A stretch of 64,000 nt of DNA from Antennarius striatus (taxonomy: Eukaryota > Chordata > Actinopteri > Lophiiformes > Antennariidae): contig NC_090777.1 of assembly GCF_040054535.1 (NCBI RefSeq), forward strand, positions 16,522,501-16,586,500. The letters run 5' to 3'. The notes under the pieces were generated by a model. The model saw only the letters and a program-made list of their open reading frames with translations, was not told where the DNA came from and made no database searches. Positions 1 through 64,000 of the stretch are shown here, piece by piece. The position numbers were made by a program, and so were the translations under genes. Position 1 is the stretch's first letter. Each line of letters begins with the position of its first letter.

Positions 1-100
1 TTTTATCAGGCTGTGAGACACTGGTAGTGGCTAAGCCTCAGTGATTTCCACTCATGTTCATGCAGGTACATATAGTACGTACAATAGGGAAGAGAACTCA

Positions 101-116
101 CAAATCAGCATGCAAA
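101..116 (-). promoter_or_regulatory. tas1r2-type upstream motif, copy at left edge
   Basis: The plus strand reads CAAATCAGCATGCAAA, the same 16-mer found 135-170 bp above the start codon of each of the three receptor genes in this window. On the minus strand it continues into a perfect octamer, ATTTGCAT. The flank at about 31-45 (aagcctcagtgat) also resembles the 5' flank of gene 1 at about 16,509-16,521. I infer the proximal promoter of a fourth minus-strand receptor gene whose ATG would lie roughly 20-70 bp off the left end. Confidence 0.6.
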
Positions 117-414
117 TGCATGTAAAAGTCGCTGTCCTCCCCCCTATAGTGACCACACAAGGCCCTTTGGAGTCACCTGGTTTGTTAGCTCTCATTTCAC
201 TCATGTGTCGGATATGTGGCAAATCATACATTAATATTCATTCATTCATTTTCACAACCACTTCATCCGCTGTCGCAGGTCACGGGGAGCTGGAGCCTAT
301 CACTCTCTTCTTTGTCCCCATGCCTGTACACTCTAACGTTTGACCCTAAAGGTAATGTGAAATAGGGAAATTTACTCTCACTTAATGGCTGGAAGTGATA
401 TATGGCTCAGACAC

Positions 415-492
415 ACCATAATTTGAATTCAAGTAACCCGCTGGTGGAAGATTCAAATGAATTATTCTGCTGGAAGGGAGAGTATTCGATCA
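415..492 (-). pseudogene. degenerate rer1 exon 5-like relic (R1)
   Basis: This stretch aligns by eye, without large gaps, with the real rer1 exon 5 at 47,845-47,923, starting with the shared AATTTGAATTC/AATTTAAATTC core. The reading frame is gone. It lies about 300 bp above the receptor-type promoter motif at 101-116, in the same orientation as rer1. It is the most diverged of the relics, so homology is likely but not certain. Confidence 0.4.
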
Positions 493-577
493 AGAGAGAC
501 AGACTGAGTTAATTAAGAGTTGAATCAGCTTTAGCCATGACCTGTAATTCATGTCCTCATTAAACAACACGCAAAAT

Positions 578-2911
578 GTAGCCACAAGAGGGCATAAGCC
601 AGTGTCTTATTGTTCCGGTTCCAAGCCCAGGTAATACAGAGGGTTCTGTCAGGAAGGGGATCCGTCATAAAACTTTTGCCAAATCAAACATGCGAATCAA
701 ATCTATGACTTCCATACGGGATCGGTCAAGGCCCGGGTTAACAACGACCTCCATCGGTGCTGTTCCCCTACAGGGTGCTGGTGGAAATTGGACTACTGTT
801 GGTCAAAGAAGGACAGGAGGAAAGTGTGTTCGTAGGAAGAGAGAGAAGAGGAACGCCAAGAGTATAGGAGTGAGAGTAGGGACGTTGAATGTTGGAACTA
901 TGACAGGTTGGTTGACATGATGCAGAGAAGGAAGGTAGACATACTGTGTGTCCAGGAGACCAGGTGGAAAGGTAGCAAGGCTAGAAGTTTAGGAGCAGTG
1001 TTCAAGTTATTCTATCATGGTGTAGATGGGACGAGAAATGGAGTAGGAGTTATCTTGAAGGAGGAGTTTGTTAGGAATGTCCTGGAGGTAAAAAGAGGGT
1101 CAGATAGAGTGATGAGTCTGAAACTAGAAATCGAAGGCGTGATGTTCAATGTTGTTAGTGGGTATGCTCCACAGGTAGGATGTGAGCTGGAGGAGAAGGA
1201 GAAATACTGGTTGGACTTTGATGAACTGATTCAGAGAATACCTAGAAGTGAGAGAGTTGTCATTGGTGCAGACTTCAATGGATATGTTGGTGCAGGAAAC
1301 AGAGGTGATGAGGAGGTGATGGGCAAGTTTGGTATCCAGGAGAGGAATGCAGAAGGACAGATGGTAGTTGACTTTGCAAAAAGGATGGAAATGGCTATAG
1401 TGAATACTTTCTTCCAGAAGAGGCACAAGAACATAGGGTGACCTATAAGAGTGGTGGTCGGAGCACACAGGTAAACTACATCTTGTGTAGATGGTGTAAT
1501 CTGAAGTAGATCAGTGACTGCAAAGTAGTGGTAGGCGAGAGTGTACCCAAACAGCATAGGATGCTGGTGTGTAGGATGACTCTGGTGGTGAGGAAGATGA
1601 AGAGAGAAAAGTCAGAGCAGAGGATGAAATGGTGGGAGCTGAATTGTATTGTTTTTGTATTAAGGATAAGGATGGAAGTCTATTGTCAGGTGCAAGTAGT
1701 GTAATGGGAAGATGAAAAGAGTACTTTGAAGAGTTGATGAACGAGGAAAATGAGAGAGAACAAAGACTAGAAGAAGTACCTGTTGTAGACCAGGAAGTAT
1801 CAAAAATTAGTCAGGATGAAGTGAGAAGGGCATTGATGTGTCTAGGAGGCAGTGTCTAGAAGTGGCAGTAGATTTTCTGACTGGGTTGTTTAAAAGGATC
1901 TTAGATAGTGAGACGATGCCTGAAGAATGGAGGAGAAGTGTGCTCGTGCCCATTTTTAAGAACAAGGGAGATGTGCAGAGTTGTGGCAGCTACAGAGGAA
2001 TAAAGCTGATGAGCCATACAATGAAGTTATGGGAGAGAGTAGTGGAAGCTAGACTAAGGGCAGAAGTGAACATTTGTGAGCAGCAGTACGGTTTCATGCC
2101 AAAAAAGAGTACTACAGATGCAGTATTTGCTTTGAGGATGTTGATAGAGAAGTACAGAGAAGGCCAGAGGGAGCTGCATTGTGTTTTTGTAGATCTGGAG
2201 AAAGCTTATGACAGGGTGCCCAGAGAAGAACTGTGGTATTGTATGAGGAAGTCTGGAGTTGCAGAGAAGTATGTTAGAGTGTTGAAGGACATGTATGAGG
2301 ACTGTAAGACAGTGGTGAGGTGTGCTGTAGGTGTGACAGAGGAGTTCAAGGTGGAGGTGGGACTGCATCAGGGATCAGCTATGAGCTCCTTCTTATTCGC
2401 TTCAGTGATGGATAGGCTGAAAGACCAGATTAGACAGGAATTGTCATGGACCATGATGTTTGCAGATGGCATTTGACCTGTAGTGAGAGCAGGGAACAGG
2501 TGGAGGAGAAGCTAGAGAGGTGGAGTTTTGTCCTGGAATGGAGAGGAATGAAGGTTAGCCACAGTAAGGCAGAGTACACGTGTGTGAATGAGAGGGACCC
2601 AAGTGGAAGAATGAAGTTACAGGGACAAGAGTTCAAGAAGGTGGAGGATTTTAAGTACTTAGAGTCAACAGTCCAGAGCAATGGACAGTGTGGAAAAGAG
2701 GTGAAGAAGCATGTACAGGCAGGATGGAACAGATGGAGAAAAGTCTCAGGTAGAAGGCCTAGAGGAAGACCAGAGAGGAGGTTTATGGATGTAGTGAAAG
2801 AGGGCATGAAGGTAGTTGGTGTGAGAGAAGAGGATGCAGAAAGCAGGTTTAGATGGAGGCAACTGAATTGCTGTGACAATCCCTCAAAGGAAAAGCCAAA
2901 AGAAAAAGAAG
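578..2911 (+). mobile_element. RTE-clade LINE, copy A, internally deleted, with 19-bp TSD
   Basis: The element is flanked by an exact 19-bp direct repeat, attaaacaacacgcaaaat, at 559-577 and 2,912-2,930. It carries a broken polyprotein. An AP-type endonuclease fragment occupies about 845-1,441 (GTLNVGTMTG, VQETRWKGS, GADFNGYVGAGN, the last two metal-site motifs). A reverse transcriptase piece spans 1,838-2,476 (QYGFMPKKSTTDAVFAL, DLEKAYDRVP, GLHQGSA). The YxDD region is damaged: MMFADGI replaces the MMFADDI of the other copies. A C-terminal piece lies at 2,446-2,916. The middle segment between endonuclease and RT is missing, so the element cannot be autonomous. Its 3' end is an A/G-rich tail (aagaaaaagaag), typical of RTE elements. 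Confidence 0.9.
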
Positions 2912-2930
2912 ATTAAACAACACGCAAAAT

Positions 2931-3666
2931 ACCCAGAACTCCACACAACATTGCTCACTGATAAGTAATTTTTTTTTTTTTTAAGTTGCACTAAAGTCAT
3001 TGACATTAATTTAAAATAAATTTAATATGATTATTACAGGGGGTCTGAATGTTACATCGTGTCATCGGTTAAGATCACAGAAATGATGCATTAGTTGTGA
3101 TGGGAAGGAAATGTAAGCCTCAATGGTTTTTTTCTACTGACAACTTACTAAGATTTAGGTGGTAAGACTATTTCATAGTTATTGTTTTGTAACTGGGGGC
3201 TTAACTGAAAACAATTGAGAAACACTCCCTTAGACCATCTCTGAATGTCTGCACAGGATATAAAAGGTGTCAGAAGGAGGCAGTATCGTGGTGATGTGAT
3301 GCCATCATGTGGTGAGATTATTGACACAGCAACCTTCTTTTGAATCATTGTAATGTAACTGCTGGAAATGAACAATACAGGGACAGAATATCAGTGTGAT
3401 TTATCCTTTAATGTTGCCAGTTCTGGGCAGCTTGGTGTCGCAGTGGGCAACATGTCTGTGTGAATTCTCCAGCTTCCTCCAATCTCAAAAATATGCAATT
3501 TAGGTAAACTGACCAATAAAATTTGGAACAGTGGCATTATGTGGTTCTTTGTCTATGTGTGGCACTGCGATACGCTGGCGACGCGTCCGAGGTGTTCCCT
3601 GGCTCTTGCCCGTGGCCAGCTGGGATAGGATCCATTTGTAGAAAACCTGTGACCCACAAGGTTTTC
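2931..3666. other. non-genic spacer with SINE-end fragment
   Basis: I see no coding sequence here. About 3,430-3,670 resembles the end of the common fish SINE-B (ggcactgcgatacgctgg, then cagctgggatagg), so it is probably a truncated SINE. The rest is AT-rich unique-looking DNA. Confidence 0.5.
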
Positions 3667-3683
3667 AAGGCTGTAGATGAGAC

Positions 3684-6600
3684 TTCTTCTACTTCTTCTT
3701 TTCCTTTCGGCTTTTCCCTTCAGGGATCGCCACAGCGAATCAATTGCCTCCATCTAACCCTGTCTTCTGCATCCTCTTCTCTCACACCAACTACCTTCAT
3801 GTCCTCTTTCGCTACATCCATAAACCTCCTCTTTGGTCTTCGTCTAGGCCTCCTGCCTGGCAGTTCAAAACTCAGCATCCTTCTACCAATATATTCACTA
3901 TCTCTCCTCTGGACATGTCCAAATCATTTCAGTCGGGCCTCCTGACTTCATCTCCCAAACCTCTAACATGTGCTGTCCCTCTGATGTACTCATTCCTGAT
4001 CCTATACTTCCTGGTCACTCCCAGAGAGAACCTCATCATCTTCATCTCTGCTACCTCCAGCTCTGCCTCCTGTCTTTTCCTCAGTGACACTGTCTCTATG
4101 ACATCGCTGGTCTCATCACAGTTTTGTACACCTTTCCTTTCATTTTAGCTGAAACTCTTCTATCAAACATCACACCTTACACTTTTCTCCACCCATTCCA
4201 TCCTGCCTGTACATGCTTCTGCTCCTCTTTTCCACACTCTCCATTGCTCTGGACTGTTGAGCCTAAGTACTTAAAATCCTCCACCTTCTTGATCTCTTCT
4301 CCCTGTAACCTCACTCTTCCACTTGGGTCCCTCTCATTCACACAGATGTACTCTGTCTTACTGCGGCTAACCTTAATTCCTCTCCTTTCCAGGACAAACC
4401 TCCACCTCTCTAGCTTCTCCTCCACCTGTTCCCTGCTCTCACTACAGATCACAATGTCATCTGCAAACATCATAGTCCATGGAGATTCCTGTCTAACCTC
4501 GTCTGTCAGCCTGTACATCATCATAGCGAACAAGAAGGGGTTCAGAGCTGATCCCTGATGCAGTCCCACCTCCACCTTGAACTCCTCTGTCACACCTACA
4601 GCACACCTCACCACTGTCTTACAGTCGTCATACATGTCCTGCACCGCTCTAACATACTTCTCTGCCACTCCAGACCTCCTCATACAATACCACAGTTCCT
4701 CTCTGGGCACCCTGTCATAAGCTTTCTCCAGATCTACAAAAACACAATGCAGCTCCCTCTGGCCTTCTCTGTACTTCTCTATCAACATCCTCAAAGCAAA
4801 TACTGCATCTGTAGTACTCTTTTTTGGCATGAAACCATACTGCTGCTCACAAAAGTTCACTTCTGCCCTTAGTCTAGCTTCCACTACTCTCTCCCATAAC
4901 TTCATTGTGTGGCTCATCAGCTTTATTCCTCTGTAGTTGCCACAACTCTGCACATCTCCCTTGTTCTTAAAAATGGGCACCAGCACACTTCTCCTCCATT
5001 CCTCAGGCATCTTCTCACTATCTAAGATACTATTGAACAACCCAGTCAGAAACTCTACTGCCACCTCTCCTAGACACTTCCAAACCTCTACAGGTATATC
5101 ATCAGGACCAACTGCCTTTCCACTCTTCATCCTCTTCAATGCCCTCCTCACTTCATCCTGACTAATCTTTGCTACTTCCTGGTCCACAACAGTCACCTCT
5201 TCTAGTCTTTGTTCTCTCTCATTTTCCACGTTCATCAACTCTTCAAAGTACTCTTTCCATCTTCCCATCACACTATTGGCACCTGTCAATAGACTTCCAT
5301 CTCTATCCTTAATCACCCTAACCTGCTGCACATCCTTCCCATCTCTATCTCTCTGTCTTGCCATAAGCTTCCTCATCCTCATAAGCTTCTTGTTTGGCCT
5401 TTGCTACCTCTACCTTCACCTTACGCTGCATCTCCCTGTACTCCTGTCTACTCTCCTCAGTCCTCTCAGTGTCCCACTTCCTCTTGGCTAACCTCTTTCT
5501 CTGTATACACTCCTGTACCTCCTCATTCCACCACCAAGTCTCCTTATCTACTTTCCTTCCAGATGACACACCAAGTACTCTCCTACCTGTCTCCCTGATC
5601 ACATTGGCTGTAGTTGTCCAGTCATCTGGAAGCACCTCCTGACCACCCAGAGCCTGTCTTAACTCCTTCCTAAAAGTAGTTGTCTAGTCATCATTTGCCC
5701 TCTTCTGATTCTGATTCTTCATATTCCTCACCACCACAGTCATCCTACACACCACCATCCTATGCTGTTTGGCTACACTCTCGCCTACCACTACTTTGCA
5801 GTCACTGATCTCCTTCATATTACACCGTCTACACAAGATGTAGTTTACATGTGTGCTCCGCCCACCACTCTTATAGGTTACCCTATGTTCTTGTGCCTCT
5901 TCTGGAAGAAAGTATTCACTATAGCCATTTCCATCCTTTTTGCAAAGTCAACAACCATCTGTCCTTCTGCATCCCTTTCCTGGATACCAAACCTGCCCAT
6001 CACCTCCTCCTCATCGTTTTTCCTGCACCAACGTATCCATTGAAGTCTACATTAATGACAACTCTCTCACTTCTAGGTATGCTCTGCATCACTTCATCAA
6101 AGTCCAACTAGAATTTCTCTTTCTCCTCCAGATGCATCCTACCTGTGGAGCATACCCACTAACAACATTGAACATCACACCTTCGGTTTCTAGTTTCAGA
6201 CTCATCACTCTATCTGACACTCTGTTTACCTCCAGGACATTCCTAACAAACTCCTCCTTCAAGATAACTCCTACTCCATTTCTTTTTCAATCTACACCAT
6301 GATAGAACAACTTGAACTCTGCTCCTAAACTTCTAGCCTTACTACCTTTCCACCTGGTCTCCTGGACACACAGTATGTCTACCTTCCTTCTCTGCATCAT
6401 GTCAACCAACTCTCTACCTTTTCCTGTCATAGTTCCAACATTCAACGTCCCTACTCTCAGTCCTATACTCTTGGTATTCCTCTTCTCTCTCCTCCTACGA
6501 ACACACTTTCCTCCTCTCCTTCTTCGACCAACAGTAGTCCAATTTCCACGGGCACCCTGTAGGTGAACAGCATGGATTGCGGTCGTTGTTAACCCGGGCC

Positions 6601-6756
6601 TCGACCGATCCGGTATGGAAGTCATAGGTTTGATTCGCATGTTTGATTTGGCAAAAGTTTTACGCTGTATGCCCTACCTGACGCAACCCTCTTTATTTAT
6701 CCGGGCTTGGGACCGGCACAATAAGATACTGGCTTGTGTCGTCTTGTGGCTACATG
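3684..6756 (-). mobile_element. RTE-clade LINE, copy B, near full length, with 17-bp TSD
   Basis: This minus-strand element of about 3.07 kb is flanked by aaggctgtagatgagac (3,667-3,683) and aaggctgtggatgagac (6,757-6,773), a 17-bp target duplication with one mismatch. The 5' end (GTAGCCACAAGACG on the minus strand) matches the first bases of copy A. Endonuclease sequence runs from about 6,640 down to 5,760 with frame breaks. A linker lies at 5,345-5,635. The reverse transcriptase frame at 4,177-5,382 is open for 401 codons with QYGFMPKKSTTDAVFAL, DLEKAYDRVP, GLHQGSAL and an intact FADD catalytic box. A frameshift separates endonuclease from RT, so it looks dead but young. Confidence 0.92.
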
Positions 6757-6773
6757 AAGGCTGTGGATGAGAC

Positions 6774-7290
6774 AATTACAGATATCTGTTTTATTCTGTT
6801 GCTACTTCCATCTAGAGGTATTGAGAACGTAGAGAATTCAGAAATTCCAAGTTAAATTCATGACAAATTTAAAAAGCAAAATGTCTATGATTTAGTTATC
6901 ATAGTCTCCATCACAAATTATATAATCTTTGTTGAAGGCAGACGATACAATCACGGTCATCTCGTCTACAAAAATTGTCAGATTGAAAGTAACATAACCC
7001 AATAAGATTTGAACTCTTTTATTTAAATCTATGCCAACAGCATTACATGCAAATGTTGTACCATGTGATTCTACAGGAGGTTTTTTACTTAAGATAGCTA
7101 ATTACAGAAGAGATGCATATACGAACAGATGGAATAAAGCACATAAATGTAATTCCTTCTCTAATTTTTTTTTCATGCATGACTGACAAGTCTTGCAAGG
7201 TTAGAAAGTTGGAGCATTTTGGGACAACTTTATCAATGTAAAATGTAAAAAACTATTAATCATCTTTTATTCGTCCTGGGAATAAAGATC
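6774..7290. other. AT-rich spacer, nothing recognised
   Basis: No open frame, repeat end or RNA signature could be seen between the RTE copy and the L1 fragment. Confidence 0.5.
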
Positions 7291-7294
7291 AGGA

Positions 7295-8275
7295 ATGTTA
7301 TGGACGATAACATCATTATCAGAACTAGTTTACAAGCCTGGCAAGCAATTAAAAAACTGGAGGGCTGGATTCAATCATTATCTTCCCATTGACTTTACTG
7401 TGGCTAGGTTAGATAAGGGATTTAACATCTGGAGGGACAGGGGAATTGCGACTCTCGGAGATCTGTTTGATAATGGAATAATGCTCACTTTTGAGCAGGT
7501 TAAATGGAAGGATGACCTCCCTGGGAATCACTTCTTTCGGTATTTACAAATTTGGAACTTTATTCAGAATAAATATAAGTATGTCTTTGATTGTCAAACC
7601 GCACAGATAGAGAAATGATTTCTTTAAAAAGGCAATAAATCAATCCTTGGTCAGGGCTATGAGGCTCTTAGTTGTGCTGGTGGTGCATTTTCTGATTACT
7701 TAAGACACATGTGGAGTAACAAATTTATTCTCCTAATAGATGACTCAACATGGACAGACACATATGGCAGCTTGCAAAGGAAATCTGTATTTCTAACAAG
7801 GCAAGAGAAACCCAGTTTAACATCCTGCATCGGATGCAGATCACCTCCCAGCTAACACAAAAGATGAACTCAAACCTAACAGAAATGTGTAGAAAATGTC
7901 AAGTAGAGGTGGGTAGTTATCGTCTTTGCATCTGGTTATGTGTTCATATTCAGGAATATTGGAAAACAATAGAAGAGACTTACTCTGGTCCTAGACACCC
8001 ATCTCGACACTGATCTTCAGTCTCTACTTCTTGGGGTGCCCAGCCCTAATATCAAACATTTGTGCCAAAGCAGACTTTTCAGTGTTCTTACATTTGCTGC
8101 CTGCAAAAAACATATTTAAATGGATTGAGGATACCTCACCTACTATTGCAGGATGGCATGAAATCATATTTGACTCAATACCACTGAAATATCTGACACA
8201 CAGATTTAACCTGAGAGGACCCATGGTGACACTGGTGTCACATGCTTTGAATGTCCCTGTCTCTTTGCTATAAAG
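7295..8275 (+). pseudogene. L1-clade LINE ORF2, C-terminal remnant
   Basis: Three plus-strand pieces at 7,295-7,618, 7,750-8,013 and 8,031-8,273, in shifting frames, read like the distal part of fish L1 ORF2. The second piece holds the typical KARETQFNILHRMQIT, followed by CRKCQVEVGSY (the cysteine motif) and IQEYWKTIEETY. The third reads like the final LPAKNIFKWIEDTSP segment. Frameshifts and a stop break it, and the RT core is absent, as in a 5'-truncated insertion. Confidence 0.75.
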
Positions 8276-8340
8276 CTTTATGTCTGATTTTACCTTGTTA
8301 AGTCCCTAAGCGACGTATACTCCACATCCTGGTATCATGA

Positions 8341-9488
8341 CCATGTGACAGTCATATGTCTGTGACAGAAAGTGATCTCTCCAAAATAGTAATGAAATAA
8401 TAATAATAAAATAATAATAAAATCTATAACAACAAAACGTATTGTTCTGAAAAAACTTCAGAAATTCTATAGTCTATATGTTCTATATGGTCCACTTGGT
8501 CTGTGGTACAACCCACATAATTTTCCTGTAAAAATAAATGGGTGGAGGTTCTCTAGGGTTAAGGGCAAGGTAAATAACTCTTTTGAGTTTTGGAGTTCTT
8601 TAGAGTGTATGAGAGGTTGTCTTGTGATTAATATTAAGCCATATTGAATGCAGTAGAATTACTTGAGCAGTTCTCATAATGAAGGCCCACTGGTTCGTCA
8701 CATGCCTTAAAGTTTCCTTTCATCTGCAGCACTGCTTCTAATCAAAGCAGGTACAGGTAGAACCATGGTCCCCTCTCCTACCGGTGGAGCCCAGTTGTGT
8801 TTTTACTTGTACTCAACGTGCATCTAATTTAACTTGATTATTAGAGTGGAAATAAAATAAAAGCAGTGTAATCTTTGGAAAAAAAACCCTGTAAATAATT
8901 AGCTAAAATATATGAATGAATATTGGAACTACACACTGTCTTTCACAGCAATATCACTTCAAATTGAATGACATTAAAAGCAAGTCTTTAAATGGCTGCT
9001 CCTCAAAATTGATGCTGCTGGGTTTAAAAAAAAAAAATCAACCATAAAGACCAGTTTAGAACACATTTTATGTTTGTACACCTAAGTCCAATGACACGAT
9101 GAAAAGAAGCATTTCACCACTCATCATCAGGTGCAGAGCCTTTGAAGGAACCATAACATAAGATCATGTTTCTGTCGCTGCTTCAGTTGTCAGTCCTGAG
9201 CACACATCATTTGTGGCAAAACAGTCCAATGGAGGAATTTGATATCTTCTTGGTTGGATTTGAATGGTTGAATTGCAGTTGGCAGGTTGTGGTTTGCATT
9301 ACACCTGGCAGATGTGACTGTTATAACAAAACTTTCTGAGAATAGAATTACTGTATATAGATTCTGACTACAGTAAATTTCATTAGCTACGTATGTACGT
9401 AGCTAATAATAACTAGAAATGCACTGAAAATAGTTGGAAGACCTGAAGCACATTAGTAATTCCATCAGTGGTGACACATTTGCTGAAG
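8341..9488. other. spacer downstream of tas1r2-like gene 1
   Basis: No coding sequence is visible. There are short (AAT)n tracts near 8,390-8,425, and the part nearest 9,488 probably includes the 3' UTR of the minus-strand receptor gene. I could not fix a poly(A) site. Confidence 0.45.
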
Positions 9489-12400
9489 CTACTGACTTAT
9501 TGTTTTGGTATAATTCTGAATGAGATCTTGGAAATATTGCTTTGTGTTTTTGTGAGGTTGAAATATTATTATGTAACATTTTGGTAAGAAATACCAGAAC
9601 AGAAAAGAGAAGAGACTGGATAGAATTGCAAGAGCACTAAATATTTGGATGTACTTGCCACGATAAAGCATAAACACAGTGGCAAAGATAATCCAAGTGA
9701 GAATGAGCAGAAGCAGACAGAAGGTTATTGCTTTGGCCTCATTATAATTTTTTGGGAGGTCTTTTCCCATATATGAGAAAATGAAGCAAAGGAAACACAA
9801 GGTTCCAAGTAAAAGTGTGGAAATTAAGACTTCATTAACATTAATGTTACAACCAAGTATGATTTTGTCTGGGTACCAAATTGTTTCATTGTAGGGCTTG
9901 GGTGGATGGAAAGAATAGTTAATTAGAAATAAAAGTGCCTGAGTAACAAAAGCCACAATGATGACCAACCACTGCCCGTGATATTTCATCCACCAAATAT
10001 GGATCTTGGGGAACTTGGCAGCAATTTTAAAAATGCAAACAATTTGAAAAGAACGAACAACAAAACATGCAAGACAAACTGTGTAGAACAAAACAAAAGG
10101 TAAGAACCTTAAAACACAAAAGGAGATTGTTGGCTTTTCAAAGTGAACAAACACACTAACAGTACAGAGAGTTAGGCAGCCTAAAATAAGGAAGCACATT
10201 GGCCCCCCAGCAGATCTGACAACAGGTGTGTTGTAGTTGATGGCAAAGACAGCAGACATGGCTAATGTGAGACCCACTAAGATCCAGGCCCCAACTGTGA
10301 TCATTATCGCCCCACTGTCTGTGAATGGGACATATTCCACCACCCGCAGACTGCATGATGTACTGCCTGGTTCAGACCATTCTGTATCCTTACAGGGGAG
10401 ACAATGGTAGGGGTCCTCTGTTCAACACAAAGAACAAATTATCAATAAAGTCATGGTCAATATTTTGAAAAATTATCATGCGTTTGAGGAAGCATTGTTA
10501 CAGCAGTAGCAGTGATGCAATTTTAAGATTCATTTTTGTTTAATTCTGAAGTATTCAGTTGGCAAAAGAAAATCGAAAGAAAGTTGTTAATAGTATGAAT
10601 TATCTTTGATATAATTTTAATATGACCAACAAACCAGCTCAATATACATTTGACCTGAACAGTTTATTTTTTTGAACTGTTTCATAGCATTTATTTTATG
10701 TTATTGTTCAGAAAATGTAATTGTTATAAGTATTATATGTATAAAATTATTTCTTCTTCTTCTTTTCCTTTCAGCTTTTTCCTTCAGGGATTGCGAATCA
10801 GTTGCCTCCATCTAACCTTATCTTCTGTATTCTCTTCTCTCACACCAACTACCTTCATGTCAGCTTTCACTAAGCAGCAGGGATGAGGATCAGCACCTCC
10901 GAATCGGAAGCCATGGTTTTTTTTTGCAGGAAACCGGTGGATTTCCTTCTCCTAGTGGGGAATGAGGTCCTGCCTCAAGTGAAGGAGTTTTAAAAATGCT
11001 CTCCATCTACTGTTCGATCCTTGTTCCTGCCCTCACCTATGGCCATGAGCGATGGGGCATGACCAAAGGAATAAGATCGTGGATACAAGTGGCCAAAATG
11101 GGTGTTCTGAGGCTGGTAGCTCAGAGTAGAGCTACTGCTCCATCACGTAAGAGTCAGCTGAGGTGGTCGGGCGTCTGGTGCAGATGCCATCAAGGTTTCT
11201 CCCTACGGACTTGTTCCTGGTACCTCCAGACCCAAGACCACGTGGAGGGATTATATCTCAACATTGGCCTGGGAACGCCCCGGGATTCCCCAGAGAGAGC
11301 TGGTTAATGTGGCTAGGTAAAGGGAAGTTTGGGGTCTGTTAAAGCAGCTGCGACCCGACTACGGATGAGCGGATGACGATGGATTGATGGATGTTCAGAA
11401 AATAAATTCAAGATTATTTTTCATGGCATTTCATCAGAATGGAAATATAGGCTGATGTTTCTTTATTGACAGGCTACGTTTCTTAGCCATTAGAAAAGTC
11501 AAGTATGAGTTTAGCGACATGTTCCAAGTAAGTGGCACAGCTTTGTACGTTGTTGTATGTCTCGGGGCGGCAGTGGCTCAATGGTAGAGTGTGTGGTAGA
11601 GCAGGTTGTCCAATGTTTCAAGATCGGCGGTTCGATTTCCGCTCCCACCTAAAACAACACCTGGAGGTGAGCTGACAGTGGGAGGTGTCAGTTCACCTCC
11701 GGAGTGCTACCAAGGTGCCCTTGAGCAAGTCGCCGTACCCCTTACATGTTGTTCATTTGGGCGTGCCACAAAGGAGCTGCCCGCCATTCTACCTCCTCTG
11801 CATGCATATAGACCCCCTTTGTGTGTGTTTGTGTGTTCAGGGCCTGTACACACATATACAGTGTATATGCATGATTCAAAACTAACTAGAGTGTACCATT
11901 AATTTCCCTGTGGGGATTAAAATCAGTATATAAAATTAAAAAATTAAAAATTATGTAATTTCATTTACCTGTAATGTTGATATAAGTTCCGTTTGGACAC
12001 ACTTCACAATTGAAACAACATTTGTAGATTCCATTTTGATTTTTTGCATATCCGACAGGGCATTCTTGTGAGCATATTGAGGTAGGCACCTGCAATCATT
12101 TAAAGCAAAAAATAAAATATAAGGAAACAAGGAGAATATTGTAGTGAACTTTTGCTGTAAAGAAAAGAAAAAGGAGATGCATATTCCACTCAGAGTCCTG
12201 TATCCTACAGAGATTTTCAGGGAGGGTTAGGGAAATCGTTGACAGATAGTGGTGTGGTATAGGAACGAAAACCTTCCATGGCCAAGGTGACAGAGATGGT
12301 TGTGCACTTCACATCCATTTCCAAAATATAGAATAGAATGGAAAATACAGGTAGCAAAAACTATTATAAAAAACAGTGCAGGTACAAGAAACAATTATAT

Positions 12401-15400
12401 AAATATATTTACAATGAGTCAACAAGAATGTAAAATAAAAAAACCCCCATTGTATTGATGATAGATAGAATACAGTATAAAGCATTAAAGTAATGACTTA
12501 CCTCTCCCTTTTTGTACCACTGAATTTTAGTGCGGTTGATGAAAAAATTGACCCAGGGGTGGAAATGGAAAAAGCCAACCTTCTCTGCATCACCTCTGTG
12601 ATTCCAGTAAACTATATAATAGTAACCAAATTTTGGGTCTCCATTCTCATCATACTCAATAGTCTGGTTTAAAAGTGTGAAGTTTGACTTTTTCAGCTCT
12701 GCTAGAATCTGATGTGGGAACACAAAATTCAGATGATCATTGTTTGCATGTGTTGGACATATGGATATGGATGCATACATGGGTGTAGACTGAATAAATA
12801 TTTGTATTTTCTTAATTGAACTTGGGCGTCGTTTTTGGCAGGTAACTTATGAGAACTAATTACCGTATTTTCTGCACTATAAGGCGCACCTCAAAGCCTA
12901 AAATTTTCTCATAAACCCGTAGTGCGCCTTATAATCCGGTGCGTCTTATATATGGATTAATATTCATATTAATATTGGTTATAAACATGATCGCTGAAAA
13001 AAACCCGGCAGTCTGGCCGCCAGTCATGCCGCACTCCGCCACCAGAGGCGCACCCTCACAAGGAACTCGGGCCCACGCCCCCTAACAACGGTAGTCAAGG
13101 GGCGTCACCGAAGTCCCGGCTCTGACTGAGCTGCTCTCAGACGGTAGAGCAGACTGTAGGAGCACCGGTGATTACGTAGCAAAACATAAGGAACTTTCAA
13201 CAATTCTATTAATAAAGTTTGACTGACTGATCTCAGTATTTCCTAACTATTTGGGGCCGGAAATAACCCACTTTAAACTTAATTGGTCTTAGAAATGCCA
13301 TTGTGCTGTCATCTGGAATCTAGTGACGGTCCATTCTATTAGACTGTGGAAACACACGGAGGAACTGGCATAAAGGTGAATGAAAGACCCTCAAAGATGA
13401 ACTTCCAGCCTTTTCTTAAATTTCAAGAGCAGAGTCACTGCTAGACAAAGGTGCCAACGGGTGTGCTGCAATTGATTTACAAATGTAGTTGATAGCTCTG
13501 GCTTGTGTATTCTGTCTGCAGCGACGTGCGGTGAGATTCACGGCGGTGAGACACCGACGTTAAAGTCAGTTCTAGGAGTAAAACAGCGTCATATTTGCCA
13601 GTAAATTAGCAACCTGACATTAAAAACTAGTTAAAAAATTGTTTAGGACACAGAACAGCAAATAGCTGCACCTCACATCCGACTGGACTACCGATCTATC
13701 GAAACAATATTTAATTAATAAACGAAGACGAACATCGGAGCTTAAATATCTGCTTCGATTTTCAGATCAGGAAATAATCCGCTCTGTTCACACTGACTGC
13801 ACTCGTAATGAATTTAACCAGTTTTTAATGTCAGGTTTTTTAATATGTGTGTTGACTTCTTTCTAAGATGGCAAAGTGATCAAGTGATCAGGTTTCCTTG
13901 ATGCGGCTCAGAAGGGCTTGTTCACATAACAATAGGGGGCATTCAAAGGTAGTCAGGAAGTCATGAATGCAATCATGACTGCCTGAGCAGCGCGGCTCTA
14001 TCTAGTGGACGGATTGCGCAACTACAGCCGCTGCAGTTTATCAAATACATTCTATTTATTTTTATTGTGTGCGCCTTATAATCCGGTGCGCCTTATATAT
14101 GAAATAAATTATAAAACAAACAAATTATTGAGGGTGCGCCTTATAGTTCAGTGCGCCTTGTGGTGCGGAAAATACTATAGAGTTGTCAGTGCACAAATCT
14201 AAGCTTACATCGGTTTACACATGCTGGTTCAAACAACTGATCTGAGGTGAGACATTATATTCATCATTCATTCATCCATCTTCCGAACCGCTTTATCCGC
14301 CGTAGCGGTTCACGGGGAGCTGGAGCCTATCCCAGCTGGTTTAGGGCGTGAGGCAGGGCAAACTAGGCCTGACGCAGAGCCACACAGAGACAGACAACCA
14401 TGGACATACACACTCACACACTACGGGCAATTTGGAACTTTAACCTGAAGCACATGTTTTTTGGAGGTGGGAAGAAGCCGGAGAACCCGGAGAGAACCCA
14501 CACAGACACGGGGAGAACATGCAAACTCCTCACAGAGCGTGACTTGAACTGGGAACCACATTGCTGTGCAGCGACAGTGCTATCCACTGCACCACCGTGC
14601 CGCCCCGTTAGACATTATAGCTCTCAGTAAATTCAGGTAAATTGAATGACATTGACAAAGGTTGATATATCATACAGCTGTACCAAAAATTAAAACAAAA
14701 AATGTAATGCAATTACCTAGATAAAAATGACATTTTATAATAAATTTCTAAAGGGCCTATCATCAATTTAACATTCATAAACATAAATGAAGAATTTAAG
14801 ATGTCTAATTACTGGTATACTTACCATTTGTGGATGTACTGTAACATTGTTATTACACCCATCATTTCCACATTGCAAGGCTTTGTGTAAGGCATGAGCG
14901 ATGGTATAAACAGCAGAATACACAGGAAAAGAGAAGGATGGATCTGCATCAATGATGTCTTTTGTACTGAGGCCGTTGTACTTGCAATGAGTTTGGTTTT
15001 TTTCAGAATAAATAAATTTATTGAAACCGGGTATTGTTACTTCTGGTTGTGAAACTCCAATTATAGTTCCAATTTTTCTGATTCCTTTCTCCTTGGGGAG
15101 CTTCTTGTTTAGGGACCATCCATCATCTGCAATCCACACCTTGTTTGTAACATTCAGTCGTATTGCTGATCCAATTACAGCTTCAGCAATTCCCTTTGGA
15201 GCAAAAACAATAATGGTGTGCACTCTTTGTGCTTCTATTCGTTTGAACATCTGGTGAAAATTTGTATTTATATTGAGATCTTTCGTGTAAGCCAGACAAA
15301 TGTCTGTGTCCTTAATCCTCTTAATGAAAAAATCACGTCCATCGATACCAAAATCGTTATCACTGTTAAGAAAAGCAACCCAGCTCCATTTGAAGTGCAG

Positions 15401-16433
15401 CACAATGTTAACAATCGCCTCTATGACATCCTTATTGGGTTGCACTGTTCGCAGAAAAGAGGGAAAATTCTGCTTTCTTGAAAAAACAGAACTAGAAGCT
15501 CCGTAACTGACCTGTCAATATATTATCAAAGAAATTAATAATTTTCAGCGACAAAAACAAAAAATGCAAAGTTCAAATTTACATAATTCAAAAGCTAAAC
15601 ATATAATAATGATGACATTTTATCAAATTTTTAATGTTGGTCTGTTTTTATTCATTCAATCTAAATTGAACAAAAATGTGAATACACAATGATTAGCAAA
15701 AATACCATGGGTATGAAATCCACCATGAACAGTGGGGCCACACTCAGGACCTGAGTGCTTGTAAAGGGACCAACAACTCCTATTACATTTGAGATTTTGG
15801 ACCTCTTGTTATGGTGCTCATGCCTAGGGTTGATCAAACCATTGACTGAGATGAGTTTTAAAACATCTGGGAAACTCTGCACATCTGAGCAGTGGTCAAA
15901 TATATCATAGCCCAGAGATACATTAGGCAGTAAATTGGCAGAGTTATTGATTTCCTCCACAGAGAATCTCATCAACTGAAATCTTCGATAGTTTGGGAGA
16001 AGAAATGGTTGACTACAGAGAGAATGGACAACAGTAGAGGGATTAGTTTTTGACAATTTGAACTACAATGTCAAAAACGGTTTAGTGAATTTTGCCAGAA
16101 TGATTTGAGCATTACAAAGGTTTAAATAACTATTATTTTTTCAAGGACTACGGTCAGCTCTCACATTTTACAACATATATGATAATGTAGAAATTAAATG
16201 ATTAGGAGATAAATCTGCCAGACATCTGCTCAGGTTTATTGTATTACATACCTGGAGCAGTCGATGGCTTCTGGTTTGTCATGATAGTCAGGGGCATTCA
16301 CATGATGAATATCAAAAAGCCCACCAATTAAATAATCTCCTTCCAGTTGAAACTCTGAAGCAGAAAATTCACATAGATCCAAGGTTTGTAGAAGAGAACC
16401 CAGGAAACACAGAGAAGCAAGAAAATATGCCAT
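9489..16433 (-). CDS. tas1r2: taste receptor type 1 member 2-like, gene 1 (six exons)
   Basis: Class C GPCR expected to act as a sweet or amino-acid taste receptor subunit at the taste-cell membrane, probably with T1R3. The coding exons, in transcript order, are 16433-16252, 16012-15706, 15511-14825, 12708-12502, 12089-11969 and 10417-9489. Every joint has GT-AG ends, and the total is 2,433 nt, giving 810 residues with no break. Exon 1 has a signal peptide and [16 protein letters not shown]. Exons 2-4 form the Venus-flytrap ligand domain ([16 protein letters not shown]). Exon 5 is the cysteine-rich domain. Exon 6 carries the seven helices with [42 protein letters not shown] and FLPKCYIII. The SAGGPMCFL and RSFQIVC motifs point to T1R2 rather than T1R1, T1R3 or V2R receptors. 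Introns 3-5 have collected several transposons. Confidence 0.88.
10755..10880 (-). mobile_element. RTE LINE 3'-end fragment
   Basis: The sequence matches the 3' end of RTE copy B (cttcttctttt...ttcagggat...gttgcctccatctaacc), about 125 bp long. It is a severely 5'-truncated insertion in intron 5 of tas1r2-like gene 1, in the same orientation as the gene. Confidence 0.8.
10985..11395 (+). pseudogene. LINE reverse-transcriptase C-terminal remnant, family uncertain
   Basis: The frame at 10,996-11,307 starts LYCSILVPALTYGHERW and is followed, with shifts, by sequence matching the widespread fish LINE tail (QLRWSGVWCR, then a PRTTWRDYIS-like segment, ending near GATGGATTGATGGATG). A minus-strand remnant of the same family lies at about 34,860-35,160. 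It sits inside intron 5 of tas1r2-like gene 1. I could not settle the clade. Confidence 0.6.
11564..11945 (+). mobile_element. tRNA-derived SINE-A, copy 1
   Basis: The head ggggcggcagtggctcaatgg contains a pol III A-box-like TGGCTCAATGG, and ggttcgatttc about 45 bp on is the B box. The body ends in a TTTCCCTGTGGGGATTA motif and an AT-rich tail. Copies of the same family occur at 28,125, 42,733 and 45,312. It lies in intron 5 of tas1r2-like gene 1. Confidence 0.8.
12863..14177. mobile_element. non-autonomous DNA transposon with GTATTTTCYGCAC inverted ends
   Basis: The left end reads gtattttctgcactataagg and the right end, reverse-complemented, gtattttccgcaccacaagg. Both continue into GGCGCAC and a second internal copy of the cgccttataatccggtgcg module (about 12,920 and 14,075). 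The two ends therefore carry duplicated inverted modules. A TA duplication at the outer edges is possible but ambiguous. No transposase frame was seen in the 1.3 kb interior. It occupies intron 3 of tas1r2-like gene 1. Confidence 0.75.
14264..14607 (-). mobile_element. tRNA-derived SINE-B, copy 1
   Basis: Read on the minus strand, it begins ggggcggcacggtggtgcag, continues through a cysteine-rich-looking tccggg/ccggagaacc body, and ends cagctgggataggctccagc. A plus-strand copy at 36,069 shares the whole length. The B-box region is somewhat mutated here. It sits in intron 3 of tas1r2-like gene 1. Confidence 0.8.
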
Positions 16434-16574
16434 TCTGTGGTTGCTTATTGCAAGTTGGATGAACTCGTATGTCTCTACCTTTAGGGAGTTATGAAACACT
16501 ATACTCGCAAAGCCTCAGTAATCATTTTCATACTCAAGCAATGAAAAAATGTGTTTCAATGGTTTGAGGAGAAT

Positions 16575-16590
16575 CAAATCAGTATGCAAA
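16575..16590 (-). promoter_or_regulatory. conserved upstream motif of tas1r2-like gene 1
   Basis: The plus strand reads CAAATCAGTATGCAAA, 142 bp above the ATG. On the coding strand TTTGCAT is an octamer-like POU core. The same motif lies at equivalent places above genes 2 and 3. POU2F3 (Skn-1a) is known to specify sweet, umami and bitter taste cells, so a POU site is a reasonable inference. Confidence 0.6.
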
Positions 16591-16994
16591 GGTGCTGCAC
16601 AGATGGTTTAACATTGATCATGAATAAGCAAGTCTCATGCCCAAACCCAACATGCTCCTGCTGATGCCCAATAACTTATAATTAATGTCAGATTGGTTAT
16701 TCTGACATTCTGCAGCAAAACACATTTGATCAAGTGACAAAACCACTACACGTAATGGAAGGAAAATTTTCGTTGCATCCTCTGTATTTACAAACACAAT
16801 GTGAATTATGTTGAAGAGTGGAGTTGACCTTGATAAGGATATTTAGTATCATGGAGCCTTCACATCAGGTCATAAATACTAACGCTTTGGGTACTAATGA
16901 CAAATAGAGAGACACAAGTAAATTCATTATTGAGCCCAACGGACATTCAGGGAGTCACTCTCACAGACACTTCAGGGTATAAGACTGTAACAGA

Positions 16995-17180
16995 AATTAA
17001 AAAAACCCTTTCGGCTTGTCCCGTTAGGGGTCGACACAGCGTGTCATCCTTTTGCCATTTTAGATGAACGTTCATATTTGTTTGGCAAATTTTTATACGC
17101 CGGATGCCCTTCCTGCCACAACCCAATACATTTATCCAGGCTTGGGACCGGCCTACAGTTGGCACTGACGTCTGCCTCCC
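16995..17180 (-). mobile_element. short RTE-derived element with joined 5' and 3' ends
   Basis: One side (ttcggcttgtcccgttaggg) resembles an RTE 3' end, and the other (gccggatgcccttcctgcc, then atttatccaggcttgggaccgg) matches the RTE 5' end seen at 6,660-6,720 in copy B. Almost the whole coding part is absent. It is a SINE-like, internally deleted derivative. Confidence 0.6.
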
Positions 17181-17307
17181 GCAGGTCTGCAGCATACGTG
17201 TGAAGTGTTCGCTCCAAGCATTGACTCCATTCACTGCCCCTCCATGGAAGCTTATTTGAAGAATACACCAGTTTTAAACAAAATAAGTGATAAATGACCA
17301 GGATTCT

Positions 17308-17372
17308 CAACAAAATTTAAATTCAGGCAGCTGTTAGCTTATCATTTTGCTTGGAATGGAGGAACATTCCTG
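17308..17372 (-). pseudogene. rer1 exon 5-like relic (R2)
   Basis: The core aatttaaattcaggcag is nearly identical to the end of rer1 exon 5 (aatttaaattcaggcaa at 47,850), and atcattttgcttgg matches its middle with a small deletion between. It has no reading frame. It lies about 0.9 kb above the ATG of tas1r2-like gene 1, in rer1 orientation. Confidence 0.6.
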
Positions 17373-17574
17373 AGTGAGGCACAGTAAACTAATTTGAAAA
17401 AACATTCATCACTGAATTTATTGTGATAGTTATGTTTTAATATAGAAGCCTCTCCCAAAAAAACAAACGCTTCCTCTTATGAATGATCCAGCATCAGTCA
17501 GCACTCAACCACACAATCTGAATAGGAAAATTAGCAATAGCTCATATTAGGAAAGGGATAAATCGGAAGGACTG

Positions 17575-17662
17575 TCACCACAATTTGAATTGAGGCAACC
17601 AGCTGCTCAACAAGCATGAATTATCATTATGCATGGTAGGAAGGAATAGGCTGCCATCAACT
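17575..17662 (-). pseudogene. rer1 exon 5-like relic (R3)
   Basis: This second relic follows R2 closely: caatttgaattgaggcaacc, then ttatcattatgcatggtagg and aaggaat, collinear with rer1 exon 5. It shares post-exon sequence (gcagacta) with relic R4. Two relics this close suggest a further local duplication or two array units collapsed together. Confidence 0.5.
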
Positions 17663-18978
17663 CACGCAGACTACTGTAGACTAACCTTAGAGAGCTGGGA
17701 GCTAACATTCAACTTTTTTGAACCATTGTTTTTAGATTTCAACTCTGTTTAGTCTTGACTTTCTTCAGTGGAGCAAAGACACGTATCACATTCCTCATGG
17801 AAGGTGTCGGTTCATTGACTCTGAAGAATTTGCATGCTTGTCACATTTCAGAGGCAAGTATGCAACCTGGTCAATCTGAGCGAGAGCCACAACAACAGAA
17901 AATGTTTTGGGTGTTGCAAATGTGGCGTGATGTACAACAAGCAGTTTGCAGTCATAATGTTAGGCTCAACCGTGTCTAGCAAGGACTATGATGATTTTCC
18001 AGAAATCACCTCTATCATTTGAAGTGGTATGCGACCAACTAGACAGTGGAATGTGGGCAACAGAGTTGTTATTTACATCTATTTGCTTTCTTATCAAATC
18101 TTACAAACTAATTTTTATTTGGAGTGATCATCTCCAGTGCATCCTCAACATTTAATGCCTTTTTAAAATGGGACCAACACAAGACATTTAAACCTTGTTT
18201 TGTTTTGGATTTTTTTGATATGCCTGAGGCAGAGAATCAATTTCAGTACTGATCAGCAAAATTTTTTCACTAAAGATTTTAACATTTTTTAAATCTTTTT
18301 TTTTGCATTGGTTTAAATATGATTTGATTTGAACAGCTTGAGTTGGATTAGCTTGAGTTAAGCATGCAGTTCATGCCCACTTTTTTACTGCTCTTATTAG
18401 TTTATTATAATTGTAATTCTTAATATATACTGATACAATATTTTTCTAAATAAAGTTGAAGTTATACACAGATAATGAACCTGATATTTCAGGTTAAGTA
18501 TAAGAGACAAAAAAGAAATTTATGAAAAAAAAAGATCAAAGTTTAGACTCACTGTAGGTTTACAACTATTATACAACATGCAATAAATAAATCCACTTTG
18601 ACATTCATAGAGCTTCAGCGTACAGGTACATTCACTGTCCCGCAGACAGGATGTTGATTTCATAGTAAAGTGCTGCCATCAAAGGGTGAAAAACGGAAGA
18701 GCAAACACATTCTGTTCTGTCTTGATTACATGACTATATGAATGTAACATTTAATGTCCTGAAGCTCTTTGATAACCACAATTTTAGTGTTGGCATGTAA
18801 AATTATGTGCAATGAATCAGTTATATGTTTTTTAGTCCACATTTCAACAGTACAGACGCATTTTCTCTTAGATGTTCATTCTGAGGACGAATTCAGGCAG
18901 TCAACTGAGTCTGTGCAGACCTTATTCTCCACATCGTCATCAAGCACACCTTTGAGATTTGATGGTCTTTTAATTGAG

Positions 18979-18980
<2 letters not shown>

Positions 18981-19060
<80 letters not shown>

Positions 19061-19068
19061 TCTCAGGC
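18981..19068. repeat. (TC)n microsatellite
   Basis: An almost pure CT dinucleotide tract of about 88 bp lies between tas1r2-like genes 1 and 2. The spacer from 17,700 to 19,332 otherwise shows nothing recognisable. An open frame crossing the tract is only a low-complexity artefact. Confidence 0.95.
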
Positions 19069-19332
19069 AATACAAATGAAATTGGGGAGACGAATAAAAG
19101 ACTCATTGATTGAATTCTAAAAAACAAATTGGCTTATTTCACAAAATGCTGATTTATTCCTTTAATGATTATATTTGAACAGAGTTAGCAGAAGTGTTTT
19201 ATCATTTTCACATTTTTAACTTAAAGTGATCACATACATAAAAGTGATTTACTACTCTGAATATTAAGCAAAAACTTCTGTTTAGAAGTAGAACGCAACT
19301 TGGTTCTTCTGTCAGGAGAGAAACACATTTAG

Positions 19333-22300
19333 CTACTGACTAATTGTTTTGGTATAATTCTGAATGATTCCCTGGAAGTGCTGCTGTGTGTTTTTGTGTG
19401 GTTGGATAATGATAATATAACATTTTGGGAGGAAATACCAGAACAGAAAGGAGTAAAGACTGGATAGCACTGCCAACGCATTGAGAGTTTGGATGTACTT
19501 GCCATGGTAAAGCATATACTCTGTGGCAAAGATGATCCAGGTGAGGATTAACACAAGCAGGCAGAAGGTTATTGCTTTGGCCTCATTATAATTTTTAGGT
19601 AGGTCTTTTCCCATATAGGAAAAAATAAAGCAGAGGAAGCACAAAGTCACAAGTAAAACCACAGAAATGAAGATTCCTCTAAGACTAATATCACAACCAA
19701 GTATGATTTTGTCTGGGTACCAGTAGGTATCATTGTAGGGCTTAGGTGGATTATAAGAATATCCAATGACAAGCAAGAGTGCCTGAGTAACAAAGGCCAC
19801 AGTGATGACCAACCACTGCCCGTGATATTTCATCCACCAACTATGGAGTTTGGGGAACTTGGCAGCAATTTTGAAAATGCAAACAATTTGAAAAGAACGA
19901 ACAACAAAACAAGCAAGACAAACAGTGTAGAACAAAAGAAAAGGTAAGAACCTTAAGACACAAAAGGACATTGTTGGCTTGTCAAAATAAAAGAATACAC
20001 TTACAGTACAGAGAGTTAGGCAGCCTAAAATAAGGAAGCACATTGGCCCCCCAGCAGATCTGACAACAGGTGTGTGATAGTTGATGGCAAAGACAACAGA
20101 CGTGGCTAATGTGAGACCCACAAAGACCCAGGCCCCAACCATGATCAGTATCGCTCCACTGTCTGTGAATGGGACATATTCCACCACCCGCAGGCTGCAT
20201 GATGTACTTCCTGGTTCAGACCATTCTGTGTCCTTACAGGGGAGGCAGTTGTAGGGGTCTTCTGTTACACAAGAGAACAATAAACTGCCAAGAACTTTAA
20301 AATTTAGTAAAAGAGCATACAAGATGAGGGTGCAGTTTTCATTACATCCTGCTTCAAAGCGGTGATGTATCGTGTTTGTCAGTGTTTGTGTGTTTGTCCA
20401 TTAGTCCTTCCGTCTGTCCGTTAGTCCACCAAATATCTTCGCAATAGTAGCAGATAGAAAGATGAAACAAAAAGCCCATTACTCGGACGGCAAAGGGGAC
20501 AAAAATGAGATGATGACTTTGACCTTGAGAAAACTAGTTCAAGGTCAAATTTTAACTTTTTGTTCACTCAGGAACTGGATAAGATAGAAAGACAAGGGAG
20601 AAGGCCAGTGTGAGTAAGACCATAGATCAAAGCTAGTGCTTTGATCTATGAAAGTATGTCAGATTGCTAGCTTTGATCTTTGACCTTTGCGAGTAGTTCA
20701 GGGTAAAATTTTGACTTCAGGGGTGTTGCGGGATGTTGCAGTCTATGACTGCATTGGTTCTTGTTAAGGAAATGAAGTAGTGGTCCTCTGTTTTATATGA
20801 TAAAAAGAGATTTTCTGTGGGTGAAATTACTTTATTGTTTCTTGAAATTACCAACCTGATTATTTTTGCAAGAGCAAAAGTTTTCATTGTGACCTATAAC
20901 TGTTTAAGTTTTACATTTATCAACATTTAATTGATAATTTTAAACATTGACGTCTATAAAGCTTTTTCCAATTAAGGTTAAGTGTTAAACTCTCATATTC
21001 ATACAAGAGCAAATGTACCCAACTATTGGATTGACAATTGGGTACTTTTTTTCCCCTGATGTTCATATTTATTTACCTGTACTATTGATATATGTTCCAT
21101 TTTGACAGACCATACAGCTGAAGCAGCATTTCTGGATTCCATTTTGCTTTTTTACGTGACCAACAGGACACTCTGGGGAGCATAATGAACTGGGCACCTG
21201 TACAAGTCAGGAAAAGAGTCAGCGGACACAATACTATGAAAGAAGCAGGGAAACAAGAGAAACGTTGCTACGTAACATTGAATATTTAATTTCATTAACA
21301 ATTTTGTACAAGAATGCAAGCATTCATGTCAGTGTGAAAAAGCAAACACAATGTGTTCTACCAGCCTAAATGTCATTCCTTATATAATATATTCAAATAT
21401 AAGTGGGGGAAATATGACTTACTTCTCCTCTTGTATACCACTGAATTTTGGTGCTGTTGATGACAAATATGACTGACGGGTGAAACTTATAAAAGCCGAT
21501 CTCCTCTACATCACCACTGTGGTTCCAGAAAACTATAGAATAGGATCCATATTTGGGGTCACCCTCCTCATTAAACTCAATGCTTTGGTTTAAAAGTGTA
21601 AAGTTGGACTTCTTTAGCTCTGCTAGAACCTGATGTAGACACACAAAGTTCAGACTACCATTATTTTTTTCTGTTTTCACACTAACAAGTTTGACTGTAA
21701 AATAGGAGATGTTTCAGGGTTTTGCCCCTGCTTCAGTTGGAGGTTATTTGGTAAGTGGCGGTCAGAAATATCAGAAATATCTTTATATATCTTTATATAT
21801 TTATTTTCAGGATGTAATATTTTATGAGATACGCTACTAGCTGGAAATAATATTCAAGATGAAATGTCTTTTAACAACATATTTATAAAGTAAAATTAAC
21901 TAAATGATAATTAGATTACTTACCATGTGTGGGTACACTGTCATATTGCCACTACACTGATGACTACCACACTGCAAAGTGTTGTGTAAGGCATGAGCAA
22001 TAGCATAGACAGCGGAATAGACAGGGAAAGAAAAGGATGGGTCCAGAGCACGGATATGTTTTCCACTTAGGTTGCTGCAGTTAGAAGCCTGATTACAAAA
22101 TGTCTCTTCTGCTTTTTCACAGTACCGCTGACTTTTAGCAGAATTTAAAAAATGATCAAAACCAGGTATGGTCACAACTGGTTGAGACACTCCGATCACA
22201 GTTCCAATATTTTTGATTCCTTTCTCCTTGGGGAGCCTCTCATTTAAAGACCATGTGTCACCGGCTATCCACACCTTGTTTGTGATATTCAGCTCTATTG

Positions 22301-23477
22301 CCGACTCAATTAGAGCTTCAGCAACCATTTTTGGAGTGAAAACAACAATGATATATATATCCTGTGCCTCTATCTGTTTAAAGGTTTGGGAAATGTTTGT
22401 ATTGGCATTGAGGTCTTTGGTGTATGCCAGACAAATGTCAGTATCCTTAATCCTCTTTCTGAATGTTTCCTGGCCATCTTCACCAAAATCATCATCACTG
22501 TTCAGGAAAGCAATCCAAGTCCAGTTGAAGTGCAGAATTATCCTAACAATCACTTCTATAGCATCTTTATTGGAATGCACTGTTCTTAGGAAAGAAGGAA
22601 ATTTCCCTTTCTCTGCAAAAGCGGTCGCCGCAGCTCCATAACTCACCTGATTAATGAGCAACAGAGAAATTGTCTTTGTGTCATTTTCACTGACATGACA
22701 TTTTTCTCAAATGACAATTTAAAAACTACTAAACTTTTCGGAAGATTAAAAATATCAGTTACGTGATTATATTAATAACTGGAAACTTGCCAGAGGAATG
22801 AGATCCATCATGAATAATGGAACTACTGTTGAGGTGTCAGTACTGGAGAATGGGCCGACCACTGCTATCACATTGGACCGATTCTCATGTGATTCACCAA
22901 AAGTTTGGATTAAGCCATTGACTGAGATGAGTTTCAAAATTCCTGGGAAAATATCTGTATCTGAGCAGTGGTCAAATATTTCATAGCCCAGGGATACATT
23001 TGGCAGCAGGTTGGTAGAGTTATTGATTTCTTCCACTGAGAATCTCATCAACTGAAACTTTCGATAGTTTGATGGAATGAGTGGTTGACTGAGGACGGAG
23101 AAAACACAGCAGTAAGAATTACATTTAAATTAATGTTATTAGCCTTCTACATATACTGTATGTACAGAATATTACAGAAAAAATGATTTTACACATTAAC
23201 TAAGTCACCTAACATTATTGTTATACTATGTTTAAAAACAGAATATTTATTTGAACTAGAGAAGGTGTTTATTCTGTGTTAACTATGATACTCACCTGGA
23301 ACAGTCAAATGCTTCTGGTCTATCGTGATAGATAGCGCTACTGACATGATGAATATTGAAAAGTCCACCGATCAAAAAATCTCCTTCAAGCTGAAACTCT
23401 GAGGCTGGGGCAGTGTGTAGAGCAAATGCATGTAGAAGAGACTCCACAAGACAAAGAGAAACAAGAAAACATCTCAT
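19333..23477 (-). CDS. tas1r2: taste receptor type 1 member 2-like, gene 2 (six exons)
   Basis: This tandem paralogue of gene 1 has the same architecture. Coding exons are 23477-23296, 23088-22791, 22646-21924, 21629-21423, 21197-21077 and 20261-19333, total 2,460 nt and 819 residues, unbroken. Exons 1, 4, 5 and 6 equal gene 1 in length (182, 207, 121, 929 nt). Exon 3 is 36 nt longer and has extra cysteines (FCNQASNCSNLSG). Exon 5 gives the cysteine-rich domain (VPSSLCSPECPVG). Exon 6 has [38 protein letters not shown] and [11 protein letters not shown]. Intron 2 appears to use a GC donor (CTG|GCAAGT), where genes 1 and 3 have GT. Role is inferred as in gene 1. The N-terminal ligand domain differs far more from its neighbours than the 7TM exon does, so ligand range may differ. 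Confidence 0.88.
20335..20765. repeat. dispersed repeat with hairpin, in intron 5 of tas1r2-like gene 2
   Basis: The stretch from about 20,520 to 20,730 matches the reverse complement of 25,310-25,635: ggccttctcccttg, atcttatccagttcctgag and the tagatcaaagc modules recur. It includes a perfect 13-bp inverted repeat at 20,621-20,650. The family was not identified, and terminal duplications were not seen. Confidence 0.6.
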
Positions 23478-23645
23478 TGTTGAAGCAATCACTTACCAAT
23501 CTAATGTCAATGTGAATTGGAATAGCCTCTAAAACATCAAACAACGTGATGCTCAAAACAACAACAAACCCCAATTATTCCTTCCCATGCACTTGGTAAT
23601 GCATTTGGTCAGATTGTCAAATGTATACCTGTAAATGAGATTACA

Positions 23646-23661
23646 CAAATCAGTATGCAAA
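23646..23661 (-). promoter_or_regulatory. conserved upstream motif of tas1r2-like gene 2
   Basis: The plus strand reads CAAATCAGTATGCAAA, 169 bp above the ATG, preceded by ACA as in gene 3. The coding-strand core is TTTTGCAT. Confidence 0.6.
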
Positions 23662-24814
23662 AACCATCTCCTCACCCCTTCTCCTCCAGGGAGTGAAGAG
23701 CACCAAAGACAACAATAGGTTGAACAAAAACTGTGATTGTAAATGAAAACATTTAAAATGTTTAGTATTAAAAATTCAGCTTCTGTAAGTCAATAAACTT
23801 AAAGAAAGTGTTCTTTGATATACGATTAAAATTACTGTATATGAGTAAAATTTAAAAAATATCCCAATGCATCCTTGGTAATGAAAAATGCATCCTCTTT
23901 GTTTGCTTTTGATTGTCTTGAAAAATGTGCAGCAGATTTTGCTACTTAGAATGTAGATTTTAAAGTCGCCATAATGGCTATCCTGCATAAATATTCAGTA
24001 TTTAAACATTAATATCACCTACGTGTAAGACGCTAACATTAAGAAACGCAACAGTTGAGGATGAGATATCTAACAAACTATTGAATTACACATGTTTGTT
24101 TACAACTTTTTTACTGTTTTCTATTTGTCTGAAGTGAAGACTCTGTAGCTTTTAAAATTCTTGACAACCCTCAGATCATTCTTCCTAATGTGTCTTGAGA
24201 ATATGGATTCTCATAAGATTATTAGAAAATGGATGCAAAATAGAGTAAAGCATCATGAAATCATGCACCTACTATACTTCCATGGCATTAATCCCTCGTT
24301 CACTAAAAGATTTCTCTTAATTTTCATCAATATCCCACCCAGTCCTTTCCACAATACAAACTACGAAACTGACTCCTGCATCATTTAGTATCTCTCTGAC
24401 AGCAAATTTTTATGTAACCCCTGTGTTAAAATCAAGGTATAAAATCTGAAAACTCTTGTGTCATTAATGTAGAACTTCTAAATTTCTAACTACCATTTTT
24501 TCAAGTAGTTAAATGAAAAATTCAGGCAAAAATTAATTCACGGAATTCAAAAAAACCTTTCAGAGACCATTGATTTATTTGTGAAAAGGATGCATTAAAG
24601 AGGAACATGAGGATGGAAAGTTCCACTGGGTCACAAACAAATACACACAAATGAATTAATTAATTCAACCAAATATCTTTGTTTATTCTAAACTCTTACA
24701 AATTTTCTCTGCATGACTTGATCTTTGGCCACACAGTTCATTTGAAAGAAGATAATTTGCAATCACTCTGCAGATGAAAGCAATATATGGCCACACCCTG
24801 ACGTGGATTGTCAT
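23662..24814. other. spacer upstream of tas1r2-like gene 2
   Basis: This is AT-rich DNA with no convincing coding frame. A weak resemblance to rer1 exon 6 near 24,225-24,265 (gatgcaaaatagag, agcatcatgaaatcat) is too short to call. Confidence 0.4.
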
Positions 24815-24887
24815 GAGAATTTGAATGCAAAAACTATAAATGACGGAAAGACCATGTTCTGCTTGGTCGGAAGGGATGGGCCCTCAA
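24815..24887 (-). pseudogene. rer1 exon 5 relic (R4), best preserved
   Basis: The minus strand still reads [10 protein letters not shown], identical to ten consecutive residues of the real rer1 exon 5. Over those 30 nt the four differences from the functional exon are all synonymous. Further on only scattered residues match (F, FI, FKF), and the donor region is lost (TTCTC instead of TTCTG|GT). It lies about 1.3 kb above the ATG of tas1r2-like gene 2. It is therefore a duplicated piece of rer1 that has decayed. Confidence 0.82.
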
Positions 24888-25289
24888 CCAACGTCTGGAC
24901 CGATATCTATGCAGACTAAAATCAGTGTTTTGAGGACCTACAGAACAAAGTCTGGTTAAGCTATTTTGGATACACTAAATGTTTGTAACTAGTGATGATA
25001 ATATCATGCTCGTCGAATCTCATTAACTGTCTGCACCACATAGTTTTGTACATAGTAGTAGAAAAAAATACCAAAATTAATATTAATGGAATCAAGAAAA
25101 ATACAGGGTTTTTTTGCTTTGTTGTTTGCTTTTACTGGGAAAACCTATTTTAAAGTGTATAGCATGCTGTTTCATTGATTGGGTTGATGGTCAAAACAGT
25201 AAAATGCAGTGCAACTATAAACTCACTGTAAATCACTTTAAGACAATAAACAAGAACCAAAGCAGTCAGAGACTGTGAAATCCCATGAC

Positions 25290-25640
25290 ACCCATGAATT
25301 CAAAATTTTACCTTGACCTACTCGCATAGGTCAAAGATCAAAGCTAGTGCTTCAGGGGCCTTGTTCACAATACTGTGTGATGTAATAAGACTAACACATA
25401 TACTGTATATATGCATGTACTGAGAGTGAGAAGAAAATTTCCCCTCTGGGGATCAATAAAGTGTGAATCATTATTATTATTTATTATTAGTGCTCAGACC
25501 TACTGTACTTTAATGGGTCAAAGCAGTAGCTTTGATCTATGGTCTTACTCTGGCCTTCTCCCTTGCCTTTATATCTTATCCAGTTCCTGAGAGAGTAGAG
25601 TAGAGTGTACAAAAGTTAGAATTTGACCTTGATCTAGTTT
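25290..25640. repeat. dispersed repeat, inverted relative to 20.3-20.8 kb
   Basis: It shares the ggtcaaagatcaaagctagtgctt and tatcttatccagttcctgag modules with 20,520-20,730, in opposite orientation. A SINE-A-like tail (tttcccctctggggatcaat) and an ATT tract interrupt it at 25,395-25,490. RTE copy C abuts its right side. Confidence 0.55.
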
Positions 25641-27968
25641 CCGTTCCATCCTGCCTGTACACGCTTCTTCACCTTTTTTCCAGACTCTCCATTGCTCTAG
25701 ACTGTTGACCCTAAGTACTTAAAATCCTCCACCTTCTTGATCTCTTCTCCTTGTAACCTCACTCTTCCACACATGTACTCTGTTTTACTGCGGCTAACCT
25801 TCATTCCTCTCCTTTCCAGGATAAACCTCCACCTCTCTAGCTTCTCCTCCACCTGTTCCCTGCTCTCACTGCAGATCACAATGTCATCTGCAAACATCAT
25901 AGTCCATGGAGATTCCTGTCTAACCTCGTCTGTCAGCCTGTCCATCACCATAGCAAACAAGAAGGGGCTCAGAGCTGATCCCTGATGCAGTCCCACCTCC
26001 ACCTTGAACTCCTCTGTCACACCTACAGCACACATCATCACTGTCTTACAGTTGTCATACATGTCATGCACCGCTCTAACATACTTCTCTGCCACTCCAG
26101 ATTCCTCATACAATACCACAGTTCCTCTCTGGGCACCCTGTCATAAGCTTTCTCCAGATCTAGAAAAACACAATGCAGCTCCGTTTCGTCTTTTCTGTAC
26201 TTCTCTATCAACATCCTCAAAGCATTTACTGCATCTTTAGTACTCTTTTTTGGCATGAAACCATACTGCTGCTCTCCCATAACTTCATTGTATGGCTCAT
26301 CAGCTTTATTCCCCTGTAGTTGCCACAACTCTGCACATCTCCCTTGTTCTAAAAATGGGCATCAGCACACTTCTCCTCCATTCCTCAGGCATCTTCTCAC
26401 TATCCAAGATCCTGTTGAACAATCCAGTCAGAAAGTCTACTGCCACTTCTCCTAGACACTTCCAAACAACTATGGGTATATCATCAGGACCGACTGCCTT
26501 TCCACTCTTCATCCTCTCCAGTGCCCTCCTCACTTCATCCTAACTAATCTTTGCTGCATCCTGGTCCACAACAGTCACCTCTTCTAGTCTTTGTTCTCTC
26601 TCATTTTACACATTCATCAACTCTTCAAAGTACTCTTTCCATCTTCCCATCACACTACTGGCACCTGTCAATAGACTTCCATCCCTATCCTTAATCACCT
26701 AAACCTGCTACACATCCTTCCCATCTCTCTCTCTGTCTCTCTGTCTTGCCAATCGGTATAGATCAGTCTCTCGCTCCTTACTGTCCAACCTAGCATACAA
26801 GTCATCATAAGCTTCTTGTTTGGCCTTTGCTACTTATACCTTCACCTTACGCTGCATCTCCCTGTACTCCTGTCTATTCTCCTCAGTCCTCTCAGTGTCC
26901 CACTTCTTCTTAGCTAACCTTTCTCTGTATGCACTCCTGTACCTCCTCATTCCACCACCAAGTCTCCTTATCTACTTTCCTCCCAGATGACACACCAAGT
27001 ACTCTCTTACCTGTCTCCCTGATCACATTAGCTGAGTTGTCCAGTCATTTGGAAGCACCTCTTGACCACCCAGACACTGTCTTAACTCCTTCCTAAAAGT
27101 CATGCTACACTCTTCCTTTTTCAGCTTCCACCATTTCGTCCTCTGCTCTGACTTTGCTGTCTTCATCTTCCTCACCACAAGAGTCATCCTACACACCACC
27201 ATCCTATGCTGTTTGGCTACACTCTCACCTACCACTACTTTGCAGTCACTGATCTCCCTCAGGTTACACCATCTACACAAGATGTAGTCTTACCTGTGTG
27301 CTCCTACCACCACTCTTATAGGTCACCGTATGTTCCTTCCTCTTCTGGAAGAAAGTATTCACTATAGCCATTTCCATCCTTTTTGCAAAGTCAACTACCA
27401 TTTGTCCTTCTGCATTCCTCTCCTGGATACCAAAACTGCCCATCACCTCCTCATCACCTCTGTTACCTGCACCAACATGTCCATTGAAGTCTGCACCAAT
27501 GATAACTCTCTCACTTCTAGGTATGCTCTGAATCAGTTCATCAAAGTCCAACCAGTATTTCTCCTTCTCCTCCAGCTTGCATCCTACCTGTGGAGCATAC
27601 CCACTAACAACATTGAACATCACGCCTTCGATTTCTAGCTTCAGACTCATCACTCTATCTGACCCTGTTTTTACCTCCAGGACATTCCTAACAAACTCCT
27701 CCTTCAAGATAACTCCTACTCCATTTCTCTTCCTATCTACACCATGATAGAACAACTTGAACCCTGCTCCTAAACTTCTAACCTTGCTATCTGTCCACCT
27801 GGTCTCCTGGACACAAAGTATGACTACCTTACTCCTCTGCATCATGTCAACCAACTCTCTACCTTTTCCTGTCATAGTTCCAACATTCAGCCTCCCTACT
27901 CTTGGTCCTATACTCTTGGCGCTCCTCTTCTCTCTCTTCGTGCGAATACACTTTCCTCCTCTGCTCTC
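25641..27968 (-). mobile_element. RTE-clade LINE, copy C, truncated and broken
   Basis: The minus-strand endonuclease frame at 27,273-28,043 holds GRLNVGTMTG, VQETRWTDS and GADFNGHVGAGN. RT pieces at 26,306-26,533, 26,038-26,328 and 25,697-26,119 hold QYGFMPKKSTKDAV, DLEKAYDRVP, GLHQGSALSPFLFAMVMDRL and FADDIVI. Frameshifts and small deletions separate them. Both ends seen in copies A and B are absent, the 3' end stopping inside the C-terminal coding part. No target duplication was found. Confidence 0.88.
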
Positions 27969-28124
27969 CTTGTTGGAGGCGAATGAAGGGCTGTAAAGAC
28001 TGGATTGATATTGGATCCATAACTGGCATTGATTTCCTACCAAATCTTAAGCTGGATGTGAAACAGTGCTGTTTGGTTTAGACAGAACAATTAAATTGCT
28101 AAAAAAAAGGGCAGGAGGGGGCGG

Positions 28125-28440
28125 AGGGGGGCGGCAGTGGCTCAGCGGTAGAGCGAGTCGTCCAATCTTCTCAAGATCGGTGGTTCAATTCCTACTCCTG
28201 CCAAGATACCCGGAGTGTGTGATGACAGTGTAAGGTGTCATCCCACTGAGCACTGAGCACTGCCTAGGCGCCCCTGACCGAGGTGCCTTTGAGCGAGGCG
28301 CCCTTGAGCAAGTTGCTAGTTTGGGGCACACCAAGAAGGAACTGTCTGCCACCCCACTTCCCACTGCATGCTTACAGGCCCCCTTGTATGTGTGTGTGTT
28401 AATGGGACCTGTACATACTAATATATATGCACTGGCAGGA
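28125..28440 (+). mobile_element. tRNA-derived SINE-A, copy 2
   Basis: The head gggcggcagtggctcagcgg is followed by the B-box-like ggttcaattcc and the cctttgagcgaggcgccctt body found in the other copies. The middle has an extra repeated gcccttgagc-type block. Confidence 0.75.
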
Positions 28441-29130
28441 ACCTGTGGAAATTCCGATAAAATAGTAATATCAGACTTCATACCAAATATATGGAAACAA
28501 ATGTATTGGTATTATAAACCAAGCGCACTCATTGCAGAGTTCTCCCAGAATTCCTTGTTTTTGGCGAGGAACGTGAATGAATGAATGAATAAAATAAATA
28601 AGTATATAAACTTTATGACTCAAAGAAAAAAACAGACGAACAAATATCCAACTGTCAAGCACGTTTATCAACGTGTCTTCGACGTGGAGCTGTTATACAT
28701 CAGAAAATAGCCGGTTTTAACTCCATCCATTGTGTATACATGTAGACATGGGTCACACACACTAATGTCACAGCGGTTTCCATCGCAGGGAGACGCCCCC
28801 CAGATAAAAAAAGTTTCGGTTACAGCGTCCACATGACAACACATACCTGGCTTTCAAAAACTTCACTATAGCCAGCGTGTTCATCCCGGATATCTGCGTA
28901 ATCGTGTGGATGAAAGGCGTGACCGCAACAAAAAGTCCCAATGCCCGATGCCTTACGCCATATTGTTAACGTGATTCCTTTTGGCAGATGCACTGTGATT
29001 GGTTGGGCGCCTTGATTTGTTGGGCACTTGATTGACAGGTAGTGGGTAGAGTTAAAACGTGACACTGTGAGGTTTTCAAGTGAGCTTATTCAAATACAGT
29101 ATATAGGTGGGGAGATGCGTTTGATTTACA
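28441..29130. repeat. segment duplicated at 39.6-40.35 kb
   Basis: Two blocks, near 28,440-28,520 (atatcagacttcatacca, then acaaatgtattggtattata) and 28,970-29,120 (gtgattccttttggcagatg, then gattggttgggcg), recur in the same order and orientation at 39,600-39,700 and 40,210-40,335. The stretch between them is less alike. It could be one dispersed element or part of an array duplication. Confidence 0.6.
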
Positions 29131-29310
29131 AATGAATAGAGTGTGTTCTTAATTTCCCTTCAGGGATTACATCAGTAGACAAAATAATAATAATAATATT
29201 AATATCAAGTTGGCATAAATTGAGGCATGTAATAATTATTGATCTTTGGTTCGTGAATATTGGTTTAAATTTTCATTCAATGGAAAGAGAAGATTTGTAT
29301 GTCTGTTAAA

Positions 29311-30680
29311 CAGAGATGGACAGAGTACTTGACCCCAGTACTTGAGTAAGAAATACTTCTGGTCAAAATTTACTCCGCTACAAGTAAGAGTAGCCCAGTC
29401 AATTTTACATTACTTGAGTAAGAGTAAAAAAGTACTTGCTTTTAAATGTACTTAAGTATTCGAGAGTAAATGCTTTTAAATGTACTTAAAGTAAGAGTAA
29501 GAGTAAATTCCTATTTTCTTCGATGAGAATGGACCTGACTGAATTACTGTCATTTTACAATTTTATATACAGTATAGTACCTCGTATCTCTTGTTTCAGA
29601 GAAAACGCTTTGAAACCACCTGCACTGATGTGCTTGCCTGTAGAACCATTATGTTACACTGTACCAAGCCTTCCCCAACATCCGTAAAAATGGAAATAAA
29701 ATTAATGAAATCATCAAAGAGGACAATTATGTCATTTTCACATTTTATTAAACAATTCTCCTCTTCCATACACACACAAGACCAAATGGAGCCATACAGG
29801 CCCAACCAACTTTAACTGGGGACCAACTGGAACCCCTAAAGGACCCTGGTGGACTACTGGTTGAGAATCACTGCAAACTAAATCTCTGCTTTCAACAACT
29901 CAATGTTTACAGGAAGGACATATCCCAGTAACACAATATTCGTCTCTCCCAGACTGTCTGTCTCCCCCCACCTGTCTGTCTGTCTGTCCCCCCCCCCCCC
30001 CAATCTGTGTGTCTCCCCTTGCCCCCCAGTCTGTGTGTCTCTGTAGCCCTGTGTCCGCCAGTCTCTGTCAGTCTGTAGTACTGTAAAATTAAGTGACAAG
30101 AGGTCTCTAGGTGTGACTTTTGTCAGTTTTTCGCCGGCAAACACAATAAGCATTTGAAAATGTACTTTTTCTTGTCTGAGTCCGCGTTGTCCTTTTTCAC
30201 TTCTACAAACTCGAACATATCTTTAAGATGAGGCCATGGGTTTTCTTCCTCCACCTCATAAAACTCCGGCTCATCATGTTCATCAGATTCAACGGAGGCT
30301 TCTTCGGCAGTCGCCATTGCCACCGCGGTCTTGTTTTGAGCTGATTCGGTAGGGGATGACGTATTTATGCTTTTACGTAAATCCCAGTTGAGAATTTGTA
30401 CCGTGATAGGTTTCCTTCTTTGACTAACACTGCGTGTGGCCAATTGCATATTAAGGGGGGGGCAACAAAAACAACAAAAGGCAAACCTAAAAGTAACGAG
30501 TATTCATGAGCCTTCTCAGAAATTAACTCGAGTAAGAGTAAAAATCGTTGCCTTGGAAATGTATTCGAGTAAGAGTAATAAGTATGAAAGAATTCTAGTA
30601 TTTGAGTAAAGTAAAAATCCTCAGAATCTGTACTTAAGTAAAGTACTTAAGTAAATTTACTCCATTACTGTCCACCCCTG
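29311..30680 (-). mobile_element. hAT-superfamily element, internally deleted, with 8-bp TSD
   Basis: The ends read cagagatggacagagtactt (left) and, reverse-complemented, caggggtggacagtaatgga (right). Both continue into the acttgagtaagagtaa-type subterminal repeats typical of a fish hAT family. An exact 8-bp duplication, ctgttaaa, flanks it at 29,303-29,310 and 30,681-30,688, the length expected for hAT. It carries only the start of a transposase. Confidence 0.9.
30123..30449 (-). pseudogene. hAT transposase N-terminus with BED-type zinc-finger start
   Basis: An open frame inside the hAT element contains an acidic stretch and then WPHLKDMFEFVEVKKDN followed by YIFKCLLCLPAKN. The CxxC pair is the first half of a BED zinc finger as in ZBED-like hAT transposases. 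The His/Cys second half and the catalytic domain are missing, so it cannot move the element. Confidence 0.75.
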
Positions 30681-30978
30681 CTGTTAAAGCGAAGTTCTGT
30701 TCAGAGTTTATGCCAGGATTTGGATCCACATTGGTGGTCAGAGGGCTGATACAGTTTATTACTTATACAAACCTGTAGAAAAACCTTTGCTCTGTGTTGT
30801 CATCAGCTGTGGAAGCCAAATAGGAAAGTTTATCATTGTTTTACATCAGTTACGGGCCATGCATTTCACACCTAGACCTTCAGTATGTTCTCCTTAGTCA
30901 AATGTGAATAAATACATCCCATAATACTGTAAGCAGCTCTCACCGCTGCCACCAATGTAGTGTTCAGGACTGAGGCTT

Positions 30979-31515
30979 TTATTTCTTAGGGTCAGGAACA
31001 GGGTCAGGAACAGGAACAGGATCAGACTCGAGGCGGGGAGCAGGAACAGGATCAGACTCGAGGCGGGGAGCAGGAACAGGATCAGACTCGAGGCGGGGAG
31101 CAGGAACAGGATCAGACTCGAGGCGGGGAGCAGGAACAGGATCAGACTCGAGGCGGGGTGCAGGAACAGGATCAGACTCGAGGCGGGGTGCAGGAACAGG
31201 AGCAGAGTCGAGGCGGGGTTCAGGAACAGGAGCAGACTGGCGTCCGGGCGGGGGTACCGGAACCGGCACTGGAACAGGCTCGAGGTCTGGCAAAAAAGGT
31301 GGAGCTGGAATTCCAGCGTAAGCTGCCAGCCATGCCCAGGTGTCTCTCCCTCTCTGTTTCCACTCGACAGCCTGTTCCAGATTCCAGGAATTGCTGCTAG
31401 TCAGGGCAGCAAGGAGGTTGGTGTCTGCTGGGTCCAGAGTTGGCTGGTTCATTCTGTCACGTGAGGCGGAATATGGACCCAAGTGCAGGACACCAAAAGC
31501 AAATCTTCCCTCCAT
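30979..31515 (-). other. open frame with 10-residue repeats over a VNTR
   Basis: A 178-codon frame starts MEGRFAFGVLHLGPYSASR, passes a plausible folded segment (NLEQAVEWKQRGRDTWAW), then enters a Pro/Val-rich region and PRLESDPVPA repeats. Flanking DNA (gtcacgtgaggcggaatatggacccaagtgcagg on the plus strand at 31,457) looks like a dispersed fish repeat. I do not recognise a function and expect a repeat-borne frame rather than a gene. Confidence 0.35.
31021..31230. repeat. 30-bp VNTR, seven units
   Basis: Seven 30-bp units of type atcagactcgaggcgggg+agcaggaacagg lie head to tail. The first four are identical, and the last three carry substitutions. Thirty being a multiple of three keeps the minus-strand frame open. 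Confidence 0.95.
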
Positions 31516-31539
31516 GATTTATTAACAAAACGTAAAAAT

Positions 31540-32196
31540 TCTCCAGACAGACAAGAAACTAATAATCAGGACAGACTACCAGGAACCAAACATGAGCAAT
31601 GCACCAGCTCTGAGCTCTCATTGAGCCAGGCTTAAAAAGCCTTAGAGTCATTAGCTCAAAACAAGTTCAGGTGAGATGATCACCATGGTATGTGGATGAG
31701 TCTCAGGTGTGGACCCGTGGCTCCACCCACCAGCTTGGCCTCTCCCTGCCACACAGCAACACTGCCACGCCAAACCGTGACAACTACGTTACAGAACAAA
31801 ACCACTGAAATGGTCATCATTTATGACACCGCAGCTAGAGAAACAAAATAAATACACTAACACACTACTAGATGTTGCATCACCTCTATCATGTATAAAA
31901 TGGGCTATTTTCCAGCACGGACACAAGTCTTTGTGTATTTCCACTACAACGACACAGCTGTGCAAGTGCGCCACATTATTTATACACACTGCAGAAGAGC
32001 AACATTTTTTTTTTCATTTTAAGTATAGTTGTCACTTTGTTTTGTTTTAATTGATTTGATATAAATGAAATTGAATTACAAGAACATTAAATATGAAAAC
32101 TTAGGTAAATTAAATTCTTGTGCTCACCGAAACAGCTATTCAAACAGCTCATTTAAACACAAAATCCATTCTCCTTTCGTTCCGTCAGAGCACTCT
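31540..32196. other. spacer, repeat-like, no gene seen
   Basis: Sequence to about 31,780 (ending ccacgccaaaccgtgaca) appears to continue the repeat that carries the VNTR. The rest is AT-rich with no coding signal. Confidence 0.4.
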
Positions 32197-32349
32197 GTTA
32201 GCTAGAACAGGTTAGCTAGTTCAGGTTAGCTAGAACAGGTTAGCTAGAACAGGTTAGCCAGTTCAGGTTAGCCAGAACAGGTTAGTTAGAACAGGTTAGC
32301 CAGTTCAGGTTAGCCAGAACAGGTTAGTTAGAACAGGTTAGCCAGTTCA
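32197..32349. repeat. 14-bp minisatellite
   Basis: About eleven tandem copies of ggttagcYagWWca, alternating between aaca and ttca endings, make a higher-order 28-bp pattern. Confidence 0.9.
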
Positions 32350-33637
32350 GGGATTGGACCCTCGTCTCACAAGAGCTTCTCTTCAAATGTGCGTCTGCAT
32401 AGCGCTGCCTTCTCAGAATGAGTATCCAATCACAGGATACGTACATGTCAGGACAACGTGAGCTAGCTAGCATGTCCTAGAAGGCCAACTTGTGATCTGA
32501 ATGGTTATCGCATCTGTCTAGTAAGGATATGTTCACGTTCACTCACAATGCAGGGAGACCTGCATTTTAGATTCTGAAGGTCCTGGGAAGATTTCATTCA
32601 ACCTGGCAACACAAGCTAGCTGAATTCTGATTGGTTAAAACCTCTCTTAATCTAAAAATATAACACTGACCCAGTGTTGGCCTATGTCATATTATTTCCC
32701 AATGTATAATTTTATATTTTTACATATATTTGAATATATTTATTCAAGGAAAATGCATTAAAATATATTTAACTTTTATCATAAATATTATTATGATTTC
32801 TGGTTACGTTAGACCAGCAGAGAAGGTCTTGCTGGCCCTGACAGCCCACCACTGTTTTACACATTGGTTTCTGCTTGTTTTAATATTTTGACACAAAATC
32901 ATTTTAGTCCAATTGGCTTTTAGTAGGTTATTGACAGTTACTATTATATTTGGAATTTCTGTGTCCATGGCTCATTGGTGTATCACAGAATCCTTGGAAT
33001 CCACCAAATACAGAGGAAAATAATCAATTCCCTAAATCAGTGGCTATAATATCAGGTGTTGTCACTGTTTGGTGATTTATTCATAGAAATGTAGTCACAG
33101 CACAGAGAAATTGGTCCAAAAATTCTACTCTAACCCACAAACATATGAAAGATTATATACAGGATACACATGAATGGAAACTAGAGTGATGATGTGGAAA
33201 TCTTGAGAATGGAGGCGGAGAATGATATTATTGTTATCAAACCTTCAGCTCAGGATGTGATTGTTGCTGGACTTGTTACCCTGATGAACTGCAGTGGAGG
33301 CAGCAGTGGTTGAACTAAAGACAATTTTTCAAAATAAATGTAATATATTAAACACAATAGTGATGCATTTGTGTTCTATGTTGCATCACTGAAAATCACA
33401 CTGTGGCTGTGCCACGTTGCACCTATTATGTTCTGTGGAACAAAAAAAAGTATAAACAAGGGTTTCTATTGTAATGGTACTGTACAATCAGCAAAAAAAT
33501 GACATATCTGCTTTGGTGTCAGTCTAAATTCCACTATTTTTTGTTCGGTTGCATATCTGTCCTTACACTCACACACACAGGCACATACACAGACACAAAC
33601 ACAGACACAGACAAACACACACACACAATTGAATCAG
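32350..33637. other. spacer downstream of tas1r2-like gene 3
   Basis: There is no coding sequence. A CA-rich tract lies at 33,575-33,627, just beyond the stop codon of gene 3. The 3' UTR of gene 3 is probably in the right-hand part. Confidence 0.45.
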
Positions 33638-36600
33638 CTACTGACTAATTGTTTTGGTATAGTTCTGAATGAGACCTTGAAAGTACTGCTGCGTGTTTTT
33701 GTACGATTGAAAAATAATGATGTAGCATTTTGGGAGGAAATATGAGAGCAGAAAGGAGTAGACGCTGAAGAGTATTGCCAAAGCACTAAGAATTGGGATG
33801 TACTTGCCTCGGTAAAGCATGAACACAGTGCTGTAAACAATCCAGGTGAGCGTCAGCAGGAAAAGACAGAAGGTTATTGCTTTGGCCTCATTATAATTTT
33901 TTGGGAGGTCTTTTCCCATATAGGAGAAAATAAAGCAGAGGGAGCACAAAGTCACAAGTAAAACTACAGATGTAGAGGTTGCTGAAAAACTAATATCACA
34001 ACCAAGTATGATTTTGTCTGGGTACCAGAAGGTATCGTTGTAGGGATAGGGTGGATGGTTAAAATAGTTAATGAGAAGTAAAATTGCCTGAGTAACAAAG
34101 GTCACAGTGATGACCAACCACTGCCCGTGATATTTCATCCACCAAATGTAAAGTTTGGGGAACTTGGCAGCAATTTTGAAAATGCAAACAATTTGAAAAG
34201 AACGAACAACAAAACATGCAAGACAAACAGTGTAGAACAAAAGAAAAGGTAAGAACCGTAAGACACAAAAGGACATTGTTGGCTTGTCAAAAAAAAAGAA
34301 TACACTAATCGTACAGAGAGTTAGGCAGCCTAAAATAAGGAAGCACATTGGCCCCCCAGCAGATCTGACAACAGGTGTGTTGTAGTTGATGGCAAAGACA
34401 ACAGACGTGGCTAATGTGAGACCAACAAAGACCCAGGCCCCAACCATGATCAGTATCGCCCCACTGTCTGTGAATGGGACATATTCCACCACCCGCAGAC
34501 TGCATGATGTACTTCCTGGTTCAGACCATTCTGTGTCCTTACAGGGGAGGCAGTTGTAGGGGTCTTCTGTTTCACAAGACAGATAAATGTTTTGTCAATG
34601 AATCTTAGTTGCTAGAATGGTTAGCTCTGGGAGACAATTTACCTGTGATGTTGACATAGGTTCCATTTGGACAGAGTTCACACATGAAGCAACATTTGTG
34701 GATTCCATCATGATTCTTTGCATATCCTACTTTACACTCTTCTGAACATAGTGAAGTCGGCACCTGTTTGAGACAAAAATTTAGCAGAAAAGTAAATGAT
34801 GGATGCAAATAAATATGACGTAGCATTGATTTATATATAAAAACAACCTTCATTCAGTTTTTTCTGCTGATCCGGGTATGGGTCATTTTGTAAAATTCTC
34901 AGCAGAACATCCCAGTCCTCCCTCTTCCAGGCTACCTTTTTCCTGCTCTTATGGGGAAGTTGCTCCCAAACCAGTCGAGTTACATACTCTGTCCAGTCGG
35001 TCCTGGGTAGACCTCAGGGTTTTCTAGTGGGACATAATCTAAATACGTCCCAGAGAGGCGTTTATGAGATATCCTGACATAGTACCCAAAGCACCACTGG
35101 CTCCACTCTGAGCTCCTCTTGAATGAATGAGCACCCTTTCTTCTTTCCAATGGTGAGCCCAGACAACCTGCAGAGGAGGCTTTTGCATTCACAATCCTGC
35201 TTTTTGTTTCATAACTATAAGTGAAGTTAGGAAAGTAGATTTCTTGAACCATTACTTAAGTTTGTCAAACCCATGGCACTGTCCTGGACATTCACTGACC
35301 ATACCTTGTGGGAATCCTTCAGCTTGACAGACTCCCTTACCGTTGGTGTCTACCATCACGTTCTGGGATTGCTGAGACAACAGGCACATGCAAGCTTACA
35401 GTCATACCTGTAGACACCTCACTCAATATAATGAAGGCACAGAACATGGTCCATCTGGACTCAATGCCATTGATAATTGTAGTTCATTTCCCTTCCCAAA
35501 GGCACACTGACGCAAGTCTCTCATTTGCTGGTGAGAACCCTAATGTACAGTCACTGGGGTAGGGGGGCTATGAGTAGACCACCTGCTTGTCGTCTCTCAC
35601 AAGCAACTTGGCCTGGAACAGAATCAGGTTTGTCTCAAGGAGATGCGGACCAAGAACCTGTTCCATATAGTTGGGCAGACTACTTGCAGCCAGAATCACT
35701 CGTCTTCACAGCATTATGCCATTCCTTGTCCCCAAAGCCGTTTTTTCCAGCTGACAATTGACCTGGCAAATTGTTCACCTCTGTCTGCTGCCTGGTGCAC
35801 ATAACACCATACACCTATGGTTACTCCTGCAGGCAGTGGTCCCATTGGAGGACAAACCAATGTGGCTCTTTCCGGCTGTGTGTCTGTGCCTGGGTGAAGG
35901 CTCAGACCCTAAGCTCTTCGCAGTGAACCCATCCCATAGGCCCACCTGTGGGTCACAGTCCCATTATGCTCAATCTGGGTGTGGTAAACTGAGTCCTGTT
36001 CTTGTTCTTCTTAGAGGTATTTGTGATCAACATTAAATTTTACAAATAATTTATTATAACGCAATAAACGGGCGGCACGGTGGCACAGTGGGTAGCGCTG
36101 TCGCCTCACAACACGGCGGGTCCGGGTTCGAGTCCCACTCTGTGCAGAGTTCACATGCTCTCCGCGTATCCGCGTGCGTTCTCTCCAGGTTCTCCGGCTT
36201 CCTCCCACCTCCAAAAGCATGCGCTTCAGGTTGATTGGCCAAACCCAAATTGCCCGTAGGAGTGAGTGAGTGTGTGCATGTTTGTAAATTTTTGTGTGTG
36301 GCTCCGCAGTGCACTGGTGTCGTGCCAGGAGTGTTCCCTGCCTCACGCCCTATGCCAGCCGGGATAGGCTCCAGCTCCCCGTGACCTGCTACGGTGGATA
36401 CAGCAGCGGTACATGAAAAGGAATGAATGAATAACGCAATAAACAAGTACCACGGATGAATCCAAGCCATATTGCGTTTTTTTTCTCTGATACAACTGTT
36501 ACAACCCTAACCCTAATCTTAACCTCTAAACCTAGTCCTAATCCTAACTGTAATCCAAACCCTAACATCTAACTATAATTCTAAACCTAATCCTAATCCT

Positions 36601-38715
36601 AACCTTAACCCTAACCTCTGACCTTGATCCTAACCACCACCACCATCCCCAAACACAGACACTTTTTTTTTGCAGAATTGGCTAAAGCCAAATCAGAATA
36701 TTACTCCTTGTTTGAGACATACTCACTTTGTCATTGGTGTGCCACTGAATTTTGCTGCTGTTGATGTAGAAATGGAATGAAGATGGCTGAAATCCATAAG
36801 TGCCAACCTCCTCTGCATGACCATGGTGATTCCAGTAAACTATGGAGTAGGATCCATACTTGGGGTCGCCATTCTCATTAAATTCAAAACTGCGGTTTAA
36901 AAGTGTGAAGTTTGACTTCTTCAGCTCTGCCAGAACCTAGTGAGGGCACACATAGTCCTGAATATTAACATAAATGTTCACATTGAGCAGGTGTTGATTT
37001 AATGTATATCCCTCCATCCACACATTTCCTTGAAGACAAGATGATTGCAATCATCTCGTCATCAGCTGATGGTCTGCTCGGTGGGTAAGCCTATCCCAGC
37101 TGGCTATGGACGAAAATCGGGGTACAATCCAAATAAGATGCCGGCTCATCACATGGCTTTATTTAATTAAGAAAATGAATGAATGAACATACATTTTGCT
37201 CATACGCTGTAGATTTAAGGGCATTTCTTTTACGTCTCTGACATACAATAAGATAAGAGATCTGCATTGTGTGTTCTGATTGGCCACTTAAAAATTGTTT
37301 TGTTGTACGATTAACTTTATAGAGGCTTAAATAAGATAAGAAAATGACAACAAAGAAAAAGAAAAGTCATTTTATTTGTTTACTTACCATGTGTGGATAC
37401 ACTCTAATATTGCCATTACATGTCCCACTACCACATTGCAAGGCATTGTGTAAGGCATGAGCAATGGCATAAACAGCAGCATAAACTGGAAAATTGAAAG
37501 ATGGGTCTGCATCTATCACATCTTTTGCACTGATCCAACTGCAGTTGCAAGCCTGATTACAAAACATCAACTTTCCTGCACTTTCACAACAACTCTGGTT
37601 TTTGGAAGCATGGATAAAATCATTGAAACCAGGAATTAATACTACTTGTTCAGCAACTCCAAGTATAGTTCCAATATTTTTGATTCCTTTCTCCGATGGT
37701 AGTCTTTTGTTTAAGGACCACGCATCTCCTGCTATCCACACCTTGTTTGTGACATTCTGTTCTATTGCTGATTTAATAAGAGCCTCAGCAGTCCATTCAG
37801 GAGCAAAAACAATAATGATGTGTATCCTATGTGACTCTATCTGTCTGAATATTGATGAGTAATCAGTATTATGATTCAGGCCTTTGGTGTATGCCAGGCA
37901 GATCTCAGTGTCCTCAATATTCTTTATGAACAATGTCAGTCCGTCATTGCCATAATCATCATCAACGTTAAGGAAAGCGACCCAGCTCCAGGCGAAATAC
38001 TGCACTATTTTCACTATGACTTCTATAACGTCTTCATTGGGTTGCACTGTTCTTAGGAAAGAAGGAAAATTCTGCTTTCTTGAAAAGATAGAACTCGCAG
38101 CTCCATAACTGACCTGTTAAAGTACAACAGAGGAACTGTCATTATTTTCAGTTGGCAATTAAATTATCAATATTTAATCAATCTGTTTTAAAAGAAAGCT
38201 AACTTAAAAACGTACTGTATGTATAAAATAAAAGTAAACAGCTGTTGGCCAACTTACCATGGGAATGAGATTCATCATGAACAAAGGGGCTACAGTTCGT
38301 GTCTCAGTGCTCGTGTATGTGCCGACCACTGCAATCAGTTTGGATAAAATATCGTCTGATTCACCCCAAGGTTGGATGAAATCATTGAATGAGATGAGTT
38401 TCAATATTCCTGGAAAATTCTGCACGTCTGAGCAGTGGTCAAATATTTCATAGCCAAGAGATACATTTGGCAGCAGTTGGCTAGAATTGTTGATTTCTTC
38501 TACAGAAAATCTCATCAACTGAAACCTTCGATAACTTGACAAAACAAAGTGTTTACTGTAGATAGAGAACATGAAAGAGTTGTTCATTGTTTAACATCAG
38601 TGTTTTTGAAGGCTATGGAGATGTTCATATTTAGAGGAGGTCTCCATGGAACCACTATTGAATATCAACATAAATTCTCTTATAATATACTGTACATTGG
38701 GTGTGCGTGTGTGTC

Positions 38716-38809
<94 letters not shown>

Positions 38810-39066
38810 ACCATGGTATACATTATACATAGTTTTGTTTATCCTTGAAGAGGATCTGTTCAGATCCTTTGTTATAAAACTCACCTGGAGCAGATTGCAG
38901 CTACTGGTTTGTTATGATGGACAGTGGTACTGTCATGATGAATATCAAAAAGTCCACCAATCATATAATCTCCTTTGAGAAGAAACTCCGAGGTCGGGAA
39001 AGTGCACTGAGCCCAGACATGTAAAAGAGATCCCACAAGACAAAGACAAAAAAGAAAGTGTTTCAT
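33638..39066 (-). CDS. tas1r2: taste receptor type 1 member 2-like, gene 3 (six exons)
   Basis: Third receptor of the array and the one next to rer1. Coding exons are 39066-38885, 38555-38258, 38113-37388, 36936-36727, 34763-34643 and 34566-33638, total 2,466 nt and 821 residues, unbroken, all with GT-AG joints. Exon 1 begins [12 protein letters not shown], a signal peptide, followed by [16 protein letters not shown]. Exon 2 has [16 protein letters not shown]. Exon 4 is one codon longer than in genes 1 and 2 and differs at its end (WHTNDK). Exon 5 is [16 protein letters not shown]. Exon 6 has [38 protein letters not shown] and [10 protein letters not shown]. Intron 4 is the longest, with a LINE, a SINE and telomere-like repeats. 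Function is inferred as for gene 1. T1R2 assignment rests on 7TM motifs, not on a tree. Confidence 0.88.
34860..36040 (-). pseudogene. degenerate LINE, RT C-terminal end, in intron 4 of tas1r2-like gene 3
   Basis: The minus strand reads, with stops, [21 protein letters not shown] and [11 protein letters not shown] followed by [13 protein letters not shown]. This resembles the end of the fish LINE family also represented at 10,985-11,395. Sequence up to about 36,040 looks like more of the same degraded insertion. Confidence 0.5.
36069..36424 (+). mobile_element. tRNA-derived SINE-B, copy 2
   Basis: The head gggcggcacggtggcacagtg and the well-kept B box gggttcgagtccc mark a tRNA-derived promoter. 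The body runs through ggttctccggcttcctccc to gctccagctccccgtgacc and a gaatgaatgaat tail. The opposite-strand copy is at 14,264-14,607. Confidence 0.85.
36494..36645. repeat. degenerate telomere-like (CCCTAA)n tract
   Basis: There are many CCTAA and CCCTAACC words with interspersed variants over about 150 bp in intron 4 of tas1r2-like gene 3. No long perfect TTAGGG run exists, so it is a decayed interstitial tract or a simple repeat. Confidence 0.75.
38723..38802. repeat. (TA)n microsatellite
   Basis: A pure TA tract of about 80 bp lies in intron 1 of tas1r2-like gene 3, next to a short GT tract. Confidence 0.95.
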
Positions 39067-39200
39067 TGTTGTTGATGCAAGTTAAAAATTAAATTTCCCT
39101 TTGTCTTTTGTTGAGTGAATTTAGTAATGGCTTTACCCAAGTGACCATTCCTTCACAGTAGATAGAGGTAGGTAGCAATACATGGGTGTAAATGAATACA

Positions 39201-39216
39201 CAAATCAGCATGCAAA
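39201..39216 (-). promoter_or_regulatory. conserved upstream motif of tas1r2-like gene 3
   Basis: The plus strand reads CAAATCAGCATGCAAA, 135 bp above the ATG. It is identical to the copy at 101-116. The coding-strand core is GTTTGCATGC. Confidence 0.6.
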
Positions 39217-39599
39217 CTACAATGTCTGCGTCCGGGGACACAGATGTGTTTCAAATTTGATGTGGACAGACTTGGAGTTGGTCTGGTTTAACCATGTTAT
39301 AGTTGTGACTTCAACCTGAAAACAGAAATACATGTTAAACGCTGCAATGTGTTGCATCGCCTCTTTAATGGCACACTAAAAATTTAGTATTTAAGGACAG
39401 CAGTGGTGTTACTTTGGAAGTGGAATGTTTTCCTATTCTTGCTTGATGTAAGATTTCAGCAGATCAACAGGTTGAGGTCTCCTTTGTTGTATTTTATGTT
39501 TCCTAAAGCATTTTCAATGATTGCCAGCTCGTTACTGCAGACAGATCACTTAGCTCCCAGACCTTTACCAGGAGCAATGCTGTTGTGATGTACTGTATT

Positions 39600-40350
39600 C
39601 TAGCGGGAACCCGTTGAAAATTCCATGATAAAACAATATCAGACTTCATACCACACATATAAAAACAAATGTATTGGTATTATAAACCAAACGTAGTCAA
39701 AAATCAATGCGGTGCCATAACAACTTTGTGTTGGCAAATCATGGATTGCGCTGGGCGGGCATTGCAAAGCCATACTAGATAAATGTTAGCGGGATAACTG
39801 GAGAAAGAAAGCTAACTAATCGTGAGATTGGGAAAGGAGCTAACGTTAAAGGAAAACGATCAAAAGAGCAAGTGGAAAAGAAATTTTAGAGAAGTGATAG
39901 TTCTGTTAACTGACTACATGAACAGGAACTGTATGTAGTTACTTAAAGACCGTTTTGTCAGGTACCCGAGGAGCATTTTGGATACTACATCGATTGTCCC
40001 ATTCCAAACAGAAACCATAGTTGGACAGTTTGTGCTAGCCAGCTAGTTTCACTAAGAATTTGTTGCCATTTTCTGTCTCTTTCCTGCTGTTTGGACTCTA
40101 CTCAAAAACATGAAAATGGTTGGAACAGTTATGACACTCTAAAATTATGGTAACTGGGAAGTCCATGTGAAGTTATTTCTTCTCGTAACATAGCAGATGC
40201 CTAATGCATATTGTCCACGTGATTCCTTCTGGCAGATGTGCCGTGATTGGTTGGGCGCTTGATTAACAGGTAGTGGGTGGAGTTGGTGACAGCTTAAGAC
40301 TTTTTGAAGTGAGTTTATTCAAATATCTAGGTGGGGATACAAAATGTGGT
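39600..40350. repeat. segment duplicated at 28.44-29.13 kb
   Basis: It shares two ordered blocks with 28,440-29,130 (cagacttcatacca plus acaaatgtattggtattata; gtgattcctt plus ggcagatg plus gtgattggttgggcg). The region up to the rer1 3' end at about 42.2 kb otherwise shows no coding frame and may include the rer1 3' UTR. Confidence 0.55.
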
Positions 40351-42234
40351 TTGTCAATGGAAGCCATCACTCATGTACAGAAGAAAGTATATACTGTATA
40401 TAGAAAGTAAGAAGCAGACACCTCATGAGTTGTTTGAAGGGACACAGCCTCTTTAATAGCATTTGGAGTGAAAAATTACAGTTATTAAAATCATGTTTTT
40501 GCTTATATCTGTAGCACAAGAAAACAATGACATGCAATCCATGAGAAACAATAATTCAAGAACCCAATTAACCAGTTCAGCTATTAATAATTTCAAATGC
40601 TTTGATTTAAATACTTTGAAACATTACTGTGTTTGGAAGAAAAACAAATCTAAAAAAAAAACAAATCATATTTTAAAATATATTTACACAGAAATCTTCA
40701 AGACAATCCTTTTAAACAAACTTTTTACAGGAAACAGTTTTGATCCCTTACTACAGTGCTGCTCAGAGTTCACTAAAGATGATCCTCAGCAATCAGATAC
40801 AAATGGAGAAAGCAAATTAATAGGTTTATAGTAAAGACAAACTGATCACCACCCACTTCATCCATTTGTTATAATAAAAGCTTTCACTTTGTTTTTCTCA
40901 TGTTTCCTCTGTAAAAGAAAGAGAACAGGTGTTTGTTTGGAATGACTGTTTATCATAACAAATTAATAAGAAATGAGTACAACAGCAAGTCAACACGAAC
41001 TTGATGGACCACATGCTTTGAAACACAGATGGCTAAACATTTCAAAGAGAAAGGTTTTTTCAGTAAAGGTATCACTGTTTGGGTCTCAGATTAAACTTTG
41101 CTATGAGATGATTTTATACACGTAAGAGGGCACTGTAATTTGATTATTAAATTGCTGATTATCCAAACAATCGTGTCAATATCAGAAGGAAAGTAAGTAG
41201 CAAGCTTACTGTCCAGTAAGTAACAAATCTGGTTTAATCTGGTCGAGTTGCATCTGATCTCAAATATACTAAAAAACAGAAGAAAATCTTTGTTAGACTA
41301 CAGGCTACAGATGAATGGTTGGGTTAGTGATCGTCATTCTAAACTATATATTCAATTAAATGGTGGGTGGCCGAAGATTCAAATGAAGCCACTGATAAAT
41401 CAACCGCAACGATCTCACTCTGCTGTCTATGAGCAAGAGAATTGGGTAATAAACAGAGAAGCTGCTGTCAAAACAAGATAAACATCAGTCAATGATTTTT
41501 ATCAGTTTGACCATTTGAAGAGATGATATACATTGTTTTTATTGTGTGTCACGAAAGCACACTGAAGTGAAATGGGGCTGATGTGCTTCCATTTTGCATG
41601 GAGGACAACTGGCTGAGTGGCTTAGCCAGAGCAGACGCACACTTTAATCACAAGATGATATGGTTCAAATATTTTCTTTCAGATTTCATCTTACACTCAT
41701 GTTATTACCCAACTGACATTGCTGACTTTAAATGTATTAACTTTTCCCAAAATAATCAACCAAACATTGGCAGATTTAGTTTACTTGAGAGAGGGAAATG
41801 TACTGGAACCATTATCATTGAAAAAGAAAAAAGGCGCCCAAATTTCACTGCATTTGTTTCTTCTGATGAAGTGTACTTACCTCATCTGGTTTAAAAAGGC
41901 AAGATAGCACTGAGTCTCACTAACTATTGAAAAAAATCTAGACCAATCCTAGCATTAGGTTCATGGTCCTAAAAAAATAACAAAAAAAACAAAAAAAATT
42001 CAAACAAACAAAAAAAAAAATCCCCTAATAGACAAAGGCAATATTCCCAACTGATCTGATCTGTAGTGCTCTTCATACTACAGCAATGAACCATGGATCA
42101 AAACTTGGGTTTCTCATGTTACTGTCCCGCTTACAAAGAAAATAAACCTCCAACCTTGATCACTCCCCATTATCTGATGGCAGAGTGTCAGATACATTTC
42201 AAATTACAGGGAGGGGAAGAGTAAGTCGGAGTTT

Positions 42235-45200
42235 TTAACTTGCAAAAGCATTCCCTGTGTCTTCCTTGCCTTTGTATGTCCTCTTCCCATGTGTGAAGGG
42301 TAGGTATCTGTACTTGATCATGTGCTACACACAATGAGGAAGAAAAATAAGAGTAATTAGTAACATATCTCAAAAGTTTGGTCAAACACTGGACAAAGTT
42401 CCCTATTTGAAGGTGTAGCACAGAAAACTTCTGATTTTACTAGGCAGATAATATAAAGAAAACACTAAGAAATGTTACTTGTACAAACATACTGCATATA
42501 AAAAGTCCACACAATAAATACATATGCCATACAATACAGCCCTTCTAAACATACAGTAGATCCTCTATGGATATGTTAAGTAAACTTTGTAGAATTCTTA
42601 ATACAAGCAAACCTTGGTTTTTGAATGCTTTAGACATCGAACATATCGGAATTTGACCAAAAAATTCGGAATCTTTTTGTCTTCAGAAGTCGAACAAATT
42701 TTGGAAGCTGAACGCGAAACGAACGCTTTTTTGGGGCGACCGTGGCTCATCCAATGTATCGCAGGTCGTCCAATGATTTAAGATCGGCAGTTCGATTCCC
42801 GCTCCCGCCAAGTCACTTGTCGTTGTGTCCACACTTTACCCTCCTTGCCTCCAGTGGGGCACTCGCTGGTGTGTGAATGTGTGTGATTGTTCCGCCGGTG
42901 GTCAGAGGGGCCGTAGGTGCAGATTGGCAGCCACGCCTCCGTCAGTCTGCTCCAGGGCAGCTGTGGCTACACACATAGTCTACCATCACAAAGTATGAAT
43001 GAGGAGTGAATGAATAATGGATCCAATGTAAAGCGTCTTTGAGTGTCCAGCAAAACGCTATATAAATCTAATCCATTATTATTATTATTTCTCTCCGCCA
43101 AGCGCGAGTAGAGAGAAAAAGTGACAGCAATGTGCTTTTTATTTTAGTTTACTGCACTGAATAATTTTTTCACTTAATTTGCGTTACACTGCCTATGGTA
43201 CAAGTTACGGTTCCGTAAACTTTTGTCCAAAAGACGACGGTAACTCGTACCTTAGGTAACTCGTACCTTAGGTAACTCGTAACCTGATTACGTTGTAACC
43301 TTACGATTTTTTTTCTTTCTTTCTCGTGTTTGCTTCTTTCTTTTACATTTCTTTGATATGTTTTATTACTATACAATTTGATATATAAATGACATTATGA
43401 AATAACATTTTGTTGAAAAAAGATAGTTTTCTACGTCTTGGAATGGATTAAGACCATTTACATTATTTGTAATGGGAAAAATGTATTTGGAATTCAAACA
43501 AATCGGTATTCGAACAGCCTTCCGGAATGAATTGTGGTCTGAAACCAAGGTTTGCCTGTAGTTTAATTGACTGTAGTAGACTGGTGTTGGCAATGTACAC
43601 TCTTTTTTAATTACCTTGATCTGCCTCTTCATGGTGATGCAGAAGAGCATGATGAAGTACATTACAAGTATAGGCCAGAACACTGGCACATTGAAGGCAT
43701 CAAAAAATGTGCAAATCATGGCGATGACGATGCCTTTGGTTGCTGAATGCCTGCCAAGAAAAGGAACACAAACTCTGATAAGGCAGGTGAGAGGGCAGCA
43801 TAAAATAAAGCTTTTTTAACTTGAACTCACGTGAAATATATCCAGACTACAAAATGGCATAAAGTCACAGTAAAAACTCATTAACTCAACAAAATCGTCA
43901 TTTAGAATAAGTCAGTTACAATCTTTCATTCATACTTAAAGATCTAAGGAAAATTTTTCACATCTTATGTCCTTTTAAGTGAAGTTAATGCAAAATAGAC
44001 TGATGAATCTGAGATGAGGACATAACAAGAAGAGGTCCACGCCCTCTTCCTGTTGCGGTAAGCGTTTCCGTCATTTCCTGTTGTGTTTGTTTGACTGTGG
44101 CCTCTTGGTTTGCTGTTTTCGCATAATCAGTTAAATATCTCATGTCATTTTAGAACTTGATAAACTTGATAGCGAAAGCCATCACGTATTTTGGCTAACC
44201 TCTTACGAGTTGTTAATTATTAGGGTAATCTGCTGTAGCTTAGAGCTAGCTTAGCTGCTAATCATGGCTACGGTTCCTCCCTTCCACTCTCCACCCTCTA
44301 ACCAAGGCTTAGGCAATTGGAAACTCTGGTCCACTCCATGACCGAAAATATAGCTGTACCACCTAGCCAGGTATCTTTAGCCAGAGCGGACCCACCAGCT
44401 CAGGTTAGCCACTCCCCAGTTCAGGTTAGCCATCCTCCAGCAGCTCCCAAGCAGTCAGGAAACAGGAGCAGTGGGTGACTGTTCGTAGGAAGCATAGCGG
44501 GAGGCGAAAGCCTCAGGTTCACCACCAACCACCGCAACCACTCCGTATCTCAAACAGTTTTTGCCAGACATACCCGCTAAGAAAGATACTCTGGTCATTG
44601 GCAGGTCTGTGATGCGGAATGTTATGATAATGACACGAGCGACCATAGTGAAATCTATTCTGGGAGCCAGAGAGGGTGACACTGAATCATATACTGCATA
44701 CAAATCCTGGCTAAAAATAACCATAAATATAGTAAGATTGTAATTCATGTCGGTGGTAATGACACCCGGTTATGCCTATTGGAGGTCACTAAAATCAACA
44801 TAGCGTCAGTGTGCAGCTACGCTAAAACCCATGTCGGACTACGTCGTGTTCTCTGGTCCCATTTCTAATCTGACATGTATAGCCGCATGTCTTCACTTAA
44901 CCACTGGCCGTCTAGGTGGTGTCCTGCTAATGACATATACTTACTTAATAATTGGCAAACTTTTTGGAGAAAACCCGGTCTTATTGGGTGAGATGGCATA
45001 CATCCCACTTGGAACGGCGCTGCTCTCCTGTCCAAAAATCTGACGATGTTTAATTCCAACCCAAAACCCTGACCAAGAGTTAAAACCGGGATGCAGAGTC
45101 GCAGTCTTACACAGGTCTCTGCGCTCCTAGAACTGTCACCTACTATACACACTATACTGTGTCTGTCCCCCGACCGTTTAAAGTTAATTCATGTAGAATG

Positions 45201-48200
45201 AATTCATTTCAAGTCCAGACGAAAGCAACTGGACATCCAAACTTAATAAAAATCCCCAATAAAAATGACCAATAACTTTTTGCATCTAAATTCTGGTAAA
45301 TTGAAGTCATTGGGGCGGCAGTGGCTCAGTGGTAGAGCGCGTGGTAGAGCTGGTCGTCCAATGGTTCAAAGATCGGCGGTTCGATTACCGCTCCCACCCA
45401 AAAAGAACACCCGGAGGTGAGCTGACAGTGAGAGGTGTCAGCTCACCTCGGGAGCACTGCCGAGTCGCCCTTGAGCAAGGCACCATCCCCCTTACAAGTT
45501 GCTCATTTGGGGCGCACCAATAAAGGAGCTCCCCGCCACTCTGCCTCCTCTGCATGCGTACAGGCCCCATGTGTGTGTTTGTGTTCAGGGCCTGTACACA
45601 CATATACTGTATATGCATGATTTGATTTGAACTAACTAGAGTGTGCTACTAATTTCCCTGCGGGGATTATAATCAGTATATAAAATTAAAATTTAAAAAA
45701 ACCAAAACATTGTGCTTGGCCCAAAACCGTTACGGATGTAGTGCCCTGTGACATAATTGCCTTGGATGCATCGCTTTTGAGGCCAAAACCACTGCAAGGA
45801 ATCTAGGTGTCATCTTTGTATGGGTCTGTCGTTGAACTCACAAATAATCACATCACTTCCAGACTAGATTACTGTAACGCACTTTTTTCAGGCTGCCCCA
45901 AAAAGTTGCTGGAGACTCTTCCAACTAATTCAGAACGCTGCCGCCGGTGTTCTGACCAGGACCAGTGCCAGAGACCATATTTCTCCTGTGCTGGCTTCTC
46001 TGCACTGGCTTCCTGTGAAAGCTAGGATAGATTTTAAAATACTCCTCCTCACTTACAAAGCCCTTCGTGGCCAGGCACCGACCTATCTGAAGGAACTTTT
46101 AGTTCCTTATAATCCATCTAGAGCATTACGCTCTCAACATACTGGCCTACTGGTGGTTGCTAGAATTTACAAAAGTAGGACGGGAGCTAGAGCCTTTTGC
46201 TATCAAGCCCCTCTATTGTGGAACCACCTCCCTACCTCGGTTCGGGGGGCAGACGCCCGCTCACTATTTAAGACTAGACTTAAAACTTTTCTTTTTCATA
46301 AATTTTACAATTAATGGCAACTTAGGTTACTACATTTATTTTCATATAGACCTACACTGCTGGAGACTCAACATCCAGACTCACTGAGTTCCTCTCTCCT
46401 CCCCCTTCTCTCCAACCATCTCTGTTACTCCTCCTCCTCTCTTATATCACTCTCCAAGTCTCCCATCACATCCTACTAACTAAACTTCTTCCCTGGAGTC
46501 TCTGTGCTCTATGTCCTCACAGGTTTTTCTCAGGTTCACCCCTCATCCACCCATCTGCTATGGACCTGCTCTTCCCATCCCACCAGTACCACCCCTAACC
46601 TAATCATCGGCTGGGGTCCGGCTTCCTTTTTCCTCCACGCCACCATACTGTTCCACCCCTCATCCACCCATCCGCTGTGGACCATCTGCTGTGGACCTGC
46701 ACCTCCCATCCACCAGTAGCACCCCTCACCTAACCATCGACTGGGGTCCTGCTGCCTCTCTTCCTTCGTGTCATCTTACTGTACCACCCCTCATGCGCCC
46801 ATCCGCTGTGGACCTTCCTCTGTGGACCTGCACCTCCGAGCCCACCAGTATCACCCCTCATCTCTCCATGTGCTGTGGACCTTCTCCTCCAAGCCTACCA
46901 GTACCACCCCTCAACTATCCATCGGCTGGGGTCCTGCTTCCTTTCTTCCTCCGTGCCGCCATACAGTCATCCACGCAGCTGTAATTGTGCCTTGACTTTA
47001 GCAACCTTAACCATATTGACACTGTCTCTATCTGGCCTATCTGCCACTCTCTGTCTGTCTCTCTCTCTCTGATGCTGTTCTTATCTTCCTTTGATTTCTT
47101 TTCCACCCAACCGGTCGAGGCGGATGGCCGCACAAAAGAGTCTGGGTCCTGCCCGGAGTTTCTTCCTCATCGAGGGAGTTTTTCCCCGCCACTGTCGCTT
47201 ATGCTTGCTCTGGAGGGTTCAGTTGGGTTTCTCTGTCTGTTAAAGCGCTTTGAATCATCTGCTGCCATGATTAAGCGCTAAATAAATAAAACTTGATTGA
47301 TATATTGAAGACGACAACCCAGGAGTCGGTGAACGCAGCTTGACTTTCCCATCCCCACTTCAGCACCTGCATCAAATTGCCTTACTATAACCATAGTAAG
47401 GCAATAAGGCACTGACTCCATTTGGCCGATCTGCCACTCTCTCTTTCTCTTACCCTGTCTTTATCTTCATTGTATTTCTTTTCCACCCAACCGGTCAAGG
47501 CGGATGGCCACCCAAAAGAGTCTGGGTCCTGCCTGGAGTCTCTTCCTCAACAAGGCAGTTTTCCCCGCTGCTGTCGCGTATGCTTGCTTTGGGGGGTTCA
47601 GTTGGGTTTTTCTGTCTGTTAAAGCGCTTTGAAATGTCCGTTTTCATGATTAAGCACCTTATAAATAAAACTTGATTGATTGATAATTTCACATGAGGGC
47701 ACAGATAAATTTAGCCTAGTGCTTATGGTTAAACATTTGGTTTCTACATTTTTACCTTTTTAATTACCTCTGCATGACTAAAACTGTATTTCAGAATCAC
47801 CCAGTGACATATGGGTACGGTTAGGGAGCAAAGGTCATCCTCACCAGAATTTAAATTCAGGCAACCTCCTGATGAAAGGGCGGAACTCCTCATTTTGCTT
47901 GGTGGGAAGGGATGGACCCTCATCTACAGGAAAAGTTTACAGTTGATTAACAAGTTATTATTACTTCATGATGAGTAATCTTTTGGAAGAGCAACTACCA
48001 AGAGGAAACAAACCATCAACAGCACTATTTAAGAAAAAAGAAGAAGCAAAAACACACACAAACACGCACACGAAAATTACTTATAAATCTCTTAGAATGA
48101 CTCAACTCTAATTATACAGAACTGACCTTTACAAACAGCACTGATGATAATTCAAAGTTATTAACAAAACACAAGGATTAAAAATTTCAACAACAAATAA

Positions 48201-51200
48201 AAAAACACGTAAACAGAAGAAATGGACCAAAAAAAATTAAATCAAATCATGACTATGCTATTGGGGCACAGGGCATGGTCACATAGATGCCACAATGACA
48301 ACATAGAACTCTGCAGACTTCAAATAGCATCTGTGCTGGTTATAAAAGAGACAGATCAATAATAGTTTGTGTTTTACAAAGACTCTTGAAATTTTCCATT
48401 GTAGGATAGAAACAGATGGTGAAGGGAAGAGAATGCCAACATTAACAATAAAAAAGGGTCTGGACCGATGACACGAGTCTTGGGTCAGAGTAACTGTTTT
48501 TTGTAGTGTGATATGGAGACGAGCTCAGTGATGAATGGGGCAAGACTCCTCAGCATTTTGTAACTGAAAGGATTTTAATACAACATGGTAGCAGGTGATC
48601 TGTTCCATGGTTGTGGGAACATATCTTGTACACTGACGTTCCTCCACATTATGTATGTCAAAGCTTTAATTTGAAGTTTAATCCTGAAAAATACTGACAG
48701 CAAAATCAAATGAATATAACCTCCTGTAGAGTTAACAATGTAGCAATGCTTCAAATCCATGATCTCATTTAACAGAGTCAATTTACCTTCATCAAGCAGC
48801 GAAGGATCCACTTTTGGTGACAGAAAAGCAATGAACAGGTTGAGATGGTAGATTCCCAAAGCATATGTTACTATATACCAACCCTGAAAAGCAGCAGAAA
48901 ACATCACTGAATTTAAAACCTGAAAATGCACAGCTTTCCAATACAAATACAGCAATCTCTCGTTACTCTCGGTTGATGCATTCCAGGACCACCCATGAAA
49001 ACAAAAATCCACGATATAGTGAAAATTTATTTTTTTGTTTAACTTAAACTTTTATTAACCCTACCCATACTGATATTAAACCACCTGATGTCTGTCTTAT
49101 AGACTGTGTAAAACACTTTTGCATTAAAAAAAAAAGTGTTTCTTTAATACACGGAAGTGCGCTGCGGTCCCCGAGTCTCGGAAAGCAGCGCACACACGGA
49201 TGCTGTCTGCCAATAGCATGCGGTATGGTATCATGTGATTACCTACTAAAAATCACCAATGTAGTGAAGCCGTGCATCTTGGAGTGAAAATAAATGAGGG
49301 ACTACCGTACATACACACACATGTGAGCCAGGTAATAAAATGAAAACTAACATAACAAATAAAACAGCAATTAAAATCACAGAAAAATGCCAAACTATGA
49401 CTAATTGCTTAGTCAGAATGAACACCTTACTGTCATTTTGTAAAACTTTGATACTTTATTCAATCAATCAATCTTTATAGAAATAAAAGAGTGAAACTGA
49501 CCTGTAGTATGTATACTCTGATCATGTAGACAGCAGTGAGTAGTAGAGTGGCTGCCCACCTCACTGCATAGAATGGAGTCGACTTGTCTAGCCATGACTG
49601 GTAAATCTAAAATAATAGGAAAACGTTTCAAAAAACACTTCCTCTACAATTTTGTGGTGATGCAACCTGGAGAGGGATGGGCGCTGCTAGATTTCATTGC
49701 CCAAGACACACCATAAGATGACAACCGCGGGTCGTCTGTGGTGCCCCAATCGGATAAGCTAGGCTAGGTTAGGCTGTGACTTGAGACATTTACTGGGCAT
49801 TCAATGATTTCGTAACCTTTACTTAAACTTCATGTATACTGTTCTTCAAGTATTCTCAAACCCATGACCCTATATCAGCAGTTCCCAAACTTTTCAGTCC
49901 GCGCACCCACTTCTACCTCCCGACTTAGCTGACGCACCCCAATGCCCGAAACATGGAAAAAAAAAGAAAGAAAAGGCGTAGTCTTTATAGCCATATAGTT
50001 ATCAAGTTTAATAATATAGGGTCCTTTTAACACAGAATAGATTGTGCAATAATGGGCCTAATGATCTCTCACTTTAGAAACGGTGGGGAGAATAATAGTA
50101 ACAATATAAAAATGACAATAATAATATTTTAAGTCAAAATGGTCGCCGAGCAAGCCGACTACAGATGAGTGATAAATAACAGTTATTACTATGTAACAAA
50201 TAGGCCTATTTAACAAACTAACAGTTATTAAATGGTAACAAACATGCTACTCCGCCACAAAGAACCAAAATAACATAGGCCAAAGTTCAACATCATATTT
50301 TCTCTTTCGAGTACGAGTCTCATTGTGTTCTTTACCCCCTTCTCCCGATGAAGTGTCCGGGTGAGTTTTCTGTGTTCTGTGCTCCTCATATTAAGTTTCC
50401 CCTGTCTCGTTATCACTCTCTTTTTCCTGCTCGATTTCTTCAGCTTGGTAGACGGCACAGCTCTCAGCTGTGGCCAATGTATCCTGTCCTCTTTCATTTC
50501 TCCCAGATTTAATACCGGAAAGACTGCCCGTTTTCAACCAGTTATGCATTTCGGCATATTATTGTTGTTGCTACCACAACAAGCTAACATGTAGCTAGGA
50601 GAAAGCCAAGTGCATTTTGGGTATTTTTTTTAATTTATAATGTTCCCAAAACGTTTATAATTGAAAATTATAAATGATTTATGTGAATGAATTTAAATGT
50701 TTAAACTGTTAATCCTCCATTAAAAAGTGTTTAAATTATTTAATTATTTATGTATTTCAAGGTGCTCAGCTGCCATTACACTTGCGCATCCCCTAGCGGC
50801 AGCTCGCGCATCCCCTAGCAGCAGCTCGCGCACCACAGGGGGTGCGCGCACCACACTTTGGGAATCCCTGTCCTATATCATACTCAGCCAGCTAATTTAA
50901 ATACTAATATAATAATAGGAAAAATATATAATAATAATAATAATAATAATAGGACAAATCAGTGGACACCTTCCTACTGCTGAAGACAGACGCTGAGGCA
51001 CATTGCTACTGAGGGGGCCTTTCTTACCATACAGGAGAAAGAATCTGACATTCACAGCAGGAAATTTCTTTCTTTCTTTCAGTAAATTACATAAAATAAT
51101 GCCTAAATCTGATCAAGATCTTTGGGTGTGATGTGAGTCTGTGTCTATGATGCCACTCACAAAGTTAAATCACAATGTTGAAAATTTTACTGTGTTATCA

Positions 51201-51384
51201 GTGTAATTACACTGGATACATAACGGTCAAGAGATGTACAATTTAATGTTTAGGCACTAAATAACTCCCACACACTGATGTTTGAATGTGACAGACATGT
51301 TACCTGTCCAATTCGTGTGAAAAAGGCAGCAACTACAGATGGTTTCCCATGGATTGATTCCCCAACACTGTCCCCTTCTGACAT
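42235..51384 (-). CDS. rer1: RER1, Golgi-to-ER retrieval protein (complete)
   Basis: Four-span cis-Golgi membrane receptor that returns escaped ER membrane proteins and unassembled subunits to the ER. Coding exons, in order, are 51384-51304, 49606-49502, 48883-48787, 47923-47845, 43750-43615 and 42324-42235, total 585 nt and 195 residues against 196 in human. All introns read GT-AG, with matching phases. Recognisable blocks are [10 protein letters not shown] at the start, [61 protein letters not shown] and [15 protein letters not shown], with a C-terminal GNAFAS. Every diagnostic block is nearly identical to mammals, so identity is firm. A small upstream noncoding exon is required; see 52,670-53,215. 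Introns hold at least five transposon insertions. Confidence 0.97.
42604..43558. mobile_element. pogo/Tigger-like DNA element interrupted by a SINE
   Basis: The ends read caagcaaaccttggttttt and, reverse-complemented, caggcaaaccttggtttca, with TA on both sides (42,602-42,603 and 43,559-43,560), as in Tc1/mariner-pogo elements. A SINE-A copy is nested at 42,733-43,090. It lies in the last intron of rer1. Confidence 0.8.
42733..43090 (+). mobile_element. tRNA-derived SINE-A, copy 3, nested
   Basis: The head ggggcgaccgtggctcatcc and the B box ggttcgattcccgc-like cagttcgattcccgct identify it, with an AT-rich ATT-repeat tail. It is inserted into the Tigger-like element, so it is younger than that element. 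The middle part differs from the other copies and may be another subfamily. Confidence 0.7.
45312..45700 (+). mobile_element. tRNA-derived SINE-A, copy 4, nested in L2
   Basis: It begins ggggcggcagtggctcagtgg, has the B box ggttcgattaccg and the same body and aatttccctgcggggattata tail as copy 1, to which it is closest. It lies between the ORF1 and RT remnants of the L2 element. Confidence 0.85.
46535..46980 (+). repeat. imperfect tandem repeats in the L2 3' region
   Basis: Units of about 90-130 bp repeat the pattern ccacccctcat, ccatccgctgtggacc and ggctggggtcctgcttcc four or more times between the L2 RT end and its conserved 3' terminus. Confidence 0.7.
47400..47690 (+). mobile_element. 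second L2 3'-end fragment
   Basis: It repeats the 3' terminus of the preceding element (gatctgccactctctc, ccacccaaccggtcaaggcgg, ataaaacttgattgattgat) with about 250 bp collinear. It is an independent truncated insertion or a tandem duplication of the 3' end, ending 155 bp from rer1 exon 5. Confidence 0.85.
48950..49307. mobile_element. pogo/Tigger-like MITE
   Basis: The left end cagcaatctctcgttactct and the right end (reverse-complemented cggtagtccctcatttattt) are related to the CAGTGGTCCCTCGTTTATC ends of Tigger-type elements. TA flanks both sides (48,948-48,949 and 49,308-49,309). At 358 bp it has no coding capacity. It lies between two coding exons of rer1. Confidence 0.75.
49876..50870. 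mobile_element. hAT-like element with 8-bp TSD
   Basis: Inverted ends are cagcagttcccaaacttttc and, reverse-complemented, cagggattcccaaagtgtgg. The flanks ccctatat (49,868-49,875) and tcctatat (50,871-50,878) are an 8-bp duplication with one mismatch. The interior has only short frames with no transposase motif I can name. It sits in the intron after the first coding exon of rer1. Confidence 0.85.
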
Positions 51385-52669
51385 TCTGCCAATGAAAAAA
51401 GACAATGATTTAATACAAGTTGCTTGATGTATCTGACTGAAAAGACTTTATGGGTTGCACTCAAACGGCTCACATTCTTGGATATATAAATATGAATTTC
51501 ACTATCTATAGAAATGCATTAAAATATTTCCAGCTCACTTCCAAAACACACATCAGTATTCATTTAATCTGGTATTCCATGTCTTTTTACAATCTTGCTT
51601 GACATTTTATTAATGATGATGAAAGCTTTCTGTCCAGATTTCATGTTGAAGCACAACATGAAAATAACGCTCTGCTTAAATAACAGTGAAAGCACTGTCA
51701 TTTCATTTGACTACTTTGGGATAGCCTTCAAAAATGTCTTCACAAATATTATACTGTACATGTATGATTTCAGCATTTCAATTAATCTACCCTGCCAGGA
51801 GGCATTTTCAAGAGAAAGTCAAATGGTCCTTAAATTTGGATGTAGTCATATAAATATGGCATACTGGATTTGGTTCTAATAAATAAGGAAAAAGTACTAA
51901 AACTGAAACTGATTTTCTTTTAAAAGTAATCAACGTAGTTGGTATGTTCTCAATGCACCAAAAAACAGTGACAGCGTTTTAATGACTTGACCATCAAATC
52001 CAGGAAGACTAATTAATTATGGAAAGTGTGTAAAAATACGCTGCCAATTTTGTATTTAAAAAGTAACTCGACCAGTTTGACAATACTGTACTAATCTATA
52101 CGGTACATATAACCGCTGCTTGCGGTGGTAATTAGGATATTATGTGATTACAATACGAAGAGGGAGAAATGGCCGGAAGGCCACAATTTAGCATCAGATC
52201 TGTTAAAATTAACATGCATGTGACAATTTACTCATCAGTGAAAAGCAAACCCTATCCAACGTGTCACTAGAACCTTCCCGAGTTACTGGCAGTGTGACCA
52301 ATGGAACAAGAATTTCCCCAGTGTTTTTGGTTGGTGCTCACAGATGGCATCGTAGGTTATGATGACATTTTTAAAAAGACGGTGACAAAGTTCTCGACAT
52401 TACAACGAATTGCTGAATAAACTAGTTTAGTGTAATGTTTTTTTAAAATGTGACGTTCGACGTTCGACTGTAGAAACGTCTCTGTGTATGGCTAACATTA
52501 GCTATAAAAGTAGCTAACGGTGCCGGATGTCAGAATGACCGTGTTCGCGTTGTATTTATCAAAAAGGCTTTCAGAGTAGACTATAATATGGCAACGATGA
52601 AAACAAATGTTAAAAAAACAATAGCTTAAGTTTCGTACATGATATTAACGCTATTTGGAAATTACTCAC

Positions 52670-53215
52670 GTTAGCCTTAGGAGCGCCGAACGAGCCAACC
52701 TTTGGCCCAAATTGTCTCCCGTCTGGGTTATGTAGTTTTAAAAGAGCTTTAGTTAACTCGCAGCGGTCATTAACTCACTTAAGAAAACTACATTCCCCAA
52801 CAATTCCAGCGATGTTCGCCTTTAACGTATACTATGACAAAATGTAGTTCGTGATGTTTAATTTTCCGCAGCAATATACGTTTAACAGGGCAACTATGAA
52901 CTACAAGTACCGTCACATGTGCGGCTAGCCCTGACAGCTCACTTCCGGAGATACGGTGCAACATTGCTAGCGGCTCCCCTGCTAGTCCGGTTATAAATGA
53001 AACTATATATTAGTGACCACGTCTTTATTTACTGAATGACACAATTACTTTAAATGTTACATAATAGTTCGAATTTCTATATGCTTCTTCTTCGTGTTTT
53101 GAAGCTACAGTAAAAACAAACAATTGCAGCCTTTTCTTACCTGAATCGGCCGTTGTGTAACTGCCCGGCTCTACCTAGCTAGCTAAACTAGCCACAGTGC
53201 ATCTCGGTGTGAACA
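52670..53215 (-). promoter_or_regulatory. rer1: rer1 promoter and candidate noncoding first exons
   Basis: The first coding exon of rer1 starts at an AG acceptor one base above the ATG, so a 5' noncoding exon is needed. Two good minus-strand donors exist: GCTAAC|GTGAGT at 52,670 and ATTCAG|GTAAGA at 53,141. Each follows a locally CpG-containing stretch with AT-poor sequence. They may be alternative first exons; which is used cannot be read from DNA. Confidence 0.5.
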
Positions 53216-55963
53216 CGTCAGTACTTCCGAGATAATGCCACTCTACACCAGGCTGTATAATCGAGCCCCGAAATTGAACCCAATCATATCCAAGACTGAA
53301 GCCTGCTGTGTGTTATGACAGAAAACCAGCGCGCCTATTTTTTGTACAGTAATGCAGATTTAAGCTCTTTTTATTTAAGGGCTTAAATTTGTATTTAGTA
53401 TAGTTATTTATAGTATTTGAAGTATTTAGAATAGTTTAATTAAGGTATGAATGTACAGTTTGAGACTACACCTGCCGGAAACAAATTCCTTGTCTGTTTT
53501 TCAACAAACGATGGCCAATAAAACTGATTCTAATTCTGATTACTGAGCACATTATACTTGATACTTGAAAATGTACAAGTATAGGGTTGTCTTGACAATT
53601 TACTGAAATGTTATTTTATTATAAAAGCAGGTGGACTGAAATCATTTTTGTGTTTGATGAAGAGACACATTGAAGGGAGGCAAATATTTTAATATGTACA
53701 AGATTAAGTAAAACAACTTCGCAACATTAAAAACTGATGGACTCTGATGAACACTAATAGCTATGTAGGTACACTTTAGAATCTTTACAAAACTGATAAC
53801 AATTTTTCCAGGAATATACAAACAAGCACTATTTCTATTTGCATTATGGCAATGCATAATACTGATCATAAGCACAAATAATATGATTTTTTTGTTACTC
53901 TGAAAGCATTAAAGTGCTATTTCTGTAACCAGTGGGTAATTTGTACTGTAGGTGAAAATTTGTATGTGAACAAAAAGAATTCATGAAGAACATGTTTCAG
54001 TTTAAAAATTATCATGGTTCTGTTGTTGTGAACATGTTAGCATTAATGTGATTCAGTCATGGTTCTGTTGTAGTTAATGTGTGAACACTAATACGATTCA
54101 ATCCATAATTAGGGTCTATGTAACCAATGCAGTTTTCATTAATCTCTTTTGTATAACTTTGATACCAACAATCATAATGAAAATAACATCAATAATGCAC
54201 ATGAACTATGAAAATTTTCTGGTGTGTAAAACAGCTTGTTGTGTAATAGAAAATATTTATTATGAGCTTCCCTGAAAATAATGGTGTCTAAAACTGTTTT
54301 TCTCTAATAGACTACCAGACAAGCTCCACCAGAGGGCAGCAGGTAACATTTCTGGGCAGGACTAGTCAACAACAACATGATACCGTTACAATTGATTGCT
54401 GAAACTCACAAGGACAGAGAGCTACAAAATTTTATAGCATTGACACCATTGTTTATCTGGAGATTATGTTTTCTTTTCTTTTTTTTGGAACAGTTAAGGA
54501 ATAAGACTGATGAAGGCAGTTTATATCCGCGATAGACTCTGGACTGATATTTTTTCTGGAAGAATAAACTAATGCTTTGCAAAGGGACCTTCTCCAGTAA
54601 ATTTTTAAACATTATTGTGACTACAGTAATTATTTTAACATGGTGTTTTGCTGAATGCTGGTAAAAAGTTCAGAATCATACCTAGGACTAGAGCAGACCT
54701 TTAAATTAACGAACAATACAGTTATATAGTTACTACAGATATTTTGACACACCAGAATTGTACCCTATTAATTAAATTAGTAGGTGTGTGGTAATTTAGA
54801 AATAAAATTGGAATGTTACTATTTAATATTCATAATCAAGTACTATTAATACAGGCTATGCACTAGGGGAAGAACTAGCTATAGTCAGAAGGACCTTGCC
54901 CTGCAAGGTTTCTAGAAAATTCAAACAGACAAAAATACTACTGTCTTATCTTGTGTCTTAGTAAAACGGGACGTATCGCTGAATTTTTCTTATGAGTATG
55001 ATGAAATCCTTGTTAAGATATAATACTGATTTTTGTCAGTAAACACACAATATTTCCTACAACTTAATAAAAAAAGTAGTGGATGTCATGTTATAATTCT
55101 GATATTACACATTTCACAACTCTGATTTTCATTAGGTGTTTTCATAATTACACACTTAATACAAAATCCCACTGATCATAATTTCAACAATAAATTGATA
55201 TGGGTATTCTGGGACTAGGAATCATCAACTTATTGTAAATGTGTTCAACTAATTTCCCCTGTGGTGGATTTACCATTGAATTTTATACATCTGGTTCAAA
55301 CAGTACCACCAACACTATTTGGAATCTAAACACTCCATATCAACTACTTCTAGTCCAAAACATTTATAAGGTACAGTATATACATTTTTACAAGTCAATG
55401 AAAAGTGAGATAACAATAAATAAATCATTTGAGAACTTGTTTGCATTCAAGCACAATAGGGAAACTACCATGTTGTGAAATAATGCATCTACCTAGACCT
55501 AACTGTTTTATCACAGCTGCTACATTTTGCATCGAGAATCCTTGAACTTAGATGCTAAAAATATGTCAAGTATCATTGCACATTGTTGTTTTGTTTCACT
55601 GTGATACTGTGAGTATTGTGTTTCCCTTTTCGTAGTTCCCAAAAGAAAAGTCCAGACCACATGTGTTCAGCATTGCCTTTACATTGTTATTGCAACGATG
55701 GTCTTTTCCATTTAGATCTGAGACACCCTTAAATGTTCTTTTGGCTGGAACAACCATAAAATAAAGGCTGCACAGTAAATAGTAGTAATACACTGAAAAT
55801 GTCCCACATGCAAAAGTGAACTTGATTCTCTGCAAAATCACTAAATGAAACATGAGAGCAATACCTATTAGCACATCTAAAAACCCTATCCACAAGCTTT
55901 TACTCAGTAAATAGGCTGATGTCAACAACAATAAGGCCAAAACAGTCCACTATCTATTTGAAC
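53216..55963. other. tp73-rer1 intergenic region and likely tp73 3' UTR
   Basis: It is AT-rich and lacks any supported gene. The part immediately below 55,964 is downstream of the tp73 stop and should be its 3' UTR. The 114-codon hydrophobic frame at 55,596-55,940 looks fortuitous. Confidence 0.5.
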
Positions 55964-60769
<4,806 letters not shown>

Positions 60770-61198
60770 CTGTGTGGGAAAAGAAAACACAGAGGGCCAG
60801 AGATAAGTACCTATTTTGCATAAGAGAAAGTGAAACTGAATCAGCTGCATGACTTACATATTCTCAGAACTTTGCAACTAGTCAATCATAGGGAATGGAA
60901 CTAAAGCCAAATCTTAAGATGTTTTATTTCTATAAATATTGAGATATTTGGCAGGTGCTCCTATCTAGTCTAAATACATGAGGGGAGTATGAAATTTGTT
61001 GATACATTTATATCTATACATAGAAATTGTAGCTGGTTAAGAGAGACTAAATTCATACAAATAAATAATTATTTAGTAGGTTTAGGTTTGTGAGCTAAGA
61101 TGCTGGTCCATGTGAAACTAGAACTGGAGGAAAGGTTTAAGTTGAAAAACAAATTGTTGAGGTGTAACTAGAAGATAGAAGAACGTAAAAATATGAAT

Positions 61199-61236
61199 GT
61201 GTGTGTGTGTGTGTGTGTGTGTGTTTGTGTGTGTGC
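61199..61236. repeat. (GT)n microsatellite
   Basis: GT dinucleotides with one TTT interruption, inside the tp73 intron preceding the DNA-binding-domain exon. The surrounding 60,770-61,824 shows no exon. Confidence 0.9.
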
Positions 61237-61824
61237 ATACATATGTATGCAGAAAAATCCCATGAGTATATGCTAGTTTATGTACTGTAGTGTATGTATG
61301 TTACACCAATAAAGATGTTACTGGGATAGGGGACAAAAAAGGCTCAACATGTCTGAACACAAACAAAATAAAAAAAAATCTCCGTGGAATCACACAGGGG
61401 CCGTCATGAAAAAAAGGAGGTGATAGCTGTCCTGTTTGGACATGTTGTATTGGTTTTGAATAAAAATGTAGCAGTGCTGGCATGATCTTGAAGATCATAT
61501 CAAATCATACGTTATTTGGTGCATGAGTTTTAACAAACCAAAAATCGTGGATGAATATCTTTTTAATGTTTGATTTAAACTGTGAAAGCTGGTATTAAAG
61601 ACCACTATTGTATGGTAACAGATATAACTGTTGGGACATCCTCTAAAAAAAAACAACTTTCAGTTTACTCAGCACTAAAAACACCAGTCAACCTGATTTC
61701 AAGTCTTCTGTGGCTCTGAAGTGAGCTTTACATAGTTGTAAAAATGACCAAATTATGTCATTTGGGTCATTTCAGTTTATGAGACATAAAAACAGCTGTA
61801 TCACATGTAGACACTGCGGAGATA

Positions 61825-62748
61825 CAGTGATACCTCTACTTACGAATGTCCCTACTTCCGAAATTTTCTACTTACAAAATTGCTCAGCAGGAAAATATTA
61901 CCTCTACTTACGAAAGAAATTTCAACTTACGTAATGTAAAAACACAGTATCGGCTGATACTCGAATCTTCCACAGGTTCTTGAACACAACATTCCCATAG
62001 CTACTCTGCCATTGGCTATTACCTATTACGTATCTTCCTGGCATCCCATTGGCTAAGACGGATGCCACTCCACCTTTTTGTGGAGCTAGAACAGTGCTTA
62101 TGGAGTGTCTCCGCATTCGGCACTCGACCCCTGAGGTGTTCTGATAGTTTTGCGCAAATATAATAACTTTTTGAGTAGGTATTCGCTATAGACCCTAAGA
62201 AAGTGATGAAGACAAGAGTTTTTTTGTCCATACAAACAAAGCAAGAGATAATAGAAGAGCATGAGAAAGGGATGCGTTTGGTTGATCTCGCCAAAGAATA
62301 TGGCCAAAAATCTACAATCGACACATTATTAAAACAAAAGGAAGTTTAAGGAGTTTAAGGAATCACGTGGGTGGTCGGAAAATTTCAAAATTAGGACTGG
62401 AATTCACTCTTGTTCGGCATCGTGAGGCAGGAGCGGATGAACCAAGAGGGCAAAAAACAATGGGGATCGCTGGTAAAAGGTAAATGACCGTCATTTTTAT
62501 TCTTTACTCTATTCTTTGTTTTTTACGTTATGAACAACTCTCATTTATTGTGTAATAATCTAATCGTAACATGTATTTGTTACATGTTTTGATGCATTTT
62601 TATGTTTTATAAAACATTCATGTCAGAATTTTTGTGGGCTTGGAACTGATTAGGGCATTTGCATGGAAAACGCGTATCTACTTACGTAATTTTGTACTTA
62701 CATAATTTTTTCCGGAACCAATTAACTTCGTAAGTAGAGGTACCACTG
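61825..62748 (+). mobile_element. Tigger-type (pogo) DNA element, internally deleted
   Basis: Inverted ends are cagtgatacctctacttacg and, reverse-complemented, cagtggtacctctacttacg, flanked by TA (61,823-61,824 and 62,749-62,750). Internal copies of the cttacgtaat module lie beside each end. It carries two pieces of transposase and lies in a tp73 intron. Confidence 0.92.
62206..62440 (+). pseudogene. Tigger transposase N-terminal remnant
   Basis: An ATG frame at 62,206-62,349 (47 codons) has SIQTKQEIIEEHEKGMRLVD and LAKEYGQKSTI, the first helix-turn-helix of pogo/Tigger transposases. After its stop, another frame reads EFKESRGWSENFKIRTGIH, the start of the CENP-B-type second DNA-binding half. 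The DDD catalytic core is deleted. Confidence 0.8.
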
Positions 62749-63327
62749 TAGTTAGGAGGAGGCCTTGAGGAGAACCCACTTGACTTTGATATATGGAGAA
62801 TATTTTGGCTTGCATTGTGCTGGTGACACAACTGATCTGTACCCAGCCTCTTGCTCGTAGTCAGCTGGGATAGGTTCCAGCAACCCCCATGACCCGCAAA
62901 CAGGAAAAAACGGCTGTAGACGAGATGATTGGGGTTGTCTACAGAAGACAACTACGCTTGTCTTGTCTAGACCAAGATGGATGGATTATTTTGACCTCTC
63001 CTGCTAAAATGTAAACTTTTTTAGTCCTTTATTATTGTCCAATAATATTATATAACAGTTCTTGTTCATTCTAAAACGCCTATTCCTCTTCATACAATAA
63101 TGTAGAACATAATTCTTTAAACTCCAATTACAATTAACTTTATGTGAATTTAACAAATAATTTTTTCCTGTTTTTCTCACTGAAATTTAAACTTCTTTTT
63201 TTTTATTCCCATGGGACCTCCCGACTCCAATTTGACAGCCTCTGGGAAAGAGTCAGACTAAAGCTGTTTGGATACCTTGTTGTGACACCATTACTAAGCC
63301 CCTAGCAGACACACACACATGCACACA

Positions 63328-63391
<64 letters not shown>

Positions 63392-64000
63392 TGCACACAC
63401 ACGCACACTCCAGGAATAAGCAATCCCTTGAGGGTAATGGAAATACCTGTGCGCAACATTACCTTTTCCCACCTAGCTGTCCAGGACAAGTCTCAACAAC
63501 CTGTCCATACCGTGAATAAATAATGTCTATGAGATTCAAAACCAGAAAAACAGACTTTAAGCAGATGTGGGAAAAGCAGGACTTCCACTGCATTTAATGT
63601 CTCAAGCTGTTGATTACACCAGAAAGAGTTTTAATAACCTCTTAAGCATTTTATAGGAGGGACAGCAAATACAGTCAGAGAAGAGATGATAACATTCTGT
63701 CATTGTAGCGCTTTACTTTACTTGTGTACAAATATTCAAGCAGAATACTGTGTTATAGTGTCACCTACCTGAAGAGACAATAAATAGGAATCATATTTAC
63801 ATCCATATTTACAATATGGATGTTTTCATCTACATTATTATGTAGATGCCATTATCATTTTGAAATCTACTCATATTGTGATTGAAGATTTGTTTTATAC
63901 ACCACATGGTAGTCGTAAATTACTTTCTGCGTTGTCACTCTTCTCATGGGATGCCATGGGAGTAGTCTCAACTCGTCCAACTCGCAGACTAGTGTGCACA
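62749..64000. other. tp73 intron, no exon seen
   Basis: A SINE-B end fragment (gtcagctgggataggttcca) lies near 62,860-62,930. No sequence resembling the p73 transactivation or proline-rich exons is visible, so the preceding exon must be further right. Confidence 0.55.
63309..63415. repeat. (CA)n microsatellite
   Basis: CA/CG-mixed tract with a run of GCAC repeats inside the tp73 intron. Confidence 0.9.

Follow-up and report, generated by a model that had tools for sequence, protein, structure and literature searches.

Decayed copies of rer1 exon 5 beside tas1r2 promoters suggest that a taste receptor array grew by tandem blocks

The 64,000-nucleotide stretch of Antennarius striatus DNA analysed here (the window) contains three tas1r2 taste receptor genes, the housekeeping gene rer1 and four promoter blocks, as follows:

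9489..16433, minus strand: tas1r2-A
19333..23477, minus strand: tas1r2-B
33638..39066, minus strand: tas1r2-C, the rer1-proximal receptor gene, at the junction with rer1
42238..51384, minus strand: rer1 (Pfam Rer1), exon ends approximate except those of exon 5
~51301-51384, 49502-49606, 48788-48886, 47845-47923, 43620-43749, 42238-42324, minus strand: rer1 coding exons
47845..47923, minus strand: functional rer1 exon 5, 79 bp (Pfam Rer1)
101..116, minus strand: octamer-containing promoter block TTTGCATGCTGATTTG of a putative fourth receptor position
16575..16590, minus strand: promoter block of the TTTGCATGCTGATTTG type, tas1r2-A
23646..23661, minus strand: promoter block of the TTTGCATGCTGATTTG type, tas1r2-B
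39201..39216, minus strand: promoter block of the TTTGCATGCTGATTTG type, tas1r2-C

The closest solved relatives of gene B are T1R2 proteins, its domains are 7tm_3 and ANF_receptor, and comparison of B, C and A with medaka T1R2a (5x2m) places all three in tas1r2. In the readable genome rer1 is single-copy, with four PF03248 matches that all fall inside the rer1 of the window, and this sole copy lies next to tas1r2-C. Among the genes listed beside tas1r2 is rer1 in medaka, fugu and zebrafish, together with tp73 and gpr153 in medaka and fugu (PMC7014666).

The 16-base POU-octamer block precedes all four receptor positions, is invariant across the receptor promoters but for one base, and occurs at one further place only in the readable genome. 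An ATGCAAA-type octamer upstream of TAS1R4 has been proposed as a target of Skn-1a/Pou2f3 (PMC10781636); the two cases share an octamer of this type upstream of a T1R gene, whereas here it belongs to a near-invariant block of 16 bases and lies before TAS1R2 genes. The receptor belonging to the leftmost block would lie in the unreadable 5 kb to the left of the window; a search for the transmembrane or extracellular exon of B in 75 readable kb further left gave no match.

Four sequences resembling rer1 exon 5 lie in the receptor spacers:

405..493, minus strand: relic R1 of rer1 exon 5, 45/79 exon positions identical
17298..17373, minus strand: relic R2 of rer1 exon 5, 43/65 aligned positions identical, with a 14-base gap
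17567..17661, minus strand: relic R3 of rer1 exon 5, 54/79 identical, perhaps duplicated locally from or together with R2
24804..24891, minus strand: relic R4 of rer1 exon 5, 50/73 identical, with a 10-residue stretch still readable

These positions agree within ~10 bases with those at which the initial annotation had placed the relics (415-492, 17,308-17,372, 17,575-17,662 and 24,815-24,887), and the functional exon had been located correctly at 47,845-47,923 on the minus strand. All four relics lie on the same strand as this exon, as had been claimed. The claim that they lie 'just upstream' of a receptor promoter is borne out for R2–R4, which are ~0.9-1.3 kb from the inferred tas1r2 start codons; for R1, whose receptor would fall in the unreadable stretch, the evidence is the promoter block at 101-116. 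Every relic is within ~0.3-1.2 kb of such a block, and position and orientation are equivalent in each unit. Single relics are 57-68% identical to exon 5 over 65-79 aligned exon positions.

Exon 5 aligned by Smith-Waterman outscored dinucleotide shuffles in all three spacers, with fitted P values of 2e-4 in spacer S0 (R1), 3e-7 in SA (best match R3) and 3e-7 in SB (R4); in none was the observed score reached by any of 400 shuffles. When 80 bases of flank were added to the query, the values weakened to 4e-4, 2.5e-5 and 2.6e-3 (S0, SA and SB). A scan of 2772 tiles on both strands of the window and its 75 kb readable left flank (139 kb) ranked the exon itself (410), R3 (183), R4 (179), R2 (138) and R1 (131) as the top five, all '+', so that the relics are the four best non-self matches to exon 5 in the 139 kb; the sixth-best tile, at 114 the background maximum of the scan, is on the opposite strand. 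Leave-one-out nhmmer profiles recovered each relic (R1 2.8e-6, R2 4.1e-6, R3 1.4e-8, R4 2e-4), and a profile built from the relics only found the working exon with E 1.7e-17, the best unrelated match among the best seven listed over five runs having E 0.014. Shuffles, ranking and profiles thus agree on a homology to the adjacent intact gene above chance.

The similarity continues beyond the exon on one side, and two spacers have a further segment in common:

24688..24803, minus strand: intron 5 remnant joined to R4, aligning with the parent intron 5 (within 47,690-47,840)
16605..16988, no strand assigned: spacer segment of A, ~380 bp, similar to 23,718-24,095 of B (1/200 shuffles)

The intron 5 remnant can also be aligned to the flank of R1 (302-411). 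Of the 10 sequence pairs compared on the intron 5 side, 5 reached ≤23/500 shuffles, among them R1-R4 (0/500) and parent-R4 (7/500), and similarity on the intron 4 side is nearly absent (1/10 pairs at ≤0.05). Because intron 5 flanks are homologous, the relics are genomic in origin and not retrocopies. The ~380-bp segment common to A and B sits between relic and promoter and was not found upstream of C. Comparison of the S0 spacer with those of A and B gave no match (93/200 and 165/200 shuffles), and in a breakpoint search of the receptor 3' flanks, which are much diverged, the strong matches were exon ends and repeats; neither these flanks nor the intron 4 side located the breakpoint.

Pooled over the relics, mismatches to exon 5 number 60/199 at codon positions 1+2 (K 0.39; single relics 0.27-0.65) and 44/97 at position 3 (K 0.70), in small samples counted within the exon limits 47,845-47,923. 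With dS of the receptor extracellular exon at 0.80-0.99 per pair, the pooled K of 0.39 fits the age of the receptor duplications in these small samples. None of the four relics retains the acceptor AG at the aligned position (R1 and R2 are gapped there), and two retain the donor GT. The initial annotation had noted that R4 still encodes ten residues with synonymous changes only, and indeed 26/30 bases are identical and all four changes are synonymous; because both splice sites are lost at aligned positions, this run is not evidence of recent coding use. R2 and R3 share five non-parental states against 2.0 expected and may have arisen by local duplication; R1 and R4, however, show a similar excess (8 vs 3.4 expected), and between R2 and R3 the intron 5 flanks lack similarity (208/500 shuffles).

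Exons 2, 3, 4, 6 and 7 of rer1 were sought in five regions, and none was detected in the 25 exon-by-region shuffle tests. P was smallest for exon 2 in SA (0.0095), exon 6 in S0 (0.019) and exon 7 in SB (0.053), the targets of the exon 2/SA and exon 6/S0 tests both covering a receptor promoter block. In simulations for the three spacers, exon 6 and 7 relics were found again in 90-100% of trials when as similar to rer1 as R2–R4 (63-68%) and in 51-100% when only as similar as R1 (56%). Pointing the other way, three of the nine scores observed lie above the lenient power threshold (exon 6/S0, 138 vs 129; exon 6/SA, 133 vs 123; exon 4/SA, 114 vs 113). That threshold was set by the highest score among 60 sequences randomised at ~25% identity with composition not kept; under dinucleotide shuffles the same scores have P values of 0.019, 0.21 and 0.092, respectively, and exon 6 relics simulated at 56% identity score 160-169 on average. 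It is conceivable that exon 6 left faint traces in the spacers. In a frameshift-tolerant protein search with exons 4-7 against three spacers (12 tests, 16 shuffled controls each), exon 5 only rose above the controls; a resemblance to exon 7 in SB near 23.88 kb was dropped after this search. Matching the spacers to the rer1 3' region, intron 6, intron 5 and the C upstream region gave 0/15 tests below 0.05 (lowest 11/150). Between C and rer1 no further exon 5 relic was found, the best score of 109 falling below the 114 of the background maximum, and a candidate fifth relic at 41.3-41.6 kb (profile E 19) was not clear of background. Of the rer1 sequence proposed for follow-up, the three spacers thus yielded intron 5 and no exon 6 or 7; coverage does not run contiguously from the breakpoint through the rest of rer1.

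We consider it probable, at roughly 0.72, that the array grew by tandem blocks starting inside rer1, the relics being remnants spread together with tas1r2. The duplicated block would have begun upstream within rer1, close to where exon 5 starts, and ended downstream beyond a tas1r2 gene, so that the first extra copy would have placed a headless rer1 piece in front of its receptor. This piece would have been trimmed at an early stage, when exons 6 and 7 went together with the 3' region and only exon 5 and part of intron 5 stayed, and later rounds of unequal crossing-over would have copied the trimmed unit together with its receptor, including one for the fourth, left-edge position, with R2 and R3 perhaps arising from a local duplication; the rer1 pieces would then have decayed without coding constraint. 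Exons 6 and 7 may have been deleted before the unit multiplied or may never have been included. Since they went undetected despite good power, the long-block version has to postulate their early removal from a block that ran from exon 5 as far as the receptor; that version is accordingly one that we infer. The initial annotation had suggested that the unit was tas1r2 plus the 3' half of rer1, and this is partly supported: the one-strand placement upstream of tas1r2 promoters, the intron 5 flank, the age and the failure to find close copies elsewhere in the readable genome favour it, but inclusion of the whole 3' half finds no support, exons 6 and 7 and the 3' region being undetected in the three spacers. 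Its parental junction, between the third receptor gene and rer1, stands as the best reading, because the sole rer1 found adjoins tas1r2-C and rer1 is listed as a neighbour in medaka, fugu and zebrafish (PMC7014666); intact rer1 beside tas1r2-C would be the mark of that junction.

An unlikely course is that a short ectopic copy of exon 5 and ~100-150 bases of intron 5, made for example by template switching, landed before one tas1r2 gene and then hitch-hiked. Neither a long block nor the loss of exons 6 and 7 is required, and nothing beyond exon 5 with its intron 5 side is seen, exons 4, 6 and 7 being undetected with good power; however, the donor would by coincidence have been the adjacent gene, with matching orientation and on the proper side of the receptor, all of which comes free with a block duplication, and A and B have the further 380-bp segment in common between relic and promoter. 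It is improbable that the exon 5/intron 5 stretch serves tas1r2 as a cis-regulatory element that multiplied along with the receptors and was maintained by selection, and the related proposal that it was an ancestral tas1r2 control element needed by each successful duplicate, with relics still partly functional, seems just as doubtful. Selection would account for the proximity of all four relics to a promoter block, for the agreement of all four relics with the exon in 20/64 ungapped columns (13.0 expected), and for a best 15-column patch with permutation p 0.03 (column counts made with exon limits 2 bases too wide at the acceptor and 1 at the donor). Yet the unevenness is small, the alignment anchors on conserved patches, the pooled divergence is what the receptor genes lead one to expect under neutrality, and the octamer block of the same promoters is, by contrast, nearly invariant.

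A dispersed repeat or exon-capturing transposon that inserted near the receptors is a very improbable source of the relics. Such repeats do occur in the spacers, as at ~16,993-17,192, but the relics lie outside this one, all four share orientation and position, no relic occurs elsewhere in the 139 kb (tile scan and profiles), and in DNA searches of the genome the regions of R1, R2+R3 and R4 each matched only themselves. Copies at unrelated places, which the initial annotation had named as a refutation, were not found by this search, which is sensitive to close copies and skips common words, so that very diverged copies could escape it. Chance resemblance, for which it might be said that each relic alone is merely 57-68% identical over 65-79 aligned exon positions, has a negligible probability, being refuted by the leave-one-out profiles, the shuffles and the tile ranking.

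Growth by tandem blocks has a familiar counterpart, in that tandem duplication units can carry a truncated copy of a neighbouring gene. The likeness lies in a partial gene with intron, repeated in the same orientation and decaying without constraint; the difference is that here only one 79-bp exon and some intron are detected per copy, and nothing of the remaining partial gene. Lineage-specific tas1r2 (TAS1R2B) expansions have been described in miiuy croaker, stickleback, grass carp and medaka, with tandem duplication and gene conversion reported for T1R2 of croaker and stickleback (PMC4763219; PMC7014666; PMC10781636). These resemble the present array in having several T1R2 copies, and in medaka and fugu the neighbours rer1 and gpr153 (PMC7014666); unlike here, rer1 relics inside the array are not described in the portions of these accounts that were available, and 'rer1' does not occur in the croaker account (PMC4763219).

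Most likely the relics record, as a clear fossil, an ordinary process of duplication, and they leave the known function of the taste receptors unchanged. They give the tas1r2 expansion a polarity (the parental receptor), a likely boundary of its unit and an age without recourse to the receptor genes, and as a marker could show whether the tas1r2 arrays of other fish share one origin. A point against the block reading is that the receptor tree does not unite A and B to the exclusion of C: it is star-like for exon 1 and for the extracellular exon, and for exon 2 and the first half of the transmembrane exon it tends to pair B and C. The receptor genes are blurred by homogenisation in the transmembrane exon.

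The window (C2:16,522,501–16,586,500; genome searched, 548 Mb in 42 contigs) contains a head-to-tail array of three minus-strand tas1r2 genes, A, B and C. An intact rer1, likewise on the minus strand, lies upstream of C, and four decayed copies of rer1 exon 5 (R1–R4) lie in the spacers S0 (R1), SA (R2 and R3) and SB (R4).

Receptor genes (transmembrane-exon stop to inferred start codon), functional exon 5 and its relics
9,489–16,433, minus strand, tas1r2-A
19,333–23,477, minus strand, tas1r2-B
33,638–39,066, minus strand, tas1r2-C
47,845–47,923, functional rer1 exon 5
405–493, relic R1
17,298–17,373, relic R2
17,567–17,661, relic R3
24,804–24,891, relic R4

The extracellular exons of all three receptors match medaka T1R2a; B has 7tm_3 and ANF_receptor domains, and its best structural matches are T1R2 structures. 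In the readable genome, the B transmembrane exon (305 residues) has matches of at least 85% only to itself, A and C, the remaining 62 of 65 matches being at 38% or below. All four genomic matches to PF03248 (Rer1) lie inside the window's rer1, so that no other rer1 was found. An open frame at about 55964–56590 (minus strand) has no Pfam match above the curated cut-off; from its sequence features, we take it to be the end of tp73. This reading accords with the rer1–tp73 neighbourhood listed in PMC7014666, which also names rer1 as a neighbour of tas1r2 in medaka, fugu and zebrafish.

The initial annotation had placed decayed copies of rer1 exon 5, all oriented like the functional exon, between the receptors, and both observations are correct. 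When exon 5 was compared with 2772 tiles covering both strands of the window and of its readable left flank, the exon itself and R1–R4 took the top five ranks, in one common orientation; exons 2, 3, 4, 6 and 7 gave no comparable pattern in the same scan. Chance resemblance is excluded by dinucleotide-shuffle controls, which the similarity exceeds, and by leave-one-out profiles, and a profile built from the relics only recovers the true exon (E 1.7e-17). As DNA queries against the whole genome, a search sensitive to close copies only, the regions of R2+R3, R4 and R1 returned self-matches only. The whole A–B spacer, used as query (40 of 1751 candidates scored), revealed a dispersed repeat at about 16,993–17,192, outside the relics.

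Within the exon limits (47,845–47,923), mismatches number 34/79 in R1, 22/65 in R2, 25/79 in R3 and 23/73 in R4. Pooled by codon position, they amount to 28/97, 32/102 and 44/97, a third-position excess (Fisher p 0.014) that is only indicative, as the cells share one reference exon. Neutral decay of a relic, measured against an exon still in use, predicts such an excess, but a relic that went on coding for a while would give one too, and the excess by itself does not tell the two apart. R1, the most decayed, shows none (11, 12 and 11). Positions 1 and 2 measure the relic branch (K pooled 0.39; R1 0.65, R2 0.38, R3 0.30, R4 0.27), and at position 3 (K 0.70) synonymous substitutions in the functional rer1 come on top. 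Set beside pairwise dS of 0.80–0.99 in the receptors' large extracellular exon, these values indicate the same age for receptors and relics, within the error of short sequences. The ten-residue run in R4 reported to carry only synonymous changes is real (4/4 changes), but the run was chosen after the fact. At aligned positions R4 has lost both splice sites; none of the four relics keeps the acceptor AG (the alignment is gapped at this site in R1 and R2), and two of them keep the donor GT.

On the intron 5 side, the similarity was matched by no more than 23 of 500 shuffles in 5 of 10 sequence pairs (R1–R4 0, parent–R4 7, R2–R4 8, R1–R3 11, R1–R2 23; the others R3–R4 30, parent–R3 69, parent–R2 131, R2–R3 208, parent–R1 276, where parent is the working rer1), and on the intron 4 side only parent–R2 falls below 0.05 (2/500; R2–R3 26/500), all figures being uncorrected for 20 tests. 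These similarities imply that the copied piece includes intron 5 and is genomic rather than a retrocopy; its upstream limit seems, from the same alignments, to lie a short way beyond exon 5. Five of six relic pairs, R2–R4 being the exception, are more identical than independent decay of the parent exon predicts, which hints at some shared history after leaving rer1. Local duplication may account for R2 and R3, which share one spacer at a distance of 270 bases, though on mixed evidence.

Had the unit comprised a tas1r2 gene and the whole 3′ half of rer1, as first proposed, exons 6 and 7 would be expected between exon 5 and the receptor. Neither was convincingly detected in the spacers by DNA or frameshift-tolerant protein comparison; in the DNA scan, simulated relics of these exons were recovered in 90–100% of trials at 63–68% identity and in 51–100% at 56%. 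Exon 6 gives the strongest contrary hints: its scores in S0 and in SA exceed a lenient scan threshold, but under composition-keeping shuffles their P values are 0.019 and 0.21, and the S0 hint coincides with the promoter block, the octamer-containing sequence described below, which lies <300 bases from R1. The proposal is right in its main point but overstates how much the unit carried. The simplest account is that exons 6 and 7 were deleted before the unit multiplied; its main rival, a short ectopic copy, would dispense with both the long block and the deletion. Tandem duplication carrying a truncated neighbouring gene is a known kind of event, and the relics document the growth of the gene family neatly but are nothing out of the ordinary.

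The A and B spacers have a segment of about 380 bp in common (1/200 shuffles), placed between promoter and relic; neither the region upstream of C nor S0 showed a match to it. Exon 1 and the extracellular exon give a star-like receptor tree, and exon 2 (35 sites for B+C versus 28 and 20) and the first half of the transmembrane exon (27 versus 9 and 7) lean towards B with C; as it stands, the tree lends no support to descent of A and B from one trimmed unit, though conversion may have blurred it. Medaka T1R2a shares 60–63% identity with A, B and C over the large extracellular exon, and the three share 64–67% with one another, so that the duplications are old, dating from about the time of the split from medaka or slightly later. 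Across the transmembrane exons (9489–10406, 19333–20250 and 33638–34555), identity is 92–97% in the first half versus 81–82% in the second, and third-position differences climb 5′ to 3′ (B–C 0.05 to 0.38); the 5′ part may be a conversion tract or recently homogenized. Tandem T1R2 expansion with gene conversion is described for croaker and stickleback in PMC4763219. The portions available of that paper, PMC7014666 and PMC10781636 do not mention rer1 relics.

A 16-base block with a POU-octamer core and one variable base, TTTGCAT(A/G)CTGATTTG, precedes all four tas1r2 positions.

Promoter block
101–116, minus strand
16575–16590, minus strand
23646–23661, minus strand
39201–39216, minus strand

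It lies about 135–185 bases upstream of the inferred start codons of A–C and is near-invariant, whereas four-fold sites of the receptors' extracellular exon differ by 35–40%. The readable genome holds five occurrences, four of them in the window (about 0.5 expected by our own estimate; reversed-pattern control, 0). The fifth is at C11:2,620,952–2,620,967; no T1R-like exon on C11 is among the genome matches of the B transmembrane exon, so this occurrence may be chance. The block is a candidate Skn-1a/Pou2f3 control site of tas1r2; Oct sites are reported for TAS1R4 in PMC10781636. R1 stands 0.3 kb from its block, and the 5 kb to the left of that block read N. Runs of exactly 5000 N occupy C2:16,517,501–16,522,500, touching the window's left edge, and C2:16,590,001–16,595,000. 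A presumed fourth receptor, itself not seen, would lie in the left run; the B transmembrane and extracellular exons have no match in the 75 kb beyond it.

Other repeats occur at the locus. Immediately downstream of tas1r2-B, 449 bases (18591–19039) recur at 93% identity 37 kb off, at C2:16,503,503–16,503,935 (window coordinates −18997 to −18565), near which the B transmembrane exon has no match; the pair represents either a recent duplication or an element of low copy number. Positions 4193–6520 and 25641–27965 are two copies of one element, 88% identical over 2.4 kb, with a reverse transcriptase domain at the first (4177–5403, minus strand).
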